This document shows, piece after piece, positions 1 to 64,000 of a stretch of DNA of 64,000 nt (position 1 is its first letter; every line of letters starts with the position of its first letter). Below the pieces are notes generated by a model, which saw nothing but the letters and a program-made list of their open reading frames with translations, searched no databases and was not told the DNA's origin. Location: positions 13,479,501 through 13,543,500 of the forward strand of contig AP031355.1 in NCBI GenBank assembly GCA_037833965.1, read 5' to 3'. A program made the position numbers and the translations under genes. The DNA is from Marchantia polymorpha subsp. ruderalis (lineage: Eukaryota > Streptophyta > Marchantiopsida > Marchantiales > Marchantiaceae).

Positions 1-2389
1 ATGAGGATTGTGAGGGATTAATTTCACAAAGAAACGATCAGTTCCTACGACGTTTGTGATTATATTAGTGAGCAGCTACCGTACTGCGTTGCCCTCACTC
101 CCTTGGCTTCAACACCTATTCTTACGGGCCCTGCAGACCCGACGAGAATTAACCCGTATGCATAAAAGACGAAATAGTACGCCTCACGGTCTTGGTGAGC
201 AGGTTTGTCTTTGCTTCAAGAGATTTGACTAATGACACAGCTGCAATTAGTACTTTCCAGATGGAGTACTTCCTCCCCGCTCACTGATCATTGATGAGAA
301 TGTGACTGCAAATTAGGAGATTTCCTGAATTAATTTTGAGTTTACTGCTCTTCTGCATTTAGGCGCAGAAGAAATTGCATCTCTAGCATCGTTTCTCTGC
401 ATCTGCATGCCTAGTGGTCCGTATGGGAGTACATGAAAAGACAAGTTAGTGATGAGTATTACTCATTCAACTCCATCCTCTCGAAATCTGAATAATTCAA
501 TCACGGTTTTATACATCTTATGTGTTTCTTGATCACTCTCGAGTGATATCACTTAACAAACACTATGTCTTATTTATTGTATCAATGTAACTTACCTAAC
601 ATCACAATATATATTTGATATTTGATGTGGCACAAGATTACAGTAACTTACATTTAAAATTAAGGGGTGAATGTGGTGATTGAGTTATTGTACATGTCAT
701 AGTTTATCATCCAATGTGGCTAGTGAAGCTAAATTAGATGAGGAAGCGACTAGTTATCACTCAATTTGGTCTACTTATCATTCACTGTAGGCTAATGTGC
801 ACTACTTCTCCCCCTTTTCTCTTTGCCCGCGAAGACTATTACACTAACCTCTAGTAAACATAGGGATAGCTTTGACCAATCATAGAGCTCTTCAGTAAGG
901 TGGCCAATTACAGAGTTCCGTTCAGTAGGGTAAAGAATAATTAGTCCAAACTGAAGGATAACTAACCACTCCCTTTACACAAATGTAACAATGTATATAT
1001 TGTATTACAAAAAATATACATCGGTAAAATATGCATACAATAATGTACATATCTCATTGTTACTACATTCATTACACATATAGAATTTCATATCAAAAGT
1101 TCTAACTAAAATTACAAAAAGATTTAATAAACATTTTTATGGAGCAATATATGTCTTAAGTCCATTAAATCATATTTATATAGAGTTAAGCATGATTGAT
1201 TTATAACAATCTCTCCATATAGGTTTGAAGGTTTATAAATTTTTTTAATGATTATTTTACTAGAATTACCATCATGACCTTAGTATAATTGATCATATTA
1301 AACTTATTTAGATGAATCAAAATAAAACTAATTTCTACTAATCTTCATATTCATTCATGTCTTTGATACTCTAATTTTCAGTATCAATATGACTGCATTG
1401 CATAAATCTTTAAGTGAAACCTAACAAACTTTTATACATATAATTTTGAAAGAATCATGATATGATGAAGAAATAATATATATTTGAATATAAAGATAAA
1501 ATAAAATTGATTCATTCTAATTGTATTCATTTGAAAAATTATTAGTTTGGCAATTTTTTAATATTTTAAAACAATTTAAAATAATTATTTGATAAATGCA
1601 AAAAAAATTAATACTTAATCTTGATAATCTAAAAATTAAATTTACATACTCTGCATAGAAAAATTTCATTTAAAAATTATTTTATCAAATGATAATTTTC
1701 ATCATTTGATTCACAACAAGATGCAAAATATCTACAATCATCATAACAGACAAAAAATTCTTCACTAAAAAGATGTCACTACATGTCAATATATGTAGTC
1801 CATAATTCTTGTCGCATTGAAACTACAGTGATAAATCTGATTGATTTAAATTATTCTTAACTCATTACAATGTAATAGAAATAACTCTAGTAGGTTGGTT
1901 TTCAAATAATACTGATTTGGTTTTGTGGTATCTTCATCTTTTTAGACTACAAAGTACAACAATATCTAATTCGCCATTCTTGAGCATTGTATCAGTTTTC
2001 ATGTATGTTCTTAGCAATGTAGACAAAGGCTACCGGTCCAAATCTTTGTGCAATTTTGTGTTTTTCAATATTTTGTGTTTTTTTGGGTGCAAATTTATGA
2101 CAAAATAATTTTGGATTGAAAAAATTATTAACTGTATTTTGCTGTGAAATACAATATACAGAACAATTGTGATTTTTTTAACAATGCTACATGTTAAAGG
2201 AGACGTGTAAGTACAACAACGACAAATAAGCTTGAAGATTAGAAATTGAATTTATGACTTAGGATGTATGATAGTCAAAAGAGTATTAATGAAGTAAAAA
2301 TATGTTTTTTTTAGTCCAATTAAAAAAGATATGATTTTGAATATTTGACGTAGTAAGATAGCAGCCAATAAGTCTAGAGTAAAAGGACA
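1..2389. other. AT-rich spacer, no gene seen
   Basis: No reading frame with recognisable protein features was found on either strand. The stretch from about 960 to 2240 is very AT-rich with homopolymer runs. The 63-codon open frame at 1917-2108 has low-complexity composition and no recognisable domain. It ends at the left edge of element E1. Confidence 0.6.
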
Positions 2390-5300
2390 TGTAGTGACAA
2401 ATAAATACCAAAATGGAGCATAATGGTAAAGATTCAATACCTCGAGGATAGAAACAACACAAAGAGTACCAAGTGTCACGTATTTAACAGTCTGTTGAGG
2501 AGTTTGAATTCTCAAGCCATTGTCACTCCTAAAAGTACTACATGTGTTCAACTGAAAAGTCACTTAGAGTACACGCAATGCAGTATAACTCACACACACA
2601 CTCCTGAAATTATCAAATGTAGCAACACAAAGGTCGATCGCGACCTTGTCTTACTATGCAAGGGGGAAAATTCCCAAAGAGTACACTCAAGGATTCTACC
2701 AATTGCAAATTTGCTTAAATCCTAACTCTAGCCAATCGCTATTCAGAACATTCGAATTGGGGCTACTACTCCGGATGCAATATCTTCGACAAACCGAAGT
2801 ACCTCTATCACGGTGACCAACACACTCAACTCACAAATGCGCGGAGAATGTAGACTTCATTCTGAGAGAAACTATATCGAGAAAAGACCCCCTATGCCAA
2901 TGCCTTAGACTACTTTATTCTTAACTACCACAAAACTGTCACTCGCTCTGATGCGAGCTCTGAACTGATACTACTCCTGCGGAGTCGGAAGTTGCCGCTT
3001 CCTCTAACTTCCGATCTAAACCTAATCTTTTCAAAACGGCCGTTAGCTCTAACTCCAGATTTAATACCGCGTCGCGCGATCTCGAGAGTAACGCGTCGAG
3101 CTTCTTGGCTAACGGGCGCTGCCTTTGACCGCTCCATGTTATTAATTCCGCCGCACGATGCTTGAGTTCTCGTAACCGTAGCCATTTGTGTGTCTCAACC
3201 TGCCATAAAACATACCCGCGCAAGCATTGATTCACCCTCGCGGTTAAGGCGTCACGCACTTGTTCAAATAAATGCCGATTCTTCCCCTCGGCCTCCGTCA
3301 ATCTTGTCTCCATCTCGCATAACTGCTCCTCAGCTTGCATCTGTTGTGACCTCAGCTCACTGCACCGAGCCTCCAGCTTCTCTATTAATTCCAGGTGCGA
3401 GATCCGCGCAGCCTCATACTCGGTCAACTTCTTCTACTTCGCTGCCAGCTCGGTATCGTACTCCTGCTCCTTCTTCTCTGCTGCTATCGTCAGCTCGTCC
3501 ACTCTCAGCGACTCAGCGTTATAGGCGGTCCTACACGCCTCTAACCTACTCAGGAGGTCTACGCTTACACACTTGGCCCTCTCAACGTCCTCACGAAGAC
3601 CCTTTCAGGCCTTCTCCAAATACCTCAGCTTCTCAACTTCTTCGATCAGCCTCTTCTGAAGTACCTGGTACTTTGCCTTCGTCGACTGGCTCTAGCGTTC
3701 CGTCACCGCGACCGCAGAAGCCGCTGCCACCTTGGTCCGCGTCTTATTACGTAATACCTCCAAATAAGATCCGGTGGTGGTTGCTCCTGCATACTTCTCC
3801 CGCTTCTGGTCGAGGTATTGGAGCAACGGAAGTACATGCACACATAGAACACCGGCGGCACTAAAGGCTTGTGACTGTGCCTCTTCCGCTTAAGATCCTC
3901 ACCCGTCTCCAGTATGACTGTCTCGGTGGACGTCCGGGGTGAGGCCCCCTTCTGTGGTCCACACTCGGCCACACCTACGTCCTCAAAGGCCTTCGCAACA
4001 ACTTCCTCCATGGCCGCAGGGTCTTCCTCAGTGTCCGACGACACTGCCAACACCTCAGCGGTTCTTTTCCGAGGGGTCTTCATCCTGATACCCGCCAAAT
4101 GAACCTCATCCTATCTCGGAGATACTTCGTCCGTCAAGATAGCTTTTCCCTTGTCTTTCCTTATAGCCCGACTTGGCTCTACGGGCATCGACCTTACCTT
4201 AGAAGTCCGAGGCTCCTTCCCCGCCGGTGCTTCCTTCTCTCAGATTGTAGTCGTCTCTGGTCTCGCTTCTCGAGTGGGATGTCCTCTCGATGCAACACCT
4301 CTACTCTCTGTGCAGCTATACTCTTCCAGTATCAACATCATGGCTTTCATCTTTGACCTGACCCAAGAGTTCGGCGATCGCAGTTCGAGTGGAGCTGCTC
4401 TACGCCAACGTTCTTTTGCTACAGCGGCCTCGTCAATCCTCCTTCTCTTCCTTGACCGTGATTCTTGCCTGCCTTTGGGCCGCTTTCTCCTTTCATGAGG
4501 CGAATTATGTGATTCGCTCTTAGTATCAGAGTCGACCTCGTTGGCATTCACCACCTCTTCTTCTTCCTATGCCACGTTCTGCAACGGAAACTCTCGGCTT
4601 TCCTTGGCAGCCAGCAAGAAATTGATAAAAAATGGGGACAAGTAACAGGCGGACCCTCCTGGAATCAACCCGATGTGTTGCCGTGTAGCTGTAGAGAAGA
4701 TGGGCGCCTAGTGGATGCGATCTTCTCGCAATGCTCTTTCCACGAACCCAACCTGCCAAGTAATCATGTAGATGGTTCGAGCCGGACGGAGAATCTACAT
4801 CAATGCCATTGCGACATTTCGTGTGAGTCAATCGTGGTACCAAATGGTGCGCTAGCCATTCTTCCCGGTGCGAGGATGCTTGAACAAAGTTGCGTAAGTC
4901 TTTCCTCCTCTCTCGTTACCCTGACACTCTCACTGTCAAAGGTAAGATCGCCATTGTCACCCGAGCAACGTCCAAGGACCTTCTTCCAATCCCAAATTTG
5001 CCATGTCTCGGAATTTCCTTGATAGCCCGGCGGCTTCGGCAACCCATTGTTATCCCATTCTTGTACTATCGCCTCGCTTGCCCAATTCCAACCCCACAAT
5101 AGAAAATCCATCTTCGAGAGAATTAAAGCACGACGATGAGCTCGTAGTCCTACTTCGAGAAACCTTCAGAGCATGTAATTTGATCGGGTGCGCCATCGCT
5201 GCTTTCTCTCGTTCGAGCCTCTGCGCCTCAATCTCACGTCGATTGCAAAATTTGTTCGTGAAATGTGAGCACCGAGCTCTCGCCTCCTCGGATATATCCC

Positions 5301-5719
5301 GCCATCGCAACCGTTTCCCATTCGTGTGAATTGAAGGTGCCGCCATTCAAAATTCTTTCCCGTGCGGCACTATCTTTTACGTTCATGGGGATCTTTTGCC
5401 GCTCATGTGTCTACGGAAACTTCGAGGTCCTCATCCGCAAAAACCGAATCCCCTACTAGGTACTCAAAGGAGCTGGGTCTTCATATCTCCTACCTCTTCT
5501 TGGGACCTCTTGATCCGCTCCTTCGGGTTAGGACCTCGCCGACCTCCGAAGGCCGACCGCTTCTAGTGTAGTTCCTTCAAGGTTATTACTAATTCCTAAC
5601 TGCTAGTGTACCTATTCTATTCTAATCTAATTACTTCTACTTTAAAAGTTAAAAATGACGTGGATTTTCCGCCATAACTACTTTATTCCTGAAAAAAACT
5701 AAAAAAACTGGCCTACCAC
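2390..5719 (-). mobile_element. Coiled-coil element copy E1 (diverged subfamily), minus strand
   Basis: On the minus strand the unit begins TGTGGTAGGCC (high-coordinate end, 5719) and ends CACTACA (2390), matching the ends of copies B, C and D (TGTGRTGCC ... CATTACA). The 3' region at about 2400-2700 shares the ACCATTATGCTCCATTTTG block found near the 3' end of B and C. Length is about 3.33 kb. No clean 5-bp target duplication is seen at the canonical boundaries (flanks ggaca and catga), so the insertion is old or an end has mutated. There are no terminal direct repeats and no reverse transcriptase. The encoded protein is clearly related to that of A-D but much diverged. Confidence 0.75.
2939..5346 (-). 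pseudogene. Decayed coiled-coil element protein (E1)
   Basis: Pieces of one protein are read on the minus strand in several frames. The N-terminal piece lies at 5346-5050. A conserved domain at 5111-4800 contains MDFLLWGWNWASEAIVQEW and then a G-N-S-E-T-W segment, parallel to LDFLLWNWNCVSASI and RGNPMLWT in copies B-D. A degenerate middle lies at 4843-4240. An acidic/basic linker and the SVVPLLKYLD-like block fall at 4098-3703 with a frame change. The C-terminal 162 codons at 3427-2939 form a coiled coil followed by CLRGYVLWQVETHKWLRLREL, the equivalent of CLRGFALWELQSVKWLKLDSL in copy A. Frame changes break the gene at least three times. Function unknown. Confidence 0.65.
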
Positions 5720-5759
5720 ACATGACATAATCAAATATGACAAAAATGATAAATATATG

Positions 5760-7480
5760 ATTTAAGAGAAACAAGTCTATGGAAAGTTGAAGACCATGAA
5801 TCTAAGCAAGACGTTAAGGTCAGAATCATCCACCTATGACAATTATGATTGGAGAGATATCTAGCAACACGCTTTAGCTATTGTTGTATTACATTTACAT
5901 TCTTTGATCTTAAAGCAGATGAATGAATATGACAAATGTGTTTTACTATTTGAGACTCTTGAGTGACGATTTCATTGCAAAGAATTATCAAACCAGTTGT
6001 ATGACTTTTTGAAGCTAATGAATTTTGAGATGAAAAAATTTTGCACAAAAATACAAGATCATATCAATACATTTGATGATTTTGTTATTGTTTTTTAAAA
6101 TCTTGTAGAGATATGAATACTAAGAGTAAAGCTTTCAATCCTTTGAATTCACTACATGACCTTTATGATCATTGTCACGTATTTTTTGTCATTATGAAGA
6201 AAATTAATCATTTATAACTTATTACAAAATTACAGTTGATTGATAACTTACAATAAAAAATGATGTTGTCAATTTTTCCATCATTTACCATGATACGGTT
6301 CATTTGTGATTATATTCATAAATTGAGAAAAAGAACAAGCGGTTTTCAAGATATGAATATTTAGAAAAAAAGGACGGTTGTGTATTAGAAATGCGACAAG
6401 AGCGGTCACGTCAATAGGTATTGCCATGTGAAAAACAAAGGTGGTGATATTTTTTTAGTCAATGTGATTCCAAAATTTGACCCTACGGAGAATGACTTAC
6501 TAGACAATAAAGTATGATGCGAAAAATATAATCTATGCAATTCACCAAGGGATGCTAATTTTATATAGATTGTAGATAGTGATTGTTTTTATCACATTTG
6601 ATACATTAGCAGATTTTCTTTAAACTAACTCCATATCAAACTCTCAAGTTTTTATGTACAATGATTATTCTTATAGTATTTAGGATACAAAATTTGTTAA
6701 AATATAATTGTTTGATGATTTTCTACATATATTCATTCAATCTACATCTAGCTTTGATATGAAAAACAATTTGATCTTTTAGAATGTTAGATTCAAAAGA
6801 TCTTGAATGGAGGCTAGATTGGAAATGCTCAAAATGAAATGACTTGATACGATCAGATTGAAAGATCATAAGTACAACAAATTATATTTTCTAGAAGATT
6901 TTATCATTTGTGATGAAATCAACTTTATTCAACTCTAACAATCAACATGAGACATCTAACTTTAGATTTCTCATGTATGATATTCAAGACTATGACTCAT
7001 GAGATTTTAATACTTGACACTTCTAGGCAATAGTAACTTGTTACGTGGTACAAGTAAAATTGACTTAGAACCATACGTTAATGACTTAGTTCAAACGGTG
7101 TCAAAAAATTGATTGTAATAAAAGGGAAATGTTTTCCTATATATAATGCAGTATTAACAATTTCAAAGTAAAATTCATATCACATTGGTTCAACATATTG
7201 TAAACCTTTTACAAAATAACATTGTGTTGCAGATTATAAGTCGGGCTGAAATAACAAGTATTTGTTTTTTTTGTAGTTTTTCAAAAACTACTCAAAATTA
7301 AACATATTATTATCATCTGTACGTAAATATTTCATCTAACGTTCAGTCTGAGTTTTAGCCTAGATTTTTCAAGTTTTGTAAGTTATAAACATCAAAGACT
7401 TGTCTGTGAGAAATTTTTTTTATATAATCTTGAGTTTCCATCAATAATTGTTACAATTATTCCCTCCCACCATCCATCCC
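5760..7480 (+). pseudogene. Decayed Copia retrotransposon gag-protease remnant
   Basis: Read with many stops, the segment at about 5840-6110 matches the Copia gag (UBN2-type) pattern, with residues such as QLYDFLKLMNFEMKKF followed by an INTFDDFV-like end. A zinc knuckle is visible at 6392-6424 (C-D-K-S-G-H-V-N-R-Y-C) with the first Cys pair reduced to one. At 6572-6598 the aspartic protease entry motif reads V-D-S-D-C-F-Y-H-I, where Copia proteins normally have D-S-G; the catalytic Gly is changed to Asp. Stops are too dense for function. Direction is plus, and E1 abuts the 5' side. Confidence 0.65.
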
Positions 7481-7489
7481 ACTTCTAGT

Positions 7490-7700
7490 GGATGGAAGAC
7501 GTGACGGATAATCTAACAAGCACACGAGTTGCTGACGTGGCGCTCTCAACTAACACAATAACTAACACACTCAATCCTTACCTAACAAACACACGGATCG
7601 ATAACGTGACACTGTCAACTAACACATCTACTCTCTACCTACCAAACGTGCGGATTGCTGACGTGACAATTATGATTGGTGCACGCTAATTTATCTATAT
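7490..7700. repeat. Short tandem repeat, unit about 57-70 bp
   Basis: About three units, anchored on GACGTGRC (near 7498, 7533, 7603 and 7659), with CAACTAACACA and CTACCTACCAAAC blocks between anchors. A related array with regular 57-bp spacing lies at 46785-46960, and both are followed by the same AATCTCTACTTTA tail. Both follow plus-strand Copia remnants, so the array may belong to the 3' part of that Copia family. Confidence 0.6.
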
Positions 7701-8479
7701 CAACATTTAAAGTAATCTCTACTTTAGTTTTAAGTAACTAAATATGATTACAAAGAGTCTTGAGTATCTTTATAGGATCAAGATTTTATTTCTTTCAAAA
7801 TCAACAAAATGTCATCAACATTTTTAATCTCAATATTATGATCTTCAAGAATTCATAATTCACTATAAAAGTTATATAATTTTGATGATCTTCAACTAGA
7901 TAATTTGATTTATTTTTATCGTCTTATGTTGTAATTTGAAGCTCATTAACGATAACTTGTTTCTCAAATTACTCCTTTTCAAGGATTTGCTCCATCTTAA
8001 ATTTAAGTTTTTGCTTGTGTCACATGATTGTATCCATAATGATTGTCATGAGTAAACAAATTTTTTTATAGCAGGTATCACAAAATAAATTCTGCTAAGA
8101 ATAAAAGTGTTGTCAAAGATGCAATCTTCAAATCATTGATACAAAATTTGCAAAATTCACTACTATCTTCTCTTATATTTTTTTTATAATCATTTTTTCT
8201 TTGTTGCGTAAGTTTCAAAAAGTGTTATCCTAAAAAAAATATATAAATTTTTTTTGAAGAAAAATCATATTTTTAATGCATATTGCTAATCGTTTTGCCA
8301 AATTTATAGTCAAATAAAAACAGGTTATAGAACACAAATCATGTTGAGCATGAAGCTTGATTATGTGTTGTTGATTTTCATTTTTTTGATAGCTTCTGTA
8401 TCATCATAATGGTGTCTCTTAGAATGTACAATCAACATAAAGACCATTGTTATGACCAAGATCTAACATCAATTGTCAT
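7701..8479. other. AT-rich spacer, no gene seen
   Basis: Low-complexity AT-rich DNA with no recognisable coding sequence. The first ~50 bases are shared with sequence after 46930, so part is probably repeat tail. Confidence 0.5.
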
Positions 8480-8830
8480 GCCATACCACAAAAAAAAACT
8501 CAAGAATGGACAAGGACACACATCCAACAAAATAAGAATCACACACGAATGTATGATTCACTTCCACATGAGGCTATGTCCACGGGCGAGATAGATATTT
8601 CACTAAAGCAAATATATCACATCAGATCTCCATAGCCAAACTCTATACTATCTCCATCTATCTCCATCAAATGTACATGTGAGATTAAATTGAATGCACT
8701 CATTTTAGCATTAAGTATCCTGAATCCTGATTAGTTTTAGACCAAAACCTGAATCCTTAGTACCCCAAATCCTAACTACAGATCAAGGCTAATTATGGTT
8801 AACAAGACGCTTGTTAACTTCAAATGCACG
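8480..8830 (-). mobile_element. Decayed Copia LTR fragment
   Basis: The minus strand contains GTGGACATAGCCTCATGTGG followed by GAAGTGAATCATAC. This matches the GTGGAYGTAGCC...GTGAACCACGT signature near the 3' end of many plant Copia LTRs (Tork-type). The same block occurs on the minus strand at 30300-30714, next to a recognisable Copia pol. No internal region remains here. Confidence 0.55.
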
Positions 8831-10160
8831 GATACAAAGGTTTTATAAGAGAAAATTCAAATTTTTGTAGAGTTTTGTGAGCTCCTTTATATTATGAAAA
8901 TTTAATCTTATCATCAATTGAGTTAAAACTCACCGAAGTTGTCAAATAATTTTTAACAAATAATTTTTTTTATTTGTTTTTTTAAAAAATTTTAAAAATA
9001 ACAATATCAAATAAATCATAAAAAATAAAGATATTTTATTTTATTTTATTTAAAAAAAACTTAGCTTTATTTTTATATATATTTAAAACTTACAAACAGA
9101 TTTTATTGCAGCATATATTTCATTTCGACTTATGAAATTTAATTTATAGTATGATTGTGTTTATAATTTTTCTTAATCAAATAATTGAAAGCAAAGATAT
9201 TTTTATAATAAGAAAACACACTTGTACACTTATAAAATTAAACACAGTTTTGAAGAAAATTGACAACACATGACACTTGTTTCAAAGTAAAGAATTTACA
9301 TTGATGCTAATGTGCTTAGATATCTTATTTGTAACTTTTATATAATGTTCATAAATCAAGCAGAGAATGAAGAAAATTAGCAAATTTATAACATGATTAA
9401 ATTTTAATTTGAAATATCTGCTATCCATAATCATTTTCATATAAATTCAAATTTAGTATAGTGAAATATTAATATATATGCATTATTTTATACAATTGAT
9501 TGATCAAACAAGGATTTTTGGTTCTTCATTGTAAAAATATAAAAATCAATGTAAGAAAGTTAAACTTTTAAATCCTTCAATTTAAAATTTTTTTAGATCT
9601 CATATTTCAAAATTAAAAATTTTGGAATGAATTTTTTTATTTCAATCATATATTTATGTTATCAACCATTTAGAGTTACAAGACACAAACAAAAAATTTC
9701 TAATTTGCAAATTTTTTATTCTATGAAATGATAATATAAAAAAGAGTTAATGTGAAACTTTTTTTAAGCAAGTTTAATTTGAGAGAATCTAATTTATATA
9801 TACATTAATTCATGTGAACAGAAAATCAACTATAAGAACATTTGCATTTTTATCATATACATATTTATTTCATATCAAAAATTGTACACTACCATGAATG
9901 TTATTTTATTCATTCCATTATTTTGTTTTTGTCGACCAAACTTCCTCATTAACTAGTCTGTATAATGTGTTCATCTGTGCAAGTTGTAATGAATAATGTG
10001 ACTCGTAGTTGTCAATTACATTTCTATAATACATTTTTTGTTATATTATTATCATCGTATGCAGTTTATCGGAGGAGGGAGAAACTTTTAATTCTGAAAT
10101 TCCAAATGTAAAATTATCCGTGTGTCACGTTAGTATATCCATGTGTACGCAATATTTAAT
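8831..10160. other. AT-rich spacer, no gene seen
   Basis: Very AT-rich sequence with long A and T runs. No open frame or repeat with a recognisable identity was found on either strand. Confidence 0.6.
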
Positions 10161-10228
10161 CGTGTTATCCTAAACATGCTATGGCGTCACCTGGTCTTCG
10201 TGTAAGCAGGATTTGACCACACACTTGA

Positions 10229-10700
10229 TTGAAACCGATCAGATACGCAGGGGGTGCAGGGGTACAGGAGAGCAGGAGAGCGCTGTTGCGATCGGGGATA
10301 GATCCGGTCGGTCGAAGTAGAAAGTGGGAACAAGATTCACAAGTATTCAACATCCACTGTACCTCTGTCTCAACTTTTGTCCGAGTCACGGATGTAGAAG
10401 TACATCGATGTCAATGAGCTCATGGGGCCCACGACCGAGGAGGTGTATCAGAACTTCAGTTATAGTGCTGACTCTTCCGTGAGACGAGAACGCACCGTGG
10501 TGCTTGATCCCAATGTCAACGTGCCTGTGCATGATCTGCGCGCACTGTACTCCCTGGAGTGTCATCATTCACGGAATATATGGTGCCTCAATCTCAGGTT
10601 CCATGGCGCCGATGATCGCCAACTTTACAGGCTTCGGATAAAGTTGGCGAGCATCGGCGCCCGCATTACGGCTCGGTCGTTTCGCTTGATGTCCTGAAGC
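10229..10700 (+). other. Duplicated sequence upstream of the LRR gene, possible exon, unidentified
   Basis: A moderately GC-rich stretch with a plus-strand open frame (10422-10697) containing LDPNVNVPVHDLRALYS. A decayed relative of this block, NLNVNVPYHDLKV, lies at about 15800-15860, ahead of the LRR pseudogene fragment. The same order (NVNVP block, then LRR) therefore occurs twice. I do not recognise the protein. It may be a 5' exon, a neighbouring gene fragment, or conserved non-coding sequence carried along by the duplication. Confidence 0.35.
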
Positions 10701-11204
10701 TCAATGGCCTATTTAAGCTCTCCTCTCCGCTCTTCTGACACAGTCATTCCCAGCGTGGCAGGCCGTCGGCTCGAATTATGACTTGATTTACAATAGTGTC
10801 AACGTTCAGGGTGGCTACATTCTTTTCAGGAAGCTCCAGTCGGTGAGTCCTTTCATCGTCTAATAGATACATTTGCGCTGTCGGAAAGGATCAGTGGTTT
10901 CATCTTAGTTTCATCTTGTGGCCGCAATTAGCATCGCTTCTGGGCCAAGTCCATTGCTCTAGTTTTCCATTCATGTTCGTGGGAAGATCGTAAGAACATC
11001 CATATCAGAACCGATTATGTAAAAATCTCAGTGCCTTTACTAGACTTGTTAGATGAGGATGATGGAGCTCTGAACACCTCGTACAGGGTCATAGAAGTTT
11101 TTTCTTCCGACGTAAACGAAACCTCCCGCCGAGAGTTTTTCTTACCTCTATTATCTGTCCATAATTTTCAGTTTGAGCACGAAGATCGTTCTTCATCTGG
11201 TATC

Positions 11205-13013
11205 ATGGAACCGAACTTAAAAGGCGTGTGGACTGCCACAATCCTCGTCCTTTCGCTCTGCATTGGTCGATGCAACGGGCAGCAATGTAATGCAGGGGAC
11301 AGCAAAGCTTTGCTGGAATTTAAAGCAGGATTCACAGATCCTGGCAACCTTTTCATATCATGGCAACAAGGAACTAACTGCTGCACCTGGAGTATGGTGA
11401 ACTGCACCTCGTCTGGCCGTGTGCAAGGGTTGCAGATTCTGGCCCCATTCCCAACCAGGGGACCTACTCCGAGACGGAATCCAAGCTACAATGGTGCTGT
11501 TGGAGCCACTGTGGGTGATCTCTCCGAACTCGTGTCTTTGCAGCTCGATTCCATTTCGTTCGACGGTCCCATGCCCAACACATTCAACAAGCTCAAGAAA
11601 CTGGAAGATCTGCAACTCGTCTTCAACAATTTTTCGGGGTCAGTGTCTCCGTCCATCGGGGGAGCCACCTCTTTGAAGACCATGAGAGTCGACTTATACG
11701 GGCCTTTTCCTGTCGTAGGCCTAGTCCCTGCTCCAGTCCCCTTGAGTTTGTGCAACCTGGTCAAGCTTCAGTCGATGGAGATCAATTTTGGCATGACCGG
11801 AAACATCCCAGCGTGTTTCTGCAGATTCAACCAGCTGACAACATATGATTTGTCCGGGAACAATTTGGGCGGCGAGATTCCGAATTGCATCGGCTACAAT
11901 CAACCGAAGCTTACATCATTTGTTGTAAGTTTCAATAAGCTCACAGGTCCCATCCCTGCCACTCTCAGTCGTCTGTCCAAGCTGGAGGAGCTTCAACTAG
12001 ATAACAACAAGTTGTCTGGAAGTATTCCAGCGCAGATCGGAAACCTGGTAAATCTCGTGTATTTGTCCCTCAACAACAACTCGCTGTCTGGCCCAATGCC
12101 TGCATCCCTCGGGCGTCTCACAAACCTCGGCTTCCTGGACTTGTCTACGAACTACTTGACCCGCGTCACCCCCGAGCTGGGCAAGCTCGTGAAGCTCACT
12201 AACTTGCTCTTGAATTCTAACAAGCTGCAAGGAAGTCTTCCTCAAGCGATTGCAACCGCTGGAAGCCAAGGGGATGGACTTTTCTTCAACGTTTCGGACA
12301 ACATTCTGTCGGGAGCCATTCCCAACCTTTGTAGTTCCGGCAAGTACTTCAGCTTCTATGCTAGCAAGAACTTCTTCAGTGGAGGTTTCCCTCTGTTTCT
12401 GGCGTCGTGTACCTATGTCGATCTGTCCAGCAACTTCTTGTGGGATTCCAGACAAGTGGGAACATTACCGGCCAGCTCCCCACTCGCGGAGCTTTACCTG
12501 GCCAACAATCGCTTTTCAGGACCCATTCCATCATGGTTCAATTCCCTGATCGCTTTTACTTCTCAGACCATCCAGATCCTTGACATTTCGGCCAATAAAT
12601 TCACGGGCACCTTTCCTCCATCTCTCTTCTCCCTTCCTAACCTGTCGAAGTTGAATGGCTCTTACAACATGTTCAACGGCCAGCTCCCGACGAATTCCTT
12701 CACTGCGGCGCCCTCGTCGACTCTAGATCTCGGTCACAACAGGTTCTACGGGCCCATTCCCTCGACATTCTTCGCAGGCCTGATAGATGCGACTTACTTG
12801 GACCTGTCTTTCAACAGCCTGAGCGGTCCGTTGCCGGCTAATAGTGGGGACTTCAGTCGATTACAATACTTAGATCTCTCCGACAATGGGTTGACTGGCA
12901 CAGTCCCGGCTTCCGTTGAGAACATACCGTCCCTTGAGTACTTGGATCTGTCCAACAATATGTTCACAGGCAATGTGCCTTCCAAAAGGCCACCACCTGG
13001 TACCCAATTCTGA
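11205..13013 (+). CDS. Secreted leucine-rich-repeat protein (receptor-like protein ectodomain or DRT100/PGIP-like)
   Basis: A 602-residue protein without introns. Residues 1-25 form a signal peptide with hydrophobic core TILVLSLCI, probably cleaved before QQCNAG. Residues 28-72 are an LRRNT_2 cap with paired cysteines (NCCTWSMVNC). From about residue 85 to 595 there are many plant-type extracellular LRRs of the LxxLxLxxNxLSGxIP kind, with N-glycosylation sequons. The ATG at 11205 was chosen because it places the signal peptide at the N terminus; the frame stays open 58 codons upstream to an ATG at 11031. There is no transmembrane helix, kinase, or C-terminal Cys cap. The protein stops right after PPPGTQF, the point where receptor-like proteins usually read on (PxGTQFxTF) into the cap and membrane segment. 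It may be a truncated receptor-like protein or a secreted LRR decoy. Such proteins usually bind peptides or wall fragments in the apoplast; that role is inferred here. Confidence 0.85.
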   Translation: MEPNLKGVWTATILVLSLCIGRCNGQQCNAGDSKALLEFKAGFTDPGNLFISWQQGTNCCTWSMVNCTSSGRVQGLQILAPFPTRGPTPRRNPSYNGAVGATVGDLSELVSLQLDSISFDGPMPNTFNKLKKLEDLQLVFNNFSGSVSPSIGGATSLKTMRVDLYGPFPVVGLVPAPVPLSLCNLVKLQSMEINFGMTGNIPACFCRFNQLTTYDLSGNNLGGEIPNCIGYNQPKLTSFVVSFNKLTGPIPATLSRLSKLEELQLDNNKLSGSIPAQIGNLVNLVYLSLNNNSLSGPMPASLGRLTNLGFLDLSTNYLTRVTPELGKLVKLTNLLLNSNKLQGSLPQAIATAGSQGDGLFFNVSDNILSGAIPNLCSSGKYFSFYASKNFFSGGFPLFLASCTYVDLSSNFLWDSRQVGTLPASSPLAELYLANNRFSGPIPSWFNSLIAFTSQTIQILDISANKFTGTFPPSLFSLPNLSKLNGSYNMFNGQLPTNSFTAAPSSTLDLGHNRFYGPIPSTFFAGLIDATYLDLSFNSLSGPLPANSGDFSRLQYLDLSDNGLTGTVPASVENIPSLEYLDLSNNMFTGNVPSKRPPPGTQF

Positions 13014-15600
13014 TCGCGAAGTATCAGATTAGAAATCACAGTAGACTAGTTCACAGTATGTAGTGCTTGTGCTCGTGCTTGAAATCGATGTTTCGTCAGA
13101 TAGCTTTCACGATCAATTTCAGTAGATGTTGCCATAAATTCATAGGCATTACGACTATCCTATTCTGAACTCTTTTAAGGAAATTAAAATTTCGCTTACC
13201 ATTGGACTTGAATTGAACTCTCGCGCATGGCATTGCGGTTATTTGGCTAACCGGATTAAGAGCAACCTGAGGTCTGTCCAAACGAGTTGAGTTGAAAAGG
13301 AGGAATATACATAAACTGCAACGACTCAAAACTTCTAAGCGTTTTTTATATCAATTATGCATGTCCAATGCAGATTTTTTAATCATCTCACCCTTGTTCC
13401 TCTTCGTCCCTTTGCTTGATCTTTCGCACCGAGCGCCATGGTTTCTGTAAGCCCAACTGGATATTGAAATCGCAGTGAAGATAACTATCATCTTTGCATA
13501 GACGCAACCTGTTTGCTCAGGAAACTCACACGGCCGTAATAGTCCATCAATGTCTTCCACGTAAACAGTTAACGAAGACATTCAGAGAATATTTGAGGAG
13601 GATTTTGGCACAGAAAGAGAGAGAGATGCTCACAGAAGGAATGTTGCAAGAAAATTGTCCTTCACTCTGCATTTCCACGTACTTCCTAATTTCGCGTACT
13701 GAATTCATTCGATCTTGTTTTCACTTATTATCTACTACCACTTAATGATAGAAGAAAAAGTTCATCCGAAAGGTTACTTTCTGTTAGATGCTGTAGACAT
13801 CATTGTAATGAGCAATTTGTGATTGTGCAGTTCACTTCAAAAAAGTTCACTTCAAAATGATGACGAAATTGATGCAATCTAAAAGGGGCTGGGAGTTCTA
13901 ATCGGACCGTAAAACTCTTTCAGGCAAATCCCTATTTTTATATAAGCGTCTTAGTCGTACAAGCTGCGTACACTCTGTACTTCTATGGAACTGCCCGTCT
14001 CTGTGCTGACGTGGCGTCAAGTATCGAGTCCTAATCAATACTTTGCACGTGCAACTAACACAACTTTATACGGTTCTACTTTCGAGTCTCAGACTTTTAC
14101 AGAGAACAGGTATAGAATATTCTACTATCATTGACAGCTCAGCACTTAGCACACTCGTGAGAAATTACGACATAGACTTGGTCCAATTGTCCAGCTGGCC
14201 TGAACATTAAGCTCTAAAGATTGGTGCACTTGTTGATGAAGGGTTTGCGGGTAGTGCTAGTCAATAACTGCTTTGCCACGCGAAGAACTGTGGAGGCGTA
14301 CGTGAATACCACATCAAAATCTCAAAGATTTGTGGAGAAGTGAGGCCAATGCTGTCTCAGATAAGAGATGGCTCGTGAGAATACTGTATCAAATGACAAG
14401 CACGATAAGTCATTTACAAGCCCTTCCGCAGCTCATCTTTTGCTTGCTTTTTATAATGGCACGCACGTCGAAGGAAGGGGAGTAGAGTTATCCGCAGTCG
14501 TCAACGAATTAGTATCCTGCACATAGCACGCTGATTTCCTTCCCATATCCTCTACCTCACGGATGCCACACGTACATTTTCTACAGAGCTGCTGTGTTCC
14601 TATTCAACCGACGTCTTGTCCCATTGATCAAAGCCAAGCATCGAACTCCTCCTAACACATGACTGCTCGGATGAGCACTAAAAGTGCCCGGTAAATTTGG
14701 AAATGAAGCAGTCACCCATACCAATTTTGTTCAGGCTTTTCTTTGTAGAACATGAGGTCTTTATGCGAAGTTGAAATCTCATTTTGCGATGGAGGTTCTT
14801 GAAATGTAAACTCGTTTGGTTAACTTGAGTATACATCACAATTTGAACTTGTATACACACTTTCTCTTATGCTATCTTGCAGATCTAAAATTTTCTACAA
14901 GAATATCACTCACAATGCCAACCCTTGACACTGTGCTTCAAAGATTTCAAGTCTACCCAAGTAACTTTCCATATTCAAAATTTTAACGCTACGGAGCCCA
15001 TAAAGGCAGACTTGGACTTCACGCTAGAACTCCACCTCTTTTAGCACTCAATCTCGTAGAATTGATTACGGCAGTTACAATACGAATGGGGCTATTGCAC
15101 AATCGGCCAATTGCTAAATATAACATGTATGCATCTAGTATAACAGAATATGAACTTCTGCTGCTGAGATCACAAATCCAAGTGCATCAATGCTAAGTTC
15201 TTATTCTCATGTCGGAAATCCGAACTATGTAAAGATAAAATGATTTAGGCCTCATCGATATAAAAAACCGATGTGAAGATTTGGTCCAGACGAACAAGGA
15301 ACAAAAGCAACGGGAGACCAGGGGCTAGACCCCATAAACCTTGCATGAAGAGGAGTTGTGACAAAATGGGATGAGAACACTTTCTTCACTAAACTGATAT
15401 GATTAGGTTCCTGTATTAGAGCTCTGGCTTGAAGTCTTGTCACAGTCTCCAAACGATCCGGATTGGCGTGATCGTCGGATGCATGGTCTAAAGATAAAAA
15501 TTGACTATTCTGTCTACTCGAAGGTGATGCAGCTAACTCGTTTGGAATAAAAATGGGAATTGTTCAGATTGTCGGAACGTGTCCATTACGTTGGAGCTGA
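13014..15600. other. Spacer after the LRR gene, no gene recognised
   Basis: Base composition is balanced and resembles genic DNA more than the AT-rich spacers do. No open frame has recognisable domains. The first few hundred bases may be 3' UTR of the LRR gene. A TGACGTGGCG box (bZIP-type core) lies at about 14008, but I cannot assign it to a promoter. Confidence 0.4.
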
Positions 15601-15616
15601 TGAGTAAGTAAAATTC

Positions 15617-16560
15617 ATGGAGATACGAGGTGTCAGCAAAATATCTTTTCAGTCCTTGTGGATGAAGTTCAGAGATCGTTGTTTTGCGGATGGGCCCCAC
15701 TTTGACATGACAGAAGGCAGTGAAATCTGGTGGAGGTATCTTCGCCCTTCAAGGCTTGTTGACTTGCCATGTCGAGCTTATGTCATTCAGCAAGACAGAG
15801 CTCTGTAACGAAATCTCAATGTCAACGTACCTTATCACGATCTGAAGGTGCGGCCTGGCTTTGTACCATCAATTTCATTGGACTTTGAGAAGAAACCTCC
15901 AGGCTTTGGGTTGATAATGGAATGGAATTCCGGTCGGAACTGGTGAAAAAGTCCACGCTCTTTCGATGTCAACGCAAAAGACCTACAAAGGATCTGCAGC
16001 ACGCTAGAGAACACAAGCTTATCCGTGCAAAAGTAATTTTACATTAAGCAAATCCTAGTCGAGAAAGGCGCCAAGAAAGTACTCATTACTACGCACTTGC
16101 TATCCGCTCGTCGTGAAGAAGCGATTCCGAACGTTGCAATTCATGACTCAGTCGTTGGCCTGAATACTTATTTCGCTGCACACATGTTCGCGACATCGCG
16201 AGACCAGGTCGTTTGAGACCAGCTGTTGCACTTTAGCCGCTGCAACTGGATCCAGCGATTACGTCGAGCGTGAGATCATGTTTGGGAAGACGGGGAAGAT
16301 GTTTGGGCCTGTTTCCGCGCGTTCGGGCTGCGCACAAAATTCTCCCAGAGCAGTAACAATCTGGTGAGCGAGATTCCCCACTGCATGGTTGACACTGGTC
16401 GAGGTATTTTCTTCCTTCTTCGGTTAATGTCGAATTCTCTCGGACTGGGCTGCCGCCCAAGCCGAGAGACCTGCGGCTCAATCGGAATAACTCTTCCGGA
16501 CCGGCTCCAACTGTATCAATATGTCAACCATTATTTATCATTGTCTACAAGTCTGCATGC
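15617..16560 (+). pseudogene. Decayed LRR gene fragment, relative of 11205-13013
   Basis: At 15800-15860 an NVNVPYHDL block matches the block upstream of the LRR gene. At about 16345-16390 the frame reads SSNNLVSEIPHC, a plant LRR core. At about 16440-16500 another frame reads LRDLRLNRNNSSGPAPT when one base shift is allowed, a second LRR core. Most of the repeat region is missing and frames change, so this is a truncated, broken duplicate. It keeps the same orientation and order as the upstream pair, which suggests a local tandem duplication. Confidence 0.6.
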
Positions 16561-17429
16561 TGTCTAGAAGTTGTGGGTAAAGAAAATTGCCACACTTGCT
16601 GAAGATGGTTCACTTGAGATCGCATGTACACTTCCCTCAACATGAATATCATGGCTTTTCGCTCTTACTCCAACTTTAAATTTTTTGTGCAAGTGAAACT
16701 TTCCATGTCAAGGATATATTTTGATTTATCGAAGGTACTTTCAAGCGATCTATAAAATATACATCAGATCAATCACGTCTAGCCAAAACCTTTCAAATTT
16801 TACGAATTATGAATATACAAAATAAAGAAAATCTATATATATGTATATACATATCTCATTGTTGATCGTCTTGACATCATTCGAGTCATAACCTTAGAAA
16901 TTATTGTTGTAATATTCAAAGTAATTTGATGATAATTTTTACTACTACTTCTAGTTTGAATAATTTTAGTAGAATTTATAGCTTTCTCTTGTGGCAAGAA
17001 CAAATTGTATGTTAGTTTTAGATATATTGAAGAAGTATTTCAAAAACAATCAACATATTTGTATAAGAATTCTTGATGATGTGTACATTTCTTATTTAAA
17101 TTCAATTTGATTATTTTTGGAAATTATGTATACAATATATAGTTTGATACACAATATGGATTTAATGTCTATGTATTCTTTCATTGTCAAATTATGATAC
17201 TAGACAAACAAATAAAATCTGTTTTCATCTTGCTTGAATACCTTCAACTTCATAGTTTCAAATAAATTTATGATATATATATTTTGCAATGATTGAACTC
17301 GTTTCATTTGTATTATGATCATCGTTTGAGGTTATTTCAACTTCATCAGTTTTAATTTACAAAATTTAATGACTTTCATTCCACTTGCTTTTTTTAACTT
17401 ATGTTGGATTGTCATGAAGTTAATCAAGT
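16561..17429. other. AT-rich spacer with a dispersed repeat
   Basis: No gene seen. The last ~100 bases (17330-17429) resemble 29025-29130 on the same strand, sharing an AACTT...GTTRGATTGTCAT...AATCAAGT order. E2 is inserted just after the AATCAAGT of the first copy. In the second copy the sequence continues as AATCAAGTCAAA, which represents an empty site. Confidence 0.5.
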
Positions 17430-18153
17430 TGTAATGACATACAATAACCAAAATGGAGCATAATGGTAAAGATCCGATATCACGAGGACAGAAACAATAC
17501 CAGAGAACCAAGTAATGTCACATATTAACATTCTATTGAGAAGTTTTACTTCTTAGGCACATGTCACTCCCAAAAGCATTTGCAATGGCTAAGTCCGAAG
17601 GCATCACATTGCAGGATGAAGTCACATTCGAATCCTAAAATTTATCCAATAAGTCCCTACATAATTCACACACGACTCTGCAATTGATATTCAGGGGGAA
17701 ATTTCCCAAGATTATACACTGAGCCGGCTACACTGAGCTTCCAATGTACAAATTTGCTTAAACCATGAGCTACACTATGCACCACTCAAAACATCCGAAT
17801 TGGACACTCTACTTCAGATGCAGTATCTTCGACAAATTGAACCAACTTGCGCACGGTAACAAAACACACAATTCACTAACGCGCGGAAAAATGCAGAATG
17901 AAAATTGAAAAATTAACTAATGAAAAAGTTCTCCGAAGACAGAGTCTTGATCCTCTTTATTCCTAACTAAACTCCGACATCAACCGCTAAGGTGCAAGCC
18001 CCCAACATGTGCGATGCCAGTAGATTCGGCAGTTACCATGCCCGTTGAGCTCCTATCTACTCCTATCCTACTCAAAACGGCTAACAATTCTAATTCCAAG
18101 TTCTCAATCGTGTCATCCAAACCGGAGATGACCGAATTGAGCTTCCTACTTAA

Positions 18154-20865
18154 CTACACCTGCCCCTCGACTCTACTGGCTGTCAATTCCTTCACTCGCC
18201 GCTCTAGCTCACTCAATTTTGTGCACTTCAGTGTCTTGATCTCCCACTCCACATAATTGCAAAGACATCGGTCTACATTCGCGCCCAACGTAGCATCCGT
18301 CTGCCCCTCTAACTGCTGGACTTTCGCCTCCGTCTCCAGCAATTTTGCTTTGGTTGCGACCAATTGCTCCTCAACTGCTAAAAGTTAAGATCGCAATTCG
18401 CTGCAATCTGCGTTCAATTTCTCCCTACACTCTAACTCCGAAGACCACACAACTTCGCAATCTTGCAACTCCTTCGCCTTCAACGTCAATTCAGCAGCCT
18501 GCAATTGATCACGTGTCGCCAAAGTCGCCGTTAGCTCCTCCGCGTGCTTCAATTCTCTCTCGAATCCCTTCTGGAACACTTCCACCTTGTCTCGAAGTTC
18601 CACCGTTACCTTTTGAGCATTGTTGATGTCGACCCAAAGTCCCACGTACTCGAGCTTTGCCTTCAAATGAAGGTCCTTCTCCACTACCAAACTCTTCTGA
18701 AGTTCGGCACACTCTAACTCCTTTTGCTGAAGTCGCTTCTCCCGCTCTTGCAGGGTAGCCTTCATAGTCGCGCACTCAGAAATCAAGCTCGTCACTCTTT
18801 CAGCTACCTCCACAGATGCTGCCACCTTTGCCCACGTACTACTACACACTAACTCTATGTCGACCGTATCCAAAGACATCTAGTCCAAAGGTATTGCCTG
18901 TTGCCCCGCAACAATCCTCTCCACGTCCGCCACCACTCAATCTATAAGTTCCTCCATCGCATTGAACTCCACCACCGTTTCTGCTAACTCTACAGATACC
19001 TCCGAAGTCTCCTTACCCGAAGGCTACGCATCTCCTGCCGAAGGCACGGGTGGTTGCTCCAAAGGCCGAAGATTCTGACTCAAAATCTCTACCTCGGTAT
19101 CACCTCCTCGTCCTTCTTCTTACTCCAACGTACCATCCTTGTGCACCGCCGAAGGCCATTCGTCTTTTGTTCCCGCTGCTTCCATCTCTATCTCTGCCCA
19201 TTCCGCCTAAGTTATCCGGCCCTGAGATGCGGCTTCACTACACTCAGTGCTAGCTTCTTACTCAATCTGCAATCTTTGCGCCTTCATCCTGCTACGAGCA
19301 CGCATATTTGCTGATTGCATCTTCGTAGGAACTGGTTTCGGACTCGCAATCTTGCACGCTGATCAATTATCTCCGAAGTCATGACTTGATGCAATTTTCT
19401 TCTCTTCTATGGACGTTCCTTGATCTCGTACTCCGATTTGTCGGCTTCAGCCGAAGGCAATTTAAGCGCAATGTCGTCCTCCTCGTTGGCAACTTCAATG
19501 TTTTCCAACTAGGGTTGGATGCACAGCCAAAAAGGCATGCCCCCGGGCGAGGGCATGGGGGCATGCCCAGGGGCATGCCTCATTTGCATCTTGTATGGGG
19601 CATGCCCGTATGTATATACGTATTAATCATACTGTAACTTCGGAATATTCGTATATGCGTCGTTTTTTTTCTTCTATTCAGGTGCGAAACTTTTTATGAA
19701 CTTACGTCCCAGGTATTAAATCTGGTCTGGAAACAGCATTGGAAACAGTCTGGAAAACTCTTTAGGGTAATGGTTTAGTAGTTAGAATGTGATGCAGTTG
19801 TATAGTGCATGTGGAGATCATCTCACAGTATATTGTGCTCTGTTCTATAAATTATAAAGCATTGTTCAGTATACACTAATTACAACTAATTGTATATTAA
19901 TTATATTTTAATTATAGTTACTTATTATACGTATACTCATGTATTGTACTTAAATTTATGTATACTTTGTATATATCGGATATATATACGTATTGTGATA
20001 CGGGCATGCCTGGGAGCACGGGGCATGCCTTTTGATCTGGAAATGGGGCACGGGCATGCCTGCAAAAATTTTATCGTGCCTCCAACCCTACTTCCAACGC
20101 TTCTTCATCGTATGCAATTTCCCTATTGAGCGGAAATTTCTTCTGTTAGGTTCAAGTCAGCAATGCCATCCCTCGATAGAAGTTGATGAAGAACAAGGAC
20201 AGATAGTTCACGGATCCCCCAAATGTCTCGCCGATGTTTTGGCGTGTAGTGCTTCGGAGAATACGAGTCTAGTGAATCGGCTTCCCTGCCACTATGCGCT
20301 TCACAAATCCGACCTGCCATGTCGTCATGTAAGTCGTTCGCGAAGGCCGCAGAATCTCCATTAGGGCCATCGCTACATTCCTGCGCATCTGATCGCAGTA
20401 CTCCGTCGTCCGATACTCGTTCTTGCGCGAACAAGGTTTCTTGAATAGCTGCGCAAAATTCTTCTCTTCTGCACATGTCATCTTCACACTCTCACTGTCT
20501 AAGGTGTAATCACCATCTTCTCTTGTGCACTGTCCCAAGACTTTTGCCCAATCCTCAATGATCTAGATTGCCGAGTTGCCACGAAGTTCCTCAGCGTCCG
20601 GCGCACGTCCTTTGTGCCACTCCTTCACCATTGTCGCACAAATCCAATTCCATTCCCGCAGCAAAAAATCGAGGTTGGCAGCTAACAGCTCATTGGATAC
20701 GCTCTCAATCCAAATTTTGGCACCTTTAACGTTGACAAACAAAGTTTCAAATATCATTTTCATTACTAATTTTCTCACTAAGCTCCCAATTCGCGAATGC
20801 ACTCTTGCGGAATGTTGGCGCGGAACTTCCGTTTTTGCCCATGTTATTCTACACCCTTTCTGCAT
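18154..20865 (-). pseudogene. Decayed coiled-coil element protein (E2)
   Basis: Read on the minus strand. The N-terminal piece at 20865-20563 contains NLDFLLREWNWICATMVKEW and ELRGNS, equivalent to LDFLLWNWNCVSASICKEI and ELRGNP in copy C. The next pieces at 20538-20269 and 20476-20123 are in two frames and carry GDYTLDSESVKMTCAEE (B-D read GDLLFDKKSVRLTRVEE). The MITE then interrupts the gene. The C-terminal coiled coil is read at 18879-18385 and 18363-18154 (RCLCNYVEWEIKTLKCTKLSEL). Frame changes and stops make it non-functional. Function unknown. Confidence 0.6.
19510..20090. mobile_element. hAT-type MITE rich in GGCATGCC palindromes
   Basis: Terminal inverted repeats TAGGGTTGGATGCAC (left) and the reverse complement of GTGCCTCCAACCCTA (right) differ at one position. 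The flanks are tttccaac (19502-19509) and cttccaac (20091-20098), an 8-bp target duplication with 7 of 8 matching, as expected for hAT elements. Sub-terminal regions carry repeated GGCATGCCC motifs on both sides, and the centre is AT-rich with ATATACGTAT-like stretches. There is no transposase, so it is non-autonomous. It sits inside the E2 gene. Confidence 0.85.
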
Positions 20866-21215
20866 GGTAAACTAGTGCAAATTGACGGTACAAGCGTTTG
20901 AATTTCCTTCTCGTTCGACGCCGCCTTTCACTTCGCCGAAGATTTTTTGCCAAAGGTTTTTTTGATGTAACCCTAAAGGAGCTATTGTTGAAGTCCGAAG
21001 GCTCTTTGCCGAAGGCGATTGTGGTGCCTAGTTTTTAGTTTTTTTTCAAAAATTATCAAAAACTTAAACATAATTGTGTTAGAATGTAGACGTATAAGTT
21101 CGAAGTGATAGGAGTTAGAAGAATTATGGGAAATTTAGTTAGAATTCGCTTTCGCCCGAAGACCTTCGGATCTTCGGACCTTCGGCGCAGTCTTTTTGGA
21201 GGATGCAATAGGTGG

Positions 21216-21230
21216 GTCTTCGGCGAAGAC
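21216..21230. repeat. Leader inverted repeat in copy A
   Basis: GTCTTCGGCGAAGAC, a 7-bp perfect inverted repeat around one base, about 215 bp before the start codon. The identical 15-mer is in the leaders of B, C and D. Confidence 0.8.
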
Positions 21231-21444
21231 CCGAAGACCAATATGAAATTTGCGAAGGACATGACAATGTTTGCACGCACCGAAGGTACCAATTCGCGCG
21301 CGTGAGAAGAACGTTAGGGCATCGAGGGTAAGGGCAATACGAGGAGCATTCACGCCGACATTGCAAGATCGAGCAAGAATGAGTGAGAGTGAGAGAGGGC
21401 AGAATCGATCGATTTTGCTAGTAGCAAAGACGCAAATTGAAGAC

Positions 21445-24400
21445 ATGGCGCCACCCAAGACGACCAAGGTGCGGAAATTGGTCACGCTAAAGATGCCTTA
21501 CAAAGAATTGCGACCCTATAGGCTGGAGCTCAGCGAATTGCACCTCGATTTTCTCTTTTGGAATTGGAACTGCATATCGGCGAGTATTTGCAAGGAGATC
21601 ATGGACAAGAACCAGAATGAGGATCTCTGAAGCAATCAGATGCTGTGGACGATTGAGCATTGGACGAGCGTGCTGGGCCGTGTGTAGGTCGCGATGGAGA
21701 TTTCATGTTCGAGAAGGATAGTGTGAAGATAACTCGCGCAGAAGAATTTCCTTTCGCCCCACTCTTCAGGAATGCACGATCAGGGACAAATGAGTGGAAA
21801 ACCGCCGATTACAAGTATCAGATGAGGCGCGCGGTTGCGTTGGACATCATGCATATCTAGCGACCGCAGCAGACTACGTTTGTCACGGCTTGGCAGGTCG
21901 GATTCTTTGAGCGAATTATGAAGGCGAATCGGGTACATTGGGCGAGAATCTTTTACGATCTGGTCTGGATTAACGCAAGCGCCCGATGGAAAGGACCATT
22001 GATGAATCACTTGGCTCTTAATATCGTGAATTTCTATCGAGGGATGGGACTACTCACGAAGGCCGAGGATAAACGATTCTCGAAGGAACGGAAAATTATA
22101 GTGGTCGAGTCTAGCGAAGGAACTGAGGAAGAAGACAATAGTAGACTTAGAGTGCCAGCTCAGATAATAACACGCGAACCAGTGCAGGTGGACGTTCTGC
22201 CAACGCGAGAGAGGCCAGAAAGGCAACTGGCGAAGAGGCAGAAGGTAATGACTGATGACGAAGAAGACCTGCTGTTGGAATCGCGAAGGGCCGAAACTGA
22301 GATAACATGAATTTGGCAGTCAAGAACTCGAGTTAGGCCACAAAAGAAGGCGAGTCGCCGGGGGGGGGGTGGTGATCGAATCTTCAAACAACAGTGTGGA
22401 GAAGACAGTTGCGACAGTCGTAGCGACAACCGAAGACAAGATTGACGAGCCAACACTTCAAGTGGTGGAAGAAGGACCTTCGGCAGTATCAGTCAAAGTT
22501 CCAACAGACGTAGCAGTGGAACCTTCGGAGGAGAGATTTTAAAGACAGCTAGTCCGAGTTTTCAATCCTCGGAGCAGACGCGGTTTGTGGGGAGTGAAGA
22601 CCTACCTCAGCCAAAGACCAGTGAAGAGTTAGTGAAGGAGCTCACGATGAGTGAGGCCATACTAGGGCAGATTGTTGCACAGGTTGGCAGAAAGGTAGGG
22701 GACATCACGGAGATTTGAGAGCTGCCACCACATGAAAAGGAAGTGAGATCCGAGGTAAGAACGAAGACTTTGAATGAGGGACCAAAGGCGTTGGAAATTG
22801 CCTTCTCGGATTTCTTGCAGGATAGCGTAGTACCTTTATTGAAGTACTTAGACACGAAGAGAGAAAAGTATACTGTGAGGATGCAATTAGAATCTTATGT
22901 CGAGTTGATCAAGAATAGAACGAAGCTTAAGAGGGCAATGGCATTGAAGAGGAAGTGAGATTCTGCAACTTTGATGGTGAAGGAGCGAGCTGCAAGCTTG
23001 GCAGCCGAGTGTGCAGCCGTGAAGACGACAATGCAAGAACAAGAAGACCGACTTTGTGCGAGGTGCTACGTCTTGTGTTGAACTTGATGAAGGAGTTCGA
23101 TCGTTGTGCAGAGTTAGAACTGTAAGACCAGGTGTTGCACATATGTACTAAGTCTTAGAAGTGGTCAAGTGACTAAGTACGATTAGCCAAGACATAGCTA
23201 AGTCTAGCTAGTTATGACTAAACTAGTTAGTTATAACTAAATTTATCTAGTCATGACTAAGTTTGGCTACAATGTCTATAGTTGGCGGAATGATTAGCGG
23301 AGTTCTAGAAGAATGGACTGAGCATTTCTATTTTGTCTTTTACAAGAGGTGAGCACTTCTATTTTGTCTTATACAAAAGTTCTAGATTCCAATGGATTAA
23401 ATATCTGATTAAAAGCTTGGATTTGATTGGTTAGACTAAAATGTATGAAAAATGATTGGCTAGACTAAGTTTAGTGTTGACTTAGTGGCTTAGAAGCTTG
23501 TAGAAGTTTAAAAGCTTCCAATGGCATGTCGCCACCTCAACCTTGGATTCCGGAAACTTCTAGAAGGTTTAGTTAGGCCAATGGCATGTTGCCACATAGA
23601 GAGGGTTAATCAAACTTACCTAGGTAAAGTAAGTTAGGAGAAATTACCACATGTTACTATGGTAACTTCTCAAGTAATATAAATAGAGAGGTAGAGCAGC
23701 ACCTCTAAAGCAAGTTTGGAGAGACATGTGGGAGTATTTGTTTCAGGAATGAAGGAGTGAAGTTTTTGAGTATCTTGGAGTATCGACGTGTGTTTGCGTT
23801 TATGTGAAGAGAATGATGTGAGGAGAGTTTGTGTGTGAGTTGGAGTGATACATGGAGAGTTTGTGAGAGAAGGTGTTTGAGACATGAGTGTGAGGATGAA
23901 TCATAGTCTTCTAGAACCATGATGCGCTACCGCAAAGCCATCAAAGGTAAACCTTAGTGAGAGTCAGCCCGGAGGTTGCAGAGCAGGCCTGTAGCTTCGT
24001 GCCACTAACGAGAATGTACAGAATGTGACTATGGACTTGTGCGGGAGATTGGAGACGTCCAGGGAAGCGTACAAGACGGCAGTACAACGTGAGAAGAGAT
24101 TGATTGGAGCTGCAGAGAAACGTGAACAGTTGCACGCTAAAGAATTAGCTAAGGTGGAAGTGCGAAGAGCCGAAGAAGCACGGATCGCCGAAGATCTTCA
24201 AGGACAGATTGCTGCGGCGAAGACAGAAGAAGAAGAACTTCGTAGTAAGATTACAAAACTCACGAACGATCGTGACAAGGAATTCAAACGCCCGGAGGAG
24301 CTTACGGCAAGTCTGGCGGAGGAACTCTGGAAGCACAAAGGAGAATTGACGGATTGGGCTAAGAAATTGGCGGATTGTGAGTCGGCCAGATCTTCGGAGG

Positions 24401-24735
24401 TCGAATGTAGATTAAAGGTTGAATCGAAATAAAGATGATTACAAGAACAGTTGGAGAAGGCTGCCCTAAGATTGGAAGAGTCGCAGAGGAGAACGGAGAA
24501 GGCAGAGGCAACATACCGTTAGTTAGGGGACGAGGCGACCGACGAATTGAGACTAAGAGTTGAGAAGTGCCTGCGTGGATTCGCATTGTGGGAATTACAA
24601 TCGGTTAAGTGGTTAAAGCTAGATTCGCTGGTGCGACGTTTGGTGAGTGCGAAGACCAGCGGATCCGCAGGGCACAAGCAGATGGTAGAATTAATTAAAT
24701 TTTTTTTTGATGGATTGGTAGAGACTGAATCCACT
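21445..24735 (+). pseudogene. Decayed coiled-coil element protein (A)
   Basis: Starts with ATG at 21445 (MAPPKTTKVRKLV), followed by the conserved LDFLFWNWNCISASICKEI. The frame breaks near 21630. It continues at 21660-21860 and 21918-22310 with the FYDLVWINAS and FYRGMGLLT blocks and a basic stretch (QLAKRQKVMTDDEED). The SVVPLLKYLDTKREKY block is at 22743-22958. After the solo-LTR insertion, the coiled coil runs 24025-24432, then CLRGFALWELQSVKWLKL at 24547-24700. It lacks the C terminus seen in B-D. Several stops and frame changes. Function unknown. Confidence 0.7.
23121..23980 (+). mobile_element. Solo-LTR-like insertion S1
   Basis: Begins TGTAAGACCAGGTGTTGCAC and ends GTCAGCCCGGAGGTTGCA. 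Flanks are gaac and gagc (3 of 4 match), or agaac and agagc if the final A is counted as flank. Two more copies lie on the minus strand at 32866-33617 and 34085-34846. No gag or pol is attached. It splits the coding region of copy A. Confidence 0.7.
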
Positions 24736-24959
24736 ATTTACTCTTTTTCTTACTATTACTATTCTGAAAGTTTGAAACTACTAACCTTCTATTCCTCAAA
24801 CTTCATTTTCACAAAAAAAATTTGAAAATCTACGTTATCACAAAAGTCAAGGTTTATGAAATTTTTTTTATTTAACTTCATAAACCATCCAAGGAGTAAA
24901 AAATATTCGGTAGATGTCTGTGAAACCATCCTATATTTCCACAAGATAATGTGTGGTTC
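24736..24959. other. Short spacer between copies A and B
   Basis: AT-rich, no gene seen. It ends in ggttc, the left target duplication of copy B. Confidence 0.6.
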
Positions 24960-25146
24960 TGTGATGCCTATTTTTTTTTTGTTTTTTTTCAAAAATCAAC
25001 AAAACTTAAACATATTTGTATAGAAGGTAGACATATGAGTTAGAAGGAGTAGATTTAGAGGAGTTATGAGAGAATTAGCTAGAATTTGCCTACGGCCGAA
25101 TCTTCGGATCTTTGACGCAGCCTTTTCTGAACAGTGCAAGATCTTA

Positions 25147-25161
25147 GTCTTCGGCGAAGAC
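25147..25161. repeat. Leader inverted repeat in copy B
   Basis: The same 15-mer GTCTTCGGCGAAGAC as in A, C and D, about 207 bp before the start codon. Confidence 0.8.
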
Positions 25162-25367
25162 ATCGAACTCAATTCGAATTGCGCAACGGGCCGGACAACG
25201 TTCGCACGCGTCAAGTATTCTACTGGACGCGGAGGAGGCAATGTTAGGGCATCAAGGGAAAAGCAAAGGCAGAAGCGAGTGAGCCGACATTGCGATACTG
25301 AACAAGAGCAAGCGCAGACGGAAGCAGATCGATCGACATCAATTCCACGACTACGTGAATTGGAGAC

Positions 25368-27931
25368 ATGGCGCCGCCCAAGAAGAGTGACAAGGTGCGG
25401 AAATTGGTTCCCTTGAAGTAACCATACGAGGAATTGCGACCCTTAAGGCGCAAGCTCAACGAATTGCGTCTTGATTTCCTCTTATGGAATTGGAATTGCA
25501 TCTCGGCAAGCATCTGCAAAGAAATTATGGACAAGAACAAGACCGAGGGCGAGGATTTCCGAGGTAACCCCATGCTGTGGACGATTGAGCATTGAGCGAA
25601 GGTGATGGGGCCGTGCGCAGGCAGCGACGTGGACCTCTTGTTTGAGAAGAGTAGCGTGGGACTCACACGCATAGAAGAATCCTCTTACGAGCCACTCTTC
25701 AGTTCTGGGAGGTCGGGGACAAATGGATGGAAGACCGCCGACTACCAAGACCCGAAGAGACGGACGATTGCACTGGGCATCATGCACATCTTGCGAACGC
25801 AGCGCACGACTTATGTCACGGCTTGGCAGGTGGGGTTCTTCGAACGAGTCTTGAAGGGACAGAGGGTACAATGGGCAAGAATCTTTTACGATCTTGTCTG
25901 AGTGAATGCGAGCTCGTGGTGGACGGGGCCGTTGGTCAATCATTTGACTCCTTTCCTTGTGAATTTCTATCGAGGCATGGGATTGCTTACAAGGGAAGAG
26001 GAGAAGCGATTTCCGAGGGAGCAAAAAATTCTTAACAGCTGAGTCAAGTGAAGGGACCAAAGATGATAACAATCGACCCCCAATTTCACCGTAGACGACA
26101 GCACGAGAACCCGTTCAGGTGGACGTTCTGCCGAATCGTGAGAAGCCAGAACGGCGATTGGCGAAGAGGGGGAAGGTGGTGACTGATGACGAGGAAGATT
26201 TGACACTAGTTGTCAGAAGAGCGGAAACGGAGGTAGAAGGAATCAGGCAATCGAGAGCTCGCGCGAGATCAAAGAGGAAGGCGAGTCGAAGGTTTGTGGT
26301 AACCGAAGTATCGGACAGCAGCGTGGAGAAGACAGTCGTCCCAATCGTAGACCCACCCAAAGTAGCAACTGGCGAGTCGACACAGCCTGTGGTGATTGAA
26401 GTACCTTCGGCGGTACTAGTCAAAGTTCCAGCAGACGTAACAGTGGAATCTTCGAAGGAGGGAACAGAGATGGTAAGCCCAAATTCTATTTCTTCGGAGC
26501 GGACACGGTTTGTGGGGAGTGAGGAAGTACCTCAATCGAAGACAAGTGAAGAGCTGGCGAAGGAGCTCACTCTTAGTGAAGAGATACTTGAGCAGGTTGT
26601 TGTGGAGGTTGGAGGAACGGTGGTAGATGCTACTGACATTACATTGCCGTCATCTCCTGTGGAAGATGTGAGACCCAAAGTAGAGAAGAAGACTTCGGAG
26701 GAGGAATCAAAGGGGGTAGACGTTACCTTCCCTGGTTTCTTACAAGATAGTGTGGTTCCAATATTGAAGTATTTGGATGGGAAGAGAGAGAAGTATGTTT
26801 TGTCCAAGGAGGTAGGATTCTATGTTGAGTTGGTGAGAAATAGGACTCAGATTAAGAGAGTAGTAGCGGTGAAGAGGAAGTGGGATTCCGCGACTGAGAT
26901 AGCACGGGAGTGAGCTGCAATCTTGTTAGCTGAGTGCGTAGCAGCGAAAGCGGCATTGAACATGCGAGAAGACCAGCTTCGTGAGAAGGAGATCGAGTGC
27001 AAAGTGCTGCAGTTGAATTTGGCGAAGGAATCCGGAAGATGTGCAGAGTTGGAAGAAACTTGTGGCGGGCTTCGTATCTCTAACAAGAATGGGCAGAAGA
27101 TGACAGTGGATTTGCTCGCAAGATTGGAGAAATCCAGAGAAGCGTATGATGCAGCAGTCCAACGATCGGAAAGGCTAATCAAAACTGCAGAGAGACAAGA
27201 GAAGAAGTATGTAGAAGAGCTTGTGAAAGTTGAAGCCCAAAGAGCCGAAGAAGTTCGTATCGTCGAAGAACTTTGGGGGAAGATTGCAGAGGCGAAGACA
27301 GCGGAAGAGGATCTTTGTAGCAAGGTTGTGGAGATTGCGGGTAAGTGTGATATGGAATTCCGACGAGTCTGTCGGAGGGAATCTAGAAGCATGAAGAGGA
27401 GTTGAAGAATTGGGCCAAGAAATTGACAGATTGCGAATCGGCCAAATCTTCGGAGAACGAATGTAGATTAAAGGTTGAATCGGAATGTCGACGGTTTTGG
27501 GAACAGTTAGGTAAGGCGGAGATGAGATCGCAAGAGTGGCGAAGGAGAATGGAGAAATCAGAGGAGGCCTACCGTCATTTGCGGGATGAGACAACCGATG
27601 AGTTGTGATTGCGTGTAGAGAAGTGCCTGCGCGGATTCGCGATGTGAGGATTGCAAACAGTGAAGTGGCTGAAGCTAGATTTGCTCGAGCGACGGTTGTG
27701 AGCACTGAGGCCAGCAAATCCGCAAGACAAAAGCAGATTGTAGAGATAGTTAAGACAGTTTTGGAGGGATTCGATGAGGCGCTCCTGAATGCAGAGTTAG
27801 AGATTTTTAACGTTTTGCGTAGACTAGGAGCAGAGATTAGTTCAGACGACGCCGTAACCGCTACATCGGATGGCACAGCCCCTGAGACCGATTCGCCTCA
27901 GGCAGTTGAGATTCTAGAGTTGCCATTGTGA
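25368..27931 (+). pseudogene. Decayed coiled-coil element protein (B)
   Basis: ATG at 25368 (MAPPKKSDKVRKLVP) with a stop at codon 18 (TAA at 25419). The frame then continues with LDFLLWNWNCISASICKEI, GNPMLWTIEH followed by TGA in place of Trp, and GSDVDLLFEKSSVGLTRIEE. A 264-codon stretch at 26119-26913 holds the basic segment (RRLAKRGKVVTDDEED), the acidic Ser/Thr-rich linker and FLQDSVVPILKYLDGKREKY. A coiled coil of about 160 residues follows at 26923-27405. The C-terminal part at 27402-27931 has two frame changes and ends SPQAVEILELPL. Several breaks are stops where relatives have Trp or Arg, as C-to-T decay would give. Function unknown. Confidence 0.75.
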
Positions 27932-27960
27932 ATAAAGAGACCCAAGGTTCTTTCCTTGGG
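27929..27960 (+). terminator. Stop-overlapping AATAAA and stem-loop (B)
   Basis: The stop codon TGA overlaps AATAAA (27931-27936). Five bases later comes a stem-loop with arms CCCAAGG (27941-27947) and CCTTGGG (27954-27960), loop TTCTTT, followed by GGGGCTTTT. The same arrangement is in D and C. It may be a 3'-end processing or RNA-stability signal; its role is inferred. Confidence 0.55.
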
Positions 27961-28472
27961 GGGCTTTTCAGTCATTTGGCTTGTCTTGACTGTGAACATG
28001 TATCCACTGTGTGACTGTGTGCTAGTGTGTGATCCAGACATCAAGCACAGTGCGCTCTTGTTTGTCGAAGTTACCGCATCGGCAGTTGTGAGTGTCCAAC
28101 TTGAATGTTCTGAGTAGCTGTGTGCTCCTTGGAATTTAAGCAAATTCGAGGCTCGGTATTCGGGTCAGTGAGTCGGGATGTATGCAATGATGGGAAGTTT
28201 TCTCCCTGAAATATGAGTGTGGGGTCGCAGGCGATTCCCACAGGCGTTGATTGGAAAAGTTTCGGGTTGTGAATGTGATTATGCGCTATTCTGCAGGTCT
28301 TCGGCCGCAGCTGGGTAGTGTCTTCTGGGAGTGGCATTGGCCTAAGAAGTAAAACTCCTTAATAGAATGCTAATCTGTGACAAATCGTGACTTTTGTGGT
28401 TGTTTCTGTCCTTGTGGGATCAGATCTGTACCATTATGCTCCATTTTGCTATTTGTCTGTCATTACAGGTTC

Positions 28473-30299
28473 CTTGTTTCAATTCTACTTGCTTCCATTC
28501 ATGTTTGCATTTTTTGCCAACATCATATAAAGTGTGTAGTTGATCATGTCCACCAATTGATTAGTATTAGATTCTTGAAAGTGATCACTTGCCTTGATGA
28601 AAAATTATATTAGCACAACTTGAATCACATTTATCACAAACTCTTCTCTTTTATCCAATATAAACTCTAAAAGATATTCAAGTCTAGTTATAATACTTTC
28701 ATGCATAATTGATACACCTCAATTTCATTAATAGATTTGAGAAAACTTGTGTCTCTAGCTGTTTGATAAAATAATTAGCATTTATGACAATTAATAGCAA
28801 GAAGTAAGATTCAAATGATCCATTTAATTTATTCTACATTTTTCAAAATGACCTAAAACAATTACTTAGATGAAAGTAAAAATTATGAACTTTTCAGCAA
28901 ATGTTTGACACATATTACAACTCGTGCAACTTTGTATACAATACTTTGTTTCAAATCAATTGTTGTGATACTTCTCTATAACTATTATGTCCGCTTAACT
29001 AATATCATGATCATAGCTTGAACTTTCTTCAACAACATCCATTTTTGTTAACAAAACTTAATGATTTTTGTTTCACTTAACTTTTGTTAGATTGTCATTA
29101 AAATAATCAAGTCAAATTTTATAATAAATTTTGATTTTATTGCATACACAATAAAAAAAGTTAAATATTTGTTAGATGTCTTCAAAGTTTGTTGATTTTA
29201 CTCAAAAAATATTTTATAATATATTGTTTCAATTTTGCTTTCTTTTGTTTATATTTTCATCTTTGATGACATCATACAAAATATGTAGTTGGTATTACTT
29301 GTTGACCTATAAAACTAGGTTTGTAGAAAATTATTATCCATACTTTGATATAAATATACTTAAACATAGCTTGAATCATATTTACCCCCAATTTTTCTAA
29401 TCTATATAAAATATATCCAAATTTTGTTTTGGAACATCATCAAAAATTAGTAAATTTGAAGAATCCAAATTCACACTACTTGTGAGATAATAAAAATCAT
29501 CATAACACATTTACGGAGTAAGATTCAAAGGATTCACAATTCTATTTCTATTGTTTTTCAAAAATAATTAATACAAAAACTTCTTTTAAAGAAGAAATGT
29601 TGTTGTACTTTTATGCAAAAACATAACTCATACCACAACTCTTGCAAAAATTTATACAATCTTTGAAAATATTTTTTCAATGATAGTCAGTGCCAAAGAG
29701 CTTGAATAGTTACATAACCTGCAAAGTTTTCTTTACATACCAAATTCTTGTGGAACTTCTTCATGAGTCCTAATGATACTTCTTTTCCAAAAATAATAAA
29801 AATTATCAACTTGCTTCTTAATGAAACAATTTTTTTGTAATTATTTATAAGTAACATCTCTTAACCAAATCATGATTAAGAGATGAATGATGTCTTAAGG
29901 AAATTTTCCTCCAAAGATAAATTTTAAATGTTTTTTATGTATTTTTTTCAACCGTCATAACATTGTATTCACTAATTAAACTTCACCTAGCAAAATAACA
30001 TTACCTGATTGATCTACATTTTGATCCTATGTTCAAAACATTGAAACATGATTATTATGTTCACTTGCATAAGAAATCAAATGATCATGATTTTTATCAT
30101 CTAATTGACTCAAAATGCATCCTTCATCAATATTTGATGTACGCATAGAATTGAAAAAAAAATTACTTAATATGATTTGCCAATATAAGAATCACTAACA
30201 TCTTTTTAAATTGATCAATCATTATCATTATTTCTTCATCTTTAAAGATAGCTTGAACTTTGTTTACTTCTTCACGTAGCTTTTTGTACAAAATGCATA
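28473..30299. other. AT-rich spacer, no gene seen
   Basis: Very AT-rich with stops in all frames. It contains the second copy of the dispersed repeat found at 17330-17429 (here 29025-29130). No coding sequence recognised. Confidence 0.5.
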
Positions 30300-30714
30300 C
30301 ACTGAGAATCACAAACAAGAATCAAACATTGATGTACGTGCTTCACTTCCACATGAGGCTACGTTCACAACCGAGATAAAAATTTCACCAAAGCAAAAAT
30401 GTTACGTCATGCCTTCATAGTTGAGCTCTCCATTATCTCTCCTCGCATGTGTACATAGGGTACTAAGCTGAAACATGCTCATCCTAGGATTAAGTATCTC
30501 AAACCCTAACTAGAGGCCAAGCATAATTACATTAAGACAAATCACGAGTAACAAGATGCAGACTAAAACTTACAAACTCTCTCTTAACCCAAATCTTGGA
30601 GTGGTTGGTTTCTATAATCCATATATACTTTCAGCCCAAAGTTCTAGAAAGTAAAACTAATTCATAGCTTTCCCTCTATGAACAAGGGTTCACTAGAACT
30701 AAGCCGTAGTTGAC
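30300..30714 (-). mobile_element. Copia 3' LTR (decayed)
   Basis: On the minus strand the LTR starts TGTTGTCAACTACGG at about 30714, just after the end of the Copia RNase H. It contains GTGAACGTAGCCTCATGTGG followed by GAAGTGAAGCACGTACATC, the signature near the end of Tork-type Copia LTRs. The far boundary is uncertain. Confidence 0.6.
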
Positions 30715-30754
30715 AACATGTAAGAGAAAAACTACATACATCATGTAATCTAAC

Positions 30755-31930
30755 TCATTGCTGCAGAATCTGTAAAGTTGCACGATGTCTTGAAAATTTA
30801 TCAAAAGAATTTAATTTGGTAAATTCATCAGCCGGGTTAAACACTCCATCAATTTTATTGAGCTTAAACACGTTCTCAAACACAGTCTGCCTAACAAAAT
30901 GGTACCTGATGTCAATGTGGTTAACCCTACTATTCATCACCTGATTCTTAGCAAGATGAAGCGCACTCTGACTATCACAATGAAGATTGATATCCTGCTG
31001 CGACAATCCCATCTCTGTGATAAGCTTGTTTAACCCGATTGCTTCTTTCATTGCCTCTACTACTGCAACATTTTCACCTTCTGTGAATGACAAAAATAAT
31101 GCACTTTTGAAGAGTTGATCTCCAACTTATGCAGCCATCGTTAAGAGTGAAAAACATACTTAGTCGTTGATTTTGTTTTTTTTCAATTTTTTTCCATGAT
31201 CACCATCGACATATTCCAAAAGTGACTTATCATTCATTGCTTCGGCATTTTGATTCAAACAATAAGCCATGTTGTGTATAATTTGTAAATATATAAGTAG
31301 TCACTTCACTACTTCTTCATGCACCTTTTCTAGATTAAACATGTATCTACTCACCTTAACTTCAGCAAAAGCTTTATCCTAGGATGTGCATACCATCAAA
31401 TACATGAGATTACACACTACACTCTCATAAGGGATAGAAGACATCAAGACTTTTTTGATCACATGCGTAAGATATTGTATTGCTGAAAGAATGAGTAACC
31501 AATGGAGTATTCACATGTTTGGCTTTCGCCATGTTGAACTTGACAAGCACCTACTCTACATACTTCTATTGAAATGACTAAATCTTTTCTACTTTCTGTT
31601 CTCGAAATACTTCCATGCCAATAATCTTCTTAATTGGACCTAGATCCTTCATGCTGAAAGTTGAGGTCAACTCAACCTTTAACTCATCAACTTCGGATCT
31701 TTAGGAGCTGCAATACGCATGTCATTGACATACAAGACAAGAATGATAAGCCCAAATGTCACATCAAAAACCTTCTTCAAGTAAACACAAAAATCATATA
31801 CACTCCGTAAGAATCCTTGTGCTTGCATGAAGTTGTTATAGGATTTGTTCCACTCACCATTCAAGAGTGAACTTCTAGCGTTGGAGAACACACAGTCCTC
31901 TTGTTGTGACGTCTTTTATTGGCAATAGTT
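30755..31930 (-). pseudogene. Decayed Copia pol: reverse transcriptase end and RNase H
   Basis: Minus strand. At 31891-31679 the RT palm reads FLRSVYDFCVYLKK ... LVLYVNDMRIAA, where Copia has YVDDM; the second catalytic Asp pair is Asn-Asp here. MKDLGPIKKIIGMEVF and later connection motifs follow with stops (about 31660-31100). The RNase H at 31093-30755 is one intact 112-codon frame with EAMKEAIGLNKLI, LHCDSQSALHLAKN, and RVNHIDIRYHFVR, all standard Copia RNase H motifs. The 5' half of the element (gag, protease, integrase) is absent. Confidence 0.85.
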
Positions 31931-32499
31931 CTCTAGTGATCCGTTTTGTACAGGACAGATGGGGAAAAAAATATAATAAAAAAAATATTTGACATCAAAG
32001 ATTGTTCTCTAAATGAGTATGGGTATGAACAACCTTGAGTTTCATCTAGCCAGCCAACTACTATTTACAAGAGGCGCGTAAAAGATATATAGATGCAGAT
32101 CTTCATAATAAATCTCAGCTTCTATACATGCTAATGAATTAATATCGCCAGAATAATGCTTTTAGTATTCAAAATAGCATTATGATTCATGTGGAATACA
32201 CAATTGATTTGTCACGCTTCAAGTTCGATGACTTTGAGGCATACATGGCTGCAGCTTACAGTGTCAGAGATCACTTGATGGAAAGCTTAAATGATACGCA
32301 ACATTTTTTCAAGCAATTTCATTCAAAGAGGATGTACTACTTGTTCATAAAACTTTTAATGGATTGTTCGCTTTTGATAGTGCGTACAACCTTGGTATAA
32401 AGTATCAAAACTCAAAAGCTTTGAAACAACTTGGAGCTGCAGGTTAAACAAGAATGTGATGCTAATCTTAAAAATGGTGCTCTGGAACGTCTTGCTTCA
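31931..32499. other. Spacer, unidentified
   Basis: A 72-codon plus-strand frame at 32182-32400 has normal-looking composition but matches no family I recognise. Nothing else is supported. Confidence 0.35.
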
Positions 32500-32865
32500 T
32501 GATTTCTGGGCACGGACTAGCGAAACGACAAGAGAAGCGGAGGCGTCATGTGATGAGCCGAGCGGCTTGACCAAAACCCTTGAGCAATGGCATGGTAGAT
32601 GATTAGAGTGACCAAAGCGGCCTTCAATCCGACCTCTGATGTGACGAACGTATAGCCGGAGGTTGCAACAGAGGGCGAACGGACCCTACTCCTCTAGATC
32701 GGCTCGCGACAGCGATCTGCGCAATGATTGGAGTAACGACCTGAGCGGTGATCAAGCGGCAAATATCAAACGATCAAACATGGCTAATGCCATCACCTCA
32801 AGTGGTTGGGCCGAACGCGATTGCTGTCAACAGTGCGAACGTAGTTGGTCGGATCAAGCGCGATT
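32500..32865. repeat. GC-rich imperfect repeat block 1
   Basis: Contains GCGACAGCGATCTGCGCAAT, GGAGTAACGACCTGAGC and CATGGC segments that recur in changed form at 33640-33780. It is much richer in G and C than its surroundings. No coding function recognised. It abuts solo LTR S2. Confidence 0.45.
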
Positions 32866-33617
32866 TGCAACTTTTGAGCTGACTCTCACTCAAGTTTATC
32901 TTAGATGGCTTTGCGCTAGCTCATTCCGGTTTTAGAAAACTAGGATTACTCCTCATACTCATGTCTCAAACACAATCTCACACTTTTTTTTCCATTCATC
33001 ACGCAAATTCATCCACATATCGACACTCCAAGATGCTAAAAAGATCACTCTTTCATTGATGAAACAAATCTCTACACATGAACTCTTCAAACTTGCTTGA
33101 AAGATTATTCCATATAACCTACTTGAAAATTAATCATAATAAAAAATGGTAATTCTTATCTAAGTAACTTTTATAAAGATGAAGCATAATAAGTTTGACT
33201 ATTTCCCAATTTGTAACAACATGACATTGGCTTCCTAAATCTTCTAGATGTTTCCTAATCTTTGGATTGATGTGGTGACGTGTCATTTGAGGCTTTCCAA
33301 CTTCTAGAACCTTCACTAAGCAACTTTAGACTTAGTCTAACTAATCAAGTTCCCATCACTTAGTCAAACCAATCAAAAATAATCATGTAGTCAAAAGTAT
33401 TTTGTCTTGGACTTTTATAAGAGACAAGATAGAAGTGCACATCCAAATCTTCTAAAAATTACTTATGAATCCGCCAAGTATACAAATTATAGGTAAACTT
33501 AGTTATAACTAGCGTGATTCAATCATAATTACTTATATTATTTATACCTAAGCTAACCATGATCAACTCATTGGCTACTTATAATCCTACTTCACACATA
33601 CAAAAACTGGTCTTACA
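32866..33617 (-). mobile_element. Solo-LTR-like insertion S2
   Basis: On the minus strand it begins TGTAAGACCAGTTTTTGTATG and ends GTCAGCTCAAAAGTTGCA. It is related to S1 and S3 throughout. Flanks are gatt and ggtt (3 of 4). No internal retrotransposon genes. Confidence 0.65.
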
Positions 33618-34084
33618 GGTTAACGTGACAACTCCAGTTGGACTGCGACAGCGGCTTGTGTAACAATCGGAGCAACGACGTGAGCCGTTATGAAACGACG
33701 AGTACCGAATGAAGAGCATCGAACGACCAAACAGGGCAAATTTCATCATCTTTTCCACGTGGTTAAGTCGAGCACGGTCGTGATCGCGGTCGGTGGAACG
33801 AACGGAGTCGCCCGGATCAACTGCATTTGGCAAGGCAACCAGAGTCAGCCGGGCCAAACGCTATAGACAACACAACCGCGGTCGGCGAGACAACTGCAAT
33901 TGGCGAGGCTATCACGGTGAACGGCCGCTCGATGGCAACGGCGACAACAACAGTCCATAGTCGACGGTGACGGTCGACAGCCAAAAATGACTGTGACATG
34001 CAAAGGTGACGATGAGTTGCTGACACAGTCAGTCGTGAACGACGATGACGATTGCAGGCGACAATAATCTATAGTTGCGAGTGC
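33618..34084. repeat. GAC/GGTGACGGTC-rich imperfect repeat block 2
   Basis: The first part is related to block 1. The second part (33880-34080) is dominated by GACGGTGACGGTCGAC-like and GGCGACAA-like units. Similar units recur at 34850-35010 and 37440-37690. No recognisable protein on either strand. Confidence 0.5.
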
Positions 34085-34846
34085 TGCAACCTCCAGGCTG
34101 ACTCTCACTCAGGTTTACCTCAGATGGCTTTTCGGTAGCTCATCAGGAATACTAGAATTACTCTTCATACTCATAGCCCAAACACCCTCTCACACAATCT
34201 CTCAAGTTACCACTCCAACTCACACACACATCGTCACTCCAAGGTACTAAAAATTTGTGACTCTTTCATATATGAAACAAGTCTCTACATATGAATTCTA
34301 CAAACTTGCTTCCGAGTCTCTTCCCTACCTCTTTATATATACTACTTGAGATTTTACCATAGTAACAAATGGTAATTTCTATCTAACTTACTTTTACAAA
34401 AATAAACCATAGTAAGATTGACTAGTTATCAATATGTGGCAACATGACATTGGCCTCCTAAACATACTAGATGTTTATTAATCCCTAGATTGAGGTGGCG
34501 ACATGTCATTTGTGCCTTTCCAACTTCTAGAACTTCCACTTTCCACTAAGTCAACATTAGACTTAGTCTAACCAATGGAGTACTCCTTACTTTAGTCAAA
34601 CCAATCAACTAAACATGAAGTCCAAAAGTCTTTTCTCTTGGAATCTAGACTTTTGTACAAGACAAAATAGAAGTGCTCACTCAAATCTTCTAGAACTTCT
34701 CTAGTTATTCCACCAAGTATAGACATTATAGCTAAACTAGCTAGACTTAGTCATAACTAGCTAGATTTAGTAATGACTATCCTAACCATGATTAACTCCT
34801 TGGCTAATTCTAGTTCTAGTTCACACATACAACATCAGGTCTTACA
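34085..34846 (-). mobile_element. Solo-LTR-like insertion S3
   Basis: On the minus strand it begins TGTAAGACCTGATGTTGTATG and ends GTCAGCCTGGAGGTTGCA. Flanks are gtgc on both sides (34081-34084 and 34847-34850). If the terminal base is assigned to the target, the duplication is a perfect gtgct. It is the cleanest copy of the S family, inserted into GAC-rich repeat DNA. Confidence 0.75.
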
Positions 34847-35010
34847 GTGCTGTAAATCTTGGCCGAGGGTGAGAAACAATCACATATGACAGTTTATCGC
34901 AGACAACTATGACGGATTACCACAGAAGATGATTAGTTGCAAGTTACGGTCACAGACAATCATAGCCGCAAGTGCAGATGACAAATGGTGAGCAAAGTAG
35001 GCAGGTCTGT
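34847..35010. repeat. GAC-rich imperfect repeat block 3
   Basis: Degenerate GACAACTATGACGG and GGTCACAGACAATCA units continuing block 2 on the other side of S3. Confidence 0.4.
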
Positions 35011-35359
35011 CAAGCCGTTATGAAGAGTTTGTTCAAAAGATTGTGTACTTCAAAAAGATTTTGTTTGTCTGAGAGAATTTTTTTGTGAATATTCTGTCCA
35101 AAAAAAATATTTGTTAGAATATAGGCAAATTGAATATCCACGCAACTAATGCATCTAGATCAATTTCAAGAGCTGACAGATGATCCAAATGGAAAACATT
35201 GCCACGAAAGCTTTAGTATTGAGTTTTTTGACGGCCGGAGATGTCATGAGACAAGTCGGGGATTCTCGGTATAATGTTATATCCTTCATTCGATGCACGA
35301 CGAGATTACTTGCTTTGGGAAAAAAAGGGTTCTAGTAGGATTGAAAGTATCTTATCAGT

Positions 35360-36077
35360 AGATGTGTGTCTTTCAATGAACCTATATCATTGAATGAGGA
35401 GGAGACTTCTCAGGAATCTCCGTATTGACAAGGGAAAATCTTTGCTAACTGATATGATTGTAAGAGAGTTTGATTATTTTGTGAGTAATGATCAAGATGA
35501 TTATTGGTACAATTTATGTATTGTAGAGTGAAGCAAAACGATATCAGACACTTTTTCAAACAAGAATATATGATAAATTGATTGAGCTAATGAAGATTAA
35601 CTGTAAACTCTCATGATTGAGCTAATCAAGACTAACGATAAACTCAATCTAGCTGATGCGTTGACCAAAGTTATTACTCTGGGGAGTTTTAAACAACACT
35701 ACGCTACCATGCAAATTATGCGTGGTGAGCACAGGCAGAATTTGCTACCATAGTATTTTCAATTATCTCTTTATATTTTTAATCTATCATGTGATGACTA
35801 TGACTTAGTTCTAGTTAAGTCTTGTGTAAAGGAGTAAATTGTATTAGATTTCTTTCTAGAAATTATTATATAGGTTACAAGATTTTTGTTTCCTCTATGA
35901 TAGCAAGTTTTTAGTTATCTCTTTATGTTATTACTCTATCTTGTTATGGCTACGATTTACTTTTAGTTAACTCTCGTGTAAAGACTGGACCTTGTGTTAG
36001 GTTTCTCTTTAGAACTTGTCGCGAAATAATAATGTAAATCATACCACTGTTTCCTTAACGTTAGTTTAGGAGGAGAT
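35360..36077 (+). pseudogene. Copia copy 1: decayed pol tail and 3' untranslated region
   Basis: At 35362-35400 the frame reads RCVSFNEPISLNEEE, like the SRDVxFNE segment that follows Copia integrase. RT is deleted. At 35608-35751 the frame reads IELIKTNDKLNLADALTKVITLGSFKQHYATMQI, the C-terminal end of Copia RNase H. A 3' untranslated stretch and a purine tract (aggaggaga, ending 36076) lead to the LTR at 36078. The RNase H end already contains two copies of the ~35-bp ATTGAGCTA...GATAAACTC unit that is expanded in copy 2. Confidence 0.7.
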
Positions 36078-36215
36078 TGTTGAGGTTAATTCCAGTCAAG
36101 TAGTAACCTCAAGTAGTAACCTCAAGTCCTAGCTATTTATAGCAAGGACTTGAGGTTACTACTTGACTGGCTATTTATATCATCCTAGCTATTTATAGCT
36201 AGGATGATCGCCTTC
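36078..36215 (+). mobile_element. Truncated Copia LTR (copy 1)
   Basis: Starts TGTTGAGGTTAATTCC directly after a polypurine tract, like TGTTAAGGTTAACTCC at 46548. It is truncated after the TCCTAGCTATTTATAGC promoter-like hairpin. The following sequence (from about 36220) is not LTR. Confidence 0.65.
36092..36205. repeat. Two inverted repeats around TATTTATA in the LTR
   Basis: Arm 36145-36170 (AGGACTTGAGG...TTGACTGG) is the exact reverse complement of 36092-36130 apart from a 13-bp internal duplication (AAGTAGTAACCTC) in the left arm. A second perfect 24-bp palindrome lies at 36182-36205 (11-bp arms, 2-base centre), ATCCTAGCTAT and its complement, with a TATTTATA core. The equivalent in the 46548 LTR is TCCTAGCTTTAAATAGCTAGGA. 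Confidence 0.8.
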
Positions 36216-36224
36216 TCAACTTTC

Positions 36225-36596
36225 TCATGTAGGAAATCGTCGGGCTTCGGATTCAAACACAAAAGAGCCAAAGTCACGATTTAAGCTCCAAATTATCTTG
36301 AAGAGAGTTCCGGAATTGACCTCCTTAGTTCCACAGGATGAGGAAACTCTGATCGTGTTATGAAAGGAACTGTTGACAATCCCATGTCTCTTCCAGAGGA
36401 AATCATTTGCGAGGGTTTTAAATGTGGGGAAGACCTTGGAACCTGCATCCTTGTTGGATTTCTTCGCTTGAATGATTCGCTCGCTTTTGCTTGGAAGCTG
36501 TAGTACTAGACATAAGCTCTCAAGGCTCACGTAAATTTTCTGATGTCGTAGAGGACAACACCTTGCAACCTCTTTATCATCTGACCAATCAGCCAT
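36225..36596 (-). CDS. Unidentified 123-codon open frame
   Basis: A minus-strand frame beginning MADWSDDKEVARCC and containing SGTLFKIIWSLNRDFGSFVF. I do not recognise it, and it has no signal peptide, membrane helix or clear motif. A neighbouring minus-strand frame at 36813-36589 and a plus-strand frame at 36491-36694 overlap the same area, so the coding strand is uncertain. It could be an exon or captured fragment of a host gene lying between Copia remnants. Low confidence that it is translated. Confidence 0.25.
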   Translation of the reverse strand: MADWSDDKEVARCCPLRHQKIYVSLESLCLVLQLPSKSERIIQAKKSNKDAGSKVFPTFKTLANDFLWKRHGIVNSSFHNTIRVSSSCGTKEVNSGTLFKIIWSLNRDFGSFVFESEARRFPT

Positions 36597-37439
36597 GGCA
36601 ATTTACTAGCGATGGAAGAAGGTCAAACGTGATCCACTTAGAGAGCTCGGTGCCTGAGCAGGTTTTAGTATACATTGATGATTTAGGGACCTGAAATTCA
36701 GAGTTCATCTGAAAAATACGCAGGGCTGGTACTTGTTCCAAACCTAATGAAATGTTGAGAACTGATAGCAGTTGATGTGCAATACGGTTAGTATCAGCTA
36801 CAGAAAAGATCATCGGGATCTAAAATGCGAGGTCCTCGCTCAATTGAAGCTTAGGCTGGAGTTGGAGCTGAAGAACAACGACCTGTCGTAGACATTGCTT
36901 AGAAATTATGGTATTTCTTTGATGAATTCCACTAAGGATGCTTAGGTTGCAAGCACCAAATAGGAATTCTGATCTCACATATTGCGAGTTGAGTGGTTTT
37001 GCGACCGAAGTCAAGACGCATGATGGAGTGGAAAAAATGGAGAGAAAATCGGCACAGGGATTTTTCCGATTGGCCCGCAAGGCATGCACGTTGCGGCCAA
37101 GAGGCAGGATGGGCAGTACCATCTTTCCCACTTTTCAAACAGCAAGTTGCAAGGCCCCGACCACGTGGCAGAACAGGGCCGAGCGGTAGGGTCATCTAAG
37201 TAGTCGAAAGGGGCCAAGCGGCATGCATCCCTCCTCCTCCACACAGTCTGCGCGCAAGAATGACGACGTGTGACGGATCTTTTCCATTCTTGCACGGCAA
37301 GGATGGACAGCGTGTCTGTGTGATAGGATGACTCTCCAAATTCAGAGTGATTGAGTGGAAACATGATGGATGATTTGATCCTTCTCCTACACCATGCTAT
37401 GTAGGGCAACAATGGTGCAAGGAGCAACTACGTTGTGTG
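36597..37439. other. Spacer, unidentified, moderately GC-rich
   Basis: Open frames occur on both strands at 36820-37427, but none has recognisable features. The frames overlap each other, as expected in GC-rich non-coding DNA. Confidence 0.35.
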
Positions 37440-37690
37440 AGGTAACCATGGTCAACATGATGAACGCAGTTGATGTTATGTGGTCGACAATGAGGGCCGA
37501 TAATCAATGTTGACGGTGACTGTGACTGTGACGGTCGATAATTGTCATGACAGTTAACGATGACGGTGACGGTCGCAAGCAATGATAACGGACGGTCGAG
37601 GAAGCAATTAGTCGCGGACAACAACAAAGAACAGTCACAGGCGACAATCACGGATAGTCACGGTTGCAAGTGCAAGTGACACAGTGGCAG
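37440..37690. repeat. GAC-rich imperfect repeat block 4
   Basis: GTGACTGTGACTGTGACGGTC and GACGGTGACGGTCGCAAGC-like units, related to the block at 33880-34080. It ends next to Copia copy 2. Confidence 0.5.
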
Positions 37691-37889
37691 GCTGATTAGT
37701 GCTTTGGCAAAAGTAGTGTTATAGGTCAAGAGCGTTATATTATTATAGTCAAGAGCATGTAAATAATTAAGCTAGTCATTGAGCGTGTAACGTTTTTGTC
37801 ATTATAGATGTGTAATTCATTGATATCACATCATTGAAAGTAGGGGAGAGTTCTCAAGGTGTCCATATCGACAAGTGAAAATTTTCAGA

Positions 37890-38165
37890 GTTCATCGTCA
37901 AGATTGACTAGCTCAATCATGAAAGTTACTCTCAATATGAATTAGCTCAAGATCCAAAGTTTATCGTGAGTTTTGACTAGCTCAATCATGAAAGTTACTC
38001 TCAATATAAATTAGCTCAATTTCCAAAGTTTATCGTCAGTTTTGACAAGTTCAATCATCAAATTTTAAAGTCAAAATTGACTAGCTCAATCATCAAAGTT
38101 TATCGTCAAGATTGACTAGCTCAATCACTAGAGTTTACTGTCAATCTTGACTAGCTCAATCATTT
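37890..38165 (-). repeat. 35-bp tandem repeat, inverted relative to the array at 38935-39285
   Basis: About seven degenerate units of TTTATCGTCAAGATTGACTA followed by GCTCAATCATCAAAG. This is the reverse complement of the unit in the right-hand array. Both derive from the Copia RNase H sequence encoding IELIKTNDKLN. Confidence 0.75.
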
Positions 38166-38261
38166 AACCATTTGATCAGATCATTGAAAGAGTGGTAGAG
38201 TTTTCAGAATGTCTATTGACAAGTGAAAATTTTTGCTCACGAATATAGGTGTGTGGAATTT

Positions 38262-38866
38262 GATCATTATGTGATTAATGATCAAGATGAGCACCGGTAT
38301 ATAGCTATGGGAAAGCTTGATCATTGTGTGATCAATGATGAAGATCAACACCGGTATATAACTATGGGGAAGTTTGATCATTGTGTGATTAATGATCAAG
38401 ATGAACATCGATATATAGCTATGATAAAGTTTGATCATTATGTCATTAATGATCAAGATGAGCATCGGTATATAGCTATGAAAAAGTTTGATCATTGTGT
38501 GATTAATGATCAAGATGAACACCGATATATAGCTATGAGAAAGTTTGGTCATTATGTCATTAATGATCAAGATGAGCATCGGTATATAGCTATGAAAAAG
38601 TTTGATCATTGTGTGATTAATGATCAAGATGAGCACCGGTATATAGCTATGGAAAAGTTTGATCATTGTGTGATTAATGATCAAGATGAGCACCTATATA
38701 TAGCTATGAGAAAGTTTGATCGTTGTGTCATTAATGATAAAGATGAGCACCGGATATAGCTATGAAAAAGTTTGATCGTTGTGTCATTAATGATCAAGAT
38801 GAGCACCGGTATATAGCTATGTGAAAGTTTGATCATTATGTCATTAATGATCAGGATGAGCACGGT
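38262..38866 (+). repeat. 57-bp tandem repeat, about 10.6 units
   Basis: Unit: GATCATTGTGTGATTAATGA, then TCAAGATGAGCACCGGTATA, then TAGCTATGAAAAAGTTT. Ten full units (one of 56 bp) plus a partial one. As 57 is divisible by 3, the plus strand encodes a 19-residue repeat (DHCVINDQDEHRYIAMKKF), open for 178 codons at 38223-38759. The minus strand is also open for 170 codons at 38693-38181. The unit resembles a single-copy Copia stretch at 35460-35520 (EFDYFVSNDQDDYWYNL). Confidence 0.9.
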
Positions 38867-38934
38867 ACAAATTATGTATAGTAGAGTGAAGCACAACAAT
38901 AACATATATTTTTTCAGACAAGAATGTATAATAC

Positions 38935-39285
38935 AATGATTAAGCTAGTCAAGATAGATGGTAGATTTTAGTGATTGAACTAATCAATCTTGACGATAAA
39001 CTCTGATGATTGAGCTAGTCAATCTTGACGATAAACTTTGGTAATTGAGCTAGTCAAAATTGATGATTAATTCTAGTGATTAAGCTAGTCAAGATTGACA
39101 GTAAAATCTATTGATTAAGCTAGTACATCTTGATAGTAAATTCTAGTGAATGAGCTAATCAAGATTGATGATAAATTCGAATGATTAAGCTAGAACATCT
39201 TGACAGTAAATTCTAGTGATTGAGCTTGTCTATCTTGATGGTAAACTCTTATGATTGAGCTAGTCAAGATTGATGATAAACTTAA
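38935..39285 (+). repeat. 35-bp tandem repeat, direct orientation
   Basis: About ten degenerate units of GATTGAGCTAGTCAAGATTG followed by ACGATAAACTCTAGT, running directly into the single-copy Copia RNase H end (DDKLNLTDSL). Confidence 0.8.
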
Positions 39286-39660
39286 TCTAACCGATTCGTT
39301 ACTCAAAGTTATTACTTTAGAGTGTTTGAGGCGACATTGTGATACTATGCAGGTTGAGCATGGATAGCACAAGTATAGGTTGCTAACATAGTATCTTCAG
39401 TTTTCTCTTTATATAATTACTCTATTATGTAATGGCTATGGCTTAGTTCTAGTTAACTGTTGTTTAAAGAGGAATCTTGTATTAGGTTTCTTTCTGAAAC
39501 TTCTCGCGGAGTAATTACATAGGTTACTATGGTGACTAGTTTTTTTGTTTTTCTTTAAAAATCAACAAAACTAAAAGATAATTGTGTAGAAGTAATCGTA
39601 TGAGTTAGGATGAGTAGCTTTTGAGGAGTTATGATATGATTAGTTAGAATTTGACTACGG

Positions 39661-39728
39661 CCGAAGATCTTCGGATCTTCGGCGCAACTTTTTCTGGACA
39701 TTGCAAGAGCTGCGTCTTCGGCGAAGAC
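39661..39728. repeat. Leader palindromes in copy C
   Basis: CCGAAGATCTTCGG (39661-39674, perfect 14-bp palindrome) and GTCTTCGGCGAAGAC (39714-39728, 7-bp arms) lie 216-283 bp before the start codon. Confidence 0.8.
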
Positions 39729-42226
39729 ATAGGAATCAAATTGAAATCGCACAACGGGCCAGATGACGTTCGCACGCGTCGGATGTTCTACTGGGCGCGG
39801 GAAGAGGCAATGTTAGGGCTTCAAGGGTAAGGGCATTACAAGGAGCCTTCGCGCCGACATTGCAATATCAAGCAAGAACGAACGAGAGTGAGAGAGAGCA
39901 AAATCGACCGACCTTGCTAGCAGCGAAGACGCAAATTGGAGACATGGCGCCCAAGAAGAGTGATAAGGTGTCGAAATTGGTTCCCTTGAAGGTGCCCTAT
40001 GAAGAATTGCGACCCTTCAGACGCGAGCTGAGCAAATTGCGGCTTGACTTTCTCTTGTGGAATTTAAATTGCGTCTCGGCAAGTATCTGTAAGGAGATAA
40101 TGGATAAGAACACGACCGAGGGCGTGGAGCTTCGAGGTAATCCCATGTTGTGAACAATTGAGCATTGGGCGAAGGTGATGGGACCGTGGGCAGGTAGCGA
40201 CGAAGATCTTTTGTTTGAGAAGAGTAGCTTGGGACTTGCGCACATTGAAGAATTCTCTTACCGACCACTCTTCAGTTCCGGGAGGCAGGGGACGAACGGG
40301 TGAAAGACAACGGATTACTAGATCCGAAGAGAAGGGCGATTGCTTTGGGAATCATGCATATCTTGCGACCGGCGCGCACGACGTATGTGACGGCCTGGCA
40401 AGTAGGGTTCTTCGAGCGAGACCTGAAGGGACAAAAAGTACATTGGACAAGGATCTTTTACGATCTTGTCTAGGTGAATGAGGGCTCCCTGTGGACGGGA
40501 CGGTTTATCAATCATATCACTCCTTTTCTGGTGAATTTCTACCAAGGCATGGGGTTGCTTACGAGGGAGAAGGAGAAACGATTTCCGAGGGAGTGGGAAA
40601 TCTTGACAGCCGAGTCCAGTGAAGGGATCGAAGACGATACCCGTCAACCCTCAATCCCACCATAGACAACAGCCCGAGGATCAGTTCAGGTGGACGTTGT
40701 GCAGAGACGGGAGAAGCCAGAGAGACGATTGGCGAAGAGAAGGAAAGTAGTGAGTGATGACGAGGGAGATTTGGCACTTGAAGTGAGAAGGACTGAAACG
40801 GAAGTAGAAGTAATTAGGCAGTCAAAAACTCGAGCGAGACCAAAGAAGAGGGCGAATTGAGGGTTGGTGGCAGATGAAGTGTCGGATAGCAGCGTAGAAA
40901 AGACAGTTGCCCCGATTGTGAGTACATCCGAAGTCGCAGTGGGCGAATCGACACAGGCTGTGGAGATGGAAGGACCTTCAGGGGTGTTAATCGAAGTTCC
41001 AGCGGATGCACCGGCAGAACCTTTGAAGGAAGGAATGAAGATAGTAAGTCCGAATTCTCTGTCTTCGGAGCGGACATGGTCTACGGGGAGTGAAGAAATA
41101 CCTCATCCGAAGATGAGCGAGGAATTGGTAAAGGAGCTTACACTGAGCGACGAAATACTTGAGCAGGTTGTTGCCCAGGTTGAAGGGACGGTGGAAGATG
41201 CCGCAGACATTGCATTGCCGTCATCTCCTGTGGAAGATGTGAGACCCGAAGGAGAGACAAAGACATTAAAGGAAGAACCGAAGGAGTTAGTTGTTTCCTT
41301 CCCCAACTTCTTGCAGGATAGTGTGGTTCCATTACTAAAGTATTTGGACATGAAGAGAGAGAAGTATGATGTGTCAAAGGAGGCAGGAATTATATGTGCA
41401 GTTAGTAAGGAATAGGACGAAGCTCAAGAGGGTAGTAGCAGAAAATTCCGCGACTGAATTGGCACGGGAGTGAGCGGCAAACTTGGCAACTGAGTGCGCG
41501 GCAGTGAAGGCGACATTGCAGGAGCGAGAAGCCCAGCTTCGGCAGAAGGAGATTGAGTGCGAAGTACTGTAGTTGAACCTGGCGAAGGAATCCGTAAGAT
41601 GTGTAGAGTTAGAAGAGACATATGGAGGACTTTGTATCTCCAATGAGAATGTACAAAAAGTGACAGTGGACTTGATCGCGAGGTTCGAGAAATCCAGGGA
41701 AGCGTACAATGAGGCAGTTAAACGATCGGAGTGATTGATCGTAACTGCGGAAAAACGCAAAAGGAATCATGTTGAAGAAGTTGCTAAGTTGGAAGCCCGA
41801 AGAGCCGAAGAAGTTTGTATCGCCGAAGAACTTAGGGGCAAAATCGCAGAGGCGAAGAAGGCAGAGGAAGATCTTCGTAGCAAGATTTTGGAGATTGAGG
41901 GTAAGTGCGAGGCGGAATTCCGACGTGCGGAGGAGCTATCAGCAAGTCTGACGGAGGGAGTCCGGAAGCATGAGGAGGAGTTAGCGAAGTGGGCCAAGAA
42001 ATTGGCAGATTGTGAGTCGGCCAGGACTTCGGAGGTCGAATGTAAATTGAAGGTTGAATTGGAATGTCGACGGTTGCAGGAGGAGTTAGGTGTGGGGCCT
42101 ACTTTTTTGTTTTTCTTTAAAAATTAATAAAAAAACATAAATATATGTGTGTAGAAGATAGTTATATAAGCTGGAAAGAGTATATTTATAGGAGTTATGA
42201 CAGGATTAGTTAGAATTAGTCTACGC

Positions 42227-42302
42227 CCGAAGATCTTCGGATCTTTGCGTCTTCGGCGCAGCCTTTTTGCGACGCACGAAGAGCTACGTCTTCGGCGAAG
42301 AC
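42227..42302. repeat. Leader palindromes in copy D
   Basis: CCGAAGATCTTCGG (42227-42240) and GTCTTCGGCGAAGAC (42288-42302), 215-290 bp before the start codon. Confidence 0.8.
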
Positions 42303-42516
42303 ATCAGAATCAATTTCAAATCACGCAACGGGCCGGACGAGGTTCGCACGCGTCGGGAGTTCTACGAGGCACATGAGACAGCAATGTTACAGCATCAAGG
42401 GTAAAGGCAGAAAGAGGAGACTGCGCGCCGACATTGCGATATCGAGCAAGAACAATCGAGAGCAAGAGGAATTGCAATCGAGCCAACCCGCGATCTGCGA
42501 AGCGCAAATTGAACAC

Positions 42517-42837
42517 ATGGCGCCCAAGAAGAGTGAGAAGGTGAGGAAATTGGTTCCCTTGAAGGTGCCGTATGAGGAATGTAGACCCTTCAGACACGAG
42601 TTGAGGGAGCTGCGGTTAGAATTTCTTTTGTGGAATTGGAATTGCGTATCAGCGAGTATCTGGAAGGAGGTTATGGACAAGAGCGCAACCGAAGGCGAGG
42701 AGCTCCGCGGTAATCCCATGTTGTGGACCGTTGAGCATTGGACGAAAGTCATGGGACCGTGCGCAGGAAGCGACGGAGACCTTCTGTTTGACAAGAAAAG
42801 CGTAAGACTTACGCGCGTCGAGGAATTCTCTTACTGA
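42517..42837 (+). CDS. Coiled-coil element protein D, N-terminal part
   Basis: ATG at 42517 is the start shared with C (MAPKKSEKVRKLVPLKVPYE). This 106-codon frame ends at TGA 42835, within a region that continues in relatives. It carries the family's most conserved segment: LEFLLWNWNCVSASIWKEV, then EGEELRGNPMLWTVEHWTKV, then GPCAGSDGDLLFDKKSVRLTR. The Trp-rich pattern suggests a small folded domain. I do not recognise it as RT, integrase, gag or transposase. A short frame-broken stretch (42838-43026) separates it from the long frame. Confidence 0.6.
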   Translation: MAPKKSEKVRKLVPLKVPYEECRPFRHELRELRLEFLLWNWNCVSASIWKEVMDKSATEGEELRGNPMLWTVEHWTKVMGPCAGSDGDLLFDKKSVRLTRVEEFSY

Positions 42838-43026
42838 GCTCTCCTCGAGACGGGATGACAAGGAACGAATGGATGGAAGACGGTCGATTATAAGGATCCG
42901 AAGAGAAGGGCGATCTTACGGCCAGCGCGCACGACTTATGTGACGGCCTGGCAGGTGGGATTCTTCGAGCGCATTTTGAAGTGACAGCGCGTACATTGGG
43001 CAAGGATCTTTTACGATATTGTCTGG

Positions 43027-44898
43027 GTGAATGCGTCTGGTCGATGGACGGGATTGATGACCAACCATCTTATCGCCTTTCTGGTGCATTTCTATCGAGG
43101 AATGGGATTGCTTACGAGGGAGGAGGAAAAGCAATTTCCAAGGGAGCGGGAGAGCTTTACAGTGGAGTCCTGTGAAGGGACCGAAGACGAGAACCCATCT
43201 CCTGCAATTCCGACACACACTACTGCTCGAGGACCAGTGCAGGTGGACGTGGTTCCAAGGCAGGAGCAACCAGAGAGGCGAGTGGCAAAGAAGAGGAAGG
43301 TCGTAAGCGATGATGAGGAGGAATTGGCCCACACAGTAAGAAGGGTGGATATGGAAGTGAGTGGAGCCAGACAGCACAGAGCTCGCGCAAGACCAAAGAA
43401 GAGGGCGAAACAGAGGATGGTGACAGTTCAGGTGTCAGATAGTAGTGTGGAGAAGACGGTGGCACCAATTGTGAACACATCCGAAGTCGCAAATAGCGAG
43501 GTAATGCGATCTGTGGAGTTAGGGGCACCTTCGGAGGCGTCAATTGAAGATCCGGCAGATACACCGGCAGAACCTTTGAACAAGGGAACGGAATTGATAA
43601 GTCCGATTTCTTTGTCTTCGGAGCGGACACGGTCTGCGCAAGGCGAAGGGACACCCCAGATGAAGATGAACGAGGACTTGGAGAAGGAGTTTACTTTGAG
43701 CGAGGAGATTCTGGAACAGGTTTTCGCAAGAGTAGGAGAAACAGTGGTGGAAGCTGAGGGCACTACACTGCCGACGTCTCCTGTGGAAGAGGTGAGACCC
43801 GAAGAAGGACAAAAGACTTCGGGCGGAGAAGTGAAGACATTGGAATTTACATTTCCTGAATTCTTGCAGGATAGTGTGGTACCATTATTGAAATACTTGA
43901 ACGGGAAGAGAAAGAAGTATGCTGTATTGAAGGAGCCGGGATTCTATGTTCAGATGATCAGGAATAGAACGAAGCTCAAGAGAGCAGTTGCAGTAAAGAA
44001 GGAGTGGGATTCCGCAACTACATTGGCACGGGAGCGAGCTGCAACCTTGTCAGCCGAGTGCGCAGCAATGAAGGCGACATTGAGGGAGCGAGAAGCCCAG
44101 CTTCAGGAGAAGGAAACCGAGTGTGAAGTGCTGCAGCTAAATCTAGAGAAGGAATCGGGACGCTGTGCAGAATTGGAAGAGACCTCCGGAGGACTTCGTA
44201 CCTCTAATGAGAATGCCCAGAAGGTAACAGTGGATTTGATGTCGAGGGTAGAGAAATCCAGGGAAGCTTACGATGCAGCAGTAAAAAGGGCGGAGCGATT
44301 GATCACGACAGCGGAGAAGCAAGAGAAGAAGCATATGGAAGACCTTGCCGCATTGGAAGTCCGAAGAGCCGAAGAAGCTCGCATCGCCGAAGAACTTCGG
44401 GGCAAGCTCGCAGGTACGAAGACGGCGGAGGAAGATCTTCGTAGGCAAATTTCAGAGATTGGGTCGAAGTGTGAAACTGAATTCCAACGTGCGGAGAAAC
44501 TATCAGCAAGTCTGTCGGCAGGAAATCAGAAGCATGAAGACGAGTTGAAGGATTGGGCCAAGAAATTGGCAGAGTACGAGTCGGCCAAGTCTTCGGAGGT
44601 CGAATGTAGATTAAAGGTTGAATCTGATTGTCGACGGTTACGGGATCAGTTAGGGGAAATCGGAGATGAGATCGGAAGAGTCACAGAGAAGAATGCAAAA
44701 GGCAGAGGATGCCTATCGTCGATTGCGGGAGGATTCAACCGACGTGTTGAGATTGCGGTTAGAGAAGTGCCTGAACGGGTTCGCGATGTGGAAATTGGAT
44801 TCGGTGAAGTGGTTGAAATTGGATCTGCTCGAGCGACGGCTGATGAGCGCGAAGTCCAGCAGATCCGCAGGACACAAACAGACTGTAGAGTTAGTTAA
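43027..44898 (+). CDS. Coiled-coil element protein D, main part (623 codons)
   Basis: The longest open frame of the family. Residues 5-30 complete the N-terminal domain (GRWTGLMTNHLIAFLVHFYR). Residues 83-96 (ERRVAKKRKVVSDD) and 118-131 (basic, PKKRAKQR) look like nuclear localisation signals. Residues 140-270 are an acidic Ser/Thr/Glu linker. Residues 278-299 hold the conserved EFLQDSVVPLLKYLNGKRKK. Residues about 330-560 are a continuous coiled coil rich in Glu, Lys, Ala and Arg. A one-base shift near 44660-44690 sends this frame off the true C terminus, which continues at 44666-45076; the last ~70 residues of this frame are therefore out of register. A nuclear, filament- or partner-binding protein is plausible; the function is unknown. 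Confidence 0.6.
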   Translation: MNASGRWTGLMTNHLIAFLVHFYRGMGLLTREEEKQFPRERESFTVESCEGTEDENPSPAIPTHTTARGPVQVDVVPRQEQPERRVAKKRKVVSDDEEELAHTVRRVDMEVSGARQHRARARPKKRAKQRMVTVQVSDSSVEKTVAPIVNTSEVANSEVMRSVELGAPSEASIEDPADTPAEPLNKGTELISPISLSSERTRSAQGEGTPQMKMNEDLEKEFTLSEEILEQVFARVGETVVEAEGTTLPTSPVEEVRPEEGQKTSGGEVKTLEFTFPEFLQDSVVPLLKYLNGKRKKYAVLKEPGFYVQMIRNRTKLKRAVAVKKEWDSATTLARERAATLSAECAAMKATLREREAQLQEKETECEVLQLNLEKESGRCAELEETSGGLRTSNENAQKVTVDLMSRVEKSREAYDAAVKRAERLITTAEKQEKKHMEDLAALEVRRAEEARIAEELRGKLAGTKTAEEDLRRQISEIGSKCETEFQRAEKLSASLSAGNQKHEDELKDWAKKLAEYESAKSSEVECRLKVESDCRRLRDQLGEIGDEIGRVTEKNAKGRGCLSSIAGGFNRRVEIAVREVPERVRDVEIGFGEVVEIGSARATADEREVQQIRRTQTDCRVS

Positions 44899-45076
44899 TT
44901 CATTTTCAGAGGAATTGAATGAGGCGCGCCAGAATGTAGAAGTAGAGATTGTAAACGTGTTGCGTAGATTAGGAGTAGAGAGTAGTTCAGACGATGCTGT
45001 AACCGTTACATCGGACGGCACAGCACTTGAGGCCGATTCGCCTCAGGCGGTTGATATCTCAGAGTTGTCATTGTGA
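44666..45076 (+). CDS. Coiled-coil element protein D, C-terminal part in shifted frame
   Basis: 136 codons in another frame from the main part: end of coiled coil, CLNGFAMWKLDSVKWLKLDL (conserved in every copy), a second short helix (VELVNSFSEELNEARQN), VLRRLGVESSSDD, and end SPQAVDISELSL. Joined to the main part by one indel, the protein would be about 830 residues including the N-terminal part. Confidence 0.6.
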   Translation: MRSEESQRRMQKAEDAYRRLREDSTDVLRLRLEKCLNGFAMWKLDSVKWLKLDLLERRLMSAKSSRSAGHKQTVELVNSFSEELNEARQNVEVEIVNVLRRLGVESSSDDAVTVTSDGTALEADSPQAVDISELSL

Positions 45077-45104
45077 ATAAAGAGGTCCAAGGCTCTCTCC
45101 TTGG
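45074..45104 (+). terminator. Stop-overlapping AATAAA and stem-loop (D)
   Basis: TGA 45074-45076 overlaps AATAAA 45076-45081. Arms CCAAGG (45087-45092) and CCTTGG (45099-45104), loop CTCTCT, followed by GGGGCTTTT. Compared with B, the outer stem pair is lost while the inner pairs are kept. Confidence 0.55.
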
Positions 45105-45798
45105 GGGGCTTTTCTATCAATTGACTTGTCTCAACTGTCATTTTGTCTTCGTTGTGTGTCCCTATACTAGTGTGTGATCCAGACATCGAGCACGGCGCGC
45201 TCCTGTTTGTCGAAGTTACCGCAATAGGAGTTGTGAATATTCGGCCTGGATGTCTTGGGTAGCCTGGGGTTACCACGGGATTTAAGCAAGTTTGGGTCTG
45301 TGTATACGGGTCAGTGTATTGAGATGTATGCAGTGCTAGGAAGTTTTAAAACTGAAGTGTTTGTCTGTTATTACATTAGGCAAGGCGGACATGAGATCGT
45401 AGGAGTCGCAAAGGAGAATGGAGAAGGCAGAGGAAGCATATCGTCAGCTACGGAACAAGTCAACCGACGAATTGAAGTTGCGTTTGGAGAAGTGTCCGAA
45501 CGGATTTGCGATGTGGGGATTGCAAACGGTGAAGTGGTTGAAGCTAGATTCGCTCGAGCCGTGGTTGATGAGCGCTAAGACCAGCGGATCCGCAGGACAC
45601 AAACAGATTGTAGAGTTAGATAACACATTTTCAGAGGGATTGAATGAGGAGCGCCAAAATGTAAAAGTAGAGATTGTAAACGTGTTGCGTAGGCTAGGAG
45701 TAGATGTAAGTTCAGATGACACCGTAACCGCTACATCGGACGGCACAGCCCCTGAGTCCGATTCGCCTCAAGCGGTTGATATTCCAGAGTTGCCATTG

Positions 45799-45830
45799 TG
45801 AATGAAGAGGCCCAAGGTTCTTTCCTTGGG
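45799..45830 (+). terminator. Stem-loop after the stop codon (C)
   Basis: TGA 45799-45801 is followed by arms CCCAAGG (45811-45817) and CCTTGGG (45824-45830), loop TTCTTT. The AATAAA is changed to AATGAA. Confidence 0.5.
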
Positions 45831-46337
45831 GTGCTTTTCGGTTAATTGGCTTGTCTTGACTGTAAACCTGCGTCCAATGTGTGTTTGTGTGCTGGTGTGT
45901 GATCCAGACATTGAGCACAGTGCGCTCTTGTTTATCGAACTTACCGCATCGGGAGTTGTGTGTATTCAGTTTGAGTGTTCTGAGTAGTCGAGTGCTCCTT
46001 GGGATTTAAGCAAGTTCAAGTCTGAGTATTCGGATCAGTGTGTCGGGATGTATACAATGCTGAGAAGTTTTCCCCCTGAAATATAAGTGTGGGATCGCAA
46101 GTGATTCCTACAGGTGTTGATTGGAAAAGTTTCAGGCTGTGGGTGTGGTTACGCACTACTCTACGGGTCTTCGGCTCTAGCTGGGTAGTGTCTTCTAGGA
46201 GTGGCATTGGCCTAAGAAGTAAAACTCCTAAATAGAATGCTATTTTGTGACAAATCATGACTTTTGTGGTTGTTTCTGTCCTCGTGAGATCGGATCTGTA
46301 CCATTATGCTACATTTTGGTATTTGTCTCTCATTACA

Positions 46338-46547
46338 GTTACGAGATTTTTGTTCCTTCTATGCTAATAAGTTTTTTAGTTATCTCTTTATATTATTGTT
46401 CTATCCTGTTATTACTACAGTTTAGTTTTATTTAACTCTTGTGTAAAAAAGGGAACTTGTGTTAGATTTCTATCTAGAAATTCCCGTTGAGTAATAATGT
46501 AATTTACATAGGTTACCTGTTTCTTGAACGTGAGTTAAAGGGAAGAT
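46338..46547 (+). other. Copia copy 2 continued: 3' untranslated region and polypurine tract
   Basis: Direct continuation of the Copia sequence interrupted at 39527, matching 35880-36077 of copy 1. It ends in the purine-rich tract ttaaagggaaga just before the LTR. Confidence 0.7.
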
Positions 46548-46780
46548 TGTTAAGGTTAACTCCATACGAGTAAACTCAAATCCTAGCTTTAAATAGCTAG
46601 GACGATTGCCTACACTAGGATTAATACTTTGGCTTTTGCATGTACAGTGAGTCTTGTGTGATAAATCTGAAGTAAAGTGCAGCGTGTTCTCGATGGATGT
46701 AACCCCTTCGAATGAGTTAACCACGTTACATCTTGGGTCAAATGTTTAGTGTCACTTGCGTGTTTTTTCACTTACACACA
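46548..46780 (+). mobile_element. Copia LTR (copy 2)
   Basis: Starts TGTTAAGGTTAACTCC. Contains TCCTAGCTTTAAATAGCTAGGA (TATA-like centre in a palindrome) and GATGGATGTAACCCCTTCGA followed by GTTAACCACGTTACATC, the Tork-type LTR end signature. The 3' boundary is approximate. Confidence 0.65.
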
Positions 46781-46784
46781 TATT

Positions 46785-46960
46785 GCTAATGTGATGTTGT
46801 CAACTAACACATTTGCTCTCTACCTACCAAGCACACGGATCGCTAACGTGAGCCTGTAAGCTAACGCATTTGCTCTGTACCTAGCAAGCACATTGATGAT
46901 TGATGTGACAAATATGACTAGTGCATTCTAAAGTAATAATAATTTCATGTTGAGTAATCT
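46785..46960. repeat. 57-bp tandem repeat after the Copia LTR
   Basis: About three units spaced 57 bp, anchored on AATGTGATG, AACGTGAGC and GATGTGACA, with CTAACACATTTGCTCT and ACCTACCAAGCACAC between. Related to 7490-7700; both are followed by AATCTCTACTTTA. Confidence 0.6.
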
Positions 46961-47480
46961 CTACTTTAATTCTAACTCACTAAAGATAGTTACATTTATC
47001 AAATGATTTAGATCCTAATATTTTTATAAAATATTACTGATCTTTAATTTTATGTGTATCTCATCTTGTGAAGTTGTTAATTTTCACATAACACTTTACT
47101 AAAACTCTTTTTTGCCAAAACTCACAAAATCTTAAACAAATTGCTAAAATTATTTATTGATTCAATTTTTTTCCCAATGAAAAAAAAATTAACTTTTTTT
47201 TAATCAAAATCAAAAGAGATTAAATTTGACTTGGATTTCTTATTCTAGCCAAAACTCACTACTTATTCATAATCAAAATATATAAACTAGATTCAATAAA
47301 ATTTCAAAACTATCATTTTGAAATTGGTCTTATTTGATTGAATTATAAACAAAATTACAAAATATTCATTTAAAAATGAATATACTTGCATTGAGAAGTT
47401 TTTGGCACAAAAATGAACTTATTCAACTTATGAACCAAACATATTGAAGTTTGTTCAAATTCATATTACTTCAGAACATT
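46961..47480. other. AT-rich spacer, no gene seen
   Basis: Low-complexity AT-rich DNA between the repeat tail and the LINE. No recognisable coding sequence. Confidence 0.5.
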
Positions 47481-50400
47481 GCCTTTAAAGCTCAATATAT
47501 ATGAGGGTGAGGGTGTTGATGTGGAACATAAGAGTCCTTTCTACAACAAAGTATGTGGGTGCACATCTAATTTGAAAGATGGCGGACACACTCAACATTG
47601 TAGAGACTTGGGAGCATGAGACCAATGCTATTGGAGAAATGCAAGGTTTTACTCTAGTTGAATCTACTTGTAACCATAGAAATTGACGAGCAGGAAGAGG
47701 CTTTGGAGGCATTGCTATTTTCATGAAATCTGAACTTCTTCCTATAATAAATTTGAAAAGCCAAGATACTCGAAAACAATATCATTGGTTTTGTCTTGGA
47801 TTGATTGAAATATCTTACAATTATTTGGCAATTTGTTACTTTGCACAATTATCCATGCAGATCTACTTCACAAACACTTGCAATCAAAGTCAACCATTCC
47901 ATCGGCTCATAGGAGATGTTCTCAAATATCAAGACAAAGGTGAAGTTTTTATTGTTTGAGACTTTAATGCTTGCATACGTTCTTCTCAATTTACACATTT
48001 TGATAGTTTTGTGTCTTCTTCCTCTTTGGAAGAAAATAGAGATAGTTTGTGGTCTAGAGTCTCTTGTGATTCTTCTATAAATGATTTGATTTAACATTTC
48101 TTGATATTTGGAGACACATGTAATCTGAAAGTTCTAAGTGGTGTTTCTTTCTTTTCCAACTACCACTCCAATACATGTTTTTCCTCTACCTGTGTTAGCA
48201 CTATAGATTATCTTTTGTCCTTTGTCATTTATCTCAACATTTGATATTCTAGAGCCTCAACCTGAATCAGATCATACACATCTTTTATTTACTCTTTTGT
48301 TGTCAAAGTCAATTCCTCTCTCTACATGTTAGTATGTTTCTACTTCCTCCAAGTTTTGTTTAGATGCTAGTAAGAAGCAACTTTATAGTCAACATTTACA
48401 AGACCTGTTGACTCTTACTATCTAAAGACTTGATCCACATACATCTAGTTTGCAACTAATCAAATTGCTCAAAAACTCTGCTTCTAAGTTCTTTTTGAGA
48501 CATAAGAGCAAGATAGCTAAAGATCTTCCTTGCAATGGATGGTTTGACTTTGATTGCATGCAAGCAAGTGCGAGATCAATTGATAAATCCTTGGATCTTC
48601 ACAATCGGCTTATTATGACAAGACTTTACAAAGGTGAAGTCTAAGAAACAAGCTTTTGTTGAGGCAGAAGCAAGAGTGCTTGACAAAGGAGTTGTTGGAG
48701 AATCCCAAATCTTTTTGGAGTCGGTTGGCAGTTTGATCTTCCAAACCTACTCTTGATCCCAAGTCTTTGGTTTCTTTTGCTGAAAAGCTTTACTTTTTTT
48801 TCAATGTTGCATCAATGCCATGTTGTGAAGGAAAACTTGGCTTTTTTTCTGAAGATGAAGTGATGACTCAACTCAGAGGACCGGCAAATGGTAAATGTGA
48901 GGATTAGTATGGTCTTTTGATTGAACTTTTCAAGTAAGAAGGAGATGTTATTGGACCTATACTCACTAAAGTGTTAGAAAATGATGATATTCTTGGCTTT
49001 TCTTCAACTTGGTCTCTACGTAAGATTGTTCCTATTCACAAATCTGGAAGCAAGGTCATGGTGACAAACTATCGGACTATCTTGATGGGTAGTATTTTTG
49101 CCAAGTTATTTGGCAAATTGGTGAAGTCAAAGTTAAGCACATGGGCTAAATCTTGTCAGGAGAGAGCGCGGTTTCAAGCTAGTTTTTGTCCTACATTCAA
49201 CACTATAGACCATATCTTGGTTTTGCGTGTTTTATGGGAGAAATTCAAGGGTCATGGATAAGCTTTGTTTTGTGTCTTCATTGATTTCAAGAAAGCTTTA
49301 GACACAGTACCTCGTGAGCATTTATGGGAAGGATTGCAAACCATTGGAGTACCATCAGATCTCTTAGTAGCGGTGGGCACATTATACCACTCCGTTCGGG
49401 CCAAGATCAACACTTTTCAAATTGAAGAGATTTTGAGTACCAATGAAGTTATTCAAGGTTGTCCTCTGTCTCCTACTCTCTTTTAGGTTTTCATAGATGA
49501 TATAGAAAGGTGGTTAGAGGATTGTGATAGTGAAGGTGTCAAACTTGGAGGCTTTGTCATCAAAGCTCTTTTGTATGCAGATGATGTCATATTGCTAGCA
49601 CATGATGTCATAAGTTTACAGAAACACCTAGAAACTTTGGCTAGCTTTTGTACCCAAAAATCAGATGGAGGTCAATTTGGAGAAGTCAAAATCATTGTGG
49701 GCACTAGATCCAAGCTTTCTTTCTTTTACAAAGCATTAGAGTTGGAACAAGTGAAGAGTTACAAATATTTAGGCATTGATTTCTCCTACGATTATAATTG
49801 GGCACTTTCTGTGCAAAAGAGGGTAGAATTTGGTTTCAAAGCTCTATATTCATTGCTGAATACATGTAGATGAGTTCATCTAGTGTCTTGGAGTCTTAAG
49901 AAATTTTTATTCAGGAGCTTAGTGTTTCCCGTTATCTAATATGGAACACAAGTGTGGGGTCCTAGTTGTAAGAAGACAAGTTGGTTGAGTTTGGAGAGGG
50001 TGCAAAAGATCTTCTTACAAGAAGAATTGGGTGTGAATACCCAAACTTCATATGATATTCTTCTTGCGGAAACAGGTAGTTTAACTCTTGAGGCTGAAGC
50101 TCTCTTCTTGACTATTACTTACATCAAAAGAGTGAGATCTCTTGATGCTTCTCGACTTACTCTTGAAGCTTTGTGTGTCACACGTCCCAAGAGATGGTTT
50201 GCAGATGTGGTGATTTGGTCTTTGAGGTGAAATGTGACGGAACTCGATTGGGATTTGCAACCTATGACCCTTTGCAAGCGTATCAAGGAGTAATTTCTTA
50301 GCATTCTTTGGAATAGACGAGGCACTAGAATGAAGTTTTATCAACTCCATGTGAATCCTATGCTTGTTTATTGTGAGCAGGTATACTTACTTGCAGAGAT

Positions 50401-50855
50401 CTTTAAATCTTTACGTCATATTATTGCTAGGCATAGAACATGATCTCATAGTCTTGGGATTGAAGAGGGACGTTGGTTGAACATTGATAGAAGTGAACGT
50501 TTTTGTAGGCTATGTGATGGAAGAAAAGTTGAGAATGAAGAGCATGTGTTTGTTACTTGTACTAGATATATAGAGATTATAATGGCTCATAAAGTTGTTG
50601 TTAAGAATTTTTATTCTTTGCTTCAGCTTGAGCGTTATGATTTAGGTTGTTACATTAGGCATTTTATCAGTTTTTGTTCTAGTGCTCTTGACACTAGTTA
50701 TGGAGTTCTTTTGGTTCTCTCCTAGGTTGGAGTTGGAGTTGGATTGTTTGTATTGTGCTTTTCAGCCTCTTGACCTTTTGGGTCCCACAAGCTTGATCTA
50801 TTTACCATTACCATTTTATTATCAAGTTGCAAACTACATTCTAAAAAAAATGAAT
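47480..50855 (+). pseudogene. Decayed LINE (non-LTR retrotransposon): endonuclease, reverse transcriptase, Zn-finger end
   Basis: Order on the plus strand: an apurinic-type endonuclease with GRGFGGIAIFMKSELLP (about 47700) and VFIV-stop-DFNACI (about 47960; relatives have GDFNA). Reverse transcriptase follows: LRKIVPIHKSGSKVMVTNYR (48971-49100), CVFIDFKKALDTVPREHLWE (49265-49330), IQGCPLSPTLF (about 49460) and LLYADDVILLA (49571-49603, catalytic Asp pair intact). Thumb region at 49740-50230. C-terminal C-x2-C-x8-H-x4-C finger CRLCDGRKVENEEHVFVTC at about 50510. Stops occur roughly every 200-300 bases. The element ends near a short A run at 50844-50851. The 5' boundary is uncertain. Confidence 0.85.
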
Positions 50856-52674
50856 TGAGTAATGAAAACCAATAAATTTATTACTTGTGATATAAAAATA
50901 TCAAAGAAATTATATGTGATTAAAACCCAAAAGTAGTATTTATGGAAACATCCAATATTCATCAGAAGAAATATAAACAATAGCACATACGAATGCTTGT
51001 ATTCTATACTTTCCCTAAGTGATCTTTACATTCATTCAGTAAGTGTGTTTCATGTAACTTAAGTTCTAAAATCTTGGATTCTTATCAATTATAAATCCAA
51101 AATCCATCCAAACATTTTTTTACCATCATGAAGTTGAATTCATCCTGGATCTATACTCATTTCTTTATCAACAAACTAGAAATTGATCATCATGTTATCA
51201 TCTTTAACTAATAGTTAGGTGACAACACGACAACACTAGCTAATTAGTCTAACTAATCAAAGTCAAACTAATTAAAAATAAATAATATCTAAGTCAACTT
51301 TAATAAATATGAGTTTACATTACATCACTTAATTATGATAGATTTATATTACAAAGTGTCATAAAAAAATGTTATTATATTATTCAGAAAGATATGATGT
51401 TCATTTGACTTATAATTAAATGACTCATGTTTTATAAAGAAATTTTGTTGAAAATAATAAGAGAAGTAAATAAAAACGATTATATTTTGTAGGTTGTGAA
51501 TATCAATATTTTTATAAAATCAAAATGTCAAATGCAATGATATATTAGTTACAAATGAATACATGTCATAATTTGAACCACTATATAATAGAATATATAT
51601 ATCGATAAAATATAATTTTAAAAAATTGTCATCAATAAATTGAAAATAAAATTTAGAATTGATTTATGATAAAGAGATAATGCATTTTGATTTTTTTAAC
51701 AAGTCAAATAAACATGTTAAGAGTTATAACTAAGCTAATGAATATCATTAAAAAATCAAGTCAATTAACCTAAAAATTTATGTTTATTTTTATAGTTATA
51801 TGAAATATTGATATACTTAAAAAAACATTCATTCGTTTCATTCAGTAAAATGAATGAATGAAAATGAATGAATTGAATTAATGAAGGAATGAATTTCTCT
51901 TAATACATTTATCTTTATGAAATTATTTGAAACATTTATCATGCTCATCACTCATAAACACTAACATCATGTTTCTTTACAAATTGAAGGTCATTTTCAT
52001 AAATTTAATATGAATCTTATAGTTCACACATACTTCTTTTTTATGTAAGATTGATGACTCAAACTCTTGCTAAACCTCAATATTAAAACATTAGATGCAT
52101 GCCACTTTTTGTACAAAAAATCTTTCAATCATCAAAGTAAAATTCATGCAAGATTTATTTCAAGACATGAATAAAAATAATTATAATCGTAGAATATATC
52201 AACCTATTTGACAATGTTAATGTTTTAATTTTTAAGATAATTTTTATTATAGAAGATTTGATGCACAAATTTTAAAAAATCAAACCATCAACAAAGTAGA
52301 ATCAACTGCAATTGAAACATCATTATCATCTGACACTAAAAAAATGATCATAAATAATTCAATACATTAAAAATCCTATGCCTTGAAAAATTTTCCTATG
52401 TCTGAACATTTTTAAAATTGCATATTATCCAAAATAACTTGTGTGGATAATAAATTGAACAACTAATTGAAGAAATTTACAATAAACTTAATACATCTTA
52501 CTATCTATTTAATTGAACTCCAGTATAAATTACAAATAGTCACAAGATCATCTTCAACACTAGTAAAACACGATGTATATGACACGCCATAAAACAAAAG
52601 TGTATGTATAGGGATTAGGTAATACTATATGCATATGATTGTATGCATTAATTGTATGTAATGACTCCATCAAT
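50856..52674. other. AT-rich spacer, no gene seen
   Basis: Very AT-rich; a local GAATGAATGAAA run lies near 51840-51890. No coding sequence recognised. Confidence 0.6.
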
Positions 52675-52935
52675 TTTCCAAATAACTTAGCAAAAATACT
52701 ACCCACCATGATACTTCAATAGTTTGTTACCAAGTCCTTGCTTCCAGATTTGTTAATAGAAACAATTTTCAAATTGTTTGAAGAAAATTCAAGAAAATCC
52801 ATAGATAGCAGCATTCTCTAACACTTTAATGAGTATAGGTCCAATAGCATCTCCTTCTGAGAAGTTCAAGTAAAAAACCATCCAAATACTCACATTTACC
52901 ATTTCCCAATTGTCTTGAGTTGAGTCAATTAATGC
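52675..52935 (-). pseudogene. LINE reverse transcriptase fragment, antisense
   Basis: The reverse complement aligns with 48880-49120 of the LINE: GGAAATGGTAAATGTGAG, GGACCTATACTCATTAAAGT, CAAATCTGGAAGCAAGG and GGTGGGTAGTATTTTTGC all recur with few changes. It is a short second copy of the same LINE family. Confidence 0.75.
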
Positions 52936-55180
52936 ATATGCATTATGTTTGAGTATACAATTACCTTTACCTATAAATGTAATTCATTTTAATCATACAT
53001 GAAGCATTCTCTTCCTGCACCATCCAATATTTATATCATATACAATAGCATTACCCCTAGCTTCGCTAAGCATTTCGCATCCTGATTTTTAGCCATTTGT
53101 TAATTTTGATACAAGAACTAAGACATTTTATTTTTTTACATATATACTAGCATTAGCCCTAAATTGAAGTTTAAGTATTTGTATAGTCATACTTAATTTT
53201 CCAACTTTGACACTAAACACGACAATATCACACTTGACATCATTTACCATCATTATGCCTGTGTGTCATCCAGATATAAAACTCATGTGAATCATTTGGA
53301 GAACAAAAACCCGTTGTTACAAGACCACCATATTATCCGTGTAAAAGACAAAATTTGTAAGTAATAGCAATCGTAACTTATTTCCAGAGTGTCATAGTAA
53401 ACCGATATGAGCGATCAAGTGTCAATGCACTATAAACACAAGATGTGTTAGGGTTACTTGAGGGTCAGGACTCTCCAGACTATATTATAGCAATGAACTC
53501 TTCTTGTACATAATTAAATTATATAGAATGTACAAGCCAGACCCACCCACATCAACAAGTACTTGCCAACAAGGTTGCAGCAACGGTACATTTCTTGTTA
53601 TTACAAGAAAAAGAATGTTGTTTGATCCACAACCAGACTAAACGTGTATCTATACTTCCACCCACTTTGTCGATTCCGAAACCTAAACTTACTCAGAACA
53701 GCCCTTCTCACTCCTCTACAGCTACATCAAGACTTCATTGTTCATAATGTTGCGCGTGCCAATGGAGAACTTAAGAAACGCAGAGTAATAACTATTTCAC
53801 TACAACATATCCAGCACTTAGTCAATTCCAGACCAAACTTTCGGTCACCATCCATCACCAAAAGGCGTCGTCATACACGACCATCTATAACCGAAACCCT
53901 TATAAATTTCCTGTTACTTGCGCCGAACTTGGGTCGACAAAATTCAGTCGGAATAACGGGAAAGTATTCTCACAATGGAATGCTTTCGGGAAGAAGACTC
54001 TCAACTTATTTTCATTACATAGATCACTACTTATCATCACAACCTCTTCACATTTTGCTCCAATCTATACGTCATGGTCTGTGAATCCAGGATGCTCGGC
54101 GAACAATTTCGGAATTATGTTTTTTTTCCCAAAAAGCTTTACAAGGGATTTCTCCTGTTGAAGTTATTTATGTAAGGTTGACATTAAGACACCCACTTGG
54201 CTATACTTCCCGCTGTTGATGGATGGTGTCTTAATCAAAGCATGGCATGATTGGTTGGTCCATGGATCATAAAAACTCGCCTTAAGACCTTTGGTTTTCG
54301 ATCATTTAGCAAATGAATTTCTATGAGATCCTGGACCACATAAATCGCCACCAAATGTTTTTAGCCTATAACTCATTTCTAGCCATTCATTTGCTACAAC
54401 TCTCCTTGAACTTTGGCGCATATAACTTCGTATGTATCTCTAATGTCTATTTTCCGACGTGAAGACCTGGACTTATGTATAAAATGACACGACACTGTTA
54501 AGATAAAGCCTAGCACTCGAAGGCCCAGTTTTTGAATCTCGCTACATGAGATTCAATAATTCCAAGCGGAGTAGCAGGAAATTCCTCCATAATGACGTGA
54601 GATTCTCCATCGTTGTCCTCTATTAGTCTCGTATGGACCTGAAAAAAAAAACTTACATGATTAGCTTTATAACGAGGTTGGAAACTCTACATTGAACATC
54701 ACAGCTTGGCTCCGATCGTGTTCGTCAGGTTGATGAAATTGATTGCTCGTCAAGTGCACGATTCCTCTACCATTCTAATCTGAGGTCATGTACCGCAGCA
54801 CCTAAGAATCTAACGTATCTTGAATTCCCCGAAGGCACCTAATGCTTTTGACCATTTAACAGAAACAATTGTCACCTGAGCGGAAAGTTTGCGGGACAAA
54901 GAAATATAATCAACATGTCTCAGGATCACCACGGATGAGAGATATATTTTACAGGCTCAGACTCAGCCAACAGAATGTACGCAAGCTTCAGATGCTGCAG
55001 TGTTCAGAAGCCTATATACAGGGCTTAAACTGTTATTCGATGAACGTGTAATCTACAGCACGTCATTGAAGCTTACTTGGACACAAATTGGTCGAGCCCG
55101 TTTGTTTGCTAACACAATTCGTCTCCACTCCATCAAATTTCGTGGTATGGTGGTCAGCTGTATAGAAAGAACTCCACATG
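52936..55180. other. Spacer upstream of the DPP III 3' end; no gene confirmed
   Basis: A 146-codon plus-strand frame at 53644-54084 is long for this composition but has no recognisable domain. Nothing else is supported. The region past 54500 could hold the true 3' end of the minus-strand peptidase gene. Confidence 0.35.
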
Positions 55181-55387
55181 TTTAGATCTGCAATTATGCA
55201 TAAGTCACTTACAGTAAATTGCAACTTAGATAGTTCTACAAGTCCTAGTTTTACAGTTGGATGGAACTTCTGGACCAGGACAACTGCGTCCAACACCACG
55301 TTTCAGTCTGCGTGTCAAGTCTCTTTGAAGTACTTCAGGCTATTCACATAGTTTTGGTATGTGATGTACGGAAGTAGTAGCACTCAC
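55180..55387 (-). other. Possible last coding exon(s) of the peptidase gene, uncertain
   Basis: On the minus strand one frame reads VVLVQKFHPTVKLGLVELSK and ends at a GTAAGT donor (about 55213). This resembles the LIVQPxxxL segment expected after the last sure exon. Two TGA codons lie just upstream in that frame, and the frame from the nearest acceptor (after GAATAG) stops early. Either the splice site differs or the end of the gene is damaged. Confidence 0.3.
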
Positions 55388-58300
55388 CTCCGTGAAAAAT
55401 TCTCGACCTTTCTCTGCATCTGCTGTGGATCGATACACTTGCAATTTCATCAATAACTCTCTAATTGCCGGTAAACCAACACTTCTAATCTTCTTCCGAT
55501 TCAGGCGGATCACTGCGCTTCGATTTCGACGATGTTCAATTTTTAAAAATTCGCTGCCTTGTGCAGACTCCCTTGTGCCTTTTGCCAAAACCTCTTCAGC
55601 ATCCCGTTCTGAAGCACTAAGAAGGGTCCGTAGTATTGCAAATCTTGCCTGAAACAAACTACTGTTAAATTGATAACCAGGCCTCGTAACAAACAGCCTA
55701 CTGTGTGACATTTGAAAATCAGGATGATTCAGAAGAAGCTATCAGGGAAAGTCAATACAGAGTCAGAGCGACAGGACAGAAAACTCTGGCTCCAACTTCA
55801 CACGCGAGAGACGGGAAGCCGATCAGAATGAGCATTGGCATATACATGAATTTCAGCTGCTTGGTAGAGTCGGAAAGCAAAACAGCTACCTGCATATGTG
55901 CTTGTCGCCAATGACCCTTGTCCTCCGAATAAAACTCAATAGCTAGAAAACCAGCTCTAACCTGCCATAGCAGAGACATTTGGTAGAGCAGATGATACGA
56001 AAGTATCAGTCATTTACAAAACGCAACGAAAACTGATAGTTCCGTAAAGAAATTTGCACATTGGGAAACCTCCTCCTGGTTGTTTAACAACATGCCTACA
56101 ACACTCTAGCAATTAATATAGTATTTGATACTGACCATTATCAACCAGTTGAGGTACATCAAGTCTTCAGCATACTGACCAGTATGTCCAAAGGTTTCCA
56201 GGGCCTGTTGATGCAAATGCCACAATGCCTACGTTAGTAACTTTTTTAGCAATAACCTTGCTCTTGATAGAAACCACAGTTTTTACCAGCAAGACGGAAG
56301 TAACAGTGTTAAATAAATCTGGTATTGATACTGGTGCTGACTAGTATATTGAAGGTTCTTTGATTCTGTCTGCATTTCATATCAACGGCATATGCACACT
56401 TTAATCTGAAGCTAATCATGATCATGCTCTTACTTCATCTGAAATTCAGATTCCTGGATAATATAGGCTGAATATGGTCTGCGAGCATAGTAAGTTGTGA
56501 GACAGATGGTCAAGGGGGACGTGAAAACAGTTCATCCACGTTGGTGTCAAATCATATCACACTGATAAAACTAACGTTCTCAACGCGTGGTTTTTGTATA
56601 TCTACTGTCCGTTTCACTGCTGTAAGGGTTGTAATTCGAATATCGGGGTTATTTACCTTCAACTGCTCACTGATTTGTGAAATTAGTGGACAAGATATAA
56701 TTTATTATGGAATTTGCAAAAGCATAGATGTATAGTTTTTGTAGATCTACTGTCCGTTTCACTGCTCGAACTGGGGAAAGGGTTGTATTCAAATATCGGG
56801 GTGATTTACCTTCAACTGCTCACTGATTGGTGAAATAAGTGGACAAGAGATGATTTATTATGGAATTTGCAAAAGCATAGATGTATAGGGGTGCCAGTTC
56901 AGGTTCAGTTCACCTCAGGTAGTGTGCTGAAGAATAATCCAACACATTCAGCACGGCATTCTTCAAATGCTGAGCTGATGTTTTCAAATACCGAGTTCCA
57001 CGTGTCACCGGGCCCATAACAATTTATAACAGGTTCGCCTGTGAATGGATGTCTGATCTGCATAGGGAGTAAGCATAAGCTTAAGTAAAAGTAAGAAACC
57101 ACAAGGGACATCGTCATGTTTACTAGACAAACGATCAAGCGCTAGAACTGGCTATGCATGTGAATGCTATATACATGAGATCCAACAATTGTGTAAACCA
57201 GTATCATTGAATGCAAGGATAAGAATAAGAATATATATAGAAGAGGTCAGAGTCGTCACTGAAGATTACTAGGAGATGTAACTCACAAAGTAGATATGAC
57301 AATGCAGAACAGTGTGTTATACTTACTAACTGTTGCAGAGATAGACGAAACGCGAGTTTTCAGAAATAGTTCTTACCTTTCCGTGTGGAAAATTGTATTC
57401 ACCTTCCTTACTTTTGGTAAAGAGTTTTCCAGAGCCATGACCAAGTAATTCGTGGCAGGCTAAATGAATTAAGAACACTTCTCCCTTGGTTCTCTTCAGG
57501 ATTTGTACATCTTCGTCCAATAAGAAGGATGTCTGCAAGTGAGCAAAGATTAAAATTCGGCTTGATGCATAATATTCGCAGGTAGGACAAAGCTTCGTTG
57601 CATCTTTCTATGATAAAAACATTTTCGTTACATTAGTTCTATGATTATGAAGTCCACGGACGAATACTTCTTGCTCAGTGCGTAAAGTCAAAACTGTCGT
57701 ATGTCTGTAGACTCGGTGTTCATTTCCACCTGAAGACTTGAGATCAGACTGGAAGTAAAATTTGGCTAATATAAAGATTAGTAAATTTATAGGATTCGGA
57801 CCGGATTATGCGCTTGACCTGGGTACGGTAGTCCTCTGAATTTAGTACGTTCGAAAGGCAAATGTTCTTCGACCCATGAGCCTGTGATCAAATCCGACGA
57901 ATTGCGATCAGAATTAGAAGGCTCATTCAAGAATCATGCAAATAAAGCACAATTGACACACTATAATTCGATCATAAGCAGGTGTGATGTGTCTCTCGAT
58001 CTCGATTTGGTCTTGGTTCAGAGCGTAGATATATGTACCACAACCAAAACCCGGTGTAGCAATTGCCTAATACCATGTCAAGTGGAAAGGGCATGAATTT
58101 TACCTCGCGGACGTCTTCATAATTCGGAAGGTTAATGCCGGTTGGAATTGTGCCATTAGCATAGACGACGATCTAGTCATGAAAGTAAGCATCACAGCTA
58201 TATATCAGAAGAAAGTAGAAATTATCCCTCAAAAACATCAGCCCCGCGACCATTGATCGATTTACTTGTAATTATCTAGTACGCCTGTGACCATCTTACC

Positions 58301-61300
58301 TCGAAGCAGGTGAAATCAGGACATTGAAATTTCTCTCCATGAAATTCCTTTGGCCAAGGTAATAGAGCCAAGAGTTTGTCAGCTCTTTCTGTGAGGGCCA
58401 GAAATTGCTTGCTCGCAGCCTGTAGGATAAGGAAAAGCTGTCTTAGACTGGACCATTGCTGGTGTAGTCCTATTTGTGTCCTGTGCACGACCCATGTTCC
58501 AAGAAAATAATAATGATGCCAGCCTATAAGGTTTCACTTTGGAGATCAGTCTGTGAACTAGTATTATAGATGTCTATACACAGTATTAGACAGACTGCAA
58601 ATTGTATCTTTGATAGCCTCCAGTTCAAACAAGATTGTAAAATACAAACATACATAGACAATCCTAGCCACATCCAATTTCGAAGGAGAAAGAAAGGAAG
58701 ATACTGGCACCTCGGCGACTACCAAAGAATGAGGGTTTCCCGATCAAGGAAGCCATGTACCTTGTTTATTGTTGCAACATATCCTTCAAACTCGGCTCTC
58801 GAACCGTGGGGGTCGCGGTATGTCTCAACGAATCTGAAGCAGGAAATCAAACCCAGTAGATGATATTAAAGTTTCGACTGTCTTTCGGATGGATCGATCG
58901 GTGATGTCTTGTCTTTGCAGCCACGATTTATAAGAACAAGAGATTCACTTATAAATTGTTATCCAGAATTTAGCATCTTAAACAGCAATTCTATTCAATT
59001 GTTTCTTCTGGCGAATTGGATCTATATGTCGGTGAGATTGGTCGAATGCACGTCACGATCACCCATCAGCGAGCAGTCGTCATATTCGTATGTAAGCTAT
59101 CCATGTGCATATAAGAAGCTAGAATGTGAATGGATGTCCTCGCTGATAGGCTTCCTTAATCTAGAAAGAAAGACTACGAATCAGCAAGAAAATATGGGTA
59201 GCAAAGTGAACGACATATTTTCATTTGAAAGCCAGTACAAAATTATTGTAAAAGTCCAAATTTAGTTTCAAGCTCCATATACCAATTGCTGCCAAAGTAA
59301 TTTAATTTTAACCATTCATACAGGATAAGATATGCAGAACATCAAGATTTCGAATTCTTAAGCTACACAAGTGGAAAGAAGTTCCTGCTCTTAAAACTCA
59401 AATGCCAAAAATTGCTCGGATGTTCATTTGCCTGAGCGAAATGAAAACAACATAGTAAACCAGAAAACCTGAGCACATATCAGTGCTATTATAAGATTTT
59501 GTTTTGGCCTGCCGATACAACTGAGCGAGGTGAGTCAAAATACATTAGAAGACCCTACGACAATGAAGGACAGCTCAGTGCTACTCTAAGATGTTGATCT
59601 AAGTCCGCAATCACAAGATATTTTCCTGAAAGCATCCAAGCCTATATGTGACTCACCCAATATTAACGTCGATGGATGGCTCTTTCTGATTTAGCCAAAG
59701 TACTTGACTCCGCTTGTGGGATTCGATCGATCCTGTCTCCAAGTAGTCGATAAAACTGAAAGTATTCACGTCACGTAGATATCATAGACAATTTGGACAT
59801 TGAATTCTAAGCGGCATACCTAGTTATTGAGAAATAGGTACAATTATTGGTATTGTTGTTGTAGTGACCTATCTGTTAACATGGGCAGGAACGTGGTGGT
59901 ACTTGCCTCCCAGTGTATGTAAGAAACTTAAACGGTAGACAGCTTTGGACAGCTCCCCCATAAACGAAATATCTCAGTTTCGACCTAATGGCACCTAGGC
60001 TTCCAACCTCGCTAATAGTGTAGCAAAGAACCAAAGTGAAAAAAATTTCACTCACAGGTTTCTAAATTCTGGTATATACAATTATATACCCGCATGTTAC
60101 CTGTAGTAAATTAAGAAATTGAACATCTCGCATTTGCTTGTACTCTTCAAAACTGCTTCTTTTCAGCGTAAGAAAAACATACCAGGTGACAATTTCCCGT
60201 TGTTCGTCCGTATCTGCATAAGGTAGTGCGTTTTTCAAATGCATGACCACTTCTTTGAGGTCATCTTTGAAGTCCCCAAACACAACATGAATTGTGCACT
60301 TGTTCTGCACATTAGAGAAGACGAATGGACGTAAATCACAACAACAACATATTTCTCAAACTGTTCAGAAATTCACTTCGTTCAAGAATAATAGGATCAG
60401 TGTGAATTGCTTATAATGGCAGATGATTACATCGTAATCAACTGTCGCAACTCCAAGACCTCCTCGAACATGGCAGAAAACTCACTTTCAGCATGCATCG
60501 CGGAATCAGGGGAAATCCATGTAAACGTATACTTAGTATCGCCAAATTTGTCACATCCGTAGTAGTACACGCTAGATGATTTTCAGACAGCGTCGATGAA
60601 GAGAAATTTTACGAGAAAACATGTGAATGAACAAACTAATCAGAAATTCACGTCTGCGTGAACTTTAAATTAATGATTTTCTGAATGCAGAGTATGTTTC
60701 TCCTTTAACAGAGTGTAAATTTCTAGAACAGAGGACACGATGACCTGCGACGATGAAAGTCTAAAAAGGACAGCCAAGAATTTGAAACAATCGAGGGCGA
60801 GACAACAGTAGTTTATTGTCGCCATACCCGGAATCTTTTCAGGCACCGGACATGTTTCTATTGTCTCTCAAGCGAATGATCATTTGAAAATAAGGAGCGG
60901 TCTTTGAAAACAATATCCAACGGTTTATGAGTTCACAATTTGACGTGAGATCTCGCTGAACACTGGCTGAGAAGGTGCTACTTCGTTCCTGCGCTCTTCA
61001 AGAGTTGTTTCTGTTACTGGACTAGCAGAATTCCACAAATTGTCACAGTGAAACACGTCAACGACTTCATTTACAGGTTTCACTAACAATTGTTCTTATG
61101 TCTGATTACGCTCTCCTCAGTCTAGTACGAACTCAGAAGCATTTGTTAATTTTGTTCGTCCAAAACGTTGTCCCTAATCATTATAAAACACCCAGACATG
61201 TGTGTTTCTTCTGTTCGTTCTGAAATCTATGAGATCTGGCCCGTTCAGATAACAGCCAGACCTGACAAAAACATCACTACTGAAGGTAACTCCCATTTCT

Positions 61301-62926
61301 GATGGTCACAAAATCTTCGGGCCACAAAGTAATACAAGAATAGTAACGAGGGCATTGGTTGATGTGAATGAGGACAGACCTCAAAATAGTAAGTCCTTGT
61401 TGGAAGACATTTGGCTGAAGCTATACGAAGATCGTACTCCGGGATTTCACCATTTTCTCCCCGGCCAGATCTTCTCCATATCCTAGTGTTCCACGGTTCT
61501 ATTCCCACTTCCTTCATCATATCCTGAAACAAGTTTGTTTCATCAATTTCATTTCTTGAAAACAGTGGGGGCATGTGGTTTTTTATGAGCTAGTTCACTT
61601 GACGTCTATCCAGCACAGCAAGTTCTTCACGTTCTGTGTTGCATAAAACTAGATCAATTTCTAATTGCTTATGCTTGCCAAAAATATTTAGATACAAAGT
61701 AACTATTTGTTTAGAACATATGATCTTATACCGACACAAGTTGGACTTCTTCCATCGTCATATCTTCGGAATAATACGCTGAAACGCCATCTGGTGGCAT
61801 GCCAAGATGTCTTTCACCTGTGCAAGCAAATTCCACGGTGAGAATGAGTAGATGCGCCGATTTGTATGAAAGGAGGTACGATCTGTACCTACGTACTGAG
61901 GACCATTACATTCAGAAATTCAATTTGTATGATCTTGAAACTTTGTGAAAGCTTGGTTCCTAAAAGTATAGAGGAAACGACCTTTAGTGGTAATCAAACC
62001 TCAAGTACATGTATCTTGGCATGGTCACATCTTAGACCGGCCCTTCTTAAGACTTCAGGCCTGCACGCAGCTACAGCCAAGGCAGGTTGTTCGTTGATTG
62101 AAATGTACAACGAATCAACGAATCAAGAGAAAGTTTACTGATTGGAATGTATAGACTTAATCTTCATGTGCAAGTTCTAGAATCGCATTTTCAAGATTCT
62201 GAATTTCATGAGCTATAAATCATTTCATTTAAACACTAGCCTCAGTCTGTACTCAAAATTGATTACCCTGAACTTGTGTTTTCAGCACGGTCCGGCAGTA
62301 AAAGCGAGGGTGAAGAGTCTAATTTCCTGGATTCTATGCTATTGTCCTCACATCTCTCATCTTCTTCAGAATGAATGGTTGCTCAATATATTTCACGAAT
62401 GAAACTCTGCCCCAAATAGCTGCAAACTGTAGTGTGCATAAGCTCTGGACCGCGATACATTGTCACAGGATGTGTAACTGAAACTTCCTAAAAACGTAAC
62501 ACATAATGCGAAGTAACTAGTATTATAGTTGTCTATCACCCAGCAGATATAGATATAGATATATATATATATGGCTGCGGACTAAGATAAATTGCTAATA
62601 AGGAAACCAAAGTTCTCTGTACTCAAAAACCATGGAAATTGACAGCTGCATACAGTTACATGATTCGGCACTGTTGTCATGAGCGTCTCACCGGGTGAGA
62701 GAGAGTAGATTCGTTTCCTTGTTTTCTCCCACAGATCCAATAATCTCCTCTTTCTTTCATCCTGTAGATTGTTCAAGCAAATTCAGTAAATTAATGTATG
62801 TCCTGAGTCAAGAAGGTTGGATATCCACTGTTGAACGAATATGTAATACTTACCAAGTCGCGATAACTGTCAATTACTTCAAATACATCAGAAGAATGAA
62901 CTTTAAATTCAGATCCATTCAAGTAT
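55388..62926 (-). CDS. DPP3: Dipeptidyl peptidase III (M49 zinc metallopeptidase), at least 15 exons, both ends incomplete
   Basis: Cleaves dipeptides from peptide N termini in the cytosol. Exons read on the minus strand with GT/AG splice sites and matching phases: 62926-62854, 62761-62692, 61817-61732, 61523-61380, 60304-60183, 59755-59657, 58833-58761, 58419-58300, 58172-58104, 57881-57819, 57532-57377, 57057-56914, 56204-56136, 55961-55890, 55648-55388. They total 1621 nt, about 540 codons, against roughly 740 for animal DPP III. Exon 57532-57377 holds [12 protein letters not shown] (two zinc His and the catalytic Glu). Exon 57057-56914 holds EECRAEC (third zinc ligand Glu). [27 protein letters not shown] plus [10 protein letters not shown], and GHWRQAHMQ plus [10 protein letters not shown] are all family blocks. 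About 110 N-terminal and 90 C-terminal residues are not assigned. No stop or frame break occurs inside these exons. Confidence 0.92.
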
Positions 62927-63352
62927 CTGAACAACAATTGAACTAATCGCTTCCGACGTCAACTACGTACAAAGCATGTGCTTGATGCTGGTAAGAAAGG
63001 AGGTCTATGGTAAAACTGGAAATTAAAGCTGTACCAAAGAGCTAAAAGCTTATCACTCATCGAGGGCCTACATCACATTGTTCTTGCAGTCTACTGCAGT
63101 GAAGAGTAGACTACATCTACGACATGGTATAGAGGGCGATGTCACTACAGGTCACAGAAAGCTGACATTTCCTATTGGCTTTAAATAAATTTTCCATATC
63201 TGACGTGGTTTCTCAGACATTACTTGCCACGGTTACGATTGAAGTACACGCCTATCATCAGGTGAGTCTAAGGCAATTCGAAAGGTACTCTGTCAGTTTG
63301 TAAAGGATGAAAAGAAAGTACCTTCTTTGTCTAAGAAAACAACCATACTCAC

Positions 63353-63422
63353 CATGATGATGTGACTGCTTCAACATAGTGAATAATCCTTTAATATATC
63401 CTGAAGTTCCATGTCTAATGAC
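63353..63422 (-). CDS. Possible upstream exon of the DPP III gene
   Basis: Minus strand, acceptor TTTTGGCAG at 63423 and donor GTGAGTATGG below 63353. Reads VIRHGTSGYIKGLFTMLKQS without stops. Its phase does not join directly to exon 62926-62854, so at least one small exon would lie between. A candidate at about 63225-63250 reads GVYFNRNR and has a GC donor. Sequence similarity to the family is weak. Confidence 0.3.
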
Positions 63423-64000
63423 CTGCCAAAATTCCTCATTAGACAGCATATAATGGCATTTTATGATGTGAGGTACTCAAGGGTAGGTTATTTAAAAATT
63501 GCACTGATCGTCCACTGACAACGATAAAGTCAAGGCTCTGCTGAGGACGTTATAGTGTCGTGATTCAAGAAGGGTATTCCATTATAAGCTGCTAATATAA
63601 AATCCGAAGTCAACTTTTGGATTAAAACATGTGTAATCCATGTCGAAGCATCTTCCGTAAACCAAGCCTTAAACTTCATGTTACCGACTACTATTTAAGG
63701 AACATGGTTGCTGCTACTCCGCAACCTTTGTTGAGTTTCTGGTTCTTTGGTACCAAATTTTTCACAATCTGTGCAGCCAACTCAAAGGGAATAGAAAGGT
63801 CGCAAACACTGACCAACCTACAACAGTTCTGGTTTTACTGGGGCAAGCATATAGGTTTTACGATAGCTTGTCCGAAGACCACGATTAGCGAAATGTCTTG
63901 TTATTCTGCATTTTTTCTTGAAACACTCGCTCTCCTAACTCGCAATCAACGCACCCTCATCAAGTCAGACTCTGAATAAAAATCACTCTTTTCTAGTATT
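63423..64000. other. End of window; probable 5' part of the peptidase gene not resolved
   Basis: About 110 N-terminal residues of DPP III should lie here or beyond the window. I could not identify an ATG exon with confidence. Confidence 0.3.

Follow-up and report, generated by a model that had tools for sequence, protein, structure and literature searches.

Units B, C and D in the window (the whole 64,000-nucleotide stretch of DNA that was analysed) are solo LTRs of a Ty3/gypsy retrotransposon whose LTR contains a gene under selection, an assignment in which we have high confidence. They are recognized as solo LTRs because related units elsewhere in the genome adjoin a primer-binding site and a polypurine tract. 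The earlier note had left the choice between giant solo LTRs containing a gene and a large class of non-autonomous retroelements; the first is borne out by these junctions with a Ty3/gypsy element, found at many genomic sites, and the second is abandoned, as B has no terminal repeats and coding partners exist.

Repeat units in the window

Unit B (TGTGATG...TTACA, 3508 bp, 24960..28467) is homologous to LTRs joined to the primer-binding site and polypurine tract, and is flanked by the 5-bp target duplication GGTTC (24955..24959 and 28468..28472). Unit C (TATGGTG...TTACA, 39528..46337), whose initial TATG is one change from TGTG, lies between 5-bp copies of GTTAC (39523..39527 and 46338..46342). 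Unit D (TGTGGGG...TTACA, 42091..45375) is a solo LTR nested in C, the latter's own parts occupying 39528-42090 and 45376/45381-46337 on either side, and is bounded by 5-bp copies of TTAGG (42086..42090 and 45376..45380). All of these features are on the forward strand, and C and D were assigned by BLAST, ends and duplications. The ends and perfect 5-bp duplications that the earlier note had reported for B, C and D are confirmed by the start and end letters and the flanks in all three units. D carries a deletion near its 3' end, where its relatives match up to window position 45347 and then continue.

A BLAST comparison of B with the window recovered C and D in pieces at 74-85% identity and the damaged unit A at 70%. 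Unit A (21020..24716, forward strand, from BLAST) is a decayed member of the family of B, C and D; this LTR lacks its tail and contains an unrelated insert at about 23120-23993. Its start adjoins the 5' end of unit F (17430..21019, reverse strand, the upper limit being a guess), which represents a divergent LTR family and carries a related gene, whose N-domain (20272-20778) shows about 40% amino acid identity. Unit E (2390..5722, reverse strand) is an LTR of another divergent family with an N-domain piece at 4902-5147, and four of the five bases of its flanks, TGTCA and TGTCC, agree by eye. The absence of reverse transcriptase and integrase from the window units, as previously stated, stands: eight pieces covering gag to integrase, taken from the element at locus L061, all failed to match the window, and no internal domain is found there.

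Junctions with a Ty3/gypsy internal region

The search covered the same genome (241 Mb, nine contigs). Paired copies of the unit around gag-pol and a tRNA primer site just inside them, both of which the earlier note had proposed to look for, were found. All 12 of the 5' junctions fetched run from the unit's TTACA through a leader into the primer-binding site, which is exact in 6 and altered at some bases in the other 6. In 11 of the 12 3' junctions fetched, a polypurine tract leads into the unit start TGTGG; the twelfth, L066, is an inverted arrangement. In L061 the primer site starts 17 bases after the LTR end. A tRNA-like 3' end complementary to the primer site occurs at 29 exact places, with 0 for the backward control; by their likeness to plant tRNA-Asp, these places are putative tRNA-Asp genes.

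The pairing is also apparent from the positions of the gene, which lies upstream of 13 of the 40 listed 5'-internal matches (10 of these at 2.7-2.85 kb) and downstream of 6 of the 40 listed 3'-internal matches (at 0.26-0.36 kb); the wrong-side controls gave 0/40 and 0/40 listed matches. The internal region, read in the single copy L061, has the order gag, RT, RNase H, integrase, with the Pfam domains Retrotrans_gag, zf-CCHC, RVT_1, RT_RNaseH, Integrase_H2C2 and rve. No Pfam match to an aspartic protease was obtained for L061:3145-3549, in a scan that left out the neighbouring piece 3567-3821, and no chromodomain was seen by eye after the integrase. The element's LTRs measure about 3.5 kb and its internal region about 6 kb. 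The two LTRs of one element are 92.8% identical over 2321 columns. In the one full element that was followed, GTACC stands at the 5' end and the 3' LTR is truncated by a further insertion.

The gene inside the LTR

The gene, an ORF of about 850 codons in sense orientation, lies wholly within the LTR and fills most of its 3.5 kb, a length explained by the LTR carrying a selected gene. In one copy the ATG falls at LTR position 423, and the stop precedes the end of the LTR by about 0.55 kb. In B the gene spans 25368..27931 on the forward strand (ATG at 25368, stop at 27929-27931), with stops and frameshifts inside. The stop codon sits on the conserved TGAATAAA, in which it overlaps an AATAAA (27931..27936 in B, forward strand); an AATAAA occurs here in 44 of 49 rows, or about 40 of 43 when each place is counted once. 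In D a 623-codon stretch is open (43027..44898, forward strand); the N-terminal piece 42373-42837 is divided from it by a stop, and the C-terminal piece 44666-45076 is in a different frame. Every window copy examined is broken, the longest open stretch measures 750 residues, and among the copies for which both ends were recovered none is fully open.

The gene that the earlier note had described is present, with an ATG in B and the open stretch in D, and the NLS-like stretches and coiled coil likewise find support. The basic stretches KKRK and RARPKKRAK occur in D, and in one copy with a 750-residue open frame heptad periodicity is strong in 2 of 11 overlapping segments, residues 541-652 and 601-712, where 2/300 and 1/300 shuffles reached it. 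Searches against Pfam (E up to 1, one N-domain at E up to 5) and by sequence against the PDB returned no relative of the protein. Two AlphaFold models of the N-domain were poor (mean pLDDT 50.8 and 52.6), and Foldseek of the first against the PDB gave nothing at E<=0.001. A search of the LTR for a promoter found none, and a TATA-like candidate was dropped, as by eye the stretch varies between subfamilies.

Two arrangements of expression can be considered. The LTR might work as a complete gene, with a promoter in the first 0.4 kb, the ORF and the poly(A) signal, a proposal that we advance tentatively; full-length genomic RNA would then arise by read-through of that signal. Alternatively, within the same solo-LTR reading, the gene may sit inside an exceptionally long R region and be translated from the genomic RNA, of which it would be the first ORF, with no mRNA of its own. 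An R region that includes the gene would be in keeping with its sense orientation and with the AATAAA found at its stop, but the sequence here fits a separate mRNA equally well, and we give this variant somewhat less than an even chance.

Between D-like and divergent copies, differences at codon positions 1/2/3 amount to 0.189/0.153/0.406 in the N half and 0.173/0.143/0.296 in the C half, and transversions alone give the same pattern. In the two most divergent bins, dN/dS is 0.18 (143 pairs) and 0.24-0.28 (107 pairs), the pairs not being independent. Close N-half pairs give about 0.3, and the 27 closest C-half pairs (<5% divergence) give 0.62, as post-insertion decay of copies would predict. 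Conservation of the non-coding LTR tail equals or exceeds that of the gene, with 80-95% identity in the pairs inspected. Judged from these sequence comparisons, the differences in the LTR gene between subfamilies are shown to bear the mark of purifying selection.

The gene has relatives in three further divergent groups at 38-45% amino acid identity, and in one of these groups 78 of 150 listed matches are open over the 200 residues searched. The L006, L003 and L088 groups are known from the gene alone; E and F have LTR-like ends. Copies with intact pol have, by eye, no gene match within 5 kb among the matches listed, and their spacings of 10.65 and 11.2 kb give no more than a hint of long LTRs. 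The third-position excess, the dN/dS of 0.18-0.28 between subfamilies and these distant relatives all speak against a cellular gene that entered one LTR by accident and has travelled with it since, useless to the element. Such a capture would suit the many broken copies and a protein to which no function is assigned, and we regard it as improbable. Selection may instead have acted on a host copy that was then captured several times.

Solo copies across the genome and known systems

Most of the unit copies that were read are solitary, and many have target duplications. Among 18 rows of unit flanks, 10 have perfect 5-bp duplications (D of the window included) and 2 have 4/5, which extends the pattern reported for B, C and D by the earlier note to copies elsewhere. 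The other six comprise C1:1814459, a 5' LTR with the primer site next to it; C1:4831639, slightly truncated at an end and, by eye, flanked on each side by AAGCA; C1:448850, without a duplication (CTGCC/GTACC); and three without an end or mispaired by the script. Among the matches listed, the gene occurs on all nine contigs, and the small contig C1 holds 39 of 150 gene matches versus 30 of 40 3'-internal matches (Fisher p 2e-8). All 7 of the 5'-3' internal pairs among the matches listed are on C1; the internal queries were taken from a C1 copy, and the C1 share may be partly technical.

The predominance of solitary copies with duplications would also suit an independent, non-autonomous LARD-like retroelement that borrows its enzymes. 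This is very improbable, given that B lacks terminal repeats and that related units lie on both sides of gag-pol; LARD and TRIM elements were rejected on the missing terminal direct repeats of B, the coding capacity of the unit and the primer-site and purine-tract junctions. The previously claimed absence of direct terminal repeats holds for B, by BLAST against the window, and for C and D is covered only by a general listing of repeats of at least 100 bases. A DNA transposon with a transposase-like protein, suggested by the short TGT...ACA inverted ends and the single protein per unit, is ruled out by the same junctions, which join the unit to a Ty3/gypsy internal region, and its protein has no Pfam transposase match, so that we discount it almost entirely.

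Among non-chromovirus Ty3/gypsy elements, Athila, Tat, Ogre and Retand resemble the element described here in gag-RT-RNase H-integrase order, tRNA primer site, 5-bp duplication and, by eye in L061, the lack of a visible chromodomain. Athila uses tRNA-Asp as primer. Accessory genes within or overlapping an LTR include MMTV sag and lentiviral nef, which belong to vertebrate viruses and encode proteins not known to be related to the LTR gene product. We know of no solo-LTR gene family of this kind. Among the papers listed on LTR-located ORFs, no title or abstract opening describes a plant LTR-borne gene; preprints and most subscription papers were outside the search, and an earlier description is possible. 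The earlier note had called its readings unusual, which applies to the gene inside the LTR and not to the solo LTRs themselves.

According to the available part of PMC7264820, the extra ORFs of plant LTR retrotransposons, known in this group too, belong to the internal region and most often stand after pol and ahead of the 3' LTR, whereas the ORF here is inside the LTR. The same part describes Retand ORF4, Grande gene23 and PvRetro13 ORF2 as antisense internal extra ORFs, Grande gene23 being nuclear and PvRetro13 ORF2 having an SMC domain. As there described, they are similar to the LTR gene in being extra proteins without a clear database match, and the nuclear location and SMC domain may be compared with its NLS-like stretches and coiled coil; unlike them, the LTR gene is in sense orientation within the LTR and has no match to pfam04195, the domain type of Retand ORF4 (29 alignment members scanned, E up to 1; one N-domain at E up to 5). 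In rice, Retrosat2, RIRE3 and RIRE8 have LTRs of about 3 kb or more, elements of >12 kb and an extra ORF, ORF0 (mean Ka 0.26, Ks 1.65), in the part of PMC3485330 available. The long LTRs and extra ORF are shared, but that part places ORF0 upstream of gag-pol and does not describe it as lying in the LTR.

The element would integrate as LTR-gag-pol-LTR, and an accessory gene in the LTR means two gene copies per insertion. Recombination between the LTRs would then excise gag-pol, so that a single gene-bearing LTR remains, chiefly on chromosomes that recombine. With a selected gene in the LTR, every solo LTR inherits it and loss of gag-pol spares it, and solo LTRs could still make protein. The protein, with its new N-domain, NLS-like stretches and coiled coil, could be a nuclear accessory factor for replication, integration or escape from silencing; this is the weakest step of the scheme, and we lean against it while keeping it in view. 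That an entire superfamily of Ty3/gypsy elements in a liverwort-like plant relocated an accessory gene to the LTR, and that hundreds of self-contained solo-LTR genes, many of them still open in a group with less decay, could outlast gag-pol and supply a trans-acting protein, we consider rather unlikely. Since gene copies are on every contig and paired internal regions on C1, a single genome allows one to measure how far recombination contributes to the formation of solo LTRs, and a gene in the LTR would let a retrotransposon leave lasting trans-acting genes in its host.

Solo LTRs and their parent retrotransposon

The earlier note had described three units of 3.3–3.5 kb in the window, with TG/TA...CA ends and 5-bp target duplications, and all three were verified at base level: unit B (24960–28467, duplication GGTTC), unit C (39528–46337, interrupted by D, duplication GTTAC) and unit D (42091–45375, duplication TTAGG). 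When B was compared with the window, pieces of C, D and the degraded unit A were 70–85% identical to it. Unit A carries another repeat as an insert (23120–23993), of which an inverted partial copy lies at 32855–32983, and similar sequence occurs in the flanks of two fetched loci, L043 and L058. Beside unit C lie 57-bp and 35-bp tandem arrays (38202–38867 and 38891–39345), and an LRR protein ORF of 660 codons is located at 11031–13013 (Pfam LRR families and LRRNT_2).

The source genome comprises 241 Mb in 9 contigs, with the window on contig C6. A protein search of this genome with the unit's N-terminal stretch gave at least 150 matches (150 scored of 7008 candidates); 30 N-terminal loci were examined on the unit's start side and 30 3'-tail loci beyond its end. 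At two tail loci (L047 and L050), the terminal TTACA is followed by TAGATAAATTTTTCTTT and then TGGCGCCGCTGCCGGGGA; at L038 the leader is present and leads into a rearranged internal end, L054 is without the unit end, and the remaining flanks are seemingly unrelated by eye. A purine tract immediately precedes the unit at 2 of the 30 N-terminal loci (L011 and L021). Paired units around gag-pol, as the earlier note had envisaged, were found at L061 (C1:4253900–4260700, minus strand) and through junctions at both internal ends. L061 reads LTR tail, primer site, gag, RT, RNase H, integrase, purine tract GGGGAGAGGAG and next LTR start, with Pfam matches to gag, zinc knuckle, RT, RNase H, H2C2 and integrase core; the one L061 piece scanned for a protease gave no Pfam match to it.

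Searches with the two internal ends returned the best 40 places each, and 12 of each were fetched (24 loci). The tRNA primer site anticipated just inside the unit is present at all 12 fetched 5' junctions, where TTACA is followed by leader and primer site (six sites exact, six with altered bases). At 11 of the 12 fetched 3' junctions, the purine tract is followed by the TGTGG unit start, with both D-like and A/B/C-like starts represented; the exception, L066, has an inverted arrangement. At L038/L066 (C1:3831560–3835067), the post-LTR leader is joined to the 3' internal end of the same element in reverse-complement form, which we read as an inversion or self-integration product. The primer site complements a tRNA-like 3' end plus CCA, found at 29 exact places against 0 for a backward control. 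A gene match lies upstream in the same orientation for 13 of the 40 listed 5'-internal matches (10 of these at 2.7–2.85 kb), and 0.26–0.36 kb downstream for 6 of the 40 listed 3'-internal matches; wrong-side control windows gave 0/40 and 0/40. Given the unit–primer-site and unit–purine-tract junctions and the tRNA-like match, the units are therefore LTRs, and B, C and D are solo LTRs.

Among 18 tabulated copies, window D included, 10 have perfect 5-bp duplications and 2 match at 4 of 5 positions, with one clear failure (C1:448850). The other five rows are a 5' LTR followed by a primer site, a copy with a short terminal deletion whose two flanks both read AAGCA by eye, and three rows without an end or mispaired by the script. 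In the one full element traced, GTACC borders the 5' LTR and another insertion interrupts the 3' LTR, so that a single flank could be read.

The gene within the LTR

In long copies, a single sense ORF runs from MAPKKSEKVRKL as far as a C-terminal ELPL. Judged by position it spans about 850 codons, and in copy C1:4831639 its ATG falls at LTR position 423. In 44 of 49 rows (about 40 of 43 with same-place rows merged), an AATAAA either overlaps the stop codon or comes after it. Among copies for which both ends were recovered, none has an uninterrupted frame over its full length; open stretches reach 750 residues at most. Directly after AATAAA, B carries a CCCAAGG...CCTTGGG-like inverted repeat (27936–27965) and D its counterpart TCCAAGG...CCTTGGG (45081–45110), a possible hairpin close to the poly(A) site.

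For the N half, 27 D-like copies were set against 5 divergent ones out of 33 rows (one intermediate excluded), and codon positions 1/2/3 differed at rates of 0.189/0.153/0.406. For the C half, with 30 D-like and 6 divergent copies out of 41 rows (five intermediates excluded), the rates were 0.173/0.143/0.296. A transversions-only comparison agrees with this pattern. Rates within D-like copies were 0.073/0.058/0.122 and 0.073/0.056/0.116. For the two bins of highest divergence, NG86 dN/dS was 0.18 (N) and 0.24–0.28 (C), and in the middle bins it was about 0.3; the 0.62 of the closest C-half bin (27 pairs) is in line with decay after insertion. Non-coding LTR identity in the copies examined is 72–81% in the head and 80–95% in the tail; conservation within the LTR is thus not simply highest in the gene.

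The protein shows strong heptad periodicity in 2 of 11 windows, low Pro+Gly (2.7%) in the last windows tested, and basic stretches that by eye resemble nuclear signals. Pfam, PDB sequence and Foldseek searches found no relatives, and AlphaFold models of the N-terminal domain were of too low quality for use.

Genomic distribution and related groups

Contig C1 (5.59 Mb, 2.3% of bases) holds, among the matches listed, 39 of 150 for the gene, 12 of 40 for the tail (by eye) and, with internal queries derived from a C1 copy, 30 of 40 for the 3'-internal and 22 of 40 for the 5'-internal end, as well as all seven 5'–3' internal pairs found; Fisher tests on the C1 distribution gave 2e-8 and 0.04. As the counts cover listed matches and the internal queries stem from C1, this bias could be partly technical. 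From its small size, C1 may be a non-recombining sex chromosome, in which case fewer LTR–LTR recombinations there would account for the enrichment. An abundance of LTR retrotransposons is reported for the sex-determining region of another liverwort, Blasia (PMC13182070).

N-domains related at 38–45% identity occur in the window (E and F) and in the flanks of fetched loci, and we take them to form three further groups, one comprising L006 and E, one L003 and F, and one L088. Pieces of these groups gave many matches as queries; in one group's search, 78 of 150 listed matches (by eye) lack a stop over the 200 residues searched, at 79–100% identity, with open frames of up to 866 codons. The genes of all three groups may likewise lie in LTRs of full elements. 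An integrase search across all contigs gave 136 of 150 listed matches (by eye; every row from the fifteenth on) that are stop-free and 79–81% identical to the query, most in a 946-codon open frame, apparently a related young family; in places, copies spaced 10.65 and 11.2 kb apart in tandem suggest LTR-sharing arrays.

An LTR retrotransposon with an LTR-borne gene

The element integrates with a 5-bp duplication, has an LTR–internal–LTR structure, persists as solo LTRs and carries a selected gene within its LTR. The titles and abstract openings retrieved in literature searches for LTR-located ORFs describe no plant gene borne in an LTR, and the term "solo" is absent from the consulted text of the Marchantiopsida genome paper (PMC9985172). 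Retrosat2, as described in the consulted part of PMC3485330, likewise has long LTRs (>3.2 kb), whereas its extra ORF is described as upstream of gag-pol. Here, LTR–LTR recombination would be the source of the solo LTRs, the gene would be transcribed from the LTR head to AATAAA, and its protein may serve as an accessory factor in the nucleus.
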